Source of the DNA: Nonlabens sp. MB-3u-79
Lineage (GTDB): Bacteria > Bacteroidota > Bacteroidia > Flavobacteriales > Flavobacteriaceae
Assembly (NCBI RefSeq): GCF_002831625.1
Contig: NZ_CP025116.1
Span: 248,001-312,000 of the forward strand
Direction: 5' to 3'
Length of the DNA: 64,000 nucleotides
Shown here: in pieces, positions 1 through 64,000 of the stretch
How positions within the stretch are numbered: the first letter of the stretch is position 1
How the letters are laid out: each line of letters begins with the position of its first letter
Notes under the pieces: generated by a model
What the model saw: only the letters and a program-made list of their open reading frames with translations
The model's database searches: none
What the model was told of the DNA's origin: nothing
Made by a program: the position numbers and the translations under genes

Positions 1-267
1 ATGCTACCGTGTATGAGTAAACAATTAACGGGAATGGACTGTCCTGGATGTGGAATCCAGCGGTCCATTTCTTTTTTATTACAAGGACATCTATCAGACT
101 CTTTTCTTATGTACCCTGGATTATTTCCTGGTATTTTTTTATTCTTTTTTCTTATATTTGATTGGTTTACAGATGTGAAACATGGTGAACAAATTAAACT
201 CTGGGCCACCATCATCACCATAGGTACTATTCTAACGAGTTTTATAGTTAAAATGCTAATACATTAA
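1..267 (+). CDS. DUF2752 family membrane protein (5' end cut by the window)
   Basis: Small integral membrane protein of the DUF2752 family; function unknown. The hallmark motif MDCPGCGIQRS (CPxCGxxR type) is near residue 13, followed by one long hydrophobic segment, a short loop and a second hydrophobic stretch to the C-terminus. It aligns well with the DUF2752 protein on the minus strand at 1216-1602, which has an extra N-terminal transmembrane helix of about 50 residues. The ATG at base 1 is therefore probably internal and the real start lies upstream of the window. It sits 60 bases ahead of the CCC-motif protein on the same strand and is probably co-transcribed with it. Family assignment is firm; the role is not known. 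Confidence 0.8.
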   Translation: MLPCMSKQLTGMDCPGCGIQRSISFLLQGHLSDSFLMYPGLFPGIFLFFFLIFDWFTDVKHGEQIKLWATIITIGTILTSFIVKMLIH

Positions 268-327
268 AAAATATTGTAACATTGTATACCTATTGTCAAC
301 TAACTTAATAATTAAAACCAACCCACC

Positions 328-690
328 ATGCAAAAATTAAACACCACCTTAGTGTACATCTTATCTGTTATCGGATTCTTATGCTGTTGTGTCTACGGTA
401 TAGGAACTATTTCAGCTATTATAGCTCTTGTAGTAGCAAACAAAGAACTTGCTAAATACAATGCCAACCCAGATGAGTATATAAACGGTAACGCGATGAA
501 AACAGCAAGGACTGTTGCTATTGTTTCCTTATTTATTTCATTCATTGGTCTTGCATTTGTGATATGGTCATTAGTTAATCCATGTCTGTTTTTTGATTGG
601 TACATAGGTGTATTTGAAGGAATGGAAGGAATGCCAGCAGAATCTATGGAACAAATTTATCAAGCAGCTGAAGAAGCTGGATGTAGATAA
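328..690 (+). CDS. CCC-motif small membrane protein
   Basis: A 120-residue protein with two predicted membrane segments (about residues 8-35 and 62-88). A triple cysteine (FLCCCVYGIG, about residues 18-27) lies in the first segment and the conserved loop ANKELAKYNANPDEY follows it. This matches the flavobacterial 'CCC motif membrane protein' family, related to DUF4190-type proteins; no biochemical role is known to me. The C-terminal third, after the second helix, is acidic and Met/Glu-rich and ends in Cys-Arg. It follows a DUF2752 gene, and these families travel together with CD225 proteins in flavobacteria. A strong terminator follows directly. Confidence 0.8.
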   Translation: MQKLNTTLVYILSVIGFLCCCVYGIGTISAIIALVVANKELAKYNANPDEYINGNAMKTARTVAIVSLFISFIGLAFVIWSLVNPCLFFDWYIGVFEGMEGMPAESMEQIYQAAEEAGCR

Positions 691-710
691 ATCCTATAAA
701 ATCATAATTA

Positions 711-746
711 AAAAAAAGGGAAAGCTCACGCTTTCCCTTTTTTTTT
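711..746 (+). terminator. Intrinsic terminator after the CCC-motif gene
   Basis: The stem GGGAAAGC / GCTTTCCC (718-725 with 730-737) closes on the loop TCAC and is followed by an unbroken T run. The A run on the 5' side also makes it usable from the other strand. Confidence 0.85.
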
Positions 747-1215
747 GTTGATATCCCGAGCTTAATTTGCTTTTAAACACAACTTCAAATTGATGAGAAC
801 ATCTAGAAACAAAACGCTCCCCAGCTGAGCAAACCCCAGCCCCTATAAACAGAAAACCTAGCCTTGTGTTTTCTCGCACCGAAATCGATTAAAAAACAGC
901 TACAGATTCATAACAGCTTTAGAAAACCTTAATCGCAACGGGGTCATCTAAGGTGTGTTCTGAAAGTCCTACAGAGATAAGTTGAAGTTTTCCTTTCACT
1001 GAGTTATTTTACACTGAGAGGAGCTTTCAAGGACTTACATGGGTTAAGTTTACAACTAAGTATACATATCGATACTTTAAGTTACTTACGCAGCGCCAAT
1101 AAGAATAAGATATAAAGCCACTACATTTAGAAAAGGTCTATTATAGATCAGGAAGAACAGTTAATGACAACTCCTTTATTATAAATAACACTAAGCTTTA
1201 CAGAGCCCCAACAAC
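747..1215. other. Non-coding gap, about 470 bases
   Basis: I find no convincing reading frame here. The longest open frame on the minus strand (694-879) runs through the terminator and resembles no family. The stretch separates two convergent small-membrane-protein modules and may be decayed sequence. Confidence 0.5.
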
Positions 1216-1602
1216 TTATAGATTACGCAAAATAGTAAAAACTATAATGACTGCAAATACAGAGAGTACCAGATACTTATTATTAATTACACGTCTAAAA
1301 GAATGACCCCTCAAAGAAGGAATCCATTCAAAGACACCTACCAAAATTCCAAAAGGCAGTAAAAAAAACAACAGCGGATTATAATTAAAAGCTTTTTCCA
1401 ACTCTCCGTTCAATAAAGAATGAACCGCTCGCTGCGATCCACAACCTGGACAGTCATAACCCATTACGTATTTACTGGGACATTGTGGAAAAAAAACCGA
1501 CTCTTCTGGGTGGTAATTTTTAAACAAAAAAAATGCGGCAGCTGTAAAAATCACAGCGCCGCAAATTAGTAGTATTTTATGATAACTTTTAAAACGAACC
1601 AT
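1216..1602 (-). CDS. DUF2752 family membrane protein
   Basis: A 128-residue DUF2752 protein. An N-terminal helix (KILLICGAVIFTAAAFFLF) is followed by the signature YDCPGCGSQRAVHSLLNG and two further hydrophobic segments. I chose the ATG at 1602, which overlaps the stop of the upstream CD225 gene by 14 bases and starts at MVRFKSYHK. The longer open frame from 1674 would run deep into the CD225 gene and adds only a low-complexity Leu/Gln leader. It is the second DUF2752 copy within 1.6 kb and is convergent with the first. Function unknown; overlap with the CD225 gene suggests translational coupling and perhaps a joint membrane role. Confidence 0.8.
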   Translation of the reverse strand: MVRFKSYHKILLICGAVIFTAAAFFLFKNYHPEESVFFPQCPSKYVMGYDCPGCGSQRAVHSLLNGELEKAFNYNPLLFFLLPFGILVGVFEWIPSLRGHSFRRVINNKYLVLSVFAVIIVFTILRNL

Positions 1603-1900
1603 TAGCAAGTGCAGCAAGGATTCCTGTAAAGAAAAAGACTGCAATAACGGCAACACCTGTCGCAACAGCTGCAATCACCCAGTTTTTAGCTTTTCTACTA
1701 GAATCTAAAGCACCTTGTATATCTCCCATTCTATGCTTGCTCTCTACTTGCGAACTGTAAATAATAGCAATGATTCCAAAAATCTGGCAACATAATATGG
1801 TCACTATAATAGATTCGGCCAACCATGTTTTAGGTGCTGGACCATTATTATTACCTGGATTAAATTGTTGCGAGTGCTGAGGTTGGTTTTGATCTTCCAT
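1589..1900 (-). CDS. CD225/dispanin family protein
   Basis: A 103-residue protein of the CD225/dispanin superfamily, the fold of eukaryotic IFITM proteins. A disordered Gln/Asn/Pro-rich N-terminus (about 1-22) precedes the conserved core TWLAESIIVTILCCQIFGII. The family loop follows, with GDIQGALDSSRKAKNW near residues 59-74, and then a second transmembrane helix. The CC pair and the GDxxGA...S..AK.W pattern are the diagnostic residues. Bacterial members are of unknown function. The 3' end overlaps the DUF2752 gene by 14 bases, and the start lies directly beside the stop of the aminotransferase gene. Confidence 0.85.
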   Translation of the reverse strand: MEDQNQPQHSQQFNPGNNNGPAPKTWLAESIIVTILCCQIFGIIAIIYSSQVESKHRMGDIQGALDSSRKAKNWVIAAVATGVAVIAVFFFTGILAALANGSF

Positions 1901-3223
1901 TTATTCGAATTCTTTAAGTGTTTTAATAATTATTGAAATACACTCATCTAGTTGATCTTTAGTCATCACGAGTGGTGGTGCAAATCTAATAATATTTCCA
2001 TGAGTAGGTTTAGCAAGCAATCCATTATCTCTTAATCTCAAACAGATGTTCCATGCCGTCTTGCTATCTTCTGTATCGTTGATGACAATAGCGTTCAACA
2101 AACCTTTACCTCTCACCAAAATAACCGTATCAGTTGTTTCAATGTACTTATTAATTTCAGCTCTGAAATAGTTTCCTAAAGCACGAGCGTTTTGAATCAA
2201 GTGTTCATCCTTCACCACTTCAAGTGCCGCCATTGCTACAGCAGCTGCAACAGGATTACCGCCAAAAGTAGAGCCGTGTTGTCCTGGTTGGATCACATTC
2301 ATTACTTCATTATCTGCTAAAACAGCACTTACAGGATAAGCGCCACCAGATAATGCTTTCCCTAAAATCAAGATATCAGGACGTGCGTATGTTTTTTCTT
2401 GTCGTTCACAATGTGCTTCACAATTACAATCTCCACATACCGCTAGTAAACCACCAGTTCTTGCGATACCGGTTTGGATCTCATCTGCAATGAATAACGC
2501 ATGGTATTTTTTACATAAATCACGAGAAGATCTCATAAAATCATCATGCGGTGTAAAAACTCCTGCTTCTCCTTGTATAGGCTCAATTAAAAACCCTGCT
2601 ACATTTTCTTCTTGAAGTGCTTTTTCTAAAGCTTCTGTATCATCGTAAGGGATCTTAATAAATCCAGGTGTGTAAGGACCAAAGTTTTTGCGAGCCCCTT
2701 CATCATTTGAGAAGGAAATAATAGTCGTTGTACGACCGTGAAAATTATTTTCACATACAATTATTTTTGCTTCATGCTCCTCTACTCCTTTTTTCTCATA
2801 AGCCCATTTACGTGCAATTTTAATAGCCGTTTCCACAGCTTCGGCACCAGTATTCATTGGTAAAACCTTGTCAAAGTGAAAATACTCTGTCATGTACTTT
2901 TCGTAGAGTCCCAGTTTATCATTATGAAAAGCTCTTGAAGTAAGCGTCAAAGTTTGCGCTTGTTCATTCATTGCATTTACAATAGCCGGATGACAATGAC
3001 CTTGGTTGACAGCACTATAAGCACTTAAGAAATCGTAATATCGCTTTCCATCTACATCCCAAACATAAACACCCTCACCTCTTTCCAGTACTACTGGTAA
3101 AGGATGGTAATTGTGTGCTCCATGCTGATTTTCTAAATCTATAAAATGTTGTGCTTTGCTCTGTGTATCCTCACTCATATCTGTACTTTTATTCATTTGA
3201 TGCAATTTAATCATTTCGATCAA
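1901..3223 (-). CDS. rocD: Ornithine--oxo-acid aminotransferase
   Basis: PLP-dependent class III aminotransferase that converts ornithine and 2-oxoglutarate to glutamate semialdehyde and glutamate (arginine/proline catabolism, cytoplasm). Visible landmarks are the phosphate-binding NTGAEAVE (about 124-131), DEIQTG (247-252) with the PLP-contacting Asp, and Lys289 in ILGKALSGG as the Schiff-base lysine. An insertion at about 262-275 carries a compact Cys cluster (C263, C266, C268, C272) that looks metal-binding. I know similar insertions from Bacteroidota members only loosely. Internal ATGs at residues 10 and 16 are credible alternative starts because the family conservation begins near residue 30. 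Monocistronic, divergent from rlmD. Confidence 0.93.
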
Positions 3224-3325
3224 AGGATTAAAATAATAAGCTTTAAGAATTTGCGAAATTCTCCATACGAGGCAAACAACTCAACTGTTCAAAGGTTCTA
3301 TAAAAACCCATAATTATGGTTAGTG

Positions 3326-3358
3326 TTTGAATATACTGGTATAATTACATTAATTTTG
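3326..3358 (+). promoter_or_regulatory. Candidate Bacteroidota promoter for the rlmD operon
   Basis: A perfect TAnnTTTG box (TAATTTTG, 3351-3358) has a TTTG at 3326-3329, 21 bases upstream. The box ends only six bases before the ATG at 3365, so any transcript started here would be leaderless or nearly so. Confidence 0.4.
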
Positions 3359-3364
3359 ACACCT

Positions 3365-4783
3365 ATGTCAAAACGAAGAAAAAGAGCTCAAAAGTCCTTT
3401 GAAAATGTACCTGTAGTAGATGCTGGTGCAAAAGGTAAAAGTGTTGCAAAAACAGAAGAAGGTGAAGTGATTTTCCTTACAGATGCCGTCCCTGGCGATG
3501 TGGTTAACATACAAACCTTTAAGAAAAAGAAATCCTTTTACGAAGGGAAAGTAACTAAATTTATTGAATTAAGCGATAGACGTGCAGAGCCTGTTTGCAA
3601 GCATTTCAACACCTGTGGAGGCTGTAAATGGCAACACATGACTTATGAAAGTCAGTTGTATTTTAAGCAAAAAGAAGTAACTGAAAATCTTAAAAGAATA
3701 GGTCACCTGGAACTTCCAGAAATAACTCCTATTGCTGGTTCTTCAGAACAATACCGCTACCGCAACAAAATGGAGTTCAGCTTTTCTGCAAACCGTTGGT
3801 TGACACTAGAAGAGATTCAAAGTGACGTAGAAATTGAAGATAAAAAGGCGCTTGGCTTTCATATTCCTGGAATGTGGGATAAAATCTTGCACCTGGAGGA
3901 GTGCCATCTACATCCTCAAATAGGAGAAGATATTAGATTGAGTGTCCACGCTTTCGCGAAAGCGGAAAACATAGCCTACTTCAACCCAAGAGAGAAATCT
4001 GGAACATTGCGCACTTTAATGCTACGCATGTCTTCTACCGGAGAAAACATGGTGGTGATCCAGTTTTTTGAAGATAATGAAGTGCAAAGACTCGCCTTAT
4101 TAAATCATTTAAAGGAATCCTTTCCACAAATTACTTCTTTGCAGTACATCATCAATGAAAAAGCAAATGATACCATTTATGACCAAGACGTCGTTTGTTA
4201 TCATGGCCGCGATCATATCTATGAAGAAATGGAAGGTTTGCAATTCAAGATCAACGCCAAGTCATTTTATCAGACCAATAGCAAGCAAGCTTATGAACTG
4301 TATAAAATCACAAGAGACTTTGCTGGACTTACTGGAAAAGAGTTGGTCTATGATTTGTATACAGGAACAGGGACCATCGCACAATTTGTAGCAAAAGAAG
4401 CAAAACACGTTGTAGGAATTGAGGCTATTCCTGTAGCTATAGAAGATGCTAAAACCAATGCAAAGCATAACGGTATAGAAAACACTACCTTCTTTGCTGG
4501 CGATATGAAAGAAGTCTTTACTCAAGACTTTATCGATGAGCACGGACAACCCGATGTCATTATTACCGATCCACCACGAGACGGTATGCACAAAGATGTG
4601 GTCGCTCAATTAATTAAATTGAGTGCCGCACGCATTGTTTATGTGAGTTGTAACAGTGCAACACAAGCACGTGATCTTGCGTTACTAGATGAGAAATATA
4701 CCATCGCTAAAGTACAACCGGTAGACATGTTTCCTCAAACACACCATGTGGAGAATGTGGTTCTATTAGAATTAAAAAAATAA
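3365..4783 (+). CDS. rlmD: 23S rRNA (uracil-1939-C5)-methyltransferase
   Basis: RumA/RlmD-type SAM-dependent methyltransferase of 472 residues. An N-terminal TRAM RNA-binding domain (about 12-70) precedes a 4Fe-4S cluster motif (C78, C84, C87 in CGGC, plus a later Cys in LEECHLH). The SAM loop is DLYTGTGTIA and the nucleophile is Cys429 in YVSCNSATQARD. I start at MSKRRKRAQK, because the longer frame from 3323 would begin inside the promoter box. It is the first gene of a tight operon with the TlpA-like lipoprotein, DUF6452 and DUF6048. A copy of the GCTTTCGCGAAAGC palindrome lies in the reading frame and encodes HAFAKAEN. Confidence 0.95.
   Translation: MSKRRKRAQKSFENVPVVDAGAKGKSVAKTEEGEVIFLTDAVPGDVVNIQTFKKKKSFYEGKVTKFIELSDRRAEPVCKHFNTCGGCKWQHMTYESQLYFKQKEVTENLKRIGHLELPEITPIAGSSEQYRYRNKMEFSFSANRWLTLEEIQSDVEIEDKKALGFHIPGMWDKILHLEECHLHPQIGEDIRLSVHAFAKAENIAYFNPREKSGTLRTLMLRMSSTGENMVVIQFFEDNEVQRLALLNHLKESFPQITSLQYIINEKANDTIYDQDVVCYHGRDHIYEEMEGLQFKINAKSFYQTNSKQAYELYKITRDFAGLTGKELVYDLYTGTGTIAQFVAKEAKHVVGIEAIPVAIEDAKTNAKHNGIENTTFFAGDMKEVFTQDFIDEHGQPDVIITDPPRDGMHKDVVAQLIKLSAARIVYVSCNSATQARDLALLDEKYTIAKVQPVDMFPQTHHVENVVLLELKK
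3950..3963. repeat. Dispersed palindrome, copy 1 (inside rlmD)
   Basis: Exact GCTTTCGCGAAAGC; the flanks extend the symmetry to CGCTTTCGCGAAAGCG. Encodes AFAKA in rlmD. Confidence 0.9.
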
Positions 4784-4789
4784 CAGACA

Positions 4790-6286
4790 ATGAAAAATTT
4801 ATTCTGGGCTATGACGCTCGTTATCATTTCTAGCTCTTGTAACGAGACTCCAGAAATTGTAAAGCAAGAACAAAAAACAGTAGTTATTTCTGGTCATCTA
4901 CAACTTACTGATTCCTTAGAATTAGAGAAGATTACGGTCTATGGTTATGATATGATGAGTAAAAAATCTTTCCAAGAAGATGCTCTGGTAAATGAAAATG
5001 GCGATTTCACTACTTCCTTCCCTTTATCGTCGGCAAGTGCGCTATCTGTATATGGTAATAACAGTTTTCAAATTATAGCCATTCCTGGAGATAGTATTTT
5101 CATCAACTATACAGAAGGTAGAGATGAAGCTGCTTTTAAAAAGAGCATCACATTTAGCGGTAAAACAGCAACCACTCAAAAGACATTTCAAGAATACCTA
5201 GCTAGCAATCCACTAAAAACGGAAGCCTTTTATAAGGAAGAAAGCGAACTGGATTACAATGACTTAGAAAAGCTTATAGATGACCATACTAAAAAACTTA
5301 AAGACTATTATAAGAACTATCTGGATAATAAAACACTCAACAAGTACCTAAAAGACTACATCGCAACAGATAAGAAGTTTGCTATTATCAATACCAAAAT
5401 GGATTATGCTTCATTTGCCAATTACTACGGTAAAAAAGTGCCAGAAATGGACAGTCCTTATTATAAAGAGCTCGTTCATTTGCCTGAATTAACCGAGGAG
5501 GATATGGTCAATACGAATGCCGCCAATAGTATTCTTTACAACAACCATGCTTTTGCTTCTAGAGAAATAGAAAAAAAATTCCCCGAAGCAACTCCACAAG
5601 AAATCAACCAAGTCATCATTGAGAACGCTATTAAGGAGGGAAGTTACCTGAGCCAGCATACGGTTTCCATGCTTGTAATGGGAGATTTAGACGATCACTC
5701 CACAAAGCTTTACGAAGAAAATTCTGAACAGCTCATAGATTATTTAAAAAACTCTTCCTTGCTTGCCTCCATTCAACAAGAGTATTTAAAAACTAAAGAC
5801 CTTGTTGAAAATCCGCAAATTCCTACTGAAGCAGAATTACTAACGTTTAAAAGCGATGATGCTTCAAAATTCATTGATGAGATCATTAGCAATGCTAATG
5901 GTAAAGTAATTTATATCGACAACTGGGCTACTTGGTGCGGGCCTTGTAAAGCAGAGTTTAAAGAAGCTTCCCCTGCACTTCACGAGAAGTTTAAGGAAGA
6001 TGTAGAGTTTGTTTATTTATGTCATGCAAGTAAAGAAAAGGCATATATCCCATCTATTGCAGAGTATCAGATTAAAGGAAAACACTATTTCTTAACGGAA
6101 GAACAAGGAAGAATTGTTCAACAACAAATAAATCTAGAAGGTTTTCCTACCTATACTATTTTTGACAAAAAAGGAAACCGCGTTCTTTCTGATTATATTC
6201 ACAGACCTAGTTATGGACCTACCTCAGATGTTTTAACAAGACTGGTAAATGATAAAAAGGTTGATCTGGCAAATAGCTCTAAGTAA
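4790..6286 (+). CDS. TlpA-like thioredoxin-fold lipoprotein
   Basis: A 498-residue exported thiol-disulfide protein. The signal peptide ends in a lipobox (ISSSC, Cys17), so it is probably anchored in the periplasmic or outer-membrane leaflet. Residues 30-140 form a beta-rich domain like the DUF4369/N-terminal region of Bacteroidota TlpA proteins. A long helical middle follows. The C-terminal thioredoxin domain has NWATWCGPCKAE with the redox pair C383/C386 and the cis-Pro loop EGFPTY. It probably reduces or isomerises periplasmic disulfides, but the client is unknown. It starts six bases after rlmD and five bases before the DUF6452 gene. Confidence 0.85.
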   Translation: MKNLFWAMTLVIISSSCNETPEIVKQEQKTVVISGHLQLTDSLELEKITVYGYDMMSKKSFQEDALVNENGDFTTSFPLSSASALSVYGNNSFQIIAIPGDSIFINYTEGRDEAAFKKSITFSGKTATTQKTFQEYLASNPLKTEAFYKEESELDYNDLEKLIDDHTKKLKDYYKNYLDNKTLNKYLKDYIATDKKFAIINTKMDYASFANYYGKKVPEMDSPYYKELVHLPELTEEDMVNTNAANSILYNNHAFASREIEKKFPEATPQEINQVIIENAIKEGSYLSQHTVSMLVMGDLDDHSTKLYEENSEQLIDYLKNSSLLASIQQEYLKTKDLVENPQIPTEAELLTFKSDDASKFIDEIISNANGKVIYIDNWATWCGPCKAEFKEASPALHEKFKEDVEFVYLCHASKEKAYIPSIAEYQIKGKHYFLTEEQGRIVQQQINLEGFPTYTIFDKKGNRVLSDYIHRPSYGPTSDVLTRLVNDKKVDLANSSK

Positions 6287-6291
6287 TTAAA

Positions 6292-6804
6292 ATGAATAAA
6301 TACTCCAGCATACTTTTTATCCTTATCACAGTAATTCTGTTAGGCAGCTGTGAAAAAGATGATTTGTGTACGCCAGATCAGGCGGTAACCCCTAGACTGG
6401 TTATTGAGTTTAAAGATGTGTTGAATCCACTACAGAATAAGGCCGTAGATCGCATCCAAGCTCAAGAAATAGGAAGTAGTGCTTTTGCCCCTCTTGATAC
6501 CAGTGGGTCTACCACACTAAGCAATATAGAAACCATCTCTATTCCTTTGCGTACAGATAGTAGCAGGACCAGTTACAACCTAATTCTTACAAAAGATGGC
6601 GTTTTCAATTCAGACAACATAGACTTCAACTATATTCTAGAAGAAGCATATGTCAGTAGAGCTTGCGGTTTTAGAGTCGTTTACAATAATCTTGTGGCTA
6701 TTCAAACAGCAGAAACCTCTGGGATTCAATGGATAGAAAGAGTGATTATAGTAGAAGATAATGTAACTAATAATACAGACGTACATGTTCAAATACTTCA
6801 TTAA
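6292..6804 (+). CDS. DUF6452 family lipoprotein
   Basis: A 170-residue lipoprotein with signal peptide and lipobox (LLGSC, Cys20). The pattern CEKDDLCT, TPRLVIEF and VSRACGFRVVYNNL matches the DUF6452 family, found next to rlmD and DUF6048 in many flavobacteria. Function unknown; probably periplasmic or outer membrane. The last 20 bases overlap the DUF6048 gene, which suggests translational coupling of the two proteins and possibly a shared envelope role. Confidence 0.8.
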   Translation: MNKYSSILFILITVILLGSCEKDDLCTPDQAVTPRLVIEFKDVLNPLQNKAVDRIQAQEIGSSAFAPLDTSGSTTLSNIETISIPLRTDSSRTSYNLILTKDGVFNSDNIDFNYILEEAYVSRACGFRVVYNNLVAIQTAETSGIQWIERVIIVEDNVTNNTDVHVQILH

Positions 6805-7480
6805 CACATTAGTTCTTCTCTCTTGTTTTTTGGGTACCGCTCAAGGCGAAAACGAGATCAAAAATGACAGCGTCACTTATAAACAAGCTTATGGCTTACG
6901 TGCTGGTATAGATCTCGCTAGTTTGATAAGAACTGGTATAGATGAAGAATATACTGGTTTTCAAATTCTAGCAGATTACCGAATGTCAAAACGACTATAC
7001 ATCGCTGGTGAAATAGGTAATGAATCCATTGATAGAACCAGTGAACGTGTAGATTATAAAACTTCAGGTTCGTTTATAAAAGCTGGCGTCGATTACAACT
7101 TTTATCAAAATTGGCTGGATATGGATAACATGATCTATGGGGGCGCTAGACTAGGTTATGCAAATATGTCACAAACCCTTAATAGATACGACTACAATAC
7201 AGATAACAACTATTTTCCTGTTTTTACTAATGTAGTTGATAGAGAGTTTTCTGGATTGAATATGGTTTGGTTAGAAATCCAATTAGGATTTAAAGTACAG
7301 GTTTTGAATAACCTCTACCTCACTGCAAATCTTCAATTAAAACGAAGACTTTCAGAAAAAACACCAGACAACTTTGACCATTTATACGTACCAGGGTTTG
7401 GTAGAACATTTGACACTAACGGCATAGGAGTAGGATATTCCTATGGGATTACCTACCGAATTCCATTTGTTAGAAAGTAG
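6785..7480 (+). CDS. DUF6048 family outer-membrane protein
   Basis: A 231-residue protein with a cleavable signal peptide ending near FLGTAQG. The rest is alternating beta-strand sequence rich in Tyr, Gly and Asn (for example YGLRAGIDLAS, YIAGEIGNES, YGGARLGYANM). It ends in the aromatic-rich strand YSYGITYRIPF, so an outer-membrane beta-barrel is likely. It matches the DUF6048 family, the usual partner of DUF6452 proteins. It is the last gene of the rlmD operon and no terminator is obvious after it. Confidence 0.78.
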   Translation: MFKYFINTLVLLSCFLGTAQGENEIKNDSVTYKQAYGLRAGIDLASLIRTGIDEEYTGFQILADYRMSKRLYIAGEIGNESIDRTSERVDYKTSGSFIKAGVDYNFYQNWLDMDNMIYGGARLGYANMSQTLNRYDYNTDNNYFPVFTNVVDREFSGLNMVWLEIQLGFKVQVLNNLYLTANLQLKRRLSEKTPDNFDHLYVPGFGRTFDTNGIGVGYSYGITYRIPFVRK

Positions 7481-7516
7481 CTCCTATTTCAAAAAAATAA
7501 AAAAGCAGCAGGGTCT

Positions 7517-7912
7517 TTACTCTTCCTCTAAAGCTCCTAAAAGGTCATTATCTTGAAGTAAGTTGTACCACTGTATTACCTTTTTAATATCACTTGCATA
7601 AACACGCTCTTCATCATAGTCTGGAAGTACTTCATTAAAATAATTTTCCAGTTCCTTTTTACCTACCTTATGGCTGATCGCCGGACCGTTAGTTTCCTTT
7701 TCGGCTATTTTTTTTAAAACCTCTTTTAAAGGCATTTCTTTTGTGTAGGTATATATAGAGATATCTTTAAGCACACTTACATTGTGATTGATGCCTACTA
7801 TAGAAGTTTTCTTATCTAACAAAGATTCTACTACAAAACCGTTTTTAGCCTTGTTTTTTAACTGGTATAACCCAGGCTTACCTGTTATGGAAAGTATATT
7901 TTCTAAACTCAT
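7517..7912 (-). CDS. DUF5606 family protein
   Basis: A 131-residue soluble protein, probably cytoplasmic, of the DUF5606 family. It begins SLENILSITGKPGLYQL, with a short SH3-like N-terminal half, and ends in an acidic helical C-terminal half (VIQWYNLLQDNDLL). In flavobacteria this family sits beside peptide deformylase and the RuvX nuclease, as here. Function is not established. It lies 92 bases downstream of def on the same strand and may share its transcript. Confidence 0.82.
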   Translation of the reverse strand: MSLENILSITGKPGLYQLKNKAKNGFVVESLLDKKTSIVGINHNVSVLKDISIYTYTKEMPLKEVLKKIAEKETNGPAISHKVGKKELENYFNEVLPDYDEERVYASDIKKVIQWYNLLQDNDLLGALEEE

Positions 7913-8004
7913 CTTTTTCTTTTTTAGAGGCGCAAATATATATAATTACGCGTAACCTTTACTATTGTGTGATGACTTCAACATTTTTTTTGTGAAGTCG
8001 TTTG

Positions 8005-8598
8005 TTATTGTCTTCTTCCTTTTACATCTGGAAAACGCATGCGATAATCCACATTAGTTTTTCCTTTAGAAATATTAGAAAGCCTGCCTTTTATCAAACG
8101 CTTTTTAAGGCTTGAAATTTTATCTGTAAACAAAATACCTTCTATATGATCGTACTCGTGTTGTATGACACGAGCTATTAGTCCCTGATAGGTATCTGTT
8201 TGTCCTTCAAAGTTTTCATCTAAGTACCTTATCACCACTTCTTCCTGACGATAAACGTCTTCCCTTACATTAGGGATACTCAAACAACCCTCATTAAAAG
8301 CCCACTCTTCTCCATTCTCTTCAATGATCTCTGCATTGATAAATGCCTTTTTAAATCCGACGAGTTGTTCTGATTCTTCTTTAGTAAGTTCTGAATCGTC
8401 GGCAAAAGGGGTGGTGTCTACTAGAAAAAGTCTAATAGGCAAGCCCACTTGTGGTGCAGCAAGTCCAACTCCGCTAGCATTGTACATGGTTTCCCACATA
8501 TTTTCAAGAATCTCTTTGAATTGTGGGTGCTCTGGAGTAATATCCTTTGCTTTTTTTCTTAAAACTGGATCGCCGTAAGCGACTACTGGTAAAATCAT
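8005..8598 (-). CDS. def: Peptide deformylase
   Basis: Metal-dependent deformylase that removes the N-formyl group from nascent proteins. All three family motifs are intact: GVGLAAPQ (43-50), EGCLSIP (103-109, metal ligand Cys105) and QHEYDH (146-151, ligands His147 and His151, catalytic Glu148). The length of 197 residues is normal for Bacteroidota. It lies between ruvX and the DUF5606 gene in the conserved flavobacterial order. Confidence 0.96.
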   Translation of the reverse strand: MILPVVAYGDPVLRKKAKDITPEHPQFKEILENMWETMYNASGVGLAAPQVGLPIRLFLVDTTPFADDSELTKEESEQLVGFKKAFINAEIIEENGEEWAFNEGCLSIPNVREDVYRQEEVVIRYLDENFEGQTDTYQGLIARVIQHEYDHIEGILFTDKISSLKKRLIKGRLSNISKGKTNVDYRMRFPDVKGRRQ

Positions 8599-8721
8599 GT
8601 TCTTGAATGATTAAAGTTTAATGCCTATTGATGAATAATAAACATAATTTATTTTCTTTTTAAAACTATTGATGCCCTTCTGATCAATGTGATTAAAACA
8701 AGACTTGGGGCTTTATAGCTT

Positions 8722-9135
8722 TTATCTATTTCGATCCATATAACTCTGTAAAATTATAGTCGCTGCTATTTCATCTACCAGTGCTTTATTCTGTCGTTGC
8801 TTCTTTTTAAGCCCCCCTGTGCGCATGGCGGCATGAGCCATTTTTGATGTGAAGCGTTCGTCTTCACGTTCTATTTTTACATTAGGAAACAATTCTTGTA
8901 ATTGTAACGTGTATGTTCTCAACCAAGGGCCTAGTTCACTATCGGTGTAATCCATTTGTTTAGGTTCCCCTAAAACTATAGCTTCTACCTCTTCTTTACC
9001 CAGGTAATCCAGAAGAAAAGCGGTCAAATCACGAGTAGCTACAGTGGTGAGTCCAGAGGCAATAATTTGCATAGGATCAGTTACTGCTATTCCTGTTCTT
9101 TTTTTACCGTAATCTATTGCTAGTAATCTTGCCAT
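8722..9135 (-). CDS. ruvX: Putative pre-16S rRNA nuclease / Holliday junction resolvase-like RuvX (YqgF)
   Basis: RNase H-like YqgF protein of 137 residues. It begins MARLLAIDYGKKRTGIAVTD with the first catalytic Asp, and has VLGEPKQMD, the central ERFTSK stretch and a C-terminal VDEIAATIIL with the last acidic residue. I start at ATG 9135, because the seven extra residues from 9156 are not conserved. Members process the 5' end of 16S rRNA in E. coli; the RuvX name reflects structural similarity to RuvC. Divergent from dapD. Confidence 0.92.
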   Translation of the reverse strand: MARLLAIDYGKKRTGIAVTDPMQIIASGLTTVATRDLTAFLLDYLGKEEVEAIVLGEPKQMDYTDSELGPWLRTYTLQLQELFPNVKIEREDERFTSKMAHAAMRTGGLKKKQRQNKALVDEIAATIILQSYMDRNR

Positions 9136-9214
9136 ATATATTGCAAAAATAATCAAATGAAAAAGGATGTACTAATATGCCAGCTCCAAACTACCAATTC
9201 AAAAACTTTGCCAC

Positions 9215-9222
9215 TATATTTG
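9215..9222 (+). promoter_or_regulatory. Candidate -7 box upstream of dapD
   Basis: TATATTTG is a perfect TAnnTTTG match, 15 bases before the GTG start of dapD. No clear TTTG lies at the usual upstream spacing. Confidence 0.35.
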
Positions 9223-9237
9223 TAAAAACAATAGATC

Positions 9238-10053
9238 GTGGATCAATTAAGAATTGTAATAGAAAACGCATGGGAAGATCGTTCCCAATTAGAAAATAGG
9301 GTAACTCAAACCGCTATTAGAGAAGTGGTGGATATGTTAGATCGCGGCACACTACGTGTTGCAGAACCTACAGAAAACGGATGGATTGTAAACGAATGGA
9401 TCAAGAAAGCTGTCGTCCTATACTTCCCTATTCAGAAAATGGAAACCATAGAATGTGGCCCATTTGAATACCACGATAAAATACCACTAAAAACAGGTTA
9501 TAAGAGCAAAGGAATACGCGTTGTGCCCAATGCTGTAGCAAGACATGGTGCTTATATCTCAAAAGGGGTGATCATGATGCCTTCTTATATCAATATAGGT
9601 GCCCACGTAGAAGAAGGAACCATGGTTGATACTTGGGCGACCGTAGGAAGTTGTGCCCAGATAGGTAAAAACGTGCATTTAAGTGGTGGCGTAGGAATAG
9701 GTGGTGTTTTAGAACCTCTTCAAGCAGCCCCTGTAATTATAGAAGATAATGCATTCATAGGCTCTCGATGTATAGTCGTAGAAGGTATTCATGTAGAGTC
9801 AGAAGCTGTTTTAGGTGCCAATGTCGTACTCACAGCAAGTACCAAAATAATAGATGTCACTGGCGATAAGCCTGTTCAATATAAAGGTCGTGTACCAGCA
9901 AGGTCTGTAGTCATACCTGGTAGTTATGCTAAGGAGTTTCCGGCAGGAACTTATAACGTTCCCTGTGCATTAATAATAGGACAACGCAAAGAGAGCACTA
10001 ATAAAAAGACGTCCCTTAACGATGCTTTACGTGAGTATAACGTAGCCGTTTAG
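9238..10053 (+). CDS. dapD: 2,3,4,5-tetrahydropyridine-2,6-dicarboxylate N-succinyltransferase
   Basis: Left-handed beta-helix acyltransferase of the lysine/diaminopimelate pathway, which succinylates tetrahydrodipicolinate with succinyl-CoA. It has 271 residues. The helical N-terminal domain is followed by hexapeptide repeats from about 100 to 220, including GAHVEEGTMVDTWATVGSCA and GGVGIGGVLEP. The start codon is GTG; no ATG in frame fits the N-terminus, which begins DQLRIVIENAWEDR. It overlaps the GT9 gene by one base (TAGTG), so the two are probably co-translated. Confidence 0.95.
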   Translation: MDQLRIVIENAWEDRSQLENRVTQTAIREVVDMLDRGTLRVAEPTENGWIVNEWIKKAVVLYFPIQKMETIECGPFEYHDKIPLKTGYKSKGIRVVPNAVARHGAYISKGVIMMPSYINIGAHVEEGTMVDTWATVGSCAQIGKNVHLSGGVGIGGVLEPLQAAPVIIEDNAFIGSRCIVVEGIHVESEAVLGANVVLTASTKIIDVTGDKPVQYKGRVPARSVVIPGSYAKEFPAGTYNVPCALIIGQRKESTNKKTSLNDALREYNVAV

Positions 10054-11117
10054 TGAAGATATTGCTCCTTCAATATCAAATGCTGGGTGATGTGCTTACA
10101 AGCACCATCATTGCAGATCAGCTCAAGATTACCTATCCTGACGCTCATCTGGATTACCTCATCATAGCACATGCTGATGCTTTGGTAAAACACCACCCAG
10201 CTATCGACGGACTTATTAAAGTCTCCAAGTCAGATTTTGAGAAAATGAGTTTTATCCTCTCGCTTTCGCGGAAGCTAAAACACAAAAAATACGACCTTCT
10301 TATAGATGCTTATGGTAAAAACAATAGCGCCTTACTATCCCTCTTATCAGGAGCAAAACAAAGAATAGGTTATAAGAAATGGTTTTCTAGTCTGGCCTAT
10401 ACAGATGCTGTAAAAAACAATCCTGACCCTTCTATCTACAAAACTGGTCTGGCATTAGGAAGCCGAATGCTACTCACTACACCTCTTACCAAAGAGGTGA
10501 AATGGCATTTAAAACCTAAAATCTACCTCACCAATCTAGAAAAAGAAGAAGGGAAAAAATGGCTTCACAAACAAGGTGTTGACCTAGAACAACCCCTCAC
10601 AATGGTAAGTGTTTTAGGAAGTAGTAAGAATAAAACCTTACCCTATTCCTACATGGCCAAGGTCCTTGATAAATTTGTAGCTACTACCGAGTCGCAATTA
10701 CTTTTTAATTATATCCCAAGTCAAAGAAAAGAGGCTCAGGCTATTTTTAGTGCTTGCTCTACGACAACACAACAACATATTTTTATCAATGCTTTTGCAC
10801 CTAGCATCAGAGATTTTCTAAAAATATTATCCCATTGTACCGGCATCATAGGAAATGAAGGAGGCGCAATAAATATGGGAAAGGCACTTGACATCCCTAC
10901 ATTCACCGTTTTTAGCCCATGGGTTAATAAGACCTCTTGGAATGTCAATGAAGATGGTAAAAAGCATATCTCTGTGCACTTACAAGATTACCAACCAGAA
11001 TTATACGGCGACTTGTCACCTAAACAAATGAAGGCTCAAGCCATGGAGTTGTATGAAGAATTTTCTCCTAAATTAATGTTTGGGGATTTAGATCAGTTTG
11101 TTCAAGAGAATTATTGA
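10053..11117 (+). CDS. Glycosyltransferase family 9 (heptosyltransferase-like)
   Basis: A 354-residue GT9 enzyme, the ADP-heptose:LPS heptosyltransferase type. The N-terminal Rossmann half starts KILLLQYQMLGDVLTSTIIADQLK. The C-terminal nucleotide-sugar half holds the usual GNEGGAINMGKALDIPTFTVFSPW. It probably adds a sugar to the lipid A-core on the cytoplasmic face. The start is GTG, overlapping the dapD stop by one base. A one-mismatch copy of the dispersed palindrome encodes LSRKLKHK near residue 72. It opens the surface-glycan patch. Confidence 0.85.
   Translation: MKILLLQYQMLGDVLTSTIIADQLKITYPDAHLDYLIIAHADALVKHHPAIDGLIKVSKSDFEKMSFILSLSRKLKHKKYDLLIDAYGKNNSALLSLLSGAKQRIGYKKWFSSLAYTDAVKNNPDPSIYKTGLALGSRMLLTTPLTKEVKWHLKPKIYLTNLEKEEGKKWLHKQGVDLEQPLTMVSVLGSSKNKTLPYSYMAKVLDKFVATTESQLLFNYIPSQRKEAQAIFSACSTTTQQHIFINAFAPSIRDFLKILSHCTGIIGNEGGAINMGKALDIPTFTVFSPWVNKTSWNVNEDGKKHISVHLQDYQPELYGDLSPKQMKAQAMELYEEFSPKLMFGDLDQFVQENY
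10262..10275. repeat. Dispersed palindrome, degenerate copy (inside GT9 gene)
   Basis: GCTTTCGCGGAAGC, one mismatch to the perfect form. Encodes LSRK. Confidence 0.65.
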
Positions 11118-11182
11118 ACTTCAATTATTTCAACCCTTTAAAAAGATCCCCTTTGAGAACTTTAAATGAGTTTTAAAAAAAA

Positions 11183-12013
11183 TTACTTCTCTTCCTTCAC
11201 AATTCCAAAGGGAGTAAAATCCTTTTTCTTGCCTCTTGTCACCTTTCTAATGACTTTATTCTTGTCAATAGAATCTTGGTTCTTATATCCACGAGCGTGA
11301 TCCAAGTGCAAACAGATGGCGCTGTACCTTATTTGCTTGGACTTAATTCCATAATTAAATAAGCGTTCTCCTAATTCACGATCTTGACCTCCGTACTGCA
11401 TGCGTTCATCAAAACCATTGACCGCTTTAAGGTCTTTTAACCAGCCACTGGAATTATGCCCATTCCAACTTGCATTTGTAGGGGTGAGATTTTCCATAAT
11501 CATTGCCGTTACAAACCCGGAAGTAAGTTTTTGATTTTTATAAGAAGCAGGTAATCCATTTCTTTTCAGCCACTCTGAGTCAAAACAACGTTGGGTCGCA
11601 ATATCTTCTTCTGTGATTTTTTCTGAGAGCTCAAGTGGTAACTTGTAATAGCCTCCAGAAAGGAAATGTCCTGACTCACGGCGCTCATAGTGTATTTGAA
11701 GAAAGTCTTCTCTTGCTATACAATCCCCATCAGACATAACCACATACTCTGAATTACAAGCCATAAGCGCTTTATTCAAGATCATACTTTTCTGAAAACC
11801 GTTATCTTCATGCCATACATGAATAATTTTTTTAGCGCTTTTCTCTTTATAGTTCTTGATAAACTCTTTGGTTTCTTCAGTAGAGCCATCATCTGCGATA
11901 ACAATTTCAAACTGTCTAAAAATCTGATGCTCATAACTCCACAAGGTTTTTTCTAACCATGGAATAGAATTATATGTACTTATTACAACTGATATGGATG
12001 GGTCTTTGATCAT
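11183..12013 (-). CDS. Glycosyltransferase family 2
   Basis: A 276-residue GT-A fold enzyme. The N-terminus SVVISTYNSIPWLEKTL, IADDGSTEET and the metal-binding DGD in VMSDGDCI are typical of GT2. The later GGQDRELGERLFNYGI matches the galactosyltransferase-type C-terminal domain (Glyco_transf_7C). It is clearly a paralogue of the enzyme at 14744-15535: both share a HVWHED segment, a following NKA helix and the same two-domain plan. Donor and acceptor are unknown; LPS or capsule assembly is the likely setting. Confidence 0.85.
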   Translation of the reverse strand: MIKDPSISVVISTYNSIPWLEKTLWSYEHQIFRQFEIVIADDGSTEETKEFIKNYKEKSAKKIIHVWHEDNGFQKSMILNKALMACNSEYVVMSDGDCIAREDFLQIHYERRESGHFLSGGYYKLPLELSEKITEEDIATQRCFDSEWLKRNGLPASYKNQKLTSGFVTAMIMENLTPTNASWNGHNSSGWLKDLKAVNGFDERMQYGGQDRELGERLFNYGIKSKQIRYSAICLHLDHARGYKNQDSIDKNKVIRKVTRGKKKDFTPFGIVKEEK

Positions 12014-12128
12014 AGAACAATACTAGTAAATCATGTTTGTACAAATTTAATGATATAAGCTGGGTAATTAAGATAACAAAGTTATTTTTGCCGCTCTTTG
12101 ATTTTTATCATGTAGATTAGTCACCATA

Positions 12129-12893
12129 ATGTTAAAACATCCCATCACAGCAATAATTCCTGCCTATAACGAAGCCCACAATATTGTTGAGGTTCTAAAA
12201 AGTGTAGATTTTTGCGACGAAATTATATTAGTAGATAGCAATAGCAGCGATAATACGGTAGAGCTAGCAAAGCCCTATTTTAATAAGTTACTTACTAGAG
12301 AATACATTCACAGCGCCTCCCAAAAAAACTGGGCCATTCCGCAAGCGACTAATGAATGGATACTCCTGGTAGATGCAGATGAGCGTGTTACACCAGCTTT
12401 AAAAGAAGAAATTATCCAGCTTATCCCTAACCTAGATACTAACGGCCATGCTGGTTACTGGATGGGAAGACGTAATTTCTTCATGGGAAAACAGGTGCGT
12501 TACAGCGGCTGGAAAAATGACAAAGTAATACGTCTTTTTAAAAAGTCAAAATGTAAGTACATAGATAAACATGTCCACTCTGAAATCAAAGCAGATGGTA
12601 CTGTAGGCTGGTTGGAAAATAAACTATTGCATTACAAGTACGTCAGTATAGATCATCACGTAAGTAAACTACAACGTTATGCTAGTTTACAAGCCCGCGA
12701 CTTTGATCAAAAGGTAGGTAAGATCACTTTATTTCATGTCGTTGTTAAACCTTTTTGGGGCTTTTTCAAACATTACATTATTCAACTCGGGTTCCTAGAC
12801 GGTTTTGTAGGTTTTTCTATTGCTTATTTAAGGAGCTATGGAATTTTTATGAGGTACGTAAAACTATGGTTGTTGCGCAGAGGTATTGATTAA
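12129..12893 (+). CDS. Glycosyltransferase family 2, WaaE/KdtX-like
   Basis: A 254-residue GT2 enzyme with ITAIIPAYNEAHNIVEVL, LVDSNSSDNT and the DxD-like LLVDADERV. The middle SGWKNDKVIRLFKK and the C-terminal amphipathic/hydrophobic stretch resemble the WaaE/KdtX LPS-core beta-glucosyltransferases. It probably acts at the inner membrane surface on core sugar. Its 3' end overlaps the convergent gene at 12890 by four bases. Confidence 0.82.
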   Translation: MLKHPITAIIPAYNEAHNIVEVLKSVDFCDEIILVDSNSSDNTVELAKPYFNKLLTREYIHSASQKNWAIPQATNEWILLVDADERVTPALKEEIIQLIPNLDTNGHAGYWMGRRNFFMGKQVRYSGWKNDKVIRLFKKSKCKYIDKHVHSEIKADGTVGWLENKLLHYKYVSIDHHVSKLQRYASLQARDFDQKVGKITLFHVVVKPFWGFFKHYIIQLGFLDGFVGFSIAYLRSYGIFMRYVKLWLLRRGID

Positions 12894-13729
12894 GCGAGCA
12901 ACTGTTCAATTTTATCTTCAGACAACTGGTAATGTGAGCAAATTTGCTCCCATTGGACTCTGTTAAAATCTTGCCCTTTATTTACATTTTTTAGTGCCAC
13001 AAACTGCGTTCCCATTATAGGTACCGGCACTTCTGGCCTCTTATTATTTTGTAGAGATAAGGTTCCATTTAAAATAGCCATGGCCTTGAACCATAAGTCG
13101 TCTGCTTTAGGAGCTAGCTTTGTGAAAAGAGCTACATCTTGAACATCTTGATGTAAACTACCCGAAGGATAGAGTACGCAAAAAGCACCTACCGGCATAT
13201 TGTGAGGCCCCTGCTCTGGAGGGTCAACCACAAATGGCCATTTCCTATAAGAAGTAATTTTACCGTTTTCATAAGTCATTTGACGGCATCTATTGCCTAT
13301 AATTTGATCTGGAAACTTCAAATGCTCCTCATAAATAATTTTAAGCGTATCTGACTGATAAATAACATCGTCATCGCAAGTAACAATAGCTTTATCTGGA
13401 AATGCCTCCAGACTGTGAATTAATTTTCTATGAGAAAAACCATAAGGAGAATACCTGATTTGAAATAGCTCCCCCTGTAACTTTGAAAGCCTATTAGGGA
13501 TCTGATTTTTTAAATCCTCCTGAAGCCACAGCACAATCAGTTCTGGCTGGTATTGCTGCTGCATCATGCTGCGTACAGTAATATGAAGTGTTCTTAGCCG
13601 ACTAGGAATAGAAGTCAACGAAACTATTACCGGAATCTTTTTAACAGGTGCAGCTCCTAATTTTGATTTAGGGATCGCAAGCATTTTAAAACTTGCGCTT
13701 ATGGATTTAGGAATTTCAGACAACTTCAT
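12890..13729 (-). CDS. Glycosyltransferase (GT2-like, DDD motif)
   Basis: A 279-residue protein with a GT-A-like core. It starts PVIVSLTSIPSRLRTLHITVRSM and continues through the LIVLWLQED segment to the metal-binding CDDDVIY. The C-terminal part MPVGAFCVLYPSG ... ADDLWFKAMAILNG is shared by glycosyltransferases from polysaccharide loci. The sugar is unknown. Upstream is an intergenic gap of about 150 bases with no marked terminator. Confidence 0.72.
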   Translation of the reverse strand: MKLSEIPKSISASFKMLAIPKSKLGAAPVKKIPVIVSLTSIPSRLRTLHITVRSMMQQQYQPELIVLWLQEDLKNQIPNRLSKLQGELFQIRYSPYGFSHRKLIHSLEAFPDKAIVTCDDDVIYQSDTLKIIYEEHLKFPDQIIGNRCRQMTYENGKITSYRKWPFVVDPPEQGPHNMPVGAFCVLYPSGSLHQDVQDVALFTKLAPKADDLWFKAMAILNGTLSLQNNKRPEVPVPIMGTQFVALKNVNKGQDFNRVQWEQICSHYQLSEDKIEQLLA

Positions 13730-13882
13730 AAGGAACTCATTTAAACTTTATATGTTGATGCAAAAATTATTACTTTTCCAATTAAATGAAGCCTTTTTTG
13801 AACCACATCGCAAAACTAAGGGGTTAGAAAAAGCAGAGGTTTAAGTCTAAAAAGTGAATTTTTTTAGCTTATCGAAAACCTT

Positions 13883-14674
13883 TCAACGCGTTCTATTAAA
13901 AATACCTTTTAATTTATGCTTCACGCGTTTCTTTTTATGAAAAGCTTTTTGAAATTCTATTGTGTATTTCCACATAGTCTCTATAGTTGTATGAGCGTCT
14001 TCATCAGAAAGTCGAGCATAAGCTGTCCCCATAACTTCATACATCCATTTTTTAGGAGACAGACGTTCAAAGTTTTTAAGTCTATCCTCGTAAGGAATAT
14101 TATAAAACTTCATCCTATTGAGGTCTACTAAAGAAAAATGATAATTATTTCCGTCCTTCTTTATGAGCGTATTTCCTGGTGAATGATCTAAAAAATAAAT
14201 TCCAGCGTCATGCATGTCGAACATAAATTTTGAAAACTGCTGCAGTATATTCACTTTATCTTGTAACTCCTCATCGTTCGTGATCTCCCGGTAGGTAAAA
14301 TCATGCGCTGCATAAGCGCTGACATAGTAACTCTCCTGCAAGCCTACACCACTGAATTGCTCTAAATAAGCAATAGGTGACGGGGTTCCTATATTGTTTT
14401 TTACTAGATATTGTGCGTTGTAATAAGACCTGGCAGCCTTTGATTTTCTGAAAAACCTGTAGGCTATCTTGTTAATGAAATTAGGCGTTTTAAAGGATTT
14501 AACTACAAGCTTTCTATCATCGTAAGTAACAATTTTTATTTTATTGCGATCATCTCCTAACTGCTGGGTTGATTGATGAAATAAATGGAGTATTTCTTGA
14601 AACCGCTTTCGCGAAAGCGTGTTACTTACAAAGTTTTCTCTACTCATTTTATTTTTATCATTTTCAGACTGCAA
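13883..14674 (-). CDS. WaaP/Kdo-kinase family lipopolysaccharide kinase
   Basis: A 263-residue kinase-fold protein that probably phosphorylates LPS core sugar. The protein-kinase-like residues are visible: Lys59 in LVVKSF, Asp163 and Asn168 in FLDHSPGNTL, and Asp184 in LVDLNR as the DFG equivalent. ATGs at residues 1 and 10 are both possible. The N-terminal segment NTLSRKRFQE is encoded across a perfect copy of the dispersed palindrome. It faces a GT2 gene, consistent with a role in decorating the same glycan. The exact acceptor (Kdo or heptose) cannot be read from the sequence. Confidence 0.8.
   Translation of the reverse strand: MQSENDKNKMSRENFVSNTLSRKRFQEILHLFHQSTQQLGDDRNKIKIVTYDDRKLVVKSFKTPNFINKIAYRFFRKSKAARSYYNAQYLVKNNIGTPSPIAYLEQFSGVGLQESYYVSAYAAHDFTYREITNDEELQDKVNILQQFSKFMFDMHDAGIYFLDHSPGNTLIKKDGNNYHFSLVDLNRMKFYNIPYEDRLKNFERLSPKKWMYEVMGTAYARLSDEDAHTTIETMWKYTIEFQKAFHKKKRVKHKLKGIFNRTR
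14605..14618. repeat. Dispersed palindrome, copy 2 (inside LPS kinase gene)
   Basis: Exact GCTTTCGCGAAAGC, symmetric for 16 bases. Encodes LSRK near the N-terminus of the kinase. Confidence 0.9.
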
Positions 14675-14743
14675 AGAAACGGAAAAACCAGCAAATGGAC
14701 AGAATTACTTAATATTGCAGTATACCAATTTTATATTTTTCAA

Positions 14744-15535
14744 ATGTCTATAACATGTTCCCTAGTAACTCCTACTTACAACTGGCCTGAAGCGCTAGAA
14801 TTGCTGCTATTAAGCATTAAAAGACAAAGTGTATTACCAGACGAAGTCATCATCGCAGACGATGGCTCTACTGAAAAGACCCTGGAATTGATTAAAGAAT
14901 ATCAAAAAGATTTTCCAGTTCCACTTATACATGTCTGGCATGAAGATCAAGGCAATCGTAAGCCAGCTATCATGAATAAAGCAATCGCAAAGGCAAAGTA
15001 TGATTATATTCTAGAGATAGATGGTGATATTATTTTGCATAAGAACTTCGTTAAAGATCATCTTTCTATGGCTGAAGAAGGAGTTTACCTCTTCGGTAGC
15101 CGTGTCAATATTCAAGAGAAACATCTAGAAGACTTGTTTAAGAAGAAACAAATCGATTTTAACTACTTCTCTAAAGGTATTAAAAAACGCAATAGAACGC
15201 TGCGCATACCTTTCATAGCAAACAGAGCAAAAAAAGAAACAAAAAGGTCTGGTAAATTACGAGGCTGCAACATGTCCTTTTGGCGAGCAGACTTTATCGC
15301 TGTAAATGGTTTTAATGAAGAGTTAGTTGGATGGGGAATTGACGACAGCGAACTCATACAACGCATGATGAACAACGGTGTTCTAGGAAAGCGTATCAAA
15401 CATAAAGGCATTGTTTATCACATCTACCATAAAGAACAAGACAAAAGTCAAGTGCATTTAAATTTGGAGATAGAAAAACAAATGGAAAGTTCTGGAACTA
15501 CTTATGCCAGCAAAGGCGTAGATCAATATTTATAA
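14744..15535 (+). CDS. Glycosyltransferase family 2
   Basis: A 263-residue GT2 enzyme: CSLVTPTYNWPEALELLLLS, IADDGSTEKT, DxD motif in LEIDGDIIL, then RGCNMSFWRADF and GWGIDDSELIQRMMNNG, the galactosyltransferase-type C-terminal module. I start at ATG 14744. The open frame extends back to 14585, but that part overlaps the divergent kinase gene and is not GT-like. It is paralogous to 11183-12013. It ends one base before the end of the convergent gene at 15537. Confidence 0.85.
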   Translation: MSITCSLVTPTYNWPEALELLLLSIKRQSVLPDEVIIADDGSTEKTLELIKEYQKDFPVPLIHVWHEDQGNRKPAIMNKAIAKAKYDYILEIDGDIILHKNFVKDHLSMAEEGVYLFGSRVNIQEKHLEDLFKKKQIDFNYFSKGIKKRNRTLRIPFIANRAKKETKRSGKLRGCNMSFWRADFIAVNGFNEELVGWGIDDSELIQRMMNNGVLGKRIKHKGIVYHIYHKEQDKSQVHLNLEIEKQMESSGTTYASKGVDQYL

Positions 15536-15536
15536 G

Positions 15537-16469
15537 TTATTTTTCTTGAAGAACTTGTTTGCACCGCAAGGACTGATTTAAAGACCCACCCCTAAGTAAG
15601 GCAGTAAACAACTTTCGCTTTTTGGAACTGAATGGGCTGGTCAATAAATATTTGATCGTATAAAAATAAAGTAAAAAGCCATGGGCTAGTCGACCGTGAT
15701 GTTTTTTAGTGAGGTATAATAGAGATAGTTTTTGCTCTATTTTTATATTTATATTTTTATCCGTAGACTTTCCTTGATAATGGATGTATGCTTGATCTGG
15801 ATAATGATAAGTCTTCTCACCTAAGCAGGTAGCAATCCTTCTGCATAAATCGCTTTCTTCATAGTATAAGAATAACGCGGTATCAAGCCCTCCTACTTGA
15901 TTAAAAGAACTCGCTTTTACAAACATAAAACTACCTGGTACATAACCACAGCTTACCGGATGTAAGTATATCTTTTTACGTTTTGGGTATTTTTTTGGAT
16001 TGATCCACTCTAATACGTCCCTTTTCAATAACTGCCGCATAGGAGTGGCATGATGGTCTATAGAAGAGATTCTACCTCCATTCTCGCTCATCATTTGCGG
16101 TCCACATACACCAGCATCTGGCGTCGTATCCATGAATAATTTCAAATCAAAGAGCGTGTTTTCTTGAGTAAACAAGGTGTCATTATTAATAAATGCGTAA
16201 TACTTAGAAGGAGAAGCAAAGTTGACACCTAACATATTACCGGCACCAAAACCAGTATTGATCCTACTTCGGTAAATCTTTATGGCGCTAGACTTCAATT
16301 GCTCTAAAGAAGTCTTAAGCAGTTCATAGTCTTCATATGCTGAACCATTGTCCACTACTATTATTTCATAAACAACAGTATCATTTGTTTTTTCAAGCAG
16401 CGATCTAATGGCCGCAACAGTAAATGTGGCACTATTATAATTGACATATATGCAACTAACATCTAGCAT
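15537..16469 (-). CDS. Glycosyltransferase family 2 (rhamnosyltransferase-like)
   Basis: A 310-residue GT2 enzyme of the WbbL/rhamnosyltransferase type. It has VSCIYVNYNSATFTVAAIRSLL, VVDNGSAYED, the INND metal motif and GYVPGSFMFVKASSF, followed by YYEESDLCRRI, which is typical of the subfamily. The C-terminus carries a basic, hydrophobic stretch that could sit on the inner membrane. It probably adds a deoxyhexose or similar sugar to a surface glycan. Confidence 0.84.
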   Translation of the reverse strand: MLDVSCIYVNYNSATFTVAAIRSLLEKTNDTVVYEIIVVDNGSAYEDYELLKTSLEQLKSSAIKIYRSRINTGFGAGNMLGVNFASPSKYYAFINNDTLFTQENTLFDLKLFMDTTPDAGVCGPQMMSENGGRISSIDHHATPMRQLLKRDVLEWINPKKYPKRKKIYLHPVSCGYVPGSFMFVKASSFNQVGGLDTALFLYYEESDLCRRIATCLGEKTYHYPDQAYIHYQGKSTDKNINIKIEQKLSLLYLTKKHHGRLAHGFLLYFYTIKYLLTSPFSSKKRKLFTALLRGGSLNQSLRCKQVLQEK

Positions 16470-16570
16470 CTGGTAGGATTATTTAAGGTTCAAAGTTACG
16501 TGTTCAAATTCTATTTAAAAACAATAGTTTTAAGTTCGCTATAAAAAGCCGCTAATACAACTAGAAAAGT

Positions 16571-16578
16571 TAATTTTG
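16571..16578 (+). promoter_or_regulatory. Candidate -7 box upstream of the threonylcarbamoyl-AMP synthase gene
   Basis: TAATTTTG fits TAnnTTTG and ends six bases before the ATG at 16585, the same geometry as at rlmD, so a near-leaderless message is possible. Confidence 0.35.
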
Positions 16579-16584
16579 CAACCT

Positions 16585-17232
16585 ATGGCATACAGTGAAA
16601 GAAATAAAAACAGAAGAGACCAAGTTAGAGGTCGTAAGCCTAGTAAGGAGAAGCAAATCGAAGTAGAATTACCTCGAGAAGCCATCAACCTTGCAGTAAC
16701 TCAATTGAAAAAGGGAAATACCATCATTTACCCTACAGACACCATCTATGGACTAGGTTGTGACGCTACTAACTACGACGCTATTGAAAGGCTAAATGAA
16801 ATAAAGGGACGTGATATATCTACGCCCCTTATTGTTCTTGTAGATAGTTTCCAGATGCTGGATTCTATTATAGAAGATGTCCCAGACATGGCATGGGAAG
16901 TTCTTAAAGTGAATAAAAAACCACTTACCATTATCTACGACAGACCTAAAAACGTGGCAGAAAATGTAATTGCTCAAGACGGGACACTTGCCGTAAGAGT
17001 AACTAACGATCCATTGTGCAGGTCTATTATCAAGAAATTACGTAAACCTATCGTTTCTACCAGCGCAAATTTGAGCAAACACAAATCTCCTATTCATTTT
17101 GCTGATATAGGAGAAGAGCTACTTAAAAGAGTAGATCACGTCATGGACATTCCTCTCGTTCATAAAAACATCAAACCATCTTCTATCATGAAGATTTCCA
17201 ACAATGGAATTATAGAAATCATACGCGAGTAA
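16585..17232 (+). CDS. L-threonylcarbamoyladenylate synthase (TsaC/YrdC/Sua5 family)
   Basis: A 215-residue YrdC-domain enzyme that makes threonylcarbamoyl-AMP for the t6A37 tRNA modification. After a basic N-terminal tail (about 1-25) come GNTIIYPTDTIYGLGCDA with the KxR/TDTxYG-type binding loop, IKGRDISTPLIVLV, and the closing RKPIVSTSANLS. The start is at MAYSERN; the frame could begin at a TTG inside the promoter box, which I reject. Two bases separate it from cca, so the pair forms a tRNA-maturation operon. Confidence 0.92.
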   Translation: MAYSERNKNRRDQVRGRKPSKEKQIEVELPREAINLAVTQLKKGNTIIYPTDTIYGLGCDATNYDAIERLNEIKGRDISTPLIVLVDSFQMLDSIIEDVPDMAWEVLKVNKKPLTIIYDRPKNVAENVIAQDGTLAVRVTNDPLCRSIIKKLRKPIVSTSANLSKHKSPIHFADIGEELLKRVDHVMDIPLVHKNIKPSSIMKISNNGIIEIIRE

Positions 17233-17234
17233 GC

Positions 17235-18662
17235 ATGGATCAAAAAACACATTATCCTGAAGCGATTCAAGAAAACGTTTTTAGAACCTTGAGTCAAGCA
17301 GCAGAAGAACTCGAACTACCCGCTTATGTCATAGGTGGGTACGTCAGAGATTTTTTCTTAAAACGCGGTCAAAAAAAAGACATAGATGTAGTTGCGATAG
17401 GAAGTGGAATTTCACTTGCTCGTAAAGTAGAAGAGCTTTTACCACACAGTACAAAGGTGTCTATATTCAAGAATTTTGGTACCGCTATGGTAAAAACAGA
17501 TGAGCTTGAGTTAGAATTTGTAGGTGCTCGTAAAGAAAGTTATGATAGAGGGAGCCGCAAACCAGTCGTTGAAGATGGCTCCTTAGAAGATGATCAAAAC
17601 CGCCGTGATTTTACCATCAATGCCATGGCTTTTTCCTTAAATAAAAATAGTTATGGAGCCTTACTCGATCCTTTTAACGGGATGGGTGATCTCGATAAAA
17701 AAATAATACGTACCCCCCTAGATCCAGATATTACTTATAGCGATGATCCTTTGAGAATGTTGCGTGCCATAAGGTTTGCAGCACAACTCAACTTTAAAAT
17801 AGAAGAAGGATCCTTTGAGAGCATCAAACGCAATGCCCACCGACTAAAAATTATCTCTAACGAGCGCATCGTTACTGAACTGCATAAAATCATGATGTGT
17901 GACGAGCCTTCTTTTGGCTTTTTACTATTAGAAAAGACAGGATTACTTCAGTTGATCATGCCAGAATTAATTGCTTTAAAAGGGATTGAAGAAGTAGAAG
18001 GACAGAAGCATAAAGATAACTTCTATCACACCCTGGAAGTCGTAGACAACATCTCTCGCAATACAGAAGACCTGTGGTTGCGCTGGTCGGCATTACTGCA
18101 TGATATAGGAAAAGCACCAACTAAAAAATTCAGTAAAAAAGTAGGATGGACCTTTCATGGACACGAATTCAAAGGTTCAAAAATGGTATACCACCTTTTC
18201 AAAAGGTTAAAAATGCCTTTAAATGATAAGATGAAATTTGTACAGCTCATGGTACGCATGTCCTCAAGACCTATAGCGGTAATTGACGAAAGCGCTACAG
18301 ACAGCGCTGTAAGAAGATTGGTCCATGATGCTGGAGAACACATAGAAGGTCTCATGACTTTGTGCGAGGCAGATATTACGACTAAGAATCCGCGTAGGTT
18401 CCAACAATATCATCATAACTTTAAACAAGTTAGAGATAAAATTGTAGAAGTAGAAGAACGAGATCATGTGCGTAATTTCCAGCCACCAGTGACCGGAGAA
18501 GAAATCATGAAAGCTTTTGATTTAAAACCATGTCGAGAGATAGGGCAAATCAAAATGGCAATTAAAGACTCCATTCTAGACGGAGTGATTCCTAACGAAC
18601 ACGATGCCGCTTACGAATTCATGATCAAAAAAGGGAAAAGTCTTGGCTTAACACCTCAGTAA
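17235..18662 (+). CDS. cca: CCA tRNA nucleotidyltransferase (poly(A) polymerase head + HD domain)
   Basis: A 475-residue nucleotidyltransferase. The head domain has VIGGYVRDFFL, the metal-binding KDIDVVAIG and RRDFTINAMAF. The RNA-binding region follows (ITYSDDPLRMLRAIRFAAQLNF), and then an HD domain with LLHDIGKAP. It adds or repairs the 3'-CCA of tRNA; the HD part may remove 2',3'-cyclic phosphate as in other family members. It is directly downstream of the TsaC-type gene and ends before a clear terminator. Confidence 0.92.
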   Translation: MDQKTHYPEAIQENVFRTLSQAAEELELPAYVIGGYVRDFFLKRGQKKDIDVVAIGSGISLARKVEELLPHSTKVSIFKNFGTAMVKTDELELEFVGARKESYDRGSRKPVVEDGSLEDDQNRRDFTINAMAFSLNKNSYGALLDPFNGMGDLDKKIIRTPLDPDITYSDDPLRMLRAIRFAAQLNFKIEEGSFESIKRNAHRLKIISNERIVTELHKIMMCDEPSFGFLLLEKTGLLQLIMPELIALKGIEEVEGQKHKDNFYHTLEVVDNISRNTEDLWLRWSALLHDIGKAPTKKFSKKVGWTFHGHEFKGSKMVYHLFKRLKMPLNDKMKFVQLMVRMSSRPIAVIDESATDSAVRRLVHDAGEHIEGLMTLCEADITTKNPRRFQQYHHNFKQVRDKIVEVEERDHVRNFQPPVTGEEIMKAFDLKPCREIGQIKMAIKDSILDGVIPNEHDAAYEFMIKKGKSLGLTPQ

Positions 18663-18814
18663 CTGAACGTATTTATAACCTGTCTTTTAAACACTATTTT
18701 TAAATGACTTTATAAATACCGTTATGGACAACTTGAAAATTATTTTAATGGTATTTCTTACAAAGCAATTGTTAGCCTACCATTAAAAGTTACTAACCTT
18801 TTTGATTTTAAGTA

Positions 18815-18849
18815 AAAAACGAGTTTCGGTAATCTAACTCGTTTTTTTT
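18815..18849 (+). terminator. Intrinsic terminator downstream of cca
   Basis: The arms AAAAACGAGTT (18815-18825) and AACTCGTTTTT (18836-18846) enclose a ten-base loop and run into T residues. Confidence 0.8.
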
Positions 18850-18883
18850 GTTCAACCCATCTTCATAAGTTATCTTTAGTGCT

Positions 18884-19330
18884 ATGAAAAAAATATTTTT
18901 TCTTTTTTTACTCGTACTTATAAGCAGTATTTCTTGTGGACAAGAGTTGAACGGCGACGAATTAAAAGGTTTTAATTTATTTTTAATGCCAGCCCCGCAA
19001 ATTAATATAACCTTAAGTCTGGACAGCAATAATATTGTTGATCCTAATACTGGTTTTTCTATTACACCAGGTGCCCAAACCATAGATATGATGGCAGTAT
19101 ATCAAGATATGAACTCCTTACAACCTAAACCTTATACCCCTAACTCCAACACAGATTTTGGGAGACTGCGTTTTAAAAGCGATAGCAAAGGCGTTAACTT
19201 ATCTATCAACAATAACGACCGTTTTGCCAGAGAGTTCAGATCTACCAACCCAGCCTTTTTTGAAGCCAATAGAAATACAGCTCTTCACCGAGCTTATAAT
19301 CCGTTGTCGGTTCATAATAATAATTGGTAA
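18884..19330 (+). CDS. Hypothetical lipoprotein
   Basis: A 148-residue protein that I do not recognise. It has a strong signal peptide with lipobox (SSISC, Cys18) and no further membrane segment. The mature part is polar, rich in Asn and Ser, with stretches like PNSNTDFGRLRFKSDSKG and a C-terminal Asn-rich tail ending NNNW. A TATCTTTA box just upstream suggests its own promoter. Probably an envelope lipoprotein. Confidence 0.6.
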   Translation: MKKIFFLFLLVLISSISCGQELNGDELKGFNLFLMPAPQINITLSLDSNNIVDPNTGFSITPGAQTIDMMAVYQDMNSLQPKPYTPNSNTDFGRLRFKSDSKGVNLSINNNDRFAREFRSTNPAFFEANRNTALHRAYNPLSVHNNNW

Positions 19331-19404
19331 CCGATCTGTATAGCACTTCCTTTTCGATCTATTTACCTTGATGATGTTAGCATATTTCAAGGTGTTTTTA
19401 ATAA

Positions 19405-19426
19405 TTCCGCTTTCGCGAAAGCGGAA
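19405..19426. repeat. Dispersed palindrome, copy 3 (intergenic, upstream of pepT)
   Basis: Core GCTTTCGCGAAAGC at 19409-19422. Symmetry extends to 22 bases, one of the two longest versions in the window. It lies about 35 bases before pepT. Confidence 0.92.
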
Positions 19427-19461
19427 CCAACAACTATCTTTACACCACCTAATTAGAAGCC

Positions 19462-20697
19462 ATGAAAAAGCAAGATATTCTTGAACGTTTTATCAGTTAT
19501 ATCAGCATAGATACAGAGTCTGATCCAATGAGCGACGCCACTCCTAGCAGCGAAAAACAATGGGAGCTTGCACGTAAATTACATCGAGAACTCCTGGACA
19601 TGGGAATGAGCAATGTAAGTATTGATGAGAATGCCTACATCATGGCGACCCTGCCGTCTAATGTGGATCATAAAACACCTACCATAGGGTTTATATCTCA
19701 TTTTGATAGCACTCCAGACTATACAGGTAAGGATATCAAGCCGCAAATAATTGAAGATTACGATGGTGGCGACATCCTTCTTAGAGGTTCTGATCTTGTG
19801 CTTTCACCAGATTATTTTGAAGATCTAAAACAATACAAAGGACAGACCCTTGTCACTACAGATGGAACGACCCTTCTTGCGGCAGATGATAAAGCTGGAA
19901 TAACAGAAATCATGACGGCGATGAAGCATTTGATCGAGAATCCGCATATCAAACACGGTACTTTAAAAGTAGGTTTTACTCCTGATGAGGAGATAGGCCG
20001 TGGTGCGCACAAGTTTGATGTAGAAAAATTTGGTGCCGACTGGGCGTATACCATGGATGGAAGTCAAATAGGTGAATTAGAATATGAAAACTTTAATGCA
20101 GCTGGCGCTGTAGTTACTTTTTACGGTAAAATTGTACATCCTGGCTATGCAAAAGGAAAGATGATCAACTCCATGTATGTGGCACAAGATTTTATAGATT
20201 CTCTACCTAGAATGGAAACTCCTGAACATACAGAAGAATATCAAGGATTCTTTCACTTGCATGACATGAAAGGAGCGGTTGAGAAAACAGAATTGCACTA
20301 TATTATTAGAGATCACGATAAAGAACACTTTGAAGCTCGTAAAGAAGTGATGCATAAACTGGTCCATGCTCTTAATGAACAGTACGATCGCAAGGCCGTA
20401 AGTATTGAAATAAAAGACCAATATTTTAATATGCGTGAAAAAATAGCCCCTGTAATGCATATTGTAGATGTAGCAGAACAGGCAATGAAAGATATAGGGA
20501 TTGTTCCACTTATCAAACCTATACGTGGTGGCACTGATGGATCTCAATTGAGTTATATGGGTTTGCCTTGCCCTAATATTTTTGCAGGAGGTCACAATTT
20601 CCACGGACCGTATGAATACATACCTGTAGAAAGTATGATCAAAGCGACCGAAGTGATTATACGTATTGCTGAGCTTGTAGGTGAAGAGAAAGTATGA
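19462..20697 (+). CDS. pepT: Peptidase T (tripeptide aminopeptidase)
   Basis: M20B zinc aminotripeptidase of 411 residues, cytoplasmic, releasing N-terminal residues from tripeptides. Visible motifs are ISHFDSTPDYTGK with the first zinc His and following Asp, ADDKAGITEIM with the bridging Asp, and PDEEIGRG with the catalytic Glu pair. The C-terminal RGGTDGSQLSYMGLPCPNIFAGGHNFHGP holds the last zinc ligand. Length is normal for the family. Its stop overlaps the next gene's start (ATGA). Confidence 0.95.
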   Translation: MKKQDILERFISYISIDTESDPMSDATPSSEKQWELARKLHRELLDMGMSNVSIDENAYIMATLPSNVDHKTPTIGFISHFDSTPDYTGKDIKPQIIEDYDGGDILLRGSDLVLSPDYFEDLKQYKGQTLVTTDGTTLLAADDKAGITEIMTAMKHLIENPHIKHGTLKVGFTPDEEIGRGAHKFDVEKFGADWAYTMDGSQIGELEYENFNAAGAVVTFYGKIVHPGYAKGKMINSMYVAQDFIDSLPRMETPEHTEEYQGFFHLHDMKGAVEKTELHYIIRDHDKEHFEARKEVMHKLVHALNEQYDRKAVSIEIKDQYFNMREKIAPVMHIVDVAEQAMKDIGIVPLIKPIRGGTDGSQLSYMGLPCPNIFAGGHNFHGPYEYIPVESMIKATEVIIRIAELVGEEKV

Positions 20698-21218
20698 AAA
20701 GTTTACAACTAGAACAGTCCTTCAGTGGACATCAAAAAGTCATGATAGGATTAGGAACCATTACATTCTGTATCAAATCATTTAACGCACTTAATAATTT
20801 GGACTATACGGCTCCAGCATGGATAAATGCATTGCCTTTTATTTTGATAAGTATTCTATTCATAGGAATCTTCTTTTTACAAAACGGCTTTATCGCTTAT
20901 GGGAATGACAAAGTAGCGCGTGCCTGGTTTTGGTATACGCTTCCCGTTTGGAAGAAAGAAATTGATCAAAAAAAGTATCCAATAATCAGTACATTAAAAA
21001 TGGGTAAGAAACAAAAATTAGGATTTACCCTTGCTGTGAACCCAGATCTTGCTGTTGACTATTCTTCCTATGACATTACTTCTTTAAATTACAACCACAC
21101 TATTAAAGACAGACATGTGATTTTAAAACAAGAGCATCAGGCAAAGAATGCCATTCTATTTTTATTGAATCACAGTATATTAAAAGAAGAATTTTACAGT
21201 CCTGATTTTAGCAGATAG
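20694..21218 (+). CDS. Hypothetical membrane protein
   Basis: A 174-residue protein of no family I recognise. Two hydrophobic segments lie at about residues 17-40 and 44-66 (ALPFILISILFIGIFFLQNG). A soluble C-terminal half follows, with a KKQKLGFTLAVNPD stretch resembling a PH-like domain. The ATGA overlap with pepT implies translational coupling. Confidence 0.6.
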   Translation: MKSLQLEQSFSGHQKVMIGLGTITFCIKSFNALNNLDYTAPAWINALPFILISILFIGIFFLQNGFIAYGNDKVARAWFWYTLPVWKKEIDQKKYPIISTLKMGKKQKLGFTLAVNPDLAVDYSSYDITSLNYNHTIKDRHVILKQEHQAKNAILFLLNHSILKEEFYSPDFSR

Positions 21219-21388
21219 CTGGCTTTATACAACAGTTGTAACAAGCTACAGTTTCCAACATTATGTTGCAACTACCTGATCGACAAAATGTTGTTTTTGA
21301 AAATATAATACGATAATTTGAGGAAATAAATTATTATATCACGCAACTATTTTATCTTTCATGCATCTTAATCCAACAAATAGATACT

Positions 21389-22003
21389 ATGAATATGAAA
21401 AAAATCCTAATAGTCGTAGCAGCTTTCCTGATGACAGCAACGGCTTATGCCCAAGAAAAAGAACCCCTTGAAGAAACTGATAGTCAGAAACGACTCAATC
21501 AATTCAACGAAGTTAAAAAGCATGAAGTCAGTCTTGATGTTGTTGCAGCTATAGCCGGTTTAGGAATTAACCCTAGATATGAATACGTATTAGGAAGGTA
21601 CTCTGGTGTAGGAGTAGATCTTAACATTGGAATTTTGGATGACGCTGATGGTTTTAATTATTACGAGACTTTCAGTATCACGCCTTATTACAGGCAGTAC
21701 TTTTTCTCAAAAGAAGACTATGGTGCCAAAGGTTTTTATGGAGAAGGATTTGCAAAAGTTTTTACCTTTGAAGATGGTTACTTTGAAATAGATCTTTTTG
21801 GATCTGGCCGTAATGTGACGGAGTCTTATACCGAAGCTGCTCTAGGCGTAGGAATAGGATGGAAATGGGTGAGTGATAGTGGCTTTCTTATTGACCTAGG
21901 CTTTGGTATAGGTCGTAATTTAGGTCTTGCAAACGATCCACAAGGATATGATTTACCCGAAGTAACTGGACGTGGTGGTGTCAACTTCGGTTGGAGGTTT
22001 TAA
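21389..22003 (+). CDS. Putative outer-membrane beta-barrel protein
   Basis: A 204-residue protein with a cleavable signal peptide (TATAYAQE). The mature part has a short charged lead followed by alternating strands: VSLDVVAAIAGLGINPRYEYVL, GVGVDLNIGIL, FSITPYYRQYFF and a final aromatic strand GGVNFGWRF ending in Phe. This fits a small eight-stranded barrel, perhaps of the DUF3575 type. Single gene with its own terminator. Confidence 0.65.
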   Translation: MNMKKILIVVAAFLMTATAYAQEKEPLEETDSQKRLNQFNEVKKHEVSLDVVAAIAGLGINPRYEYVLGRYSGVGVDLNIGILDDADGFNYYETFSITPYYRQYFFSKEDYGAKGFYGEGFAKVFTFEDGYFEIDLFGSGRNVTESYTEAALGVGIGWKWVSDSGFLIDLGFGIGRNLGLANDPQGYDLPEVTGRGGVNFGWRF

Positions 22004-22032
22004 CCCTTAAAACCTATTACTTTATAAAACAT

Positions 22033-22057
22033 AAAACGAGCCTCGAGGCTCGTTTTT
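22033..22057 (+). terminator. Intrinsic terminator of the beta-barrel gene
   Basis: AAAACGAGCC-TCGA-GGCTCGTTTT hairpin with a T tail, 30 bases after the stop codon. It can also read in reverse. Confidence 0.82.
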
Positions 22058-22111
22058 ACTTTACTTTTGTACACGGTTATCATCATAACTTATTTTACCT
22101 ATAAAAAAATA

Positions 22112-22603
22112 ATGCCAAAACTACACCTAGAAACAACTATTAACGCACCTATAGAAAGGGTCTTTGATCTAGCAAGAAGCATTGATTTGCACCTGCTCTC
22201 TCTAAAACACACTCATGAAAAAGCAGTGGCTGGAAGAATGACTGGTCTGGTAGAAAAAGGGGAAACAGTCACTTGGAGAGCTAGGCACCTGGGAGTTACT
22301 CAAGAACTCACAAGCCTCATCACAGATGTGGAACCACATCATTATTTTGCAGACGAATTGGTAAAAGGAGCTTTTCAACATTTTAAACACGAACACTTTT
22401 TTGAGCAACTGGAAGATGGTCGTACGTTGATGAAAGATATATTTGATTACAGGTCACCACTAGGTGTTTTAGGAAAACTAGCTGACGTTCTTTTTCTAGA
22501 AAAGTACATGACCAAGTTGTTAGAACAAAGAAATAGCAGTTTAAAGGAGATTGCTGAGAATCAGAGGTGGAAAGAACTTCCTGGGATGGAACAGCATTTA
22601 TAA
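22112..22603 (+). CDS. SRPBCC family protein
   Basis: A 163-residue START/SRPBCC-fold protein. The N-terminus HLETTINAPIERVFDLARSID is the classic first strand and helix. The central strands include GETVTWRARHLGVTQELTSLIT, and the closing helix is MTKLLEQRNSSLKEIAE. Members bind hydrophobic ligands; here the ligand is unknown. I use ATG 22112, because the frame open from 22067 adds a hydrophobic leader outside the fold and overlaps a TACTTTTG promoter-like box. Confidence 0.78.
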   Translation: MPKLHLETTINAPIERVFDLARSIDLHLLSLKHTHEKAVAGRMTGLVEKGETVTWRARHLGVTQELTSLITDVEPHHYFADELVKGAFQHFKHEHFFEQLEDGRTLMKDIFDYRSPLGVLGKLADVLFLEKYMTKLLEQRNSSLKEIAENQRWKELPGMEQHL

Positions 22604-22667
22604 AACTTTCTAATTTAGTAAAAGCAAACCATATCCAATACATGAATATACCGCAAACCTAAAAGCG

Positions 22668-22687
22668 CATCTGCTATGCAGCAGATG
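22668..22687. other. Small hairpin between convergent genes
   Basis: CATCTGCT (22668-22675), loop ATGC, AGCAGATG. A perfect eight-base stem with no T run; it may assist termination of the SRPBCC gene. Confidence 0.4.
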
Positions 22688-22700
22688 AACGATTCAACAC

Positions 22701-22730
22701 AAAAAAAGCCCTTGATTTCTCAAGGGCTTT
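22701..22730 (-). terminator. Intrinsic terminator of yajC
   Basis: AAAGCCCTTGA (22705-22715) pairs with TCAAGGGCTTT (22720-22730). Read on the minus strand it ends in a T run from the A tract at 22701-22707. Confidence 0.85.
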
Positions 22731-22750
22731 GTAAATAAATAGTGCTATTC

Positions 22751-23053
22751 TTAATTTTCTTTAGCGACCACGGTCTCATTCAGTTTCTTAGAAAGCTCTG
22801 CTGAAATAGAACTTCTTTCAAAAGTCATCTTACCAGCTCCAGTTTCTATTAACACAGTTCCTTTATCAGCATTGATCTGATTTACTTTACCGTGAATTCC
22901 ACTGGTGGTGATTACTTTATAACCAACTTTGAGTGAGTCTGCAAACTCTTTTTCTTCCTTACGCTTCTTGGATTGTGGTCTCATTATTAAAAAATAAAAG
23001 ACGACAATGATAAGCAGGTAAGGAGCAAAATTTAATATCGTATTAGTGTCCAT
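22751..23053 (-). CDS. yajC: Preprotein translocase subunit YajC
   Basis: A 100-residue SecDF partner. The single transmembrane helix APYLLIIVVFYFLIMRP is followed by the conserved basic turn QSKKRKEEKEF and a small soluble SH3-like domain (LKVGYKVITTSGIHGKV). It joins the Sec holotranslocon at the inner membrane; secDF lies about 16 kb away on the same strand. It lies 12 bases after the DUF1573 gene and is probably co-transcribed with it and nusB. Confidence 0.95.
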   Translation of the reverse strand: MDTNTILNFAPYLLIIVVFYFLIMRPQSKKRKEEKEFADSLKVGYKVITTSGIHGKVNQINADKGTVLIETGAGKMTFERSSISAELSKKLNETVVAKEN

Positions 23054-23065
23054 TAAAACAGTTAC

Positions 23066-23539
23066 TTATGCGTTAGGAGCAGCAGCTCGCGCCTTAGGAG
23101 TTACAAAACCTTTGATACGGATAGATTCCGTTCCAGACTCTGTATTTGCCTTAATAGTTACCGTCTTCGTTTGCGCGTTAGGCTTTCCATTAGTATTGAA
23201 TTTTACTAACATACTACCTACAGCACCTGGAGCGATAGGCTCTTTAGACCAAGTAGGAACAGTACATCCACAAGATCCTTTTGCATTTACTACAATAAGT
23301 GGAGCATTACCTGTATTGGTAAATTTGTATTCATGCTCTACTACAGCGCCTTCCTCTACAGTACCGAAATCATATTCAGTCTCCATAAAAGTCATTTCTG
23401 GAAAATTACCAGCAACTTCTTTGTTTGCTGCAGCTGCAGTAAGGTTTTCTTGATCAATTGAAGCAGATTCTGCTTTCTCGTTACAGCTTGTTAAAGCCAT
23501 TGTAGCAACAGCAGCTACCATTAAAACTAATTTTTTCAT
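23066..23539 (-). CDS. DUF1573 domain lipoprotein
   Basis: A 157-residue exported protein: signal peptide with lipobox (ALTSC, Cys19), then a short linker and one Ig-like DUF1573 domain. Characteristic stretches are TEYDFGTVEEGAVVEHEYKF, LIVVNAKGSCGCTVPTW (the family's GSCGCT) and the final strand TESIRIKGFV. The role is unknown; exposure in the periplasm is expected. Conserved neighbour of yajC and nusB in flavobacteria. Confidence 0.85.
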   Translation of the reverse strand: MKKLVLMVAAVATMALTSCNEKAESASIDQENLTAAAANKEVAGNFPEMTFMETEYDFGTVEEGAVVEHEYKFTNTGNAPLIVVNAKGSCGCTVPTWSKEPIAPGAVGSMLVKFNTNGKPNAQTKTVTIKANTESGTESIRIKGFVTPKARAAAPNA

Positions 23540-23621
23540 CTTATTTTTATTTAATATTACTTATAAATGTTCAACAAATGTAATTAAAAACATTCTTGAA
23601 ACCAACGTCATTAACAATAGG

Positions 23622-24557
23622 TTACATCAATCCTCTCCCCATTTTATTTAATTCATCACTTTTCTCAAATTCTTTCAAAAGATTATCGAGAATTCCGTTG
23701 ATGAAAGTGGCGCTTTTAGGCGTACTGTAATCTTTTGCTATTTCAAGGTATTCATTAAGGGTTACCTTCACTGGAATATCTGAAAAATAAAGAAACTCAG
23801 CCTGTGCCATCATGATCAGCACCAAATCAATTTGAGCGATACGCTCGGTATCCCAATTAGGCGTTTTACCTACTATACGGCCAGAAAGTTCATCTATATT
23901 AAGAATCGTTTTTCTAAAAAGACTCATGGTAAACTTAGCATCTGAATCATCCTTGAATAGTGCCGGTAGCACCACATCCTTAGCAGGCTTCACTTTACGT
24001 AAAAACTGAATAATAGTCGAGTTGATCAAAGGATAGTCATCTGTCCAAGTGATGTTGACATCTTCTAGATAATCCATCAATTCATCGCTAGGGGCAATGA
24101 TATCTTCATAGATATATGTCAAGAATTTTAAATCCTTTTTTACCGACGGCTCGTCGTCCATCGCATACACCACAAAGGTTTTACTTTCTTGAATTTTGTT
24201 GTATAGATTTTCAACATACTTAGAATCCAAATGCCATGGATTTAAGTTGCGTTGTTTTAACGCATCTTTTAAAGCCTCACTTTCTCTCAGTTTCAAGAGG
24301 ATTTTATTATCGATAAACTGTCTTGAAGGGTTGTGTTCTACACTTTTAGAAATACGTTGCTGCTTTTTGGTATGCTTATCTACAGCAACTTCATGAATCT
24401 TCACTAGTAATTGCGCCATATAAAGGAACAAGGTGTACGATTGCGTCATACTGGAGTTGATAAACTTTTCAAGATCTTTAAGATCGTCTGGGCGTTGACG
24501 TTGAAAAGAAAAAACTGCTTGCATGACTTTGATGCGTAACTGTCTTCTGGTAAGCAT
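23622..24557 (-). CDS. nusB: Transcription antitermination factor NusB (long Bacteroidota form)
   Basis: A 311-residue NusB, more than twice the length of the E. coli protein. It begins LTRRQLRIKVMQAVFSFQ, the basic boxA-binding helix. The usual C-terminal NusB fold is at about 200-300, with RIAQIDLVLIMMAQAEFLYF, VKVTLNEYLEIAKDYSTPKSATFINGILDNL. The helical segment inserted between these parts is typical of Bacteroidota NusB. It acts in rRNA antitermination. The palindrome at 24603 lies about 50 bases upstream. Confidence 0.92.
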   Translation of the reverse strand: MLTRRQLRIKVMQAVFSFQRQRPDDLKDLEKFINSSMTQSYTLFLYMAQLLVKIHEVAVDKHTKKQQRISKSVEHNPSRQFIDNKILLKLRESEALKDALKQRNLNPWHLDSKYVENLYNKIQESKTFVVYAMDDEPSVKKDLKFLTYIYEDIIAPSDELMDYLEDVNITWTDDYPLINSTIIQFLRKVKPAKDVVLPALFKDDSDAKFTMSLFRKTILNIDELSGRIVGKTPNWDTERIAQIDLVLIMMAQAEFLYFSDIPVKVTLNEYLEIAKDYSTPKSATFINGILDNLLKEFEKSDELNKMGRGLM

Positions 24558-24602
24558 AAGAACGATTTGTTTGTTTACTTAAGCGGGCTATCTGATAGGT
24601 TA

Positions 24603-24616
24603 GCTTTCGCGAAAGC
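24603..24616. repeat. Dispersed palindrome, copy 4 (intergenic, between nusB and the dehydrogenase)
   Basis: Exact GCTTTCGCGAAAGC in a 130-base gap, upstream of nusB. Confidence 0.9.
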
Positions 24617-24687
24617 GGAGTTATAATAACTTAAACCTGGTTTCTATTTCTAAAAACCAGGCAAAAATACTGTTTTAAAATGGACTA

Positions 24688-25791
24688 CTATCCCTGATGT
24701 TCGTGTTTTCTAGCTGCAATACGTGCCTGAGCAATTTCTAAAGCAGCTTTATGTGTAGTAACACCAGATTCTTTAGCTCTGTTGAGAATTTCTATAGTTG
24801 TTGTGTATATATTCTCTGTTTTTCTCATGATTTCTGTACGGTCATAACCTTCCAGCTCTGCGTACACATTGATGATCCCGCCCGCATTTATTAAAAAATC
24901 AGGAGCATAAACAATACCTCTTTTTTGTAAAAGAGTCCCATGCTTCACCTCATCTGCTAACTGATTATTTGCTGCACCTGCGATGATGGACGCGGTAAGT
25001 TTATTAATGGTTTGATCATTTATCGTGGCTCCTAAAGCACATGGAGCATAAATATCCATATTCTCAGAATATAAGTCGTTTCCACCATAGATAGTGGCAC
25101 CGTATTTATCGCGTACTTCTTCCAGTCTTTCTTGATTAAGATCTGCAATAACAACTTCTGCTCCTTCTTGTGTCAGATACTCTACCAGTGTTTCTCCTAC
25201 ATTACCTATTCCTTCTACATAGATTTTTTTATCTTCTAGAACATCGCTTCCATACTTAAAGTGAGCGGCTGCTTTCATTCCCATAAAAACACCATAAGCC
25301 GTAATAGGAGAAGGGTTTCCAGCCCCACCTTTATCCTGAGAGATACCAGTGACATATGGTGTTACCTCACGCACGGTGTCCATATCTTCGGTAGTCATTC
25401 CTACATCTTCAGCCGTGATGTAACGACCACTTAAAGAATGTACAAATTCACCAAATTTACGCATCAACTCGGGTGTTTTTTGAGTTTTTGCATCACCTAT
25501 GATGACCGCTTTTCCTCCACCTAAATTTAATCCAGTTATAGCACTTTTAAAGGTCATGCCTCGAGAAAGCCTCAACACATCATTAAGTGCCGCCCATTCA
25601 TTTTCATATTGCCACATACGTGTACCACCTAATGCTGGACCTAATACTGTATTATGAATACTGATGATGGCTTTCAATCCTGTATCTTTGTCGTTGCAAA
25701 AAACGATTTGCTCGTGATCATCAAATGAAACCTGACCGAAGACAGGATCTTGACGAATTAATTTATCTAATGAGTCAAATTCTTGAGACAT
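24688..25791 (-). CDS. Glu/Leu/Phe/Val dehydrogenase family enzyme
   Basis: A 367-residue NAD-dependent amino-acid dehydrogenase, closest in plan to leucine/valine dehydrogenases. The substrate domain holds GPALGGTRMW, the catalytic Lys in LGGGKAVIIGD and RGMTFKSAITGL. The NAD domain starts KIYVEGIGNVGETLVEYL, and the C-terminal ILINAGG-type stretch is present as DFLINAGGIINVY. It oxidatively deaminates branched-chain amino acids in the cytoplasm. Substrate preference cannot be set from sequence alone. Divergent from the ABC transporter. Confidence 0.9.
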   Translation of the reverse strand: MSQEFDSLDKLIRQDPVFGQVSFDDHEQIVFCNDKDTGLKAIISIHNTVLGPALGGTRMWQYENEWAALNDVLRLSRGMTFKSAITGLNLGGGKAVIIGDAKTQKTPELMRKFGEFVHSLSGRYITAEDVGMTTEDMDTVREVTPYVTGISQDKGGAGNPSPITAYGVFMGMKAAAHFKYGSDVLEDKKIYVEGIGNVGETLVEYLTQEGAEVVIADLNQERLEEVRDKYGATIYGGNDLYSENMDIYAPCALGATINDQTINKLTASIIAGAANNQLADEVKHGTLLQKRGIVYAPDFLINAGGIINVYAELEGYDRTEIMRKTENIYTTTIEILNRAKESGVTTHKAALEIAQARIAARKHEHQG

Positions 25792-25929
25792 AAAAAAAGT
25801 GTTTATGAGCTTTTCTATTTGTTATTAAAAAGCTTGCAAAAATAACCTCATTTTAGGGATTTAGCAATTTACCATGCTTAATTTACCCCCCAAATAAAAA
25901 ATAATTTCTCAAAGGAAATTCGATCGTAA

Positions 25930-27693
25930 ATGAAAGAACTTAAAAAACTCAATGTACTCTTTGTCAAATACAAATGGCAACTTATAGGCGGGATTATTGT
26001 AACCATCATATCTCGCGTCCTTTCTCTTTTTTTACCGAAGTATGTGGGTAAAATTATTAATCTATTGAATGATTATGATAAAGGCAACATCACTGATAAA
26101 CAAATGCTACAAGATGACCTGACCTTGTACATCCTTATTATCATAGGAACTACCTTACTTGCCGCCATACTTACTTTTGTCATGCGTCAGTTGATCATTG
26201 TAGTTTCTAGACACCTGGAATACGATCTAAAAAACATCGTCTACCAGCAATACCAGAGACTTTCTTTGGGTTTTTACAAACAGAATCGCACAGGAGATTT
26301 AATGAATCGCATCAGTGAAGATGTCTCCAAAGTACGCATGTACATGGGACCAGCGATTATGTACAGCATCAATATGTTAACGCTATTTGCTGTTGTTATC
26401 CCTGCGATGATCGACACCGCTCCTACCCTTGCTATATATACGATTATTCCTTTACCAATACTTTCTGTGGCGATATACGTGATTAGTCGAGAGATCAACA
26501 AGCGTTCTACCTTAGTACAAGAATATCTTTCTAATTTAAATACGATATCTCAAGAATCTTTTAGTGGTATTTCTGTCATCAAAGCTTACAACCTCGCTCC
26601 ACAAATGACAGAGCAGTTTACAAAAGTGGCTAATGACAGTAAGGATAAAAACATTGATCTTGCCCGCATACAAGCTTTATTCTTCCCATTAATGGTACTC
26701 CTTATAGGTTTGAGCAATATTATGGTCATCTACATAGGAGGAAAACAAGTCATTGATGGTACCATTGACGTAGGAACCATTCCAGAATTCTTGATCTATG
26801 TCAACATGCTTACCTGGCCCGTTGCTGTCGTAGGTTGGGTAACCAATATGATACAGCAGGCAGAAGCCTCTCAAAGAAGAATCAACGAATTCTTAGATAT
26901 TGATCCAGCCATAAAAAATCTTAATGAATCAGAAACTCCAATTCAAGGAACGATCACTTTTGAAAAAGTGAACCTCACTTATGACGATACCAACATACAC
27001 GCTTTAAAGGATATTTCTTTTGAAATAGAAGCAGGAAAAACACTAGCTATTCTCGGTAAAACAGGAAGTGGAAAATCGACTATTTTAGAACTCATAGGCA
27101 GACTTTACGATATTGATAATGGTTCCTTAAAAATAGACGGTAAAGAAATCAATAGTTTAAACTTAGATAACTTGAGGTCTGCAATAGGTTATGTACCTCA
27201 AGATGCTTTCTTATTTTCTGATACGATAGGTAACAACATCGCTTTTGGTAAAAAAGATGCCGCTCAAGAAGAAATAGTAGCTGCTGCAAAGAATGCAGTA
27301 GTCCATAAAAATATTACCGATTTCACTAAAGGTTATGAAACCGTTTTAGGAGAACGAGGTATTACTTTAAGCGGCGGACAAAAACAACGGGTCTCCATCG
27401 CAAGAGCCATTATCAAGGAACCACAAATTTTATTGTTTGACGATTGTTTAAGCGCAGTAGACACAGAAACAGAAGAAAAAATCCTGAATAACCTTAAAAA
27501 AATCACTCACAACACCACTACTATTATAGTGAGTCACAGAGTAAGTAGTGCCAAAAACGCCGATCACATTATCGTACTCGATGAGGGTAACATTATTGAA
27601 CGAGGAAGTCACGAGTCTCTCTTAAATGACAAAGGTTATTATGCAGAGCTTTTTGCTAATCAAATGTTAGAGGAAGAAGGGAACATCGATTAA
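25930..27693 (+). CDS. ABC transporter, fused permease-ATPase (exporter type)
   Basis: A 587-residue half-transporter of the MsbA/multidrug type that works as a homodimer or with a partner. The six-helix membrane domain (about 1-310) has the coupling region SFSGISVIKAYN. The ATPase follows, with Walker [10 protein letters not shown] (376-384), Q-loop YVPQDAF, signature LSGGQKQRVSIARA, Walker B ILLFDDCLSAVD and the switch His in IVSHRVS. Lipid or drug export is the likely class; the cargo is unknown. Single gene divergent from the dehydrogenase. Confidence 0.88.
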   Translation: MKELKKLNVLFVKYKWQLIGGIIVTIISRVLSLFLPKYVGKIINLLNDYDKGNITDKQMLQDDLTLYILIIIGTTLLAAILTFVMRQLIIVVSRHLEYDLKNIVYQQYQRLSLGFYKQNRTGDLMNRISEDVSKVRMYMGPAIMYSINMLTLFAVVIPAMIDTAPTLAIYTIIPLPILSVAIYVISREINKRSTLVQEYLSNLNTISQESFSGISVIKAYNLAPQMTEQFTKVANDSKDKNIDLARIQALFFPLMVLLIGLSNIMVIYIGGKQVIDGTIDVGTIPEFLIYVNMLTWPVAVVGWVTNMIQQAEASQRRINEFLDIDPAIKNLNESETPIQGTITFEKVNLTYDDTNIHALKDISFEIEAGKTLAILGKTGSGKSTILELIGRLYDIDNGSLKIDGKEINSLNLDNLRSAIGYVPQDAFLFSDTIGNNIAFGKKDAAQEEIVAAAKNAVVHKNITDFTKGYETVLGERGITLSGGQKQRVSIARAIIKEPQILLFDDCLSAVDTETEEKILNNLKKITHNTTTIIVSHRVSSAKNADHIIVLDEGNIIERGSHESLLNDKGYYAELFANQMLEEEGNID

Positions 27694-28081
27694 CGATTAT
27701 AGGTTTTTAGCTCTTAGTAATAGACTCTGAAAATCGGTAATGGGAAAATTAAAAAATCATATTGGTAAATTTTTTGCCCCTCCTTGTTAGGTCCTACTCA
27801 TTTCATTCAAGTCCTCCATAAAAAGGTGTTTTCCAATCGCAAGGCCTTCTTACAGCAGGTGATCGCGACACTTCTTTCATTTCCCCAGAGTGGAGTAAGC
27901 ATGTAATAGCTATTTTCCAGAGTGTCACTGAGAATTTAAACCAGTTGGATACAGAAAATACAATCAGCCACTTGGATAACAGACTGTAATACAGTATTTT
28001 ACTACATTAAAGCTTTATAAACTTTTCTTTTTGTCTTTTTTTTCTATTTTTGAACATATCTAACCCTACTTTAAAAGAATT
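27694..28081. other. Intergenic stretch of 388 bases with a short open frame
   Basis: No gene with a usable start is visible. From 27822 to 27989 (+) there are 55 sense codons and a stop, with protein-like composition (QGLLTAGDRDTSFISPEW, then HVIAIFQSV) but no ATG, GTG or TTG start. I read it as a possible gene remnant that I cannot assign. The last 60 bases are T-rich and contain the promoter box of the DUF3276 gene. Confidence 0.3.
28045..28052 (+). promoter_or_regulatory. Candidate -7 box upstream of the DUF3276 gene
   Basis: TATTTTTG matches TAnnTTTG, 29 bases before the ATG, in a T-rich tract. The TTTG at 28030 is too close to be a standard upstream element. Confidence 0.35.
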
Positions 28082-28465
28082 ATGAGCGATAGAGATTACC
28101 AAGAACAAGAAGAGATTTTTTCAAAAGTAGTGCGAGCAGGAAGGCGTACTTATTTCTTTGATGTAAGAGCTACAAAAGCAGATGACTATTACCTAACCAT
28201 TACAGAAAGTAAAAAATTCACTAATGACGACGGTAGTTTCTATTTTAAGAAACATAAAATTTACTTGTACAAAGAAGATTTTCAAGAGTTCGGTGATACC
28301 TTAAAGGAAATCACAGACTTTATTATAGATAAAAAAGGAGATGAGGTTATTTCTGACCGTCATCAGACAGACTTTAAAAAGGAAGAAGCTCAACCAGCGC
28401 AAGATGACGCTGCAGCGCCTAACGATCCAGCAAGTTTTACAAATATCAATTTTGAAGATATCTAG
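28082..28465 (+). CDS. DUF3276 family PUR-like nucleic-acid-binding protein
   Basis: A 127-residue Bacteroidota PUR-alpha-like protein. The single PUR domain spans about residues 9-85: EEIFSKVVRAGRRTYFFDVRATKADDYYLTITESKK, then KHKIYLYKEDFQEF. A flexible acidic, Ala/Gln-rich tail ends in FTNINFEDI. Structural homologues dimerise and bind single-stranded nucleic acids; the cellular role is not settled. Monocistronic with promoter and terminator. Confidence 0.9.
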   Translation: MSDRDYQEQEEIFSKVVRAGRRTYFFDVRATKADDYYLTITESKKFTNDDGSFYFKKHKIYLYKEDFQEFGDTLKEITDFIIDKKGDEVISDRHQTDFKKEEAQPAQDDAAAPNDPASFTNINFEDI

Positions 28466-28485
28466 TAATTAAATGTTCTATGCCT

Positions 28486-28517
28486 AAAGCCTTTCTACGT
28501 GAAGGGCTTTTTTTTTA
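28486..28517 (+). terminator. Intrinsic terminator of the DUF3276 gene
   Basis: AAAGCCTTT ... AAGGGCTTT stem around CTACGTG, followed by a run of nine or more T. Confidence 0.82.
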
Positions 28518-28547
28518 TTTTTATACTCTTACCATTAAAACCGTATT

Positions 28548-31082
28548 ATGAAAAAAGTGATGTTGCTTTTGTTGGTTCTCACTTTTTGTTGTTCCGCTTT
28601 CGCGAAAGCCCAACAACAAAAAGAGCTGCCAGTACAAACCTTAATAGACCCTAGTCTTAATTATTACCTACCAGAAGGTGTTTCCTACAACCCTGAGATT
28701 CCAACACCACAAGAAATCATAGGTTTCGTTCCTGGAAAATGGCACGTGAGTCATGACAAACTGGTACAATACATGCAAGTTCTTGCAGAAAAGTCTGATC
28801 GTTTTACGATTGAAAATCGTGGGACCACCTATGAGGACAGACCGCTTTACTTACTTACAGTGACCAGTCCAGAAAACCATAAAAATATTGATCAAATAAG
28901 AACAGATCATATTGCTGCGACCAATAAAGAAAACGCAGATAACACCAACGCTCCTATAGTGGTATACCAAGGATTTTCTATTCATGGTAATGAACCTAGT
29001 GGCGCTAACGCATCATTACTTCTCGCCTATCATCTAGCCGCTGCACAAGGTCCAGAAATGGAAGCCTTGTTAAAAAACACCGTCATTCTTCTGGACCCTA
29101 GTTTAAATCCAGATGGATTGCAACGTTTTGCCAGTTGGGTAAATCAACATAAGAGTAAGAATGTAAATCCAGACACTTACGATAGAGAATATAATGAAGT
29201 ATGGCCGGGTGGACGTACCAATCATTATTGGTTTGATATGAATCGCGACTGGTTGCCTGTGCAATTACCAGAATCGCAAGCGCGTATAGAAACTTTTCAT
29301 AAATGGTTGCCTAACATTTTGACAGACCATCATGAAATGGGAACCAACTCTACCTTCTTTTTCCAACCAGGAATCCCATCCAGAACACACCCACTGACTC
29401 CCGCGATGAATCAAAAGCTAACCCGTCAAATAGGTAATTACCTCGCTGAAGGTTTTGATGAGATAGGCTCGCTGTATTACACAGAAGAAGATTACGACGA
29501 TTTCTATTATGGTAAAGGATCTACTTTTCCAGATATCAATGGTTCTATAGGAATTCTTTTTGAGCAAGCCAGTTCTCGTGGTCATGCTCAGAATTCTGAT
29601 AATGGCGTTCTTACTTTTCCGTTTACCATAAGAAACCAGTTTACGGCAGCTTTAAGTACTCTAAAAGCGGCAACCGGCATGCGTAAAGAACTACTGGATT
29701 ATCAAGCTCAATTTTACAAAGACGCTAGAAAGGAAGTTTCTAATGAAGCCATCATCTTTGGTGATCATACAGATGCTGGCCGTACCGATGCCCTTGCAGA
29801 AATATTATCAAGACATAAAATAGAAGTGCGCTCATTAAAAAATGACGTTTCTAAAAATGGCAAAACCTATAAAAAAGGATATGCTTACCTAGTTCCTAAA
29901 AACCAAAAAAACTCTCGTCTGATCAACGCGATGTTTGAAAAGAGAACAACGTTTCAAGACAGCTTGTTTTATGATATCAGTGCGTGGACATTCCCGCTGG
30001 CTTTTGATATGGATTATGATGAAAATGCCGACTTGAGCAATGGCATTACAAGGAACTCCAATACTGGTATAAACCAAATAGAAATTTCTGACTATGCCTA
30101 TTTAATGCCTTGGAATGAATACTACACACCTAAAGCTTTAAATACATTGCTATCAAAGGATATCAGAGCTAAAGTAGCTATGAAGCCTTTTTCCCTAAAC
30201 GGTAAACAATATGATTATGGCACCATACTTATTCCAGTTCAGAATCAAAAAATGAACACTTCAGAATTGCGTGATGTTCTCGGGGATATTTCGACTGATG
30301 CTAAAGTTGATTTTTACGGAGTCCCAACAGGGCTCACCGAAGGAATTGATTTAGGCTCACGTCAATTCAGAGCCCTTACCCAACCTAAAATCGCCTTGTT
30401 AGTAGGTGAAGGTATCAACCCTTCTGATGCCGGTGAGATCTGGCATTTGATGGACCAGAAATACGATATTCCTATAACTAAAATTGATCTTCAAGACATT
30501 AATCGCAAGGATTTGAGTCGATACAATACGATTATCGTTCCTGCTACTTACGGTAGCCCAGAAAATGAAGTAATCGATCAACTGAAAGAATGGACACGTG
30601 CTGGAGGTACTTTAATAGGTTATCGCAGTGCATTAAGCTGGATGAGTAGTTCCAAATTGCTACCCCTTAGCTTCAAAAAAACAGAAAACCCCGTTGAAAA
30701 CATCACTTTTGAACAGCGTAGCGACCATAGCGGTGCACAAAGAATAGGTGGAGCTATTTTTGAAACAAAACTAGACCGCTCTCATCCTATAGCTTTTGGG
30801 TTTAAAGATGATCAGTTGCCTATGTTTAGAAACACTACGCTGTTTGTAGAATCTCACAAAGACAGTTACCGCAACCCTATCAAATACACAAGCGATCCTT
30901 TAATGAGTGGTTATATCTCTGATATTAATTTAGAGGCATTAAGAAGCACAGTGCCATTTCAACATAATAATTATGGCCGTGGAAATGTGATTGGTTTTAC
31001 TGATAACACGCAGTTTAGAGCTTTCTGGTATGGAACTAACAAGTTGTTGATGAATGCTATTTTCTTTGCTAAAGAGATGTAA
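28548..31082 (+). CDS. M14 family zinc metallocarboxypeptidase, exported
   Basis: An 844-residue secreted or periplasmic zinc peptidase. The signal peptide ends CCSAFAKA, and the cleavage region is itself encoded by a perfect dispersed palindrome. The M14 domain has zinc ligands His146 and Glu149 in FSIHGNEPSG, the substrate-binding FDMNRDW (229-235), the zinc His in TDHHEMG (260-265) and the catalytic Glu in GILFEQAS. After about 380 residues comes a long C-terminal region including an IALLVGEGINPSDAGEIWHL class-I glutamine-amidotransferase-like fold. It probably trims peptides for uptake. The stop codon is followed without gap by the 8-bp tandem array. Confidence 0.88.
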   Translation: MKKVMLLLLVLTFCCSAFAKAQQQKELPVQTLIDPSLNYYLPEGVSYNPEIPTPQEIIGFVPGKWHVSHDKLVQYMQVLAEKSDRFTIENRGTTYEDRPLYLLTVTSPENHKNIDQIRTDHIAATNKENADNTNAPIVVYQGFSIHGNEPSGANASLLLAYHLAAAQGPEMEALLKNTVILLDPSLNPDGLQRFASWVNQHKSKNVNPDTYDREYNEVWPGGRTNHYWFDMNRDWLPVQLPESQARIETFHKWLPNILTDHHEMGTNSTFFFQPGIPSRTHPLTPAMNQKLTRQIGNYLAEGFDEIGSLYYTEEDYDDFYYGKGSTFPDINGSIGILFEQASSRGHAQNSDNGVLTFPFTIRNQFTAALSTLKAATGMRKELLDYQAQFYKDARKEVSNEAIIFGDHTDAGRTDALAEILSRHKIEVRSLKNDVSKNGKTYKKGYAYLVPKNQKNSRLINAMFEKRTTFQDSLFYDISAWTFPLAFDMDYDENADLSNGITRNSNTGINQIEISDYAYLMPWNEYYTPKALNTLLSKDIRAKVAMKPFSLNGKQYDYGTILIPVQNQKMNTSELRDVLGDISTDAKVDFYGVPTGLTEGIDLGSRQFRALTQPKIALLVGEGINPSDAGEIWHLMDQKYDIPITKIDLQDINRKDLSRYNTIIVPATYGSPENEVIDQLKEWTRAGGTLIGYRSALSWMSSSKLLPLSFKKTENPVENITFEQRSDHSGAQRIGGAIFETKLDRSHPIAFGFKDDQLPMFRNTTLFVESHKDSYRNPIKYTSDPLMSGYISDINLEALRSTVPFQHNNYGRGNVIGFTDNTQFRAFWYGTNKLLMNAIFFAKEM
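28596..28609. repeat. Dispersed palindrome, copy 5 (inside the M14 signal peptide)
   Basis: Exact GCTTTCGCGAAAGC encoding AFAKA at the likely signal-peptidase site of the M14 peptidase. Confidence 0.9.
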
Positions 31083-31466
31083 GATTAGGTGATTAGGTGA
31101 TTAGGTGATTAGGTGATTAGGTGATTAGGTGATTAGGTGATTAGGTGATTAGGTGATTAGGTGATTAGGTGATTAGGTGATTAGGTGATTAGGTGATTAG
31201 GTGATTAGGTGATTAGGTGATTAGGTGATTAGGTGATTAGGTGATTAGGTGATTAGGTGATTAGGTGATTAGGTGATTAGGTGATTAGGTGATTAGGTGA
31301 TTAGGTGATTAGGTGATTAGGTGATTAGGTGATTAGGTGATTAGGTGATTAGGTGATTAGGTGATTAGGTGATTAGGTGATTAGGTGATTAGGTGATTAG
31401 GTGATTAGGTGATTAGGTGATTAGGTGATTAGGTGATTAGGTGATTAGGTGATTAGGTGATTAGGT
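31083..31466. repeat. Tandem array: 48 perfect copies of GATTAGGT
   Basis: 384 bases, exactly 48 units of eight bases with no mismatch that I can find, starting at the base after the TAA of the M14 peptidase. No spacers, so it is not a CRISPR array. All six frames are closed by stops within it. GG pairs recur every eight bases on the plus strand, so weak two-layer G-quadruplexes are conceivable. Confidence 0.98.
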
Positions 31467-31572
31467 GAAAATTAAAAATGATAAGAAATACGACAAATAT
31501 TTCAATCTTTTTATAAATAATCATTCTCTACTAAGCCAGTGCTCGACCCAGCATTTGGAAAGTAATTGGTTA
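31467..31572. other. AT-rich spacer after the array
   Basis: No gene or terminator seen; it links the 8-mer array to the hexamer/hairpin repeats. Confidence 0.5.
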
Positions 31573-31602
31573 TTCAAGTTCAAATTCGAGTTCGATTTCA
31601 TT
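31573..31602. repeat. TTCRAN hexamer tract A
   Basis: Five hexamers in register: TTCAAG, TTCAAA, TTCGAG, TTCGAT, TTCATT. It precedes copy 1 of the duplicated element. Confidence 0.75.
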
Positions 31603-31605
31603 TTA

Positions 31606-31779
31606 CCGCTTCTTTCCCCGTCCCTAAAGGTGGAAGCTATTCTTTTATTCAATTGTCATTCCGCTGCAGAGCGGTATCGGATGTTACTATCTCTATCTCA
31701 TCAACACCCGCAACACCCATCCCAACCTTCCCTCAAGGGAAGGAGTTTTACTCCTTTTCAAGTTCAGGTTCGAGTTCGA
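31606..31779. repeat. Duplicated hairpin element, copy 1
   Basis: A 174-base unit that recurs at 31841 with only three single-base indels. It contains three perfect hairpins: CCGCT-GCAG-AGCGG (31661-31674), CCTTCCC-TCAA-GGGAAGG (31726-31743) and AAGGAGT-TTT-ACTCCTT (31740-31756, which shares its left arm with the previous one). It looks like a REP- or MITE-like structured element with no coding content. Confidence 0.85.
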
Positions 31780-31804
31780 ATTCGAGTTCGAGTTCAAGTT
31801 CAAC
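31757..31804. repeat. TTCRAN hexamer tract B
   Basis: Eight clean hexamers (TTCAAG, TTCAGG, TTCGAG, TTCGAA, TTCGAG, TTCGAG, TTCAAG, TTCAAC). They decay into TTGAAT/TTGATT hexamers up to about 31834. Confidence 0.8.
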
Positions 31805-31840
31805 TTGAATTTGATTTTGATTTTAGTTTTGTTTTATTTT

Positions 31841-32013
31841 CCGCTTCTTTCCCCGTCCCTAAAGGGTGGAAGCTATTCTTTTATTCAATTGTCATTCCGC
31901 TGCAGAGCGGTATCGGATGTTACTATCTCTATCTCATCAACACCGCAACACCCATCCCAACCTTCCTCAAGGGAAGGAGTTTTACTCCTTTTCAAGTTCA
32001 GGTTCGAGTTCGA
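31841..32013. repeat. Duplicated hairpin element, copy 2
   Basis: Second copy of the 31606-31779 element, 235 bases downstream in the same orientation. It has one inserted G and two lost C residues relative to copy 1. The hairpins are retained. It may serve as 3' end of the minus-strand CsaA-like gene. Confidence 0.85.
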
Positions 32014-32032
32014 TTTCGAGTTCAAATTCAAA
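31991..32032. repeat. TTCRAN hexamer tract C
   Basis: Seven hexamers (TTCAAG to TTCAAA), ending three bases before the stop codon of the CsaA-like gene. Confidence 0.75.
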
Positions 32033-32034
32033 CT

Positions 32035-32367
32035 CTACCCTACTCGATCTCCATTCTTTGCATTTGCCTCAGGTTGTAAAAGAATGACATCTTTGTCCTC
32101 ACCTACTATTCCCAACACCAAGCACTCGCTCATAAAGTTGGCGATCTGCTTTTTGGGAAAATTCACTACCGCGATGACTTGTTTGCCTACCAATTCTTTT
32201 TTATCGTATCGTTTAGTGATTTGAGCGCTAGTTCTTTTAATACCTAAAGGGCCGAAATCTATTTGGAGCTGGTAAGCCGGGTTTCTGGCTTCAGGAAAAT
32301 TACCCACCGTTAAAACCGTACCTACTCTCATATCTATGTTCTCAAAATCATTCCAAGAGATATCCAT
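32035..32367 (-). CDS. tRNA-binding domain protein, CsaA-like
   Basis: A 110-residue OB-fold protein of the CsaA/tRNA-binding (Arc1p-like) family. It begins MDISWNDFENIDMRVGTVLTV and contains the core FGPLGIKRTSAQITKRYDKKELVGKQVIAVVNFPKK. The end NGDRVG fits the family's usual C-terminus, although its stop codon lies in the repeat island. CsaA proteins bind tRNA and have been proposed as export chaperones; the role here is open. The ATG follows the upstream stop directly (TAGATG). Confidence 0.85.
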   Translation of the reverse strand: MDISWNDFENIDMRVGTVLTVGNFPEARNPAYQLQIDFGPLGIKRTSAQITKRYDKKELVGKQVIAVVNFPKKQIANFMSECLVLGIVGEDKDVILLQPEANAKNGDRVG

Positions 32368-32667
32368 CTATTTCATCTGGAGTTTTTGGATCATCACAGG
32401 AGAGATGTATTGGTCTGCTCCATATGCGTTTACTAGCAATCCTTTTTCTCCTGTTTTACATTCTAAAACATAAAGAATAGAGTTATCGCCAGCACTGCTC
32501 ATGCCTTCAAATCGGTAAAACTTCACCACTTCAATTTCGCCAGCTTTCCATTGCATTTTCAAATCCTTAGAATGCACCCCATCTTCTACTAGGTCAAAAT
32601 TGATGTTGTAACCCTCGTTTTGTAAAGCTGCTATTGCTGTTGAAAGCGTATCGTATCCCTCTTTCAT
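32368..32667 (-). CDS. Small conserved protein of unknown function (PRPP-synthetase-like label in flavobacteria)
   Basis: A 99-residue soluble protein: YDTLSTAIAALQNEGYNINFDL, then EIEVVKFYRFEGMSSAGDNSILYVLEC and GLLVNAYGADQY. Close homologues in Bacteroidota are often labelled phosphoribosylpyrophosphate synthetase, but nothing of the PRPP-binding loop is visible, so I regard that name as wrong. It abuts the CsaA-like gene with no spacing and is likely translated from the same message. Confidence 0.7.
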   Translation of the reverse strand: MKEGYDTLSTAIAALQNEGYNINFDLVEDGVHSKDLKMQWKAGEIEVVKFYRFEGMSSAGDNSILYVLECKTGEKGLLVNAYGADQYISPVMIQKLQMK

Positions 32668-32793
32668 AATGTTTTATTTTAAAGTTAAGAAAATAATACC
32701 AATTCTCATAAGCTTTAAAAAAACATTGGCAAGCTCAGGAGCTCTTAAAAAATGTTGCTTTTCTTACTTAAAATAGAAAATGATATTGCTCTC

Positions 32794-32807
32794 GCTTTCG
32801 CGAAAGC
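32794..32807. repeat. Dispersed palindrome, copy 6 (intergenic)
   Basis: Exact GCTTTCGCGAAAGC, symmetric for 16 bases, between divergent genes and about 40 bases before the peroxiredoxin-like gene. Confidence 0.9.
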
Positions 32808-32848
32808 GTAACAAATCTCATACCTTTACTACTTATAAAGAAAACATT

Positions 32849-33403
32849 ATGTCCTTAACTCCTTCTACCATGCTGCCACTAGGAACGAAAGCTCCTGATT
32901 TCAATTTATTAGATACCGTAAGTAGCCAAATGCGGAATCTCAACGAGCTCAAAGGCTCTAAAGGAACTGTAGTGATGTTTATATGCAATCACTGTCCGTT
33001 TGTACTTCATATAAACGAAGAGTTGGTAAGAGTAGCTAATGATTACCGTGTGACTGGATTCCATTTCATTGCTATCTCTAGTAATGATGCCGTGAATTAT
33101 CCACAAGATGGACCTGAGTTCATGAGGCAAAATGCTGATGACCATGACTATCCTTTTCCTTATTTATACGACGCCACCCAAGAAGTAGCTAAAGCTTATG
33201 ACGCGGCCTGCACTCCAGATCTTTATCTGTTTGACGCAAGTTTACAATTGGTTTACAGAGGACAACTCGATGACTCTAGACCAGGTAATGGCGTACCGTT
33301 AACTGGAAGATCCTTAAGAGAGGCCATGGATGCTTTACTAGGAAATAAACAAGTACCACAACCACAAAAACCAAGTATGGGTTGCAATATCAAATGGAAA
33401 TAA
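32849..33403 (+). CDS. Thioredoxin-fold / peroxiredoxin-like protein
   Basis: A 184-residue cytoplasmic AhpC/TSA-type protein. APDFNLLDTVSSQMRNLNEL leads to VVMFICNHCPFVLHINEELVR with a CxxC pair (C46, C49). The later KAYDAACTPDLYLFDASLQLVYRGQLDDSRPG is typical of the 'thioredoxin family protein' with C-N-H-C active site. Likely a thiol reductase or peroxidase. I start at ATG 32849, because the frame from 32780 would read through the palindrome and is non-homologous. Confidence 0.85.
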   Translation: MSLTPSTMLPLGTKAPDFNLLDTVSSQMRNLNELKGSKGTVVMFICNHCPFVLHINEELVRVANDYRVTGFHFIAISSNDAVNYPQDGPEFMRQNADDHDYPFPYLYDATQEVAKAYDAACTPDLYLFDASLQLVYRGQLDDSRPGNGVPLTGRSLREAMDALLGNKQVPQPQKPSMGCNIKWK

Positions 33404-33472
33404 TTGACCAGTTATCTGCTCGATATTTAAAGGGATAAGCAGTAATTTAGCAACTTATCAAAATTACCATAT

Positions 33473-34423
33473 ATGTTTTCACTTAAAGTGGTTTGGAATC
33501 CATTAGAAGGGCTTGATATAGGCTCTTTCACCTTGCATTTTTACAGCCTTTCATACGTTATTGCTTTTATCTTAGGATGGTACCTTATAAAACCCATCTT
33601 CAAAAGAGATGGTGTCAGTATGGAAAAACTGGATCCATTATTTATGTATACAGTAATAGGTATGCTCGTAGGTGCTAGACTGGGTCATTATTTATTTTAT
33701 GAACCTGCTACCTTTTTTTCAAATCCATTGCGAGTTTTTCTTCCTTTTAGAACAGATCCATTTGAATGGACCGGTTTTGCTGGTATGGCCAGCCATGGTG
33801 CTGCCATAGGAGTGATCATTGCAATGTTTTTTTACAGCCGCAAACACTTAAAAAAGAACATCCTATGGATCCTAGACCGTATTGTGATACCCAGCGCTAT
33901 AGGTGGGACTTTTGTGCGATTAGGAAATTTAATGAATAGTGAAATCAATGGTAAACCTAGCGGTGACTTTTTTGCCGGGTTTAAATTTGTACGAGACCTA
34001 AGCGATGACAGTGTTCGAGGGGCATTGCAACAAACAGGTATCACAGACCCAGACAAAGCTATTGATGCGTTAGTAAACGATCCTCAATATGCAGAATTGC
34101 TTGCGAGTATTCCATATAAACATCCTGCGCAATTGTATGAAGCCATTTGTTATATAGGTGTATTTATCATTCTATACTTGGTGTATTGGAAATCAGAAAA
34201 GCGCCATAAACCAGGTTACTTGGTAGGACTATTTTTTGTACTCCTTTTTATGGTCAGATTACTCATAGAAAACATCAAAGAAGCACAAACAGCAACTGAT
34301 GGTTTTGAATTTATAGGGATTCACTTTAATACCGGACAATTGTTAAGTGTACCCTTTATTTTATTAGGATTGTTCTTAATGTTTCGTCCAGATGGAATGT
34401 TTGAAAAGAAGACCAATGCGTAA
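33473..34423 (+). CDS. lgt: Prolipoprotein diacylglyceryl transferase
   Basis: Inner-membrane enzyme that transfers diacylglycerol to the lipobox Cys of prolipoproteins. It has 316 residues and about seven transmembrane helices. The family signature is visible as GGTFVRLGNLMNSEINGKPSGDF, with preceding GARLGHYLFYEP and the later HPAQLYEAICY. This window encodes at least ten lipoprotein clients. Its end overlaps the next lipoprotein gene by eight bases. Confidence 0.95.
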   Translation: MFSLKVVWNPLEGLDIGSFTLHFYSLSYVIAFILGWYLIKPIFKRDGVSMEKLDPLFMYTVIGMLVGARLGHYLFYEPATFFSNPLRVFLPFRTDPFEWTGFAGMASHGAAIGVIIAMFFYSRKHLKKNILWILDRIVIPSAIGGTFVRLGNLMNSEINGKPSGDFFAGFKFVRDLSDDSVRGALQQTGITDPDKAIDALVNDPQYAELLASIPYKHPAQLYEAICYIGVFIILYLVYWKSEKRHKPGYLVGLFFVLLFMVRLLIENIKEAQTATDGFEFIGIHFNTGQLLSVPFILLGLFLMFRPDGMFEKKTNA

Positions 34424-34898
34424 GTTTATTTTAGTTTGGCTGGCTTTAGGTTGTTTGTTCACTGGTTGTAAACCCAATCAAGAAGAAGATATGCGTTCCA
34501 AAGACTGGTCTTTTAAGCCTGAAGCGATGCTACAATTAATTGCTACAACTACCGACACCTTAAAAGAATTACAAGTGGAGCTTGCCGATACAGATTATTC
34601 CATACAACTAGGAATGATGTATCGAGAAGAACTTACAGAAGATCAGGGAATGCTATTTGTATTTGAAGAAGCCAGCCCTCAGTTTTTTTACATGAAGAAT
34701 ACAGAGGTGCCTCTAGACATTATCTATATTACAGCAAATAAGCGCGTGGATAGCTACTCCTTAAATGCACAACCCAAAGATGAAACTTTGCTAAAAAGCA
34801 AAGGTGCAGCAAAGTATGTCCTTGAAGTCAAAGCTGGAATGGTAGAGCAATGGGGTTTAAAAGAAGGTGATCTTGTAGACTGGAATAAGAACAATTAA
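34416..34898 (+). CDS. DUF192 domain lipoprotein
   Basis: A 160-residue lipoprotein (lipobox LFTGC, Cys18) with a DUF192 domain: VELADTDYSIQLGMMYREEL, then GMLFVFEEASPQFFYMKNTEVPLDIIYI and AAKYVLEVKAGMVEQWGLKEGD. The function of DUF192 is unsettled; exported forms are common. I start at ATG 34416, giving the signal peptide MRKFILVWLALGCLFTGC. It overlaps lgt by eight bases, so the two are coupled. Confidence 0.85.
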   Translation: MRKFILVWLALGCLFTGCKPNQEEDMRSKDWSFKPEAMLQLIATTTDTLKELQVELADTDYSIQLGMMYREELTEDQGMLFVFEEASPQFFYMKNTEVPLDIIYITANKRVDSYSLNAQPKDETLLKSKGAAKYVLEVKAGMVEQWGLKEGDLVDWNKNN

Positions 34899-34920
34899 TT
34901 GAGTTGATTGTTAAATTCAA

Positions 34921-34947
34921 GAAAGCCGTTTCTGGCTTTCCTTTTTT
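34921..34947 (+). terminator. Intrinsic terminator of the lgt-DUF192 operon
   Basis: GAAAGCC-GTTTCT-GGCTTTC followed by CTTTTTT, 22 bases after the stop codon. Confidence 0.82.
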
Positions 34948-34971
34948 CATACTTCATACTTATTATTTAGA

Positions 34972-34997
34972 TCACGAGCGAGACGCTCGCGCCAGCT
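34972..34997. repeat. 26-bp hairpin repeat, copy 1
   Basis: Begins TCACGAGCGAGACGCTCGCG and ends CCAGCT. The inner CGAGCG-AGA-CGCTCG is a perfect stem with three-base loop. An identical copy lies at 35860-35885, so the pair flanks the RHS scar and its lipoprotein gene. Confidence 0.9.
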
Positions 34998-35024
34998 AGG
35001 GGTGATGTGGAAACTCACACTCTT

Positions 35025-35474
35025 CTATAATTTTTGTTGATCTCTCTCATCTATATGTTCATAAAAGATTTTATCATAGATTCTTGGCTCATAGCTTTCC
35101 AATTTATTCGTCAATTTACTAAAATAAATTATTCTCTTATTTTGCATATCCACCTCAATTGTATCACCAATTGTTAATAAAGCTGTGGGTTGATATAATT
35201 CTGCTTTTTTATTCTTAATCAATAACAAATATTCATCCAATCGATTTCTAGGATCATAAAATTCCATATTGCTTTGAACAATATTTATTCGAACAATACC
35301 ATAACCGTGATATTGAGGGAATAATGGGCTATACAGATCATAAACAACTCCTTTGAGCTTCAATTCACTTATTTCAGAGTAATTTTCTCCACTCAAAGGC
35401 TGATGAGGATTGGAAGTGTGTTTACAAGAAAGTAACAGAAAAAAGGGAACTAAATAACATAATCTTAACTTCAT
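35025..35474 (-). CDS. Hypothetical lipoprotein, possibly an immunity-type partner of the RHS remnant
   Basis: A 149-residue lipoprotein (FLLLSC, Cys17) of no family I recognise. The mature part is mixed alpha/beta with SELKLKGVVYDLYSPLF, YGIVRINIVQSN and LLTIGDTIEVDMQNKRIIYF. Its ATG overlaps the TGA of the upstream open RHS-like frame (ATGA at 35471-35474), the layout of a toxin C-terminus and its immunity gene. The immunity role is inference from position only. It is intact although the upstream gene is broken. Confidence 0.6.
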   Translation of the reverse strand: MKLRLCYLVPFFLLLSCKHTSNPHQPLSGENYSEISELKLKGVVYDLYSPLFPQYHGYGIVRINIVQSNMEFYDPRNRLDEYLLLIKNKKAELYQPTALLTIGDTIEVDMQNKRIIYFSKLTNKLESYEPRIYDKIFYEHIDERDQQKL

Positions 35475-35797
35475 AATTTTGATCTTAAAGTTTCAGCATA
35501 TTGATAAAAGGCTTGTGTCCACCTGTATTTAAATTCATTTTGGGTATTGATCACTCGATCAACAACACTTCGTTGTTTAGTTGGCTTACTAATGTTTAAT
35601 AACATGTACAAACCTTTACCAACTCTATAAGAAAGAGCTCTCACTTCACCTCCAAGCCACCTTCAAGACCAAAGTATATCGCCGGCTAAATTTAAGAAAA
35701 ATTGACACCTATTACCATATGCATCTGTAAGAGCCTTTGTAGTTCCAAAATGATCAGGAGGGTATAAATAGATAGAAACCTCTGCCGGTACGCTTTT
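35471..35797 (-). pseudogene. RHS-repeat protein C-terminal fragment (polymorphic-toxin-type scar)
   Basis: Reading backwards from 35797 the frame gives an RHS-like stretch, YLYPPDHFGTTKALTDAYGN followed by QFFLNLAGD. This corresponds to the DHLGS...TD..G core that ends RHS barrels. A TGA interrupts at 35663-35665. The same frame then continues for 63 codons (from RWLGGEVRALSYRVGKGLYM to AETLRSKL) and stops on the ATGA shared with the lipoprotein gene. There is no start codon, and the main RHS body is missing (a stop lies at 35798-35800). It is best read as the deletion scar of an RHS effector with its variable C-terminal domain. Family call from the motif only. Confidence 0.65.
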
Positions 35798-36010
35798 TTA
35801 CTCGTACTCGGTGCTAGTTGCAAACTAGCACTAGCGCCTGTTTATACTAGCTGTGAAGGTCACGAGCGAGACGCTCGCGCCAGCTGGATACTGTTAGCTG
35901 TGAAACCGTATGTGAACTTTCTCAATCTTCTGACATTGAACTAAAGGTAAGTATCGATAAAAGATAAATCGAATATGGTAAAGTGTATAGTTGTAACTAG
36001 TTTTAAAACA
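35798..36010. other. Non-coding gap with hairpins
   Basis: It holds an inverted repeat GTGCTAGTT-GCA-AACTAGCAC (35811-35831), then the second 26-bp repeat, then AT-rich sequence without coding signs. This is the outer boundary of the RHS scar. Confidence 0.6.
35860..35885. repeat. 26-bp hairpin repeat, copy 2
   Basis: Identical to 34972-34997 and in the same orientation, 888 bases apart. Confidence 0.9.
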
Positions 36011-36044
36011 AAAAAATGCCTCTCTATACGAGAGGCATTTTTTA
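36011..36044 (-). terminator. Bidirectional intrinsic terminator
   Basis: ATGCCTCT ... AGAGGCAT stem around CTATACG-type loop, with A run before and T run after. It lies beyond the 3' end of the T9SS cargo gene on the minus strand. Confidence 0.78.
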
Positions 36045-36071
36045 TGAAATGAAGTTGTTGGTATAGATCCC

Positions 36072-36085
36072 GCTTTTGCGAAAGC
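36072..36085. repeat. Dispersed palindrome, degenerate copy (downstream of the T9SS cargo gene)
   Basis: GCTTTTGCGAAAGC, one mismatch to the perfect form, 12 bases beyond the gene's stop. Confidence 0.65.
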
Positions 36086-36096
36086 GGAACAACTAC

Positions 36097-38490
36097 TTAA
36101 TAATTGATATACACCCACCTAGCGACATCCTCTGTATCTGGATCATTGAACTTGATCACATAAAAGTAAGTCCCAGTAGGTAATAACCCGTCTCCAGAAT
36201 TAAGACCTGAATTAGGAATACCAGCAAACTCTACATAATTGCTTGCCCTTGTTTCATAAACTACAGAACCTAGTCTGTTAAAAATCTTCAATTCAAAGTT
36301 TGCAAATTGGTCAATTCCAGGAATGGAGAAGGTATCGTTGATCCCGTCATTATTAGGAGAAAAGCCTTCTGGCACTAGCACCTCACAACTTTCTACTACC
36401 AGATTAAAAGTACCTGTATCATAACAATCTGCATCTTGAGTATTGGAAACTCTTACATAAATGGTTTCCCCCATAGATTCAAAAGCTTCTGGAGTGGAGA
36501 TGGCGTTTGTGTTAGCATCTGCATCTGATTGATTAAGGAAATAACCTACTGTAAATTCTGTTGGATCTTGTGATCCTAATATAGCGGCTTCTTGAGAAGT
36601 CAGATCAAAATTTTCTCTTCCATCAAGGTTAGTAGGATCATCACAAGCTTCTATGTCTGCAACTGTATTGTATTGTGCCGTAGAATAAAACACATTTAAT
36701 TCTACTACGATAAAACAACCTGATGCTACTTCTTCTACTCTTACAAACAGCGTTTCATCAGCGCTGACATCATAAGCAGCAGGAGTAAGGACAGGATTCA
36801 AAGCAGCGTTAGCATCTGCTGTAGAATTAAAGGTGGTTAACGTATACAAAGTATCATCTAATCCATTGAGAATTTGCGTGTCTCTTAACGTTAGATCCAC
36901 CGTTACAGCACCAGTTGATTGACATACAATAATATCATTAGGTAGTGCGGCTGTAATCTCTGGAGAGACATCGATACATACGGTTTCTACATAAGTACAA
37001 CCAAAGTTATCAGTAAAACTAAAGTTATAACAGTTCTGACCTGCAGTAGTAGGAGTAACCGTGATTACAGTTCCATTAGTTGCCGTAATATCTCCATTAG
37101 CTTCCCATTCTTCTATGACTTCCCCTGGCTCATAACTTCCTGCGGTAGGTATAATAGCAGGGTTAAAGTTAATTCCCCATTCAAAAATGTAACCATTATC
37201 AATGTTGAGATTATCAATAATATCTAAACACCACAGTCCATTTAGTGGCGTTCCTATAAAATTAGCAAATGGATCTTCTGGTAGGTAATCTCCAGCAGGC
37301 ATAGGTGTTCCACCAGCAACACCTGCTGTACTACCATCTAGAGTTGCCGTAGCGGTTCCTCCCTCAGTGAAATTGTATAAAAATCCAACTCCTGGGGTGT
37401 TAGAACCATCATCGAGAGCTTGTCCTAAAAATCTTCCTCCACCAGAGTTAGGATAAGTTAAAAAATTGACCTCCGTTCCATCTGGAGCGGTCAGTGTAAT
37501 ATCAAGGTCACCCATATAAGAATGTTCCATGTTGATAAATACGCTAGCCAAATCTGAAGCACTTTGAAAAGTAGTACCTACATTAAAACCAGATACATCA
37601 ATACAAGTTTGATAAGCCACTCCACTTCCATCAGGAAGAAAAGTTTGTCCAGTTATAGGAGGGGCAACATCTGCAAAGAATTCTGTTGTTTCAACCATTC
37701 CTGTGATATCTGTGGATTCTCCAAAGCAAATAGAAGTATCAGCCGCTTGTGTTCCTGTAAAATCTGGAGTAGTAGAAACCTGTATAAGCACGTCGCTAGA
37801 CTCACCAATGGATCGGTCTCTACAGCCAGTAGGATCTGTAGCAACAAAGTCTACTCGATAAATCCCTGGACCAGTATAAGTTTCTGAGGCAGTAAGTCCA
37901 TTTACTATTGATCCGTCCGAGAGAACAAATTGATAAGTGGCACCAGTACTGTCAGCACTAAAATTTGCACTACCAGTGAAGTTCACTGTTTCTCCTTGAC
38001 ATATTCTAATCACGTTATCTATATCTGGAGCGGGAACAGAGACTACAGAAGATGTGATGGTCTGACAGTTATCGATACAAGCAACCGTCGCTTCCCATCC
38101 AGCACCTACATTAGTAGAATCTGATCTAAATCTAAAAGTGATACACCCAGAAGTATTTGCAGCACTTGCTAAAACGATTCCAGGAGAGTTAGCTCCTAAA
38201 TAAACTCCAACTAATGGTGCCGTGGTATCGTCACCATCGTAAACGAATAATATATCTCCTGATGCTAAAGCAAAGGAATTAAAGCTAACCTGCATGTCAT
38301 CTGTAGCAAATGGGGAACAAAAGGTTATAATAGCATCTTCACTGTTCGTGTAATCGCCTGTAAGACCGCCAGAATCAGTAAAACTACCACTACAGGTAGT
38401 GAAGTTACCATCTGTCATGGCAAATTCTTGGGCCGTAACTACTACTGTAAAGAAGAGTATACTTATACAGCTAAGGATAAAATTTTTCAT
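36097..38490 (-). CDS. Type IX secreted surface protein with CUB, P-domain and gliding-motility C-terminal domain
   Basis: A 797-residue exported protein. The signal peptide (MKNFILSCISILFFTVVVTA) is followed by a CUB-like domain (about 25-135, DILFVYDGDD ... CITFRFRSDS). A PKD-like region and then a proprotein-convertase P-domain (FINMEHSYMGDLDITLTAPD ... GLWCLDIIDN) come next, with Ig/repeat sequence after them. The last 85 residues, VPEGFSPNNDGINDTFSIPG to the end, are the CHU_C type B sorting domain of T9SS cargo. It probably acts in adhesion or polymer binding at the cell surface. I use ATG 38490, because the frame from 38550 adds a non-signal leader. Confidence 0.88.
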   Translation of the reverse strand: MKNFILSCISILFFTVVVTAQEFAMTDGNFTTCSGSFTDSGGLTGDYTNSEDAIITFCSPFATDDMQVSFNSFALASGDILFVYDGDDTTAPLVGVYLGANSPGIVLASAANTSGCITFRFRSDSTNVGAGWEATVACIDNCQTITSSVVSVPAPDIDNVIRICQGETVNFTGSANFSADSTGATYQFVLSDGSIVNGLTASETYTGPGIYRVDFVATDPTGCRDRSIGESSDVLIQVSTTPDFTGTQAADTSICFGESTDITGMVETTEFFADVAPPITGQTFLPDGSGVAYQTCIDVSGFNVGTTFQSASDLASVFINMEHSYMGDLDITLTAPDGTEVNFLTYPNSGGGRFLGQALDDGSNTPGVGFLYNFTEGGTATATLDGSTAGVAGGTPMPAGDYLPEDPFANFIGTPLNGLWCLDIIDNLNIDNGYIFEWGINFNPAIIPTAGSYEPGEVIEEWEANGDITATNGTVITVTPTTAGQNCYNFSFTDNFGCTYVETVCIDVSPEITAALPNDIIVCQSTGAVTVDLTLRDTQILNGLDDTLYTLTTFNSTADANAALNPVLTPAAYDVSADETLFVRVEEVASGCFIVVELNVFYSTAQYNTVADIEACDDPTNLDGRENFDLTSQEAAILGSQDPTEFTVGYFLNQSDADANTNAISTPEAFESMGETIYVRVSNTQDADCYDTGTFNLVVESCEVLVPEGFSPNNDGINDTFSIPGIDQFANFELKIFNRLGSVVYETRASNYVEFAGIPNSGLNSGDGLLPTGTYFYVIKFNDPDTEDVARWVYINY

Positions 38491-38644
38491 AAGTAAATTG
38501 TTTGCATTTTTGGATATCGTTAGAACTACCTGCAAAATAATCAAATTCATTAACTCCTTATTAAGATTTTAAACTTTCTATGAACCGATTGTTCAACAAA
38601 AAGCTTTTTTTAGTTAAACTGTGTGCTTTATTCGTTTTACGGCA

Positions 38645-38676
38645 TAAAAAAACCGCTTGACATGTCAAGCGGTTTT
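38645..38676 (-). terminator. Intrinsic terminator of secDF
   Basis: AAACCGCTTGA-CATG-TCAAGCGGTTT hairpin. On the minus strand it runs into a string of T. It lies 25 bases past the secDF stop. Confidence 0.85.
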
Positions 38677-38700
38677 ATAATTAGCATGAAAATTAAGCTA

Positions 38701-41700
38701 TTAAGCTTCTTCTTCTTCTTTAAGCTCCTTAGGAGTTAGTTTTCCTTTTGATTTTTTCATCGTATCATACATTACTGGAGTTGCAATAAATACAGAAGAA
38801 TAAGTACCTACAACAACACCGATGATCAATGCTAGCATAAATCCTTTTATAGACTCTCCACCAAACAAGAATATGGCAAAAAGTACAATTAAGGTCGTCA
38901 AAGAAGTGTTTAACGTACGAGAGATCGTACTGCTTATTGCTGCATTAACTGTTCTTGGAAAATCCCAATTGGTGCGCTCGTTAATGAATTCGCGAATTCT
39001 ATCAAACACAACTACCGTATCGTTTAATGAATACCCAATAACTGTTAAGATGGCAGCAATAAATGCTTGATCTATCTCCATGTTAAAAGGTAAGATCTTA
39101 TATAATAAAGAAAAAGCTCCTAACACAATAATCACGTCATGAAAAACAGCAGCTACCGCTCCTAAAGAGAATTGCCACTTACGGAAACGAATTAAGATAT
39201 AAAGGAATACCACTATCAGTGATCCTAAAATCGCATATAGTGACCCTGTAAGAATATCATCTGCAATCGTAGCTCCTACTTGGAAAGAAGATCTTAAACC
39301 GTATTGTTTATTTTCATCACTTACATCTACAAACTGAGCCTGTGTCATGTCTGCTGGTAAATAAGGCTTCAATACTTGATATAATTTATCTTCAATTTCC
39401 TGACTTACTTCACTATCATCTCGCTCAATACCGTATTTAGTACTAATTTTCAATTGATTATCAGATCCATAAGTTTTTGCTTCTGCACTACCGAAGATAT
39501 CATCAGCACTTAATTGCTTGGTGATCTCTGTAGCACTAACATCTTGAGCAAAGCCTACAATAGCGGTACGACCACCTGTAAAGTCAATACCTAGATTGAG
39601 CCTATTAATAGCAAGGGAAGCCAAACTACCTGAAATTAAAATAGCAGAAAGGATGTAAGCCATTTTTCTCCTCTTCAAGAAATCAATATTGACATTCCTA
39701 AACCACTTTTTGGTCATCGCAGTTGAAAAACCTATCACTTTACCATTGCTCACATAACCATCTACAAATAATCTAGTAATAAAAATGGCTGTAAATAGTG
39801 ACGTAAGTATACCTATCATTAAGGTAGTAGCAAAACCTTGAATAGGTCCTGTTCCAAAAATGTAAAGAATAACTGCTGTTAAAAATGTAGTCACGTTTGC
39901 GTCAAGAATAGAGCTCAGCGCATTATTAAATCCATCCCTGATGCTGTCTGCTTGTGACTTGCCTTTTGCCAGCTCTTCTCGTATCCTTTCAAAAATAAGA
40001 ACGTTAGCATCTACCGATATACCTATTGTTAATACAATACCCGCAATACCAGGTAAGGTAAGAACTGCTTTTAAAGATGCCAATGCACCAAATATGAATA
40101 GAAGGTTGACAAGAAGTGCAATATCTGCATAAACTCCAGCACGACCATAATAGAAAATCATCCATACCAATACTAAAAGAAGCGCGATAGCAAATGACCA
40201 TAAACCGCTGTCAATAGCTTCTTGACCTAAGGATGGTCCGATCACGTCACTCTGAATAATCTCTGCCTTTGCAGGTAATTTACCAGCTCTAAGAACCGTA
40301 GCAAGATCTTTTGCTTCATCAATAGAGAAGTTTCCAGAAATCTGTGTTTGCCCACCAGAAATTGGTCCGTTAGTAACCGAAGGTGCACTGTAAACCGTAT
40401 TGTCAAGAACTACAGAAACTTGAGATTGATTCTGATATGCTTCAGCAGTCATATCTTCCCAAATTTTAGCTCCTTCACCGTTCATAGACATACTTACTAC
40501 AGGAAGTCCAGAGTTACCGTATTGCTGACTTGCATCAGTAATTACTCCTCCAGAAAGAGGCGCCTCATTTTGAGCATTTCCTTTTAACGCATAAAGCTCT
40601 ACAACCTCATATCCTAATGCAGGTTCAAGAAAGGGTAAGCTCCATGCAAATTTTACATTGCGTTGTTCGGTACTTAATTTACCTCTAGTTTGAGGATCGT
40701 TTAAATATGAGTCTATTAAGTCTTTATCGCTTTCTTTAAAAGACATTAAACCACCTTGACCTTGAGCAGGTTGAATTCTACCAAAGATAGGGTTGCTATC
40801 AAAGTTGGCAGTTTCCGTAAGATCTCCAGAAGCATCAGTAACATCATCTTGGTTTAATAAATCTCCAAGACCAGATGCTGCAGTATCATTGGCAACTTCA
40901 GTTTGTGTAGCAACATCGTCTGTTACTTCTTCTTCAGTAGCAGCTTCATTCTCAGCAACTAATTTTGTTGCCCAATACGTATTTGCAGCTGTCAAGTAAG
41001 AAGCAATGTCTTGAGACTTGAACACATGCCAAAATTCTAATTGTGCCGCTTTAGTAAGAATGTCCTTAATACGCTTTACATCTGTTTCTCCTGGCAATTC
41101 AATAAGAATACGACCTGACTGACCTAGTTGTTGTAGGTTAGGTTGTGTCGTACCAAATTTATCAATACGCTTTCTCAATACATCAAAAGCACTAGTCATG
41201 TAATCTTTAAGCTCTTCTCTTAAGATAGGCTCCACTTGATCATTTGCCATGTCAAACTCAATACCACGAGTTTGCATTTCTTGATTGGCAAAAATATCTG
41301 GAGAAGCTAGTTGTGCTCCTTCGATGCTATTAAATTCTTCAATGAAATAATTGAAATAGTCATCCTGACCATCTTTCATTCTTTCATCAGCTGCATCTAA
41401 AGCTCTATTAAAAGCTGGATCTGTAGAGTCATCTGCCATTCCCGTTAATAGGTCACGTACAGAAACTTGAAGAATAACATTGATACCCCCTTTAAGGTCA
41501 AGACCTTTTTTAAGCTCCTGACCTTTAGCATCAGAATAGTTGGTAAAACCGCCCCATACCTCTTTAGAGGCTACAGAGTCTAAATATTGTTTTTGAGCAG
41601 CGCTCCTTAATGAAGCTGCATTTTCTGCATCTTCACTTACCATCGAACTTGCATAAGTATCTGCATCACTTTCTACTTTATTAGTGATGAAGGTGTAAGT

Positions 41701-41766
41701 AAGCTGGTAAATACTAGCTATTGCAAAAATGATCGCGAAAAAACGGATCAGTCCTTTATTTTGCAT
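38701..41766 (-). CDS. secDF: Protein translocase subunit SecDF (fused)
   Basis: A 1021-residue fusion of SecD and SecF, the proton-driven Sec accessory at the inner membrane. The SecD half has KGLDLKGGINVILQV, the P1 periplasmic domain with long inserted Ser/Thr/Asp-rich loop, and the helix-4 region VDANVLIFERIREELAKGKS. The SecF half has GIDFTGGRTAIVGF and GYSLNDTVVVFDRIREFI, the matching VDAN/NDTV-type proton-path segments. The C-terminus is charged (KGKLTPKELKEEEEA). Fusion is the usual Bacteroidota form. Single gene with its own terminator. Confidence 0.97.
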   Translation of the reverse strand: MQNKGLIRFFAIIFAIASIYQLTYTFITNKVESDADTYASSMVSEDAENAASLRSAAQKQYLDSVASKEVWGGFTNYSDAKGQELKKGLDLKGGINVILQVSVRDLLTGMADDSTDPAFNRALDAADERMKDGQDDYFNYFIEEFNSIEGAQLASPDIFANQEMQTRGIEFDMANDQVEPILREELKDYMTSAFDVLRKRIDKFGTTQPNLQQLGQSGRILIELPGETDVKRIKDILTKAAQLEFWHVFKSQDIASYLTAANTYWATKLVAENEAATEEEVTDDVATQTEVANDTAASGLGDLLNQDDVTDASGDLTETANFDSNPIFGRIQPAQGQGGLMSFKESDKDLIDSYLNDPQTRGKLSTEQRNVKFAWSLPFLEPALGYEVVELYALKGNAQNEAPLSGGVITDASQQYGNSGLPVVSMSMNGEGAKIWEDMTAEAYQNQSQVSVVLDNTVYSAPSVTNGPISGGQTQISGNFSIDEAKDLATVLRAGKLPAKAEIIQSDVIGPSLGQEAIDSGLWSFAIALLLVLVWMIFYYGRAGVYADIALLVNLLFIFGALASLKAVLTLPGIAGIVLTIGISVDANVLIFERIREELAKGKSQADSIRDGFNNALSSILDANVTTFLTAVILYIFGTGPIQGFATTLMIGILTSLFTAIFITRLFVDGYVSNGKVIGFSTAMTKKWFRNVNIDFLKRRKMAYILSAILISGSLASLAINRLNLGIDFTGGRTAIVGFAQDVSATEITKQLSADDIFGSAEAKTYGSDNQLKISTKYGIERDDSEVSQEIEDKLYQVLKPYLPADMTQAQFVDVSDENKQYGLRSSFQVGATIADDILTGSLYAILGSLIVVFLYILIRFRKWQFSLGAVAAVFHDVIIVLGAFSLLYKILPFNMEIDQAFIAAILTVIGYSLNDTVVVFDRIREFINERTNWDFPRTVNAAISSTISRTLNTSLTTLIVLFAIFLFGGESIKGFMLALIIGVVVGTYSSVFIATPVMYDTMKKSKGKLTPKELKEEEEA

Positions 41767-41925
41767 GATTTTGTTGTTTTTAAGTTAAAATTAAAAGTTG
41801 GCAAATATGAGATTTACCTTTTATATGGACAATGCATTTGTCCATAAATAATTAAAATAGATGTCTTGTTATAATGACATCCTTGTAGACCTACACATTT
41901 TGATAAGAAAATGCTTATGCGAGAA

Positions 41926-42537
41926 TTAAGAAAGTGGCCCAGCGCGCACTTCAGGAATATTAAAAGAAGAATTATTAAAAGCAAGCAACACTTGATCACT
42001 TACTTTTTGTGCCACTGTTACTATGTGGTTATGACGGCAAGTGGAAACCGTTTGTAAGGTATAAAAATGTACTTGTGAACCTCGGTTGTAATCTTGCTTG
42101 AGTTCAAAGTATGATTTCCCATCGGGATGCATTCCAGAAACCAGATCATCACTAATTACATAAATGTCAATTTGATAATCTAATAAGCTTTTCTCTAGAG
42201 GAGTATCGCTACTGCTCTCTTTAAGTCGTAAGGAGGTGGTAAGATCGTTGGTACGGCTTAAAATAAACAAATGATCGGTAACGCTTTGTAAAGCGAGGTC
42301 ACTGTAATAGGTTACTTTTAAGGAGCCTGGCACAGCTTCTGTAACGATCACATTTTGTGCCCCTATACCTAACAACTGGGTTTTAATGGAAGCAACTGCT
42401 TTCTCCAACTGTACAGCGCTATTGGTATGTGAAAAAGTAACTACAATTTCTTGATTAGGCAGGTCATTACTTTGTTGTTCTACAACAAAATAAGAAGCTA
42501 TAGCGATTAAAGCGCCTATGTACCATTTAAATTTCAC
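41926..42537 (-). CDS. Conserved hypothetical, membrane-anchored
   Basis: A 203-residue protein I cannot assign. One N-terminal helix (WYIGALIAIASYFVV) anchors a periplasmic part with a beta-alpha-beta start (EIVVTFSHTNSAVQLEKAVASIKTQLL) and VIVTEAVPGSLKVTYYSD, which reads like a small ferredoxin-like fold. It lies 159 bases upstream of secDF on the same strand, and similar proteins appear between mdh and secDF in flavobacteria as far as I recall. A Sec-related role would be a guess. Confidence 0.6.
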   Translation of the reverse strand: MKFKWYIGALIAIASYFVVEQQSNDLPNQEIVVTFSHTNSAVQLEKAVASIKTQLLGIGAQNVIVTEAVPGSLKVTYYSDLALQSVTDHLFILSRTNDLTTSLRLKESSSDTPLEKSLLDYQIDIYVISDDLVSGMHPDGKSYFELKQDYNRGSQVHFYTLQTVSTCRHNHIVTVAQKVSDQVLLAFNNSSFNIPEVRAGPLS

Positions 42538-42658
42538 CAGACAAATATAAAGAATAAACGCAGTATATCCTTAAGAGCTTTTGATTAAAAAGAAAGAAGT
42601 TTACATAGGTTTATTGCACATCAAAGGAATCTTTAGTGATAAGTTTTATTTGTAAGTG

Positions 42659-42680
42659 TTCCGCTTTCGCGAAAGCGGAA
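42659..42680. repeat. Dispersed palindrome, copy 7 (intergenic, downstream of mdh)
   Basis: Core GCTTTCGCGAAAGC at 42663-42676, symmetric over 22 bases, identical to the long version at 19405-19426. Confidence 0.92.
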
Positions 42681-42728
42681 TAACAACCACACCTCAACAC
42701 AGCTGAAATACCTCTATAAAAAAGGACA

Positions 42729-42763
42729 TAAAAAAACCGTCAGGACGAAGTCGCGACGGTTCT
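42729..42763 (-). terminator. Intrinsic terminator of mdh
   Basis: AACCGTC ... GACGGTT stem with an inner GAC-GAA-GTC hairpin. The A run at 42731-42736 gives the T tail on the minus strand. Confidence 0.72.
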
Positions 42764-42783
42764 TAATGTTTATGATATCATCT

Positions 42784-43704
42784 CTAGATCAAAGCGTTAG
42801 TTGCTTTTACACCTATAGCACTATCTTGCATAGCAGCGTTTTCTGCATCAGTTAATTTGATTTCAACGATTTTTTCAATACCGTTTCTACCTAAAACTAC
42901 AGGCACCCCTATACAAAGGTCTGAAAGGCCGTATTCGCCGTCTAGCAATGTACTACATGGAAAAATCTTTTTCTGGTCACAAGCAATTGCTTGTACTATT
43001 CCAGAGACAGCAGCTCCAGGAGCATACCAAGCACTAGTCCCTAATAATCCCGTAAGAGTTGCTCCACCTACTTTAGTATCTTGAAGTACTTGATCTAGTC
43101 TTTCTTCAGATAAAAATTCACTTGCTGGAACTGAGTTGCGAGTCGCGAGTCGAGTTAAAGGAACCATTCCTTTATCAGAGTGACCACCTATTACCATTCC
43201 ATCTACGTCAGAAATGGGTGCTTCAAGAGCTTCAGCAAGACGGTATTTAAAACGAGCACTATCTAAGGCTCCACCCATACCTATGATACGGCTCTTAGGA
43301 AGACCTGTTACTTTATGTACTAGATAAGTCATCGTATCCATTGGGTTAGAAACCACAATGAGAATTACGTTAGGAGAATGCTCCACTAGACTAGTTGATA
43401 CCGATTTTACAATACCTGCGTTGATACCTATCAATTCTTCACGAGTCATACCTGGTTTACGAGGAATCCCTGATGTGATCACGGCGATATCGCTACCAGC
43501 AGTTTTTGAGTAATCATTTGTCGCTCCAGTAATTTTAGTGTCAAAGCCGTTTAATGATGCAGTTTGCATCAAGTCCATCGCTTTCCCTTCGGCAAAACCT
43601 TCTTTGATATCAACTAATACTACTTCACTTGCAAAATTTTTGATTGCAATATACTCTGCACAACTAGCGCCTACTGCGCCTGCTCCTACTACGGTAACTT
43701 TCAT
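42784..43704 (-). CDS. mdh: Malate dehydrogenase (LDH-like type)
   Basis: TCA-cycle enzyme of 306 residues that interconverts malate and oxaloacetate with NAD. Landmarks are the Rossmann GAGAVGAS (7-14), Asp32 for NAD selectivity, the malate-specific Arg82 and Arg88 on the mobile loop (SGIPRKPGMTREE), Arg151, and catalytic His175 in GGHSDKGMVPL. It belongs to the LDH-like class usual in Bacteroidota. It lies downstream of DUF6588 and gyrB in the same orientation. Confidence 0.96.
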   Translation of the reverse strand: MKVTVVGAGAVGASCAEYIAIKNFASEVVLVDIKEGFAEGKAMDLMQTASLNGFDTKITGATNDYSKTAGSDIAVITSGIPRKPGMTREELIGINAGIVKSVSTSLVEHSPNVILIVVSNPMDTMTYLVHKVTGLPKSRIIGMGGALDSARFKYRLAEALEAPISDVDGMVIGGHSDKGMVPLTRLATRNSVPASEFLSEERLDQVLQDTKVGGATLTGLLGTSAWYAPGAAVSGIVQAIACDQKKIFPCSTLLDGEYGLSDLCIGVPVVLGRNGIEKIVEIKLTDAENAAMQDSAIGVKATNALI

Positions 43705-43846
43705 GTTATTTAGATTTTATTTTTAGTATGGTTTTAAGCCCTTAAGGCTATAGCAAAAATAAACAAAACGTCCATGATTTAAGGTAAAGTAACCTTAAAA
43801 CTATAGACGTTGAGATTTCAAAGATGAGAAAACAAGTTATCTGCTA

Positions 43847-44938
43847 TTAAATTCTAAAAAATATAGAGGCACTTGCCGTATTGTACTCCCCAAAGGTATA
43901 ATCGGCAGTGAGATTGAAGGCCCCCAAAGTAAGTTTTGCTCCTATAGTTCCCAGCACACCGCTTACATCTGTTTGCAAGGACAAAGGATCTTCAACAGTT
44001 GACGCGATGGGAAATATGACCGTATTGGATCTAAAGGTATAGGTCCCCTTTAAATCTGTTGTAGAATTTCCTGCTACATAATTTAATCCTCCGTAGAAGT
44101 TGATCACTTTAAAATTAGTACTTGCTATAACCGCTACATTATACGCATTTGTCTTCGTTTCTATCAATTGATCTCTTCCTTCTACTACGGCGCCATCTTC
44201 AAAGTCATAACTAGCATCAAGTCTGGTAAAAGCCCCTAAAATTGAAACAGAAACAGGCAAGTTATTCGTACCGTTTTCATCATCAAAAAGTTTTGTAAAT
44301 TCCCATTGTAATCCAGCGCCATAAAGGCCTGTCTTCACCTCATCGGTCTCTATCTTTGGAATAAACCTAGCTTTTACTTCTAGTCCAGCTCCTAAGCCTA
44401 CGCCAACTTGAAAAAATGCTGAAGGAACTACATCCAGTCCCGTGCTTCCAATTCCTTGAGCCAGTGTAATGATATCTTCTTGCAGCAATAGGTTGGTATT
44501 TGATTCGGTACTTCTTATTATCAAGCTTTGTTCAGGATTATTTTCTCCTAATACGGTTGCAATTAATCGCGGCGTAGTACTTCCATCTCCAAAAGTCACC
44601 GATATATTTGCTGGCGGATTATTCGTATTATCATAGCTGGTTTGAATAATACGCTCGTATTCTAATGGATCCAGAACAAAAGATTTCTTTTCATCTGGAG
44701 CAAAGGTCCCTTGTACTTTAATTTGCAGCTTTAACTTACCTGCCTTTAAAACCTTTCCACTTTCATACCATCCAGAAGCTAGATTGTAGGTAAATGCTTC
44801 AGAAGCTGGTGCAGTATAGGAATTTGCATATTTATCTGCAGCTTCCAATCCAGCTGCCAGAATATCTGAAAAACCATTTTGTGCGTTAGTTAGATAACTG
44901 CCAAAAATCATTAGGAATAAGAGAATTATTCTTTTCAT
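43847..44938 (-). CDS. DUF6588 family protein
   Basis: A 363-residue exported protein with signal peptide (MKRIILLFLMIFGSYLTNAQ) and a beta-rich mature part. It begins NGFSDILAAGLEAADKYANSYTAPASEAFTYNLASGWY, the hallmark of the DUF6588 family. Many alternating strands follow (FFQVGVGLGAGLEVKARFIP), and the C-terminal strand ASASIFFRI suggests an outer-membrane barrel. I start at ATG 44938. It lies between gyrB and mdh, the usual flavobacterial order. Function unknown. Confidence 0.82.
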   Translation of the reverse strand: MKRIILLFLMIFGSYLTNAQNGFSDILAAGLEAADKYANSYTAPASEAFTYNLASGWYESGKVLKAGKLKLQIKVQGTFAPDEKKSFVLDPLEYERIIQTSYDNTNNPPANISVTFGDGSTTPRLIATVLGENNPEQSLIIRSTESNTNLLLQEDIITLAQGIGSTGLDVVPSAFFQVGVGLGAGLEVKARFIPKIETDEVKTGLYGAGLQWEFTKLFDDENGTNNLPVSVSILGAFTRLDASYDFEDGAVVEGRDQLIETKTNAYNVAVIASTNFKVINFYGGLNYVAGNSTTDLKGTYTFRSNTVIFPIASTVEDPLSLQTDVSGVLGTIGAKLTLGAFNLTADYTFGEYNTASASIFFRI

Positions 44939-45040
44939 GTGTATGGGTTTATATGACACCTACGTATAATATTAAGGCTTGGATTTTTAAAGTTATATTA
45001 AAAATTCCTAATACAACCACCATCTTAAATTTAAAGCATA

Positions 45041-45071
45041 AAAAAGTCCTTGATAAACAAGGACATTTTTA
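45041..45071 (-). terminator. Intrinsic terminator of gyrB
   Basis: GTCCTTG ... CAAGGAC stem around ATAAA, with an A run (T on the minus strand), about 20 bases after the gyrB stop. Confidence 0.78.
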
Positions 45072-45088
45072 ATACTCAGAAGCAATAT

Positions 45089-47041
<1,953 letters not shown>

Positions 47042-47196
47042 TCACTCTGATATGGGTATTACACAAATATAAGAAACCCCTAATGTTTATAGGGCTTTAC
47101 CTCAAAAATACACTCTTAAGTTATTAACAAATTATTAATAGGCTTGTGGTGTGAATAGTACTTATTTTATATCTTTAACACTCCAATGACTCCCAC

Positions 47197-47745
47197 ATGA
47201 AAAAGCAACTTCTTTTTTTATTCTTTCTATGCTCTTCATTCCTCCTGTTTTCACAGAATGACGACTCCCTCACTTTCTCAAAATTAGACAAAAGCCCACT
47301 GGATGTTGTGATGTATCGAGATACAAATAAAGCAGCTGTTGCTAGAGTTATTTATAGCCGTCCTTCAAAACAAGATCGAGAAATCTTTGGAAAACTAGTG
47401 CCGTTTAACGCAGTTTGGAGAACTGGAGCAAATGAAGCAACAGAAATTGCTTTTTACCAAGATGTGAAAATCAACAATAAGTTAGTAAAAGCCGGTAGTT
47501 ATTCTCTTTATACGATTCCTGGTGAGGAAGAATGGAAGTTCATACTCAACACGGCTACTACACAATCAGGATTAGAATACGACCCCTCTAAAAACTTACT
47601 AACGGCAACAATGGACCTGCTTCCATCTCCACAAAAAATAGAATCTTTTTCTATCAGTTTTGTGGAGCAACAAAATGGAGGGTTACTTTTTTTAGGATGG
47701 GATGATACTATAGCAAGCATTGCATTTACAATGGTCACTCCCTAA
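47197..47745 (+). CDS. DUF2911 family protein
   Basis: A 182-residue exported protein with signal peptide (FLLFSQ). The DUF2911 core DVVMYRDTNKAAVARVIYSRPSKQDREIFGKLVPFNAVWRTGANEATEIAF continues with KAGSYSLYTIPGEEEWKFILN. Members are common secreted Bacteroidota proteins of unknown role. Its end overlaps the convergent queE gene by four bases. Confidence 0.88.
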   Translation: MKKQLLFLFFLCSSFLLFSQNDDSLTFSKLDKSPLDVVMYRDTNKAAVARVIYSRPSKQDREIFGKLVPFNAVWRTGANEATEIAFYQDVKINNKLVKAGSYSLYTIPGEEEWKFILNTATTQSGLEYDPSKNLLTATMDLLPSPQKIESFSISFVEQQNGGLLFLGWDDTIASIAFTMVTP

Positions 47746-48374
47746 GGAATGTTCAAATATTTATGGGTCTGTAAAGAAACTTGCCATTCTGGATTTTCCA
47801 TTACAAATTCTGTAATTAACGGAATCATCTTTTCACGCACCGACCACTCTGGCTGTAAAAAAAGCTTGCATTGAGAAGATACTTTTTCAGATTCCGCTTT
47901 CGCGAAAGCGAGATCATGACGATTAAAAACGATTACTTTAAGCTCGTGTGCTGATAGATAGACTTCTTGCAACGGCATTTTTGCTTTCTTAGGAGATAAA
48001 CAAATCCAGTCCCACTGACCAGTAAGCGGATATGCGCCACTGGTTTCTATATGAATATCAAGACCCGCATTTTTCAAACCTGTAGTAAGGGGTTCCATGT
48101 TCCAAGTAAGCGGTTCTCCACCTGTCACTACAATTGTTTTACTGTATTTAGCTGCGTTAGCAACTATGTGATCTACTCCAGTAGGCGGGTGCTTTTCTGG
48201 CGCCCAACTTTCCTTCACATCGCACCAGTGACAACCAACATCACAACCACCTACTCTAATAAAGTAAGCGGCACGACCCGTGTGATATCCTTCACCTTGA
48301 ATCGTGTAAAATTCTTCCATCAATGGCAACATGGTGCCTTTTTCTACTTGTTGCTGTAGGGTTTTTTCTAGCAT
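47742..48374 (-). CDS. queE: 7-carboxy-7-deazaguanine synthase (radical SAM)
   Basis: Radical-SAM enzyme of queuosine/7-deazaguanine synthesis that turns carboxytetrahydropterin into CDG. It has 210 residues from my start. After LMEEFYTIQGEGYHTGRAAYFIR comes the cluster motif CDVGCHWC (C44, C48, C51), then the SAM loop VVTGGEPLTWN and ETSGAYPLTGQWDWICLSPKK. I use ATG 48374; 48407 is also open. The palindrome at 47896 encodes LAFAKAESEK. No other que gene is seen in the window. Confidence 0.9.
   Translation of the reverse strand: MLEKTLQQQVEKGTMLPLMEEFYTIQGEGYHTGRAAYFIRVGGCDVGCHWCDVKESWAPEKHPPTGVDHIVANAAKYSKTIVVTGGEPLTWNMEPLTTGLKNAGLDIHIETSGAYPLTGQWDWICLSPKKAKMPLQEVYLSAHELKVIVFNRHDLAFAKAESEKVSSQCKLFLQPEWSVREKMIPLITEFVMENPEWQVSLQTHKYLNIP
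47896..47909. repeat. Dispersed palindrome, copy 8 (inside queE)
   Basis: Exact GCTTTCGCGAAAGC encoding AFAKA. Confidence 0.9.
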
Positions 48375-48508
48375 GCGGCAAAGATACGTTTTAGCAGTTG
48401 TTTTCATTAAACTTCAACCGGTTTAAAACTATTTTAACGGGTGGCAAACATCCTAAATTTAAAATATGTGATCAATTCTGTACTTTTACGGTATTAAAAA
48501 ACAGTTGA

Positions 48509-50026
48509 ATGTCAAAAAAAGAAGCATTTTTCAAACACATTTCAGAAGGTTATGCTCCTAAAGGAGCTGCTATTATTTTGGGAGCTGCCATGCTCGATGG
48601 TGAAACCTTGACCAACGCTCATGTCAAGATCCCTTTAAAAACTATGAACCGTCACGGCCTTATCGCTGGTGCTACTGGAACTGGAAAAACAAAAACACTT
48701 CAAATTATTGCAGAGCAACTGTCGCAACATGGAGTACCTTCTTTATTAATGGATATAAAAGGAGACCTTTCGGGTATTGCAGCTCCAAGTCCAGGGCACG
48801 CTAAAATCGATGAGCGTCATGAAAAAATAGGATTAGATTTTAAAAAACGAAAATCCCCAGTGGAAATCTTGACCATTTCTGAGCAAGATGGAATAAAAAT
48901 GAGAGCTACCGTGAGCGAGTTTGGTCCGGTATTACTATCTAGAATTCTCGATGTTACAGAAACACAAGCTGGAATTATCTCTGTGGTGTTTAAATATTGT
49001 GATGATAACAAAATGCCTTTACTGGATCTAGAAGATTTAAAAAAGGTATTGCAATACGCTACAGGAGCAGGGAAAGATGAGTTTCAATCGGCTTATGGGC
49101 GTATTTCCACTTCTTCTACAGGAGCCATTCTAAGAAAACTTATTGAACTGGAACAGCAAGGTGCGCAACGATTTTTTGGTGAACGCAGTTTTGAAGTAAA
49201 AGACTTGGTCCGAAAAGATCGGGAAGGCCACGGGTATGTAAATATCATAAGGCTGACTGACATTCAAGACCGCCCTAAGCTGTTCTCTACATTTATGCTG
49301 AGTCTGCTGGCCGAAATTTATTCTACCTTTCCAGAGAAAGGAGATAGCGATAAACCAGAGTTGGTACTTTTTATTGATGAAGCACATTTGATATTTGACA
49401 ACGCCAGCAAAGCTTTATTAAATCAAATAGAAAGCATCGTAAAATTGATACGCTCTAAAGGAATAGGTATTTACTTCGTCACTCAAAACCCAACTGATAT
49501 TCCAGAAGGTGTATTGGGTCAATTGGGTCTTAAAGTGCAACATGCCTTAAGAGCTTTTACCGCAAAAGACAGGAAAGCGATAAAACTAACGGCACAAAAT
49601 TATCCTGAAACTGATTATTACGATACAGCCGAAATACTGACGTCACTAGGAATAGGAGAAGCCCTAATAAGCGCTCTAGATGAAAAAGGAAGACCAAGCC
49701 CACTTGCCGCAACCATGCTGCGTGCTCCAGAAAGCCGCATGGACATCCTTACCCATAGAGAACTAAGTGACCTTATTGCAGACTCAGAGCTTACCGATAA
49801 ATACAATGAAGAAATAGACAGGGAGAGTGCTGAGGAGATTTTACAAGAAAAAATTGATAAAGCAAACGAAGAAGAAATAAGAGAAAAGGCAGCTAAAGAA
49901 AAAGCTAAAACCAACAGCTCATCTCGCTCCACTAGGAGTTCGCGTCAGCACCCTATTATCAAGGTGCTTACCAGTGCTTCTTTTATAAGAGGCGTTATGG
50001 GAATTCTAGGTAAAGCTTTGAAATAG
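48509..50026 (+). CDS. HerA-like helicase domain ATPase (DUF853)
   Basis: A 505-residue FtsK/HerA-type ATPase of the DUF853 family. Walker A is GATGTGKT (54-61). Further features are SLLMDIKGDLSGIAAPSPGH, Walker B LVLFIDEAHLIF and the arginine-finger region YFVTQNPTDIPEGVLGQLG. The C-terminal part is a charged coiled coil (EEILQEKIDKANEEEIREKA) followed by a Ser/Arg-rich tail. Members are presumed hexameric DNA or protein motors; the role is unproven. Here it has no NurA or restriction partner and stands alone. Confidence 0.85.
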   Translation: MSKKEAFFKHISEGYAPKGAAIILGAAMLDGETLTNAHVKIPLKTMNRHGLIAGATGTGKTKTLQIIAEQLSQHGVPSLLMDIKGDLSGIAAPSPGHAKIDERHEKIGLDFKKRKSPVEILTISEQDGIKMRATVSEFGPVLLSRILDVTETQAGIISVVFKYCDDNKMPLLDLEDLKKVLQYATGAGKDEFQSAYGRISTSSTGAILRKLIELEQQGAQRFFGERSFEVKDLVRKDREGHGYVNIIRLTDIQDRPKLFSTFMLSLLAEIYSTFPEKGDSDKPELVLFIDEAHLIFDNASKALLNQIESIVKLIRSKGIGIYFVTQNPTDIPEGVLGQLGLKVQHALRAFTAKDRKAIKLTAQNYPETDYYDTAEILTSLGIGEALISALDEKGRPSPLAATMLRAPESRMDILTHRELSDLIADSELTDKYNEEIDRESAEEILQEKIDKANEEEIREKAAKEKAKTNSSSRSTRSSRQHPIIKVLTSASFIRGVMGILGKALK

Positions 50027-50106
50027 TTGGAACAATAACAAAATAGTTAAACCAAAACTCGTGTAATTTGCGCAGCAATTGTAATTTTACACCTTTAAAC
50101 AATAAT

Positions 50107-50655
50107 ATGAAGAAAGTAATCGCATTAGTAGCAGTAATCATTGTATTAGCTAGTTGCTCTAAAAGTCAGGATCCATTTGAATGGAATAAAGACCGTGTAG
50201 GCCATCTTACTAAAGGCATGAAAGTATTCCAACTGGATAGTCTTTATGCCAATGACAGTATCGTAAGACAATTAAAAGGCGATGAGTTTAGTAATGGGGC
50301 CAATCTGATCGAAATCTATGAAAAAGGTGGTGCTCATTTATTAACCCTTACTCCTAGTGAAGCTCTAGACAGCACAGCAACTATAGAAAACGTAATTATA
50401 CGTGATGAGCGATTTACCACTATAAAAGGAATCACTAAAAACAGCAGTTACAAAGACATCAGTGCTGCCTACAAAATCAGTAGTGTAGATAACATGATCG
50501 ATGATGCAGTCGTTTGGGTAAACGATGAGAATTTCTACTTCTCTATTTCTAAAGATAATTTACCTACCGATGTGAAATTTGACATCAGTGCTTCTATTGA
50601 AAAAACAATGATTCCAGAAGACGCAACACCTCAGTACATGTTTGTATCTTGGTAA
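50107..50655 (+). CDS. Hypothetical lipoprotein
   Basis: A 182-residue lipoprotein (VLASC, Cys17) with no family that I recognise. The mature part starts SKSQDPFEWNKDRVGHLTKGMKVFQLDSLY and has a beta-rich region GANLIEIYEKGGAHLLTLTPSE and IENVIIRDERFTTIKGITKNSSYKDI, of a kind seen in flavobacterial envelope proteins. I start at ATG 50107, 12 residues after the end of the TAATTTTA box. The stop lies just upstream of the hydrolase start. Confidence 0.65.
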   Translation: MKKVIALVAVIIVLASCSKSQDPFEWNKDRVGHLTKGMKVFQLDSLYANDSIVRQLKGDEFSNGANLIEIYEKGGAHLLTLTPSEALDSTATIENVIIRDERFTTIKGITKNSSYKDISAAYKISSVDNMIDDAVVWVNDENFYFSISKDNLPTDVKFDISASIEKTMIPEDATPQYMFVSW

Positions 50656-50665
50656 GTTCTACTCC

Positions 50666-51508
50666 ATGAAAAAAATATTTCAAAAAGCCATACCTAAACT
50701 GTATGGCTTTTATTTTAATACGTTACACCTATTCTCTAAAGAAAAGGCAGCAGCTGTTGCTCTTAAAGTTTTTAGCACTCCACGAAAGGGAAAGGTCCTG
50801 GACCACCAAAAAGATTTTCTTTCTACGGCAAGAACTCAGCAAATAGCCTTTGAAGACGGATTATTTATGTTGTACCACTGGAAAGGAACTGGGCCAACGG
50901 TCTTACTCAATCACGGTTGGGAATCCAACAGCTTTAGATGGAAATATCTTGTTGATCCTTTACGTAAATTAGACTACAACATCATTAGTATTGATGCTCC
51001 AGCACATGGAAATAGTGACGGGACTTTATTTACGGCTGTAAAGTATTCTAGGATCATCAAGACTACGATTGAATTATATGAACCACAAATAGTAATTGCT
51101 CATAGCGTAGGAGCCATGGCTACCATTTTTCAAGAGTCAAAAAACTCACATGCCTCTATAAAAAAATTAATCCTGCTGGGAAGCCCTAATAGACTAGAAG
51201 TAATCATGAAAGGTTATCAAGTCCTTGTAAGTTTTAATGATGCAGTCTACAAAAGCTTGAACCATTTACTAAAAAATAATTTTGGCTATTATATAAAAGA
51301 CTTTAATGCCTCAGACTTTGCAAAAAAGGTGGCTATTCCAACATTAGTTGTTCATAACCCCAATGATCTTATTGTTCCTTTTGAGGCAATGAAAGAAATT
51401 GCATCAGCAATGCCTAATGCGATAACACACACCTCAGAAACTGGTGGTCACAGCTTATACACTCAAGAGGTTGTCGATGAAATAGTTAAGTTTTTAAAGA
51501 AGCCATAA
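50666..51508 (+). CDS. Alpha/beta hydrolase
   Basis: A 280-residue alpha/beta hydrolase. Oxyanion-loop HGWESNSFRW, strand IISIDAPAHGNSDG, nucleophile elbow AHSVGAMA (a variant of GxSxG with Ala first), the acid in HNPNDLIVPFE and the His in ETGGHSLYT are visible. The substrate is unknown; esterase or thioesterase activity is likely. The first ATG in frame is 50642, but 50666 (MKKIFQKAIPK) is more natural; either way the gene abuts the preceding lipoprotein gene. Confidence 0.82.
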   Translation: MKKIFQKAIPKLYGFYFNTLHLFSKEKAAAVALKVFSTPRKGKVLDHQKDFLSTARTQQIAFEDGLFMLYHWKGTGPTVLLNHGWESNSFRWKYLVDPLRKLDYNIISIDAPAHGNSDGTLFTAVKYSRIIKTTIELYEPQIVIAHSVGAMATIFQESKNSHASIKKLILLGSPNRLEVIMKGYQVLVSFNDAVYKSLNHLLKNNFGYYIKDFNASDFAKKVAIPTLVVHNPNDLIVPFEAMKEIASAMPNAITHTSETGGHSLYTQEVVDEIVKFLKKP

Positions 51509-51603
51509 CTCCATTTGAATAAGTTCATTTATTATTCTTAATTCCTTAACTTTATGCTTATGAAGCTTAGAGCTTATCGAGGCCTTGCATAATCAACAAC
51601 TAT

Positions 51604-52626
51604 ATGACTAGTCAGATACCTACTAACAAAACACGTCAGCTATTCATTCTGTTAGTTATTCTATGTATTCTTATCCTTATAGGAAAAGAATTAACTCCCT
51701 ATTTAGGAGGGGTTTTAGGAGCTATCACCCTTTATGTATTATTAGAACCTTTACAAAAATGGCTGGAAGAAAGAAAATGGAAACCCGCTTTTGCCTCCTC
51801 TCTTCTGACCTCTTTATCCTTTGCAGTTATTCTATTACCCATTGCTGGAATAGCAGTAATGATGAGCGCAAAAGTAAAAACCACGTTAAAAAACAGCACT
51901 AATATAATAGATTCGGTTAAAACAGAAGTAGCTAAAACAGGAGACCTGATCGGTATTAATTTATCACAAAATATAAATTCTAGCGATGCGAGCAGCTGGA
52001 TCTCTAAAAACATTCAGAACCTAGCAAGCTCCAGTCTAACGATGTTTATTTCTGCAGGAATCATGCTCTTCCTTTTATATTTCATGTTAGTCGAACGTGA
52101 AAAATGGCTCAAGGCAGCTGTTACTTACATGCCTCTAAATGAAAAAAATCTAAATATTATAGGAAGGGAAAGTATTGATTTGGTCAAATCTAATGCGATA
52201 GGAATTCCTTTAGTTGCTTTACTTCAAGGCGTAGTTGCCTTAGTGGGTTATTTTATTTTTGGTGTAGAAAACCCTTTCTTTTGGTTTTTCATTACAACCA
52301 TAGGTAGTATGATCCCTATTGTAGGAACTGCAATAGGGATTTTACCAGTTTGCATATTATTGTTTTCTCAAGGGCATACCAGCGCGGCTATTGGGATTTT
52401 AATTTATGGACTGGTAGTGGTGGGGTCTACAGATAACCTCTTTAGGCTTGTTGTTCAAAAACGCCTTGCAGACGTGCATCCTCTAGTAACTCTTATTGGA
52501 GTTGTAGTAGGGGTACCTCTTTTCGGCTTTATAGGTCTTATTTTTGGACCGCTTCTGGTAAGTTTACTTTTACTATTAGTGAAAATATACAAAAATGAAT
52601 ATGGCCAACAAGAAGAGACGATATAG
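51604..52626 (+). CDS. AI-2E family transporter (UPF0118)
   Basis: A 340-residue polytopic inner-membrane protein with about eight helices. N-terminal IPTNKTRQLFILLVIL, then the family's paired helices around a soluble segment (about 90-140), and the C-terminal GIPLVALLQGVVALVGYFIFGV and PVCILLFSQGHTSAAIG are typical of UPF0118/AI-2E exporters. Members include TqsA and Na+/H+ antiporter-like proteins, so the substrate is uncertain. Confidence 0.85.
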   Translation: MTSQIPTNKTRQLFILLVILCILILIGKELTPYLGGVLGAITLYVLLEPLQKWLEERKWKPAFASSLLTSLSFAVILLPIAGIAVMMSAKVKTTLKNSTNIIDSVKTEVAKTGDLIGINLSQNINSSDASSWISKNIQNLASSSLTMFISAGIMLFLLYFMLVEREKWLKAAVTYMPLNEKNLNIIGRESIDLVKSNAIGIPLVALLQGVVALVGYFIFGVENPFFWFFITTIGSMIPIVGTAIGILPVCILLFSQGHTSAAIGILIYGLVVVGSTDNLFRLVVQKRLADVHPLVTLIGVVVGVPLFGFIGLIFGPLLVSLLLLLVKIYKNEYGQQEETI

Positions 52627-52688
52627 TCTTGTTAAATCATCTGTTTATTTTTTAAGTTTCCTTATTTTTAACCCCTAATAAAAATTGA

Positions 52689-53231
52689 ATGAGTAAAGAA
52701 TTAAAACTCCAAGATAAAATAGACCAAATTTACATAGAGCAACGCAAATTGTTCATTTGGGGAATGGTAGATGAGAAGACAGCCAGACACTGTGTTGATA
52801 GATTGTTATATCTAGATTCATTAAACAATGAAGAAATCACTTTTGTGATCAATAGCCCTGGTGGTTATGTCACTGCTGGATTTTCTATTTATGACACGAT
52901 GAAAGAAATTAAGAGCCCTATAAGTACGGTATGTAGCGGACTTGCTGCTTCTATGGGATCCATATTGCTTTCTGGTGGTGAAAAAGGACGTCGATTGATT
53001 CAAAAACACGGTCGTGTCATGATACACCAGCCTAGTGGTGGTGCTCGTGGAACCAGCGCAGATATTGAAATTACCGCACATGAAATTCTTAAAACTAAAG
53101 AATTAAGTGCGCAATTACTTGCTGATAACTGTGGACAGACCTTTGATAAGGTAATGAAAGATTTTAATCGCGATTACTGGTTAGGAGCTGATGAAGCTGT
53201 TGCTTACGGAATCGTAGATGGTATTATATAA
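52689..53231 (+). CDS. ClpP-family serine protease, short form
   Basis: A 180-residue ClpP-type subunit. The triad is intact: Ser88 in GLAASMGS, His113 in MIHQPSGG and Asp162 in FNRDYWL. The oligomer-lining strand VINSPGGYVTAG and handle helix are also present. It is shorter than typical ClpP and lacks the usual axial-loop N-terminus. No clpX or tig gene is adjacent. It may be a second, variant ClpP that forms mixed rings, or the only one; the window cannot tell. Own terminator. Confidence 0.82.
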   Translation: MSKELKLQDKIDQIYIEQRKLFIWGMVDEKTARHCVDRLLYLDSLNNEEITFVINSPGGYVTAGFSIYDTMKEIKSPISTVCSGLAASMGSILLSGGEKGRRLIQKHGRVMIHQPSGGARGTSADIEITAHEILKTKELSAQLLADNCGQTFDKVMKDFNRDYWLGADEAVAYGIVDGII

Positions 53232-53253
53232 ATAAAACATTACATATTCTAAT

Positions 53254-53285
53254 GAGCCAGCTTATCTTTAAGCTGGCTTTTTATT
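53254..53285 (+). terminator. Intrinsic terminator after the ClpP-like gene
   Basis: AGCCAGCTT ... AAGCTGGCT stem around ATCTTT with a T tail, 25 bases past the stop. Confidence 0.85.
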
Positions 53286-53297
53286 TTAAAAAAAGTA

Positions 53298-53507
53298 ATG
53301 ATTAGAAACTTTGTTAATGCCTATTTCAGGACCCTATCCATTCTTTTTTTGGTCTTACTCTTTGGTTTTGGCTTATGTAGTAGAGGATAGAATGATTATT
53401 TAAGGTCATTAATACCACTAGCAGCTTATGAAATTTTACCTGTTCTTATAGGCAATATAGTTGTTGCAATTATTTATTTTTATATTCAGAAAAAAGAAAT
53501 TAAATGA
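53298..53507 (+). pseudogene. Small two-helix membrane protein interrupted by an amber codon
   Basis: One frame of 70 codons, including two stops. It starts ATG at 53298 (MIRNFVNAYFRT, then a hydrophobic segment ILFLVLLFGFGL) and meets TAG at 53388-53390. The same frame continues NDYLRSLIPLAAYEILPVLI and a second hydrophobic segment, ending KKEIK. The final TGA (53505-53507) overlaps the ATG of the VOC gene, the coupling seen between real neighbouring genes here. One base change (for example CAG to TAG) would explain the break. Readthrough or a sequencing error are alternatives. Family unknown. Confidence 0.6.
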
Positions 53508-53920
53508 AACTAACTCCTTTCCACCTCGCCATTCCTGTTAAAGAAATCACGACCACTCGTGAATTTTATCGCGATACCTTAGGCTGCAAAGAAGGTCGCA
53601 GCTCTGATCATTGGGTAGACTTTGATTTTTTTGGACATCAACTTGTTATTCATGTGACCGAAGAAGCTCAAAAAGCGGCTGTAAATGCCGTAGATGGAAA
53701 AGCTGTTCCTGTTCCACATTTTGGTGTGGTTCTCGAGTGGGATATTTTTCACGCTTTCGCGAAAGCGGTAAAAGAAAAAGAAATTACTTTTATAATTGAA
53801 CCGTACATACGATTTGAAGGACTGCCCGGCGAGCAGGCTACTATGTTCTTCCAAGATCCTAGCGGTAATTCATTAGAATTCAAATCTTTCAAGGACTTTA
53901 ATCAAATATTTGCAACATGA
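53504..53920 (+). CDS. VOC family protein (glyoxalase/dioxygenase fold)
   Basis: A 138-residue vicinal-oxygen-chelate protein. Two beta-alpha-beta-beta-beta units carry metal-ligand candidates His7 in PFHLAIPVKE, His in PHFGVVLEW and Glu in GNSLEFKSF. The FRFEGLPGEQATMFFQDPSG segment (here IRFEGLPGEQ) suggests a glyoxalase/bleomycin-resistance-type member of the form common in marine bacteria. The reaction is unknown. A perfect palindrome encodes HAFAKA. Overlaps the next gene by ATGA. Confidence 0.8.
   Translation: MKLTPFHLAIPVKEITTTREFYRDTLGCKEGRSSDHWVDFDFFGHQLVIHVTEEAQKAAVNAVDGKAVPVPHFGVVLEWDIFHAFAKAVKEKEITFIIEPYIRFEGLPGEQATMFFQDPSGNSLEFKSFKDFNQIFAT
53753..53766. repeat. Dispersed palindrome, copy 9 (inside the VOC gene)
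   Basis: Exact GCTTTCGCGAAAGC, symmetric for 16 bases. Encodes AFAKA. Confidence 0.9.
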
Positions 53921-54330
53921 GATTATTTAGAAAAAAAACAAGCCTACCAGACGAAGAATACACCCTTGACGCTGTAGATCAAACTACTCTAGCCGACGTA
54001 GATGATGCCATCGAAAAAGAAGAAAGCATCTCCAGCAAGATTGCCCATTCTGGCTTTCTAAAAAAATATGTCAAGCTCGCGCAAATCATGTTCATGATGA
54101 TCAAAGATTTCCGAAAAGGAGTTTATAATAAAATCCCTTGGTTTACCATCGCTGCCATAACAACAGCACTATTGTATGTTTTTATGCCTATTGATTTGAT
54201 TCCAGACTTTATTCCAGGGTTGGGTTTTATAGATGACCTCACCGTCTTGACTTTTGTAACCGGATGGATAGAGACCGATTTACACAAATACCTAGACTGG
54301 AAACTTAAAGAGAATAGCCCAACTGAATAA
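53917..54330 (+). CDS. DUF1232 (YkvA-like) membrane protein
   Basis: A 137-residue protein whose centre holds the DUF1232 core: IPWFTIAAITTALLYVFMPIDLIPDFIPGLGFIDDLTVL. The N-terminus is a charged acidic stretch (DVDDAIEKEESISSK) with one short amphipathic segment. Function is unknown. Translationally coupled to the VOC gene (ATGA overlap at 53917). Confidence 0.85.
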   Translation: MRLFRKKTSLPDEEYTLDAVDQTTLADVDDAIEKEESISSKIAHSGFLKKYVKLAQIMFMMIKDFRKGVYNKIPWFTIAAITTALLYVFMPIDLIPDFIPGLGFIDDLTVLTFVTGWIETDLHKYLDWKLKENSPTE

Positions 54331-54361
54331 TACCCAATACAACTGATTAAGATTGACGGTA

Positions 54362-56002
54362 TTACTTAGCAGCATAGACAAGTTCGCCGTTAGAGTAAGT
54401 TGCGCGAACTTTCATTTGCGGTATTTTTTCTACCTCCACAGTCATTAAATCCTGATCCAATAGTATAAAATCGGCTGCTTTTCCTATTTCTAAGCTGCCT
54501 TTTTCCTTTTCTTCAAAATTAGAATAAGCCGCCCAAATGGTCATTCCTCTTAAGGCTTCTTCTCTAGAAAGTGCTTGATCTGCGAGGAACCCATTATCTG
54601 GATAACCGCTGGTATCTTTTCTAGAAACAGCTGCATAAAAGGTCAAAAATGGATTTACTTGTTCCACTGGATAATCTGTTCCTAATGCCAGCATTTTAGA
54701 TTGTTGAAGTAGTTTCTTATAAGCATAAGCACCTTTGATGCGCTCTTCTCCTACTCGATCTTCTGCCCAATACATATCGCTGGTAGCGTGCGTAGGTTGA
54801 ACTGAAGGTAAAATGTTTTCTTCATCAAACAAATCAAAGTCTGCAGGATCGACAATTTGTGCGTGTTCTACTCTCCATCTCCTGTTCTTTTGACCGCTTA
54901 ACAAGTCTTTATAGGTTTTCAATACCACGTAGTTAGCGCTATCTCCTATAGCGTGCGTATTCATTTGATAATCTGTTGCAGCAATACGCTTTGCAATCCC
55001 TTCAATATCTTCTACGCTGCTCAACAAAGCGCCAAAATGATCCTGTCTGTCTGAATAAGATTCTTTCATGGCAGCACCACGACTTCCCAATGCACCGTCT
55101 GCATAAAACTTTACAGATCGCACATTTAATCGATCTGTTTTTACAATGCCTTTATTTAAATAATAATCAAGGTTCTCAGGAGTATTGCTGATCATCGCAT
55201 AAACTTTCATCTTTAAAACTTTTGCTTGTTGAAGGCTGTCTATTAACTCAATGGTGGACCTCATCAATCCAGCATCATCTACTGTAGTAATCCCGTAACT
55301 GAAATTGATATCCTGCGCATCCATTAAAGCTTTTATATCTTCTTCAACGCTTGCAACAGGAAAAATATCTCTAACCAGTTTCATAGGGTTATCGACAAGA
55401 ATTCCAGTTAGTTTTCCTTCCTTCTGTTCTATATCACCGCCAGAAAACGAGGTGTTGGTATCAATTCCAGCCATTTTTAAGGCCGTTTCGTTTACAATCA
55501 TGGCGTGTCCATCGATTCTAGTTATGGCCACCGGAGTGTCTGGAAAGAGTTCGTTGAGTTCTTTATTAGTTGGGTATTCTTTAATCTCCCAATCGTTTTG
55601 ATCCCAACCTCTACCTATAATAAAAGCTTTATTATTTGCTTTTTGAAATTCCTGAATTTTGTCCAGCACTTCTTGATAACTCTTAGTCTCCACTAGATCT
55701 ACTCGTTGTACTTGCTGACCTAACCTGTAAAAGTGACAATGCGCATCTATCAATCCTGGATACATAAATTTTCCAGAAGCATCGACCGTTTTAGAAGCGA
55801 TCAAATTTTGTTTGGCCAGCTCTTCTTGCGAGCCCATAAAAATGATTTTACCGTCTTTAACGGCTATTGCTGTAGCTTTAGAAAATGCATCATCTACGCT
55901 GTAAATCGTTGCGTTTTCAATTATAAGATCGGCAGTAGGTTGTGGTTCTTCTTGACAAGAAACCGTCAACATAATAACTAAGAGGAATAGAATTTTTTTC
56001 AT
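54362..56002 (-). CDS. Amidohydrolase family lipoprotein (YtcJ-like)
   Basis: A 546-residue exported metal-dependent hydrolase with lipobox (LTVSC, Cys16). The amidohydrolase core has GLIDAHCHFYRLG with the HxH ligands, TDYPV and the YADGALGSRGAAM lysine/aspartate region, plus MNTHAIGDSAN with a further His. The C-terminal GSLEIGKAADFILLDQDLM is the usual end of amidohydrolase 3 proteins. It probably hydrolyses an amide or N-acyl substrate in the periplasm; the substrate is unknown. Confidence 0.87.
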   Translation of the reverse strand: MKKILFLLVIMLTVSCQEEPQPTADLIIENATIYSVDDAFSKATAIAVKDGKIIFMGSQEELAKQNLIASKTVDASGKFMYPGLIDAHCHFYRLGQQVQRVDLVETKSYQEVLDKIQEFQKANNKAFIIGRGWDQNDWEIKEYPTNKELNELFPDTPVAITRIDGHAMIVNETALKMAGIDTNTSFSGGDIEQKEGKLTGILVDNPMKLVRDIFPVASVEEDIKALMDAQDINFSYGITTVDDAGLMRSTIELIDSLQQAKVLKMKVYAMISNTPENLDYYLNKGIVKTDRLNVRSVKFYADGALGSRGAAMKESYSDRQDHFGALLSSVEDIEGIAKRIAATDYQMNTHAIGDSANYVVLKTYKDLLSGQKNRRWRVEHAQIVDPADFDLFDEENILPSVQPTHATSDMYWAEDRVGEERIKGAYAYKKLLQQSKMLALGTDYPVEQVNPFLTFYAAVSRKDTSGYPDNGFLADQALSREEALRGMTIWAAYSNFEEKEKGSLEIGKAADFILLDQDLMTVEVEKIPQMKVRATYSNGELVYAAK

Positions 56003-56252
56003 GGTCTAAAAATAAGGCGTAAATTTTATTAAAGCAATTATTAGAAAAGTTTGTGCTTCTAATCAAAAACACATTTTAACCACTCCTTCCTCTAGTAACA
56101 GCATCTGACTGGTGTAGTTTTACAGAACGAAAGGAATGTATAGATGAGCAAAACAAAGGCTAATGAGTTTTGATCGCAAAGGTTTTGCAATTTTCGAATC
56201 TAGTGCGATTTCAAGAGGTAAGGTTGAAGTCTGCCCTTGGGAATAAAGCGGC

Positions 56253-56291
56253 ATAAAAAAACTCACTACAAGTTTCTAGAGTGAGTTTTAT
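56253..56291 (-). terminator. Intrinsic terminator of the barrel/TPR gene pair
   Basis: AAAACTCACT ... AGTGAGTTTT arms around ACAAGTTTCTAG. The A run at 56255-56261 supplies T on the minus strand. Confidence 0.78.
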
Positions 56292-56315
56292 ATGGATTTA
56301 CTTTTTATTTATTCC

Positions 56316-56329
56316 GCTTTCGCGAAAGC
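56316..56329. repeat. Dispersed palindrome, copy 10 (intergenic, end of the barrel gene)
   Basis: Exact GCTTTCGCGAAAGC, seven bases beyond the barrel gene's stop codon, between that gene and its terminator. Confidence 0.9.
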
Positions 56330-56335
56330 GAAACT

Positions 56336-58063
56336 TTAAAAATCAAATTTATAAACGGCTCCTCCCATAATCTGTAAATTCTGAACTGGATAGTCTAAAT
56401 AATATTCATAGTTACCACCGGTTAGATTCTGACCTCGTAAGAATGCCGTTAATTTAGGATTGATCTTGTAATTGATATCTAGATTAAGGTCTATAAAAGA
56501 GTCCAAAGTTTCAGCTCCTACCCCGTTCCTAAAAGCCTCTCTTTGTCCTACAAAATATAGGGTTGTACCTATATTCCATTGATCAGTGATCTGGTAATTA
56601 CCTACGAGATCTGCGGTGAATTCTGGCAAGTGAGACGCCACATTGTTAAAGGAATCGCCATTCTCTACTTCATAACTAAAACCGGTAGCGTTTAACGTCA
56701 GGTTGAAAGCTGTATTTACATCAAAACTTAAGCTGGCTCCGTATTGAGCTGTATTCAAATCAGCATATTGTGTGTAGAACACATTCCCATGTTGATAAGC
56801 TTCCACTCCTGTAGTGAATGTTGCTCCCGCATCTTTATTATAAAAATACCTGTCGTTTTCAATTTTATAACCACCGAATACTTGGTAACCAAAATTCTCT
56901 GAGAGTTTTCCTTTAAAACCTAATTGCGCATCTACTAATCTGTTGGTTGGGGCAACGTTAACTGCTGGTGCGAGAAACACATTCTCATTTGCAAATTGTT
57001 GAAGGGAGTTCATATCCAGTCCACCACCAATGGTCACATAAGGGATAAACATTTCTTCTACTACTATATAACTAGCAACAACATCTGGATAGACATATAC
57101 ATCACTTTCAGAAGCTTCGTTATTGTTTAGATAATTCACTGTTGCTCCTAACTTTACTTTATAGTTATCTCCATAAAGATGGATGGCTGGATTCAATCCC
57201 GCTTTTAAATAAGAATAGTTTTCTGGAGCTGGAATCAATCCTTGCGTATCAAAACTACCGCTCAAATAATCTACCTCTACTCCAAGGGCAACTTCAGTTT
57301 CCATAATATCAAAACCTAATTGAGGTAACGCACTAACACGTATCTCACTAGCGTCATAACTAGAAGTCGTTCCTCTTAGGTTGACATCGATATCCTTAAA
57401 TACACCCTCAAAGAAAGTAGCCTTACCACCAAGACCGTAAGACAAATAGTTAAACCCTACATCCGTATCTTCTGTAAGTGGGTTGGTCGTATTCTCGTAA
57501 TCTCCATACAAGTTAGCTCCTTGATACCTTGCACCAGCAGTAATTCCCCAGCTCATATCTCTGTTGCGCATCCCATAAGAAACATCTAGTGAGGTATCTG
57601 AATAAGAATCATCTGCAATAGCCTCATCTATACCCCCTTGAGAAGAGATGTGATTGAAGAAAACACCTAGATCGCTGTCTTTATCTACTTCAAAGTTAGC
57701 AGCAAATTCGCCCAATACATTTACATAATTACCAAGACCTAGTCTCGCGTAATTTTTAAAGTATTTAGCTCTCTTAGTAGGCTTTAATCTAGAAAGATTT
57801 CCTTTTGCAGGCGTAAAAGTACTGGCTACAGGAACTGAAAAGATACTATAGGTGACTGGTTGCTTTTTCACCTTAGTAGTGTCGCTAAAAGCAGGGTTGC
57901 TTTTTACTTTAAAAGCATCACTAATAGACGGATCATAAGGTTTAACAAGTGTGATCGTCCCACCGTTTAATCTATTTTCCTCTTCCTCTGTTGTTTGTGC
58001 TATTGCGATTGTTGCACTTAAAGCAATAGCAGCAAGAATGGTGTTTTTTATATTGAAATTCAT
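56336..58063 (-). CDS. Outer-membrane beta-barrel (TonB-dependent-receptor-like, no plug)
   Basis: A 575-residue exported barrel. Signal peptide ends AIAIAQ. A short linker with TITLVKPYDPSISDAFKVKSNP precedes many aromatic strands; the last, NLQIMGGAVYKFDF, ends in Phe. The strand pattern is that of a TonB-dependent-receptor barrel, but no plug domain is seen. It lies seven bases after the TPR gene, a pair found together in many flavobacteria, so a joint envelope function is likely. Confidence 0.78.
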   Translation of the reverse strand: MNFNIKNTILAAIALSATIAIAQTTEEEENRLNGGTITLVKPYDPSISDAFKVKSNPAFSDTTKVKKQPVTYSIFSVPVASTFTPAKGNLSRLKPTKRAKYFKNYARLGLGNYVNVLGEFAANFEVDKDSDLGVFFNHISSQGGIDEAIADDSYSDTSLDVSYGMRNRDMSWGITAGARYQGANLYGDYENTTNPLTEDTDVGFNYLSYGLGGKATFFEGVFKDIDVNLRGTTSSYDASEIRVSALPQLGFDIMETEVALGVEVDYLSGSFDTQGLIPAPENYSYLKAGLNPAIHLYGDNYKVKLGATVNYLNNNEASESDVYVYPDVVASYIVVEEMFIPYVTIGGGLDMNSLQQFANENVFLAPAVNVAPTNRLVDAQLGFKGKLSENFGYQVFGGYKIENDRYFYNKDAGATFTTGVEAYQHGNVFYTQYADLNTAQYGASLSFDVNTAFNLTLNATGFSYEVENGDSFNNVASHLPEFTADLVGNYQITDQWNIGTTLYFVGQREAFRNGVGAETLDSFIDLNLDINYKINPKLTAFLRGQNLTGGNYEYYLDYPVQNLQIMGGAVYKFDF

Positions 58064-58069
58064 TATTTG

Positions 58070-61000
58070 CTAGTTTTGACCTGTCGGTACGACAGATGAA
58101 TTTGTTTTTGCAGCTTCAGTTTTGATTTTGGCAAGCTCATTTTGTGCTGTTACGACAACATCGGGATATTGCTTAAAATTGGCGATAACAGCATCAAGGA
58201 TAGTGGTTGCATTAAGCGTTTGGTTCAGTGCGTAGTAGCTTTGCGCCATGAGCACCAAGCCTTTTGCACTCCATAATTTATAACCTCCATAGTTTTTACT
58301 CAATCCGTTTACCGTAGTAATTACAGCTTCGTGTTTTCCTTCTTTGTTTTCAAAATAAGCTTTGTAATAGGTAGCCTCTGCAGCAAGACTTCCAGTAGCC
58401 GTCTGTCTTACTTTTTCATAACCAGCTTTTGCTGCTGCCTCATTTCCTTGTTTCCAAGAAGATCGAGCGATGATGATCTCTGCATCAGACCTTACATTGT
58501 TTTCAATACTGGAATCGCTCAAGACTTTATTAGCATAGGTAACAGCATCTCCATACTTTTCTGTTTCATAATACGCCTTCATCAAGTTAGATTGTGCATA
58601 AATCACATTTTGAGGGAAGTCTGCTAATTGTTCGAGTTGCTTTAATACCGGAATCGCTTTTACGTAATCTTTTGTTCCCAAGTGTATTTCACTAAGTCTC
58701 GCTAGTGCTTGCTCGGTAAACTCGCTGCGCTCTTTACTGGTGACGTAGTCATAATGAACAATGCTTTCTGCCTTTTTATCTTGAGAAAATTGTGCCTGTG
58801 CCAGATAGAAATGAGCTTTTAAAGCATACTTCCCATTAGGAAATTGCTGTAAGTACTTTTTCATTTCCCGAGCCGTGCCGCTCATATCTCCTTGAATAAA
58901 TGGCTGCTCTGCACTTTCATAAGCAGTATCATCCAGCTCATTATCAGTTATCTCTACTCCATCGAGACCTCTTACCCATACCGCATAATCATTTGTACGT
59001 CCTTGATCAATGTACACTTGTCTAGAACTACTGATGGCTTGTATTGCTTGTGGTGTGCCTGCATACTTCTCAGCAACTTGTTGGAACACCGTTAAGGAAA
59101 CTTCTAATTTACCCTCATTATACAATTGCAATCCTTTACGCATCATCGCTTGTGAGGTGTAACTGCTGTTAGGATACTCACTGATGAGTTTGTCATAGGC
59201 AAGTACTCCTTTAACTGCTTGGTTGGTATTGATGTAGGTATTCCCTAATTCATACATGACATCATCCCGATAGCTCGAAGTTCTAAATTTGGTAATGAAT
59301 TCTTCCAAATCTTCAATTTTGCGTTCATTCCTTTGAACAAAACCATAGGAAATTGCTTTTTGAAAAGCAGCATAGTCTGCATTGAAACCATTCATCTCTA
59401 TTGCTTTATTATAAGCTTCCATGCCCGGCCAGTAATTCTTCGTTACAAAGTTAGCATCTCCTATTCTTAGGTAAGCATCGTTTAGACGCACACGATTATT
59501 TTTGGTTGAAGCTTGTTGGATATAATCTGTGAAAGAACTGATGGCTTCTTCATATTTTTTAAGCTTGAATTGGGTATACCCCATATCATAATTATATAAA
59601 TCGTCTTCTTCTATAGAAGTGCGCATAGAACTCACCTTATTAAAATTGTCATACGCACCTACAAAGTCATTTAATTCATACATACTTTCCGCTTTCCAGA
59701 AAGCAGCCTTTTTCTTCAGTTCTGGGTCACTAATATATTCAACCGCCTTGTTCAGATTTGTTAACGCATCTCTATATGCACCAGCGGCATATAAATTAAG
59801 CCCATGGAATAAGGCTACTTTAGCATAAACCGCCTGGTTACCTTTTATTCTTCCGTCTTCTAATAACTTAAGAGCTTCTTCATAATTTTTTGAAGAGAAG
59901 TAAGAATCAATAAGAAACGCATTCATTTCTTCCTTTTTAACGCTATTAGGATAGGTCTCTAAATACGCAAGAATGACACCAGGCACACTATCGTAAGGGT
60001 TACCGTTTTCATAACTCAGCTTTGCGTAATTATAAGAAGCATCTTGAGAGATTTGATCATCAAGACCCATCTCACTTGCCTTTTTAAAAGCATTGAGCGC
60101 ATCTTCATTACGGTTCAATTTGATATAGCTTTGCCCCAAATGATAGTAAGCGTTTTGAGCGGTAGCATTTACACCGTCTATGATCTTATTAAAAGTTTCT
60201 ACGGCTTTCTCAAAGTCACCTTCCTTGTAATACGCGTATCCTAACTGATAGTAATCGTTATTATTCCAGCGCCCACGCACCCCTTTGTACTCTATGAGAT
60301 AAGGTAGTGCCTCTTCATACTTTTCCTGATTAAAAAGTGACTGACCTATAATTCGGTTCAATTCTGATTGCTCGTTGCGATTAGATTTAGGCAATTGTGA
60401 CTTTGCCAGCTCAATGGCTTTATCAAATCTTCCTAACTTATAATTTAAATCTGCTTGATAGTAAGAAAGTTTCTCATCTGTTTCTGGAGAAGATCCTACT
60501 TCATCAAAAAGATCACTTGCCTCTTGCAACTCGTCACTTTCATAAGCGATATACCCGAGATAATATTTTGCTTTGCTTCCATACTCGGGATCATCACTCA
60601 CACGATTTAAGAACGGCTTGGCCTCATCATACTTTCTGGACTGCACTAAAGTGTAACCTGTATTAAAATAATAAGGATTGATTTGCTTTCGCGAAAGCGT
60701 TCCCGTATCCACCTTTTGATACCATGTAGCCGCTTTTCTATAATTACCATTATCAAAATAATAATCTGCCACATCTATAACCGCAGAGTTTCTCTTAGTT
60801 GAAGTAGGGTATTCTTCTACAAAACGCTCCACCAACTGGTCGGCATTACGCTGGTTGAGTCGTACAGCACAATTTGCTATATAGTAGGAAGCGTTACCTT
60901 TAACCACCTCATCTTTAGAAGACTGCATTGCTTTTTCAAAAAGTCGTTGTGCAGCGAGGTATTGATCTTCCTGATAAAGATCCAAGGCTTGATTGTAAGT

Positions 61001-61093
61001 CGCGAGATCATCAGTAAATATTTTGGACTGTTGTGCGTTAGTAATCGTAGTGAAGCTCAATACAAACAACAGTGCCATTGCTAGTTTTCTCAT
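58070..61093 (-). CDS. Large exported tetratricopeptide-repeat protein
   Basis: A 1007-residue protein with signal peptide (TTITNAQQ) and a long run of TPR units spaced about 34-37 residues, such as NASYYIANCAVRLNQRNADQLVE and AYYHLGQSYIKLNRNEDALNAFKKA. The repeats include TolA/YbgF-like units, and one helical linker carries LSRK encoded by the dispersed palindrome. It likely scaffolds envelope proteins in the periplasm, in particular the barrel encoded next to it. Function not shown. Confidence 0.85.
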   Translation of the reverse strand: MRKLAMALLFVLSFTTITNAQQSKIFTDDLATYNQALDLYQEDQYLAAQRLFEKAMQSSKDEVVKGNASYYIANCAVRLNQRNADQLVERFVEEYPTSTKRNSAVIDVADYYFDNGNYRKAATWYQKVDTGTLSRKQINPYYFNTGYTLVQSRKYDEAKPFLNRVSDDPEYGSKAKYYLGYIAYESDELQEASDLFDEVGSSPETDEKLSYYQADLNYKLGRFDKAIELAKSQLPKSNRNEQSELNRIIGQSLFNQEKYEEALPYLIEYKGVRGRWNNNDYYQLGYAYYKEGDFEKAVETFNKIIDGVNATAQNAYYHLGQSYIKLNRNEDALNAFKKASEMGLDDQISQDASYNYAKLSYENGNPYDSVPGVILAYLETYPNSVKKEEMNAFLIDSYFSSKNYEEALKLLEDGRIKGNQAVYAKVALFHGLNLYAAGAYRDALTNLNKAVEYISDPELKKKAAFWKAESMYELNDFVGAYDNFNKVSSMRTSIEEDDLYNYDMGYTQFKLKKYEEAISSFTDYIQQASTKNNRVRLNDAYLRIGDANFVTKNYWPGMEAYNKAIEMNGFNADYAAFQKAISYGFVQRNERKIEDLEEFITKFRTSSYRDDVMYELGNTYINTNQAVKGVLAYDKLISEYPNSSYTSQAMMRKGLQLYNEGKLEVSLTVFQQVAEKYAGTPQAIQAISSSRQVYIDQGRTNDYAVWVRGLDGVEITDNELDDTAYESAEQPFIQGDMSGTAREMKKYLQQFPNGKYALKAHFYLAQAQFSQDKKAESIVHYDYVTSKERSEFTEQALARLSEIHLGTKDYVKAIPVLKQLEQLADFPQNVIYAQSNLMKAYYETEKYGDAVTYANKVLSDSSIENNVRSDAEIIIARSSWKQGNEAAAKAGYEKVRQTATGSLAAEATYYKAYFENKEGKHEAVITTVNGLSKNYGGYKLWSAKGLVLMAQSYYALNQTLNATTILDAVIANFKQYPDVVVTAQNELAKIKTEAAKTNSSVVPTGQN
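60685..60698. repeat. Dispersed palindrome, copy 11 (inside the TPR gene)
   Basis: Exact GCTTTCGCGAAAGC encoding LSRK in TLSRKQINP. Confidence 0.9.
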
Positions 61094-61218
61094 AATAAGA
61101 AGGATTCTAATTGTTAAAGTAAAATTATGATTTCCTGAGATAGAACGACTTAAAAGCTCATTAATTATTCATAATCTTATCCACATCTTGATTAACTTTA
61201 CATCAAATTAACTTTTTT

Positions 61219-61902
61219 ATGCCCAGTCACGTTTTATCATTAAGTAAAGTAGATGTTTTCCAGAAGGATAACCTCATTCTTAAAAATGTCAATTTAGAAA
61301 TCGAGAAAGGTGAATTTGTTTACTTGATAGGTAAAACCGGTAGCGGTAAGAGCTCTTTAATGAAGACTTTATACGGTGATATCCCTCTTCAAAAAGGAGA
61401 AGGTATGATTGTTGATTTTGATTTAGCCCGCTTGCGCGAAAAGGAAATCCCACACCTGCGTCGCAAACTAGGCGTTGTTTTCCAAGACTTTAAGCTATTA
61501 TCTGATCGCACTATCAACAATAATTTAAAGTTTGTTCTCGAGGCAACTGGATGGAAAGGAAAGAAAGAAATGATGATGCGCATAGAACAAGTTCTCGATA
61601 AAGTAGGGATGAAAACTAAAGGTTTTAAATACCCTCACGAACTTTCTGGTGGTGAACAGCAACGCGTAGCAATAGCTAGAGCATTACTCAACGAACCAGA
61701 ATTAATCATTGCAGACGAGCCTACTGGAAATCTAGACCCACAAACCAGTGTGGAAATCATGGAGGTTTTACAACAAATCAATAAGAACGGAAATACAATT
61801 CTTATGGCTACTCACGATTATGCATTAATTCTTAAATATCCTTCTAAAACACTGAAGTGTGACGACGGAGAAATATTTGAGGTAGTACAAAAAGCCGTTT
61901 GA
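61219..61902 (+). CDS. ftsE: Cell-division ABC ATPase FtsE
   Basis: A 227-residue ABC ATPase. Walker [10 protein letters not shown] (38-46), Q-loop VVFQDFKLL, signature [16 protein letters not shown], Walker [14 protein letters not shown] and the switch His in MATHDYAL are all present, in the FtsE form. With FtsX it regulates periplasmic cell-wall hydrolysis at the septum. No ftsX follows; the next gene is a glycosyltransferase coupled by a TTGA overlap, so FtsX must lie elsewhere. Confidence 0.93.
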
Positions 61903-63020
61903 AACGCGAGCTGCATATCGTAAGTTTTGATATTCCGCTTCCAGCAAATTACGGGGGTGTTATCGATGTTTTTTATAAAATAAAGGCATTGTACGAGCAA
62001 GGGATTGAAATTACCCTGCACTGTTATCAATACAGTGACAGATCCCCTCAAGAAGAGCTTAACCACTACTGCAAGGAAGTTTTTTACTACCGCCGTAAAA
62101 TAGGTTTCTACGGTATTTCTGCCAGCTTACCTTATATTGTTTATTCCAGAAGAAGTAAAAAACTACTTCATCGATTACAAAAGACATATGCTCCTATTTT
62201 ATTTGAAGGCTTGCATACTTGTTATTACTTAAATCACAAGTCTTTAAAGAGTCATTTTAAAATAGTGAGATGTCATAATATCGAGCATGAATATTATAAA
62301 AAACTAGCTGAACACACTTCAAAGACAAAAAAAATCTATTTCCAAACAGAGAGCGATCGATTGCAACGCTATGAGACTGTTTTAGAAAATGCTCAAGTTT
62401 TAGCCACTATATCAGATGATGATCAAATTTATTTTGAGGCTAGATATGTGCAACCAGAAGTAAAAAAGGTGAATGCTTTTCATACGGATCAAGAAGTGAC
62501 GAGTCTTTTAGGAAATGGAGATTACAGCTTATTTCATGGAAGTTTGAACGTGAGTGAAAACGACCATAGCGCTAGGTTTTTAATAGAGCATATTTTCAAT
62601 GATTTGGATAATCAATTAATTATTGCCGGAAAAGAACCCTCTTTTGAACTACAAAAGCTCTGTGCTAAAAAAGATAATGTTACTTTAGTAAGCGATCCAG
62701 ACTGGGACCAGTTAAACAACCTTATTGCAAACGCACATATTCATTTGATGCACGCGTCTCAAAAAAGCGGTTTAAAACTAAAATTATTAAAAGCATTATT
62801 CTCGGGAAGGCATGTGATTGCAAATAAAGACATGGCAACTGAAAAATCTATTTTTGATCATGTCGTTATAGCCAACTCTAATAAACAGTGGAAAGACGCC
62901 GTTTTAAAATTAATGAAGAAAAATTTCGACGAAGACCTATTAAAAGAACGTACCGCAACAATGATTGAATTTAAAAATGACAAAAGCCTGCACCTCCTAA
63001 TAGACTCCATAACATTCTAA
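61899..63020 (+). CDS. Glycosyltransferase, GT4-like
   Basis: A 373-residue GT-B-type enzyme. It opens [35 protein letters not shown], the usual first Rossmann strand and Gly loop. RCHNIEHEYYKKLAEHT, LFHGSLNVSEND and the donor-domain LVSDPDWDQLNNLIANAHIH and SGLKLKLLKALFSG follow. The start codon is TTG at 61899, overlapping the ftsE stop; no better start exists. Sugar and acceptor are unknown. Confidence 0.82.
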   Translation: MKRELHIVSFDIPLPANYGGVIDVFYKIKALYEQGIEITLHCYQYSDRSPQEELNHYCKEVFYYRRKIGFYGISASLPYIVYSRRSKKLLHRLQKTYAPILFEGLHTCYYLNHKSLKSHFKIVRCHNIEHEYYKKLAEHTSKTKKIYFQTESDRLQRYETVLENAQVLATISDDDQIYFEARYVQPEVKKVNAFHTDQEVTSLLGNGDYSLFHGSLNVSENDHSARFLIEHIFNDLDNQLIIAGKEPSFELQKLCAKKDNVTLVSDPDWDQLNNLIANAHIHLMHASQKSGLKLKLLKALFSGRHVIANKDMATEKSIFDHVVIANSNKQWKDAVLKLMKKNFDEDLLKERTATMIEFKNDKSLHLLIDSITF

Positions 63021-63961
63021 CTATCAAAATACTCGTTCACATACCCCTTTATAATAAAGCAGCAACTGTATTGCAAGCTATAAATAGCGTATTGAGCCAG
63101 GAGTATACTAATTTTGATCTTTTAATCATCAATGATGGATCCACAGATCAAAGCTTAGAACTTGTGGAACATATGGAAAGTGACCGAGTTTTAATTCGCT
63201 CTCAAGAAAATCAAGGTGTAAGTACTACTCGTAATAACGCCTTACAATTTGCACGAGAAAACAATTACGACAGTATCGCTTTTTTAGACGCAGACGATTA
63301 TTGGAGGCCCGATCACCTTTCCTTATTGGCCCTTCTATTTACCAAATTCCCAGCAGCTCAAGCTGTCGCTTCAAATTACAAATTAAAAAGATCTAATAAC
63401 ATATTAGAAACTAAGTGGAGTCATTTTGAAAATGAAAATGAACAGCTATTAGAACATTTTTTTGAACACAATTTCTTGAATAGTATTTTCACTTGTTCTA
63501 CTTTAATGATCAAAACCGAAGCTATTGAAAAAGTAGGATTATTTAATAAGAGGTTGACTCATTTTGAAGACATCGACTGGTTTGTAAGGATAGGTATGAA
63601 TTTGAACGTCGCTTTCAGTTTTCAAGTAACCGCGATTATCGATGAGTCTGCTGAAAATCGCTCTGATCAGACAGATATGAAAAACAGAGCATTACCTGAC
63701 TTTTCATCTTATGAGGACGAAATTAAAAAACACAAAGGACTAGAAAAATACTTGGACTTGAATCGTTTTTCTATTGCACTCGCCTATAGAATGGAAAATG
63801 ATATCAGAAATGCTACTTTGTACCAGCAAAAAATCAATTTAAAAAATTTAAGTACCAAACAACAAAAGCTCCTGCTAATGAGCAGGCTGCAGCTTAAATC
63901 CTTAAAACGCACCCAGAAGATTTTGGGAAATCTGGGATTGCATCTACGAGCTGGTGACTGA
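63014..63961 (+). CDS. Glycosyltransferase family 2, probably with a non-canonical start
   Basis: GT2 protein of about 315 residues: KILVHIPLYNKAATVLQAIN, LIINDGSTDQS, FLDADDYW and the later FEDIDWFVRIG are standard. The conserved first strand KILVHIPLYNK is encoded upstream of the first ATG/GTG/TTG in frame (TTG 63071). The frame is open back to 62981 but holds no such codon. ATT at 63014, seven bases before the previous stop ends, is the best-placed candidate; ATC or ATA codons shortly after are alternatives. Overlap with the preceding gene would fit coupling. Confidence 0.72.
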   Translation: MLTIKILVHIPLYNKAATVLQAINSVLSQEYTNFDLLIINDGSTDQSLELVEHMESDRVLIRSQENQGVSTTRNNALQFARENNYDSIAFLDADDYWRPDHLSLLALLFTKFPAAQAVASNYKLKRSNNILETKWSHFENENEQLLEHFFEHNFLNSIFTCSTLMIKTEAIEKVGLFNKRLTHFEDIDWFVRIGMNLNVAFSFQVTAIIDESAENRSDQTDMKNRALPDFSSYEDEIKKHKGLEKYLDLNRFSIALAYRMENDIRNATLYQQKINLKNLSTKQQKLLLMSRLQLKSLKRTQKILGNLGLHLRAGD

Positions 63962-64000
63962 TACCAGTAACATCAACTTTAAGATGACTTCGAATAGAAG
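63962..64000. other. End of window, no gene seen
   Basis: 39 bases after the glycosyltransferase stop, too short to judge. Confidence 0.6.

Follow-up and report, generated by a model that had tools for sequence, protein, structure and literature searches.

The window analysed here (the whole stretch of DNA, 64 kb long) belongs to the Nonlabens genome G000 and carries dispersed copies of a 14-mer that is a perfect palindrome. The 11 exact and 2 one-mismatch copies claimed by the sequence-only reading are all present where it had placed them, both within ORFs and between them:

3950..3963, no strand: exact copy in the rlmD-like ORF 3323-4783, frame 0, coding AFAKA; exact in G010, unaligned in G242
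10262..10275, no strand: one-mismatch copy GCTTTCGCGGAAGC; orthologous place exact in G010 and G242
14605..14618, no strand: exact copy, 20 nt into ORF 14585-15535; core identical in G010 and G242
19409..19422, no strand: exact copy, intergenic, with a pepT-like ORF downstream
24603..24616, no strand: exact copy, intergenic; exact in G242, one mismatch in G010
28596..28609, no strand: exact copy at 48 nt in ORF 28548-31082, frame 0; flanked by two 15-bp insertions when compared with G010 and G242
32794..32807, no strand: exact copy, 14 nt into ORF 32780-33403
36072..36085, no strand: one-mismatch copy GCTTTTGCGAAAGC, intergenic; degenerate in G010, exact in G242
42663..42676, no strand: exact copy, intergenic; G206, in the Dokdonia genus by tree, also has an exact copy in the corresponding intergenic position
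47896..47909, no strand: exact copy in ORF 47742-48407, frame 0
53753..53766, no strand: exact copy in a small ORF, frame 0; one-mismatch copy at most one codon away in G206
56316..56329, no strand: exact copy, intergenic, 6 bp from the end of ORF 56336-58063
60685..60698, no strand: exact copy in ORF 58070-61093

With up to two mismatches allowed, the window holds 14 matches (shuffle mean 0.11; 0 of 100 shuffles reached 14), which bears out the earlier claim of a number far above chance; the 14th match, at 59691 with two mismatches, may be chance. The gaps calculated by that reading with the near-copies included are correct (mean 4728, SD 1192), and the gaps between exact copies only have a mean of 5674 and an SD of 2582. 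Its count of six intergenic copies among 13 depends on the choice of start codon and becomes 5 of 13 by longest ORF (19409, 24603, 36072, 42663 and 56316), while the copies at 14605 and 32794 lie just 20 and 14 nt within ORF starts. In a 464-kb sample of G000, ORFs of at least 80 aa make up 85% of the DNA, yet 27 of the 82 exact copies fall outside them. The 55 copies within ORFs include 38 in the AFAKA-coding frame. A terminator or RNA role was rejected, as the 25 intergenic copies whose two neighbouring genes could be assigned (7 +/+, 8 -/-, 4 +/- and 6 -/+) showed no preference for convergent gene ends. Rfam gave no match within the window.

Number, spacing and structure of the site

Throughout the G000 genome, 563 exact copies were counted, nowhere near the composition expectation, while the reversed control gave 0; in the 464-kb sample, the 82 exact copies compare with 0.0006 expected (mononucleotide). 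The density is about 1 per 4-6 kb, with ~5 kb typical. The even spacing described for the window extends beyond it only in part: the gaps between the copies listed are non-exponential, but they reach ~20 kb elsewhere in the genome, which is thus less regular than the window. For the first 100 copies listed in G000 (0-507 kb), the gap CV is 0.69 compared with 0.99 for random placement (0 of 5000 simulations as low), and the gaps depart from an exponential distribution (P-value = 8e-6, Kolmogorov-Smirnov test). Among the first copies listed, short gaps are depleted in all five genomes examined (gaps below 2 kb, 11 vs. 32 expected in G000; gaps below 1 kb, 2 vs. 9.9 in G206, 0 vs. 10.0 in G190, 4 vs. 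23.1 in G553 and 5 vs. 18.7 in G533). The overall gap CV of G533 is 0.92 for the first copies listed, not lower than chance.

On the G000 chromosome, whose ori and ter are unmapped, 18 of 20 sampled 20-kb stretches carry 3-5 copies (variance/mean 0.34), which argues against a strong regional restriction. Sites are sparse in one run of genes resembling sugar transferases and in another made up of small hypothetical genes. Two of the three long site-poor stretches that were read are not island-like, and gaps near 20 kb occur in stretches resembling core genes. The correlation between copy number and genome size is weak (r = 0.23 among 20 genomes and r = 0.34 among 13, all at least 90% complete).

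Perfect copies outnumber one-mismatch copies in all five rich genomes tested, which is the USS/DUS pattern. G000 has 563 perfect and 73 one-mismatch copies, though 42 one-mismatch words are possible, and the other four have 578/87, 664/74, 408/128 and 857/160; the reversed control, counted up to one mismatch, gave 0, 0, 0, 5 and 1 in the five genomes in order. Such an excess has been described as a puzzling attribute common to USS and DUS, unlike the sites of regulatory proteins (Redfield 2006, PMC1626085). It was missing from the sequence-only reading.

Around the 14-mer, which forms its core, lies a symmetric site of ~40 bp that in Nonlabens has the form TNNTNNTNNTTYC-GCTTTCGCGAAAGC-GRAANNANNANNA, and T is favoured at every third base of each arm. 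The bases adjacent to the core vary between genera, like dialects, and the flanks common to the copies are short and symmetric, with no longer element. This 40-bp extension had likewise gone unremarked. Long inverted arms were rejected as a rule, arm complementarity in Nonlabens being about that of shuffled pairs (intergenic 7.33 vs. 7.0, SD 0.25; genic 6.0 vs. 6.0).

Distribution and conservation of the copies

The motif is abundant in all 23 genomes of Nonlabens (288-857 copies), in all 18 genomes of a second genus, Dokdonia by tree (369-905 copies), and in one genome of a third genus, while the remaining genomes of the family and phylum samples have 0-17 copies each. A repeated-palindrome scan for dialect motifs in other genera, weak at ~20 kb per genome (loci L031-L050 and L071-L170), revealed no comparable word; besides the motif itself and a run of N, its only repeats were A/T-only 10-mers occurring four times each in L115, L127, L131 and L151, and a GC-rich palindrome with three occurrences in L075 of G190. 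The motif is absent from two phages of a Nonlabens strain, and four IMG/VR stretches that are phage-like by eye have 2-3 copies each. No paper describing the motif was found in a full-text literature search.

At ~78% DNA identity, most copies are still found at the orthologous position. In congeners, every aligned site of the window has a counterpart, except 36072, which is degenerate in G010. This conservation of position was also missing from the sequence-only reading. Faster decay of copies in other genera was not significant in 20 stretches chosen for exact copies (40 exact vs. 10 one-mismatch, Fisher P-value = 0.11).

Possible readers of the site

The motif looks like a label read by a putative DNA-binding machine. 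Judged from sequence, the best reading, which we hold tentatively and at a little below an even chance, is that the site would be an uptake-type self-DNA tag working in the manner of DNA uptake sequences; it is supported by the surplus of perfect copies over those with one mismatch, a hallmark of such sequences. A surface or periplasmic DNA receptor, belonging to a flavobacterial competence system unlike the classical ones, would prefer site-bearing DNA, and the imported tagged DNA would recombine and continually replace damaged copies, which could give rise to both the perfect-copy excess and the stable positions. The substitution origin of the RlmD copy, the copies within ORFs with their favoured AFAKA frame, the site-poor stretches, the two copy-free Nonlabens phages, the genus-specific flanks and the weak correlation with genome size are also in support of a tag.

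Similar to the USS of Pasteurellaceae and the DUS of Neisseriaceae, the motif has hundreds of copies in coding and intergenic DNA, mostly perfect rather than one-mismatch, which arise by substitution, judging for the motif from the one gene tested, and are clade-specific with flank differences. It is unlike them in its palindromic 14-bp core within a symmetric ~40-bp site, in its lower density (1 per 4-6 kb vs. ~1 per 1-1.5 kb), and in its host family, where some competence genes do not resemble the classical set. Known uptake sequences are asymmetric and 9-12 bp long; the motif lacks this asymmetry, which is a shared trait and not a definition.

Natural transformation is known in the family, where Riemerella columbina prefers its own DNA (PMC7965970), and the competence genes of R. 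anatipestifer have been identified by mutagenesis (PMC8459023). Homologs of the latter are widespread here (DUF5689 in 17 of 18 genomes, ComEC in 18 of 18, both in all five rich genomes), presence not being proof of competence. Against a tag, the motif is palindromic and its site long, motif-poor relatives carry the same competence genes, two of the three long site-poor stretches are not island-like, and the phage-like IMG/VR stretches carry copies. The rich genera are not set apart in the trees of DUF5689, its outer-membrane neighbour and ComEC: G190 and G206 group in the ComEC tree and are close neighbours in that of DUF5689, but motif-poor genomes fall among or next to them, and Nonlabens G000 branches in another part. 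Between G000 and the equally rich G010 and G242, the DUF5689 proteins share only ~33% identity, which makes DUF5689 an unlikely reader. DUF5689 and ComEC were both rejected as the reader because their trees do not follow motif status; none of the three competence genes tested tracks the motif, and no reader protein was found. Close motif pairs were rejected as a marker of an autoregulated reader gene, since the pair regions carry unrelated genes by eye.

The close rival, a serious possibility to which we give less weight than to the uptake tag, is a putative homodimeric nucleoid or segregation protein that would bind the palindrome about every 5 kb along the whole chromosome (for bridging, domain borders, occlusion or loading), each copy being individually maintained. 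A palindrome within a symmetric site fits such a dimer, as do the 3-5 copies in 18 of 20 sampled stretches. The near-complete counterparts in congeners and the depletion of close pairs suit a structural role as well as or better than a tag. However, protein-binding sites are usually looser in consensus than this motif, gaps of ~20 kb are tolerated in core-like stretches, and the gap CV of G533 is not below chance. The parS, Noc, SlmA and matS sites are likewise palindromic protein-binding sites dispersed on the chromosome, but they are few or position-restricted, whereas the motif, with its hundreds of copies, occurs in every sampled part of the chromosome except one. A Noc-like second ParB was rejected as the reader, as each of the five rich genomes has a single ParB_N match. 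Uptake tag and nucleoid or segregation site remain the leading rivals from the roles listed by the sequence-only reading, and the methylation and recombination roles have become less favoured.

A word comparable to HIP1 (GCGATCGC) of cyanobacteria, kept by a DNA methyltransferase or by mutational or repair bias, is improbable. Both are highly iterated palindromes, HIP1 being of unsettled function, but the motif is a different and much longer word, sparse and spaced, with symmetric flanks and in Bacteroidota. Methyltransferase sites are far shorter than 14-16 bp. The nested TCGCGA exceeds expectation in the 464-kb sample (117 vs. 55), but the 14-mer alone accounts for this: once its 82 full copies are subtracted, TCGCGA falls below expectation, and 82 of the 86 TTTCGCGAAA words belong to the full 14-mer. 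Moreover, a context-dependent bias is not expected to spare the two Nonlabens phages or to hold positions. A link has been drawn between HIP1 and methyltransferases whose recognition sites lie inside it (PMC4390886), and the 14-mer contains neither GATC nor CGATCG, the HIP1 methyltransferase sites given in that source.

Marginally less probable still is a Chi-like signal for recombination control, replication or repair. In density the motif resembles Chi of E. coli, but it is far longer than known Chi words and is missing from most genera sampled. Chi and KOPS are short, asymmetric and co-oriented with replication, which a palindrome, with forward and reverse counts necessarily equal, cannot be, in agreement with the earlier argument from symmetry.

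The RlmD copy aligns without gaps to each of the 80 orthologues shown, although the motif is missing from 78 of them, indicating for this one gene an origin by substitution and not by insertion; the earlier view that the palindrome is not a transposon end agrees with this where it is testable. A mobile palindromic repeat (REP/MITE-like) inserted at many places would explain the hundreds of near-identical copies, but is contradicted as the main origin, and very improbable, given the gap-free RlmD copy, the one reading frame favoured by ORF copies, the stable positions, and common flanks that are only short and symmetric.

Meaning for flavobacterial biology

We consider it probable that three flavobacterial genera share a previously undescribed system in which a dedicated, putatively dimeric reader recognises a symmetric ~40-bp site about every 5 kb along the whole chromosome. 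The site would be either a self-DNA tag, the first known for a non-classical uptake machine, or a nucleoid protein's spacing code, the first to span a whole chromosome. As an uptake tag, it would be the first label known to us in Bacteroidota that marks self-DNA by sequence, and this in a family where some transformation genes differ from the classical ones; it would also offer a concrete model of how own DNA could be preferred, as reported in Riemerella columbina, a species outside this analysis. As a nucleoid site, it would be a protein-binding code of a rare type, evenly spaced along the whole chromosome. On either reading, the exact site with its flanks is a ready bait for the reader protein, and its occurrence in cultured marine bacteria makes the question directly testable.

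Copy number, spacing and structure of the palindrome

The 11 exact and two one-mismatch copies of GCTTTCGCGAAAGC that the sequence-only reading had placed in the window were all recovered at the same positions, while a shuffled window is expected to give 0.11 matches at up to two mismatches. Across the genome of Nonlabens sp. MB-3u-79 (a single contig of 3.18 Mb, with the window at bases 248001-312000), we counted 563 exact copies, or 636 when up to one mismatch was allowed; the reversed word, used as a control, had no copy in the whole genome. The more even than random spacing claimed for the window was also borne out by the first 100 copies of the genome (mean gap 5068; CV of gaps 0.69 against 0.99 for random placement; 11 gaps below 2 kb seen, 32 expected). 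Copy counts in twenty samples of 20 kb, spread along the chromosome, were 4, 5, 4, 4, 5, 4, 3, 4, 3, 3, 4, 4, 4, 4, 4, 0, 3, 3, 4 and 2 (variance/mean = 0.34), and the single copy-free stretch showed, by eye, many small hypothetical genes. Close pairs were likewise depleted in G206 (genus Dokdonia by tree), G190 (a third genus), G553 and G533 (two further genomes), although the overall CV in G533 was 0.92, not under the chance level, because of long motif-empty stretches. When three gaps near 20 kb were inspected, one was a low-GC stretch with sugar-transferase-like genes, and the remaining two appear to hold ordinary core genes.

In a 464-kb sample of the Nonlabens genome, 55 of 82 copies were inside ORFs and 27 outside, though ORFs make up 85% of the DNA. 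Ala-Phe-Ala-Lys-Ala was encoded by 38 of the 55 ORF copies, and seven of those 38 begin 39-75 nt past the ORF start, a common place for signal peptides to end. A gene divergent from the DUF5689 operon has the motif near its start in both G206 (L366:644-1750) and the window's genome (L362:9187-10287), coding AFAKA in a likely signal peptide. At 28581-28624 of the window, near the start of the ORF at 28548-31082, two 15-bp insertions flank the copy at 28596 as inverted arms around the core; they are absent in two congeners and probably fall in the signal peptide. G190 also has another palindrome, GCCTGCCGGCAGGC, with three copies within 20 kb (L075, G190:C1:100001-120000).

Outside the core, C occupied position -1 at a frequency of at least 0.88 in G206 and all Nonlabens genomes examined; the value for G190 was 0.61. 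Position -2 was mainly C or T in Nonlabens but A in 0.56 (G206) and 0.50 (G190) of arms. Among 76 copies not touching any ORF of at least 60 aa, only one of them supplied by G190, T was favoured at -4, -7, -10 and -13 of each arm (mean T 0.70-0.75 in Nonlabens and 0.60 in G206; 0.34-0.42 in the other two phases), a contrast reached by none of 2000 permutations. Because this periodicity is present in both arms and arm information fades past about -16, the complete unit is a site about 40 bp long with two symmetric halves.

Conservation of place

In syntenic DNA of the congeners G010 and G242, which is 78% identical to the window, identity over 14 bp was seen at 10 of the 13 window sites aligned in G010 and at 10 of the 12 in G242, compared with 5% (coding) and 8% (non-coding) of control 14-mers, in alignments that may be aided by the motif itself, especially at 28596. 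Exact window copies were also exact in 10 of 11 aligned cases in G010 and in 10 of 10 in G242; at 36072, where the window has a near-copy, the G010 sequence is degenerate. Conversely, the congeners have 15 and 16 sites (near-copies included), of which 12 were aligned in each, all with a window counterpart of at most one mismatch; the three and four unalignable sites are possible gains, losses or positions outside the compared DNA.

Sharing between genera was weaker. For five window sites checked, G206 has one exact copy at the same intergenic place and one one-mismatch copy within one codon, two sites were not shared and one was unplaceable; in G190 none of the five was found at the same place. 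In RlmD, the 14-mer aligns indel-free with all 80 orthologues shown; the word is common to two Nonlabens loci, and the remaining 78 lack it, most of them having Phe-Ala at that position.

Distribution among genomes and phages

Five of 249 Flavobacteriaceae genomes were rich (hundreds of exact copies): three belong to the window's genus, and the other two are G190 (408) and G206 (857). All remaining genomes had 0-17 copies each. A sample of 296 genomes from the phylum contained a single rich one, that of the window, and no other had more than four copies. All 23 genomes of the window's genus and all 18 of G206's genus were rich; a set of 40 relatives of G190 contained no rich genome besides G190 itself and G010. 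The RlmD search of named genomes, from which the window's own record was possibly omitted, gave 80 loci; the motif is present in the top two, both Nonlabens (82-85% identity), and in one Dokdonia locus, and an exact copy is absent from the other 77. On a quick RlmD tree, G206 groups with Dokdonia and G190 lies near Leeuwenhoekiella and Dokdonia; no exact copy was found in two Leeuwenhoekiella loci of ~21 kb each. The distribution on this tree needs three changes and would still be compatible with a single origin.

Some other genera contain small groups of copies, and a 933-bp spacing recurs in several of these groups. Twenty copy-bearing stretches were fetched and the genes were read in six; because these six resemble metal-efflux gene sets by eye, they are probably imports from rich lineages. 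Copper/cation efflux-like genes and a Fur-like regulator (by eye) were seen in L031, L034, L035, L037, L042 and L043 from other Flavobacteriaceae genera, with the motif at fixed places; in four of the six loci the copies lie within a 405-aa gene at a spacing of 933 bp. This gene set has apparently spread horizontally from motif-rich lineages.

The Nonlabens phages P12024S and P12024L (71 kb) contain no copy, even at two mismatches. A scan of viral contigs (IMG/VR) gave at least 120 stretches with a copy, 11 among the matches listed having two or three. Four multi-copy stretches that were read (L222, L256, L191 and L205; two or three copies) look phage-like by eye, so some phages carry the motif; such phages are perhaps temperate.

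Possible functions

Any reading must account for perfect copies outnumbering one-mismatch copies. According to Redfield and colleagues, such a strong consensus is common to USS and DUS, unlike the relaxed sites of regulatory proteins (excerpts of PMC1626085). The motif could well be a DNA uptake-type self-DNA tag, a tentative reading also favoured by the presence of copies both in genes and between them, origin by substitution as seen in RlmD, flanks that differ by genus and the two copy-free Nonlabens phages. Natural transformation and own-DNA preference are reported in Flavobacteriaceae, and type IV pilus homologues are listed for Flavobacterium johnsoniae (excerpts of PMC7965970); besides ComEC, DprA, ComF and RecA, a mutant screen in R. 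anatipestifer gave essential genes unlike known machinery (excerpts of PMC8459023). Genes corresponding to DUF5689 and ComEC are present in all five rich genomes; however, motif-poor genomes have them too, and neither tree tracks the motif. The DUF5689 protein of the window's genome (L362:4774-6189) is divergent, ~33% identical to the G010 and G242 forms (L363, L364), while the adjoining competence-type outer-membrane gene shares ~82-83% identity, a pattern resembling a swap of the surface protein.

The palindrome, symmetric footprint, spacing and stable places of the copies fit a chromosome-organisation site read by a nucleoid protein equally well, a close rival explanation that is somewhat less likely than the uptake tag. 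HIP1 is likewise a palindrome, but by sequence the motif is a different word.

No description of the motif was found in full-text literature, a search that most subscription journals lie outside; R. columbina, R. anatipestifer and F. johnsoniae had been searched by others only for words no longer than 10 bp, and most of the words obtained were A-rich (excerpts of PMC7965970). The motif is like USS and DUS in behaviour and is a candidate member of that class.
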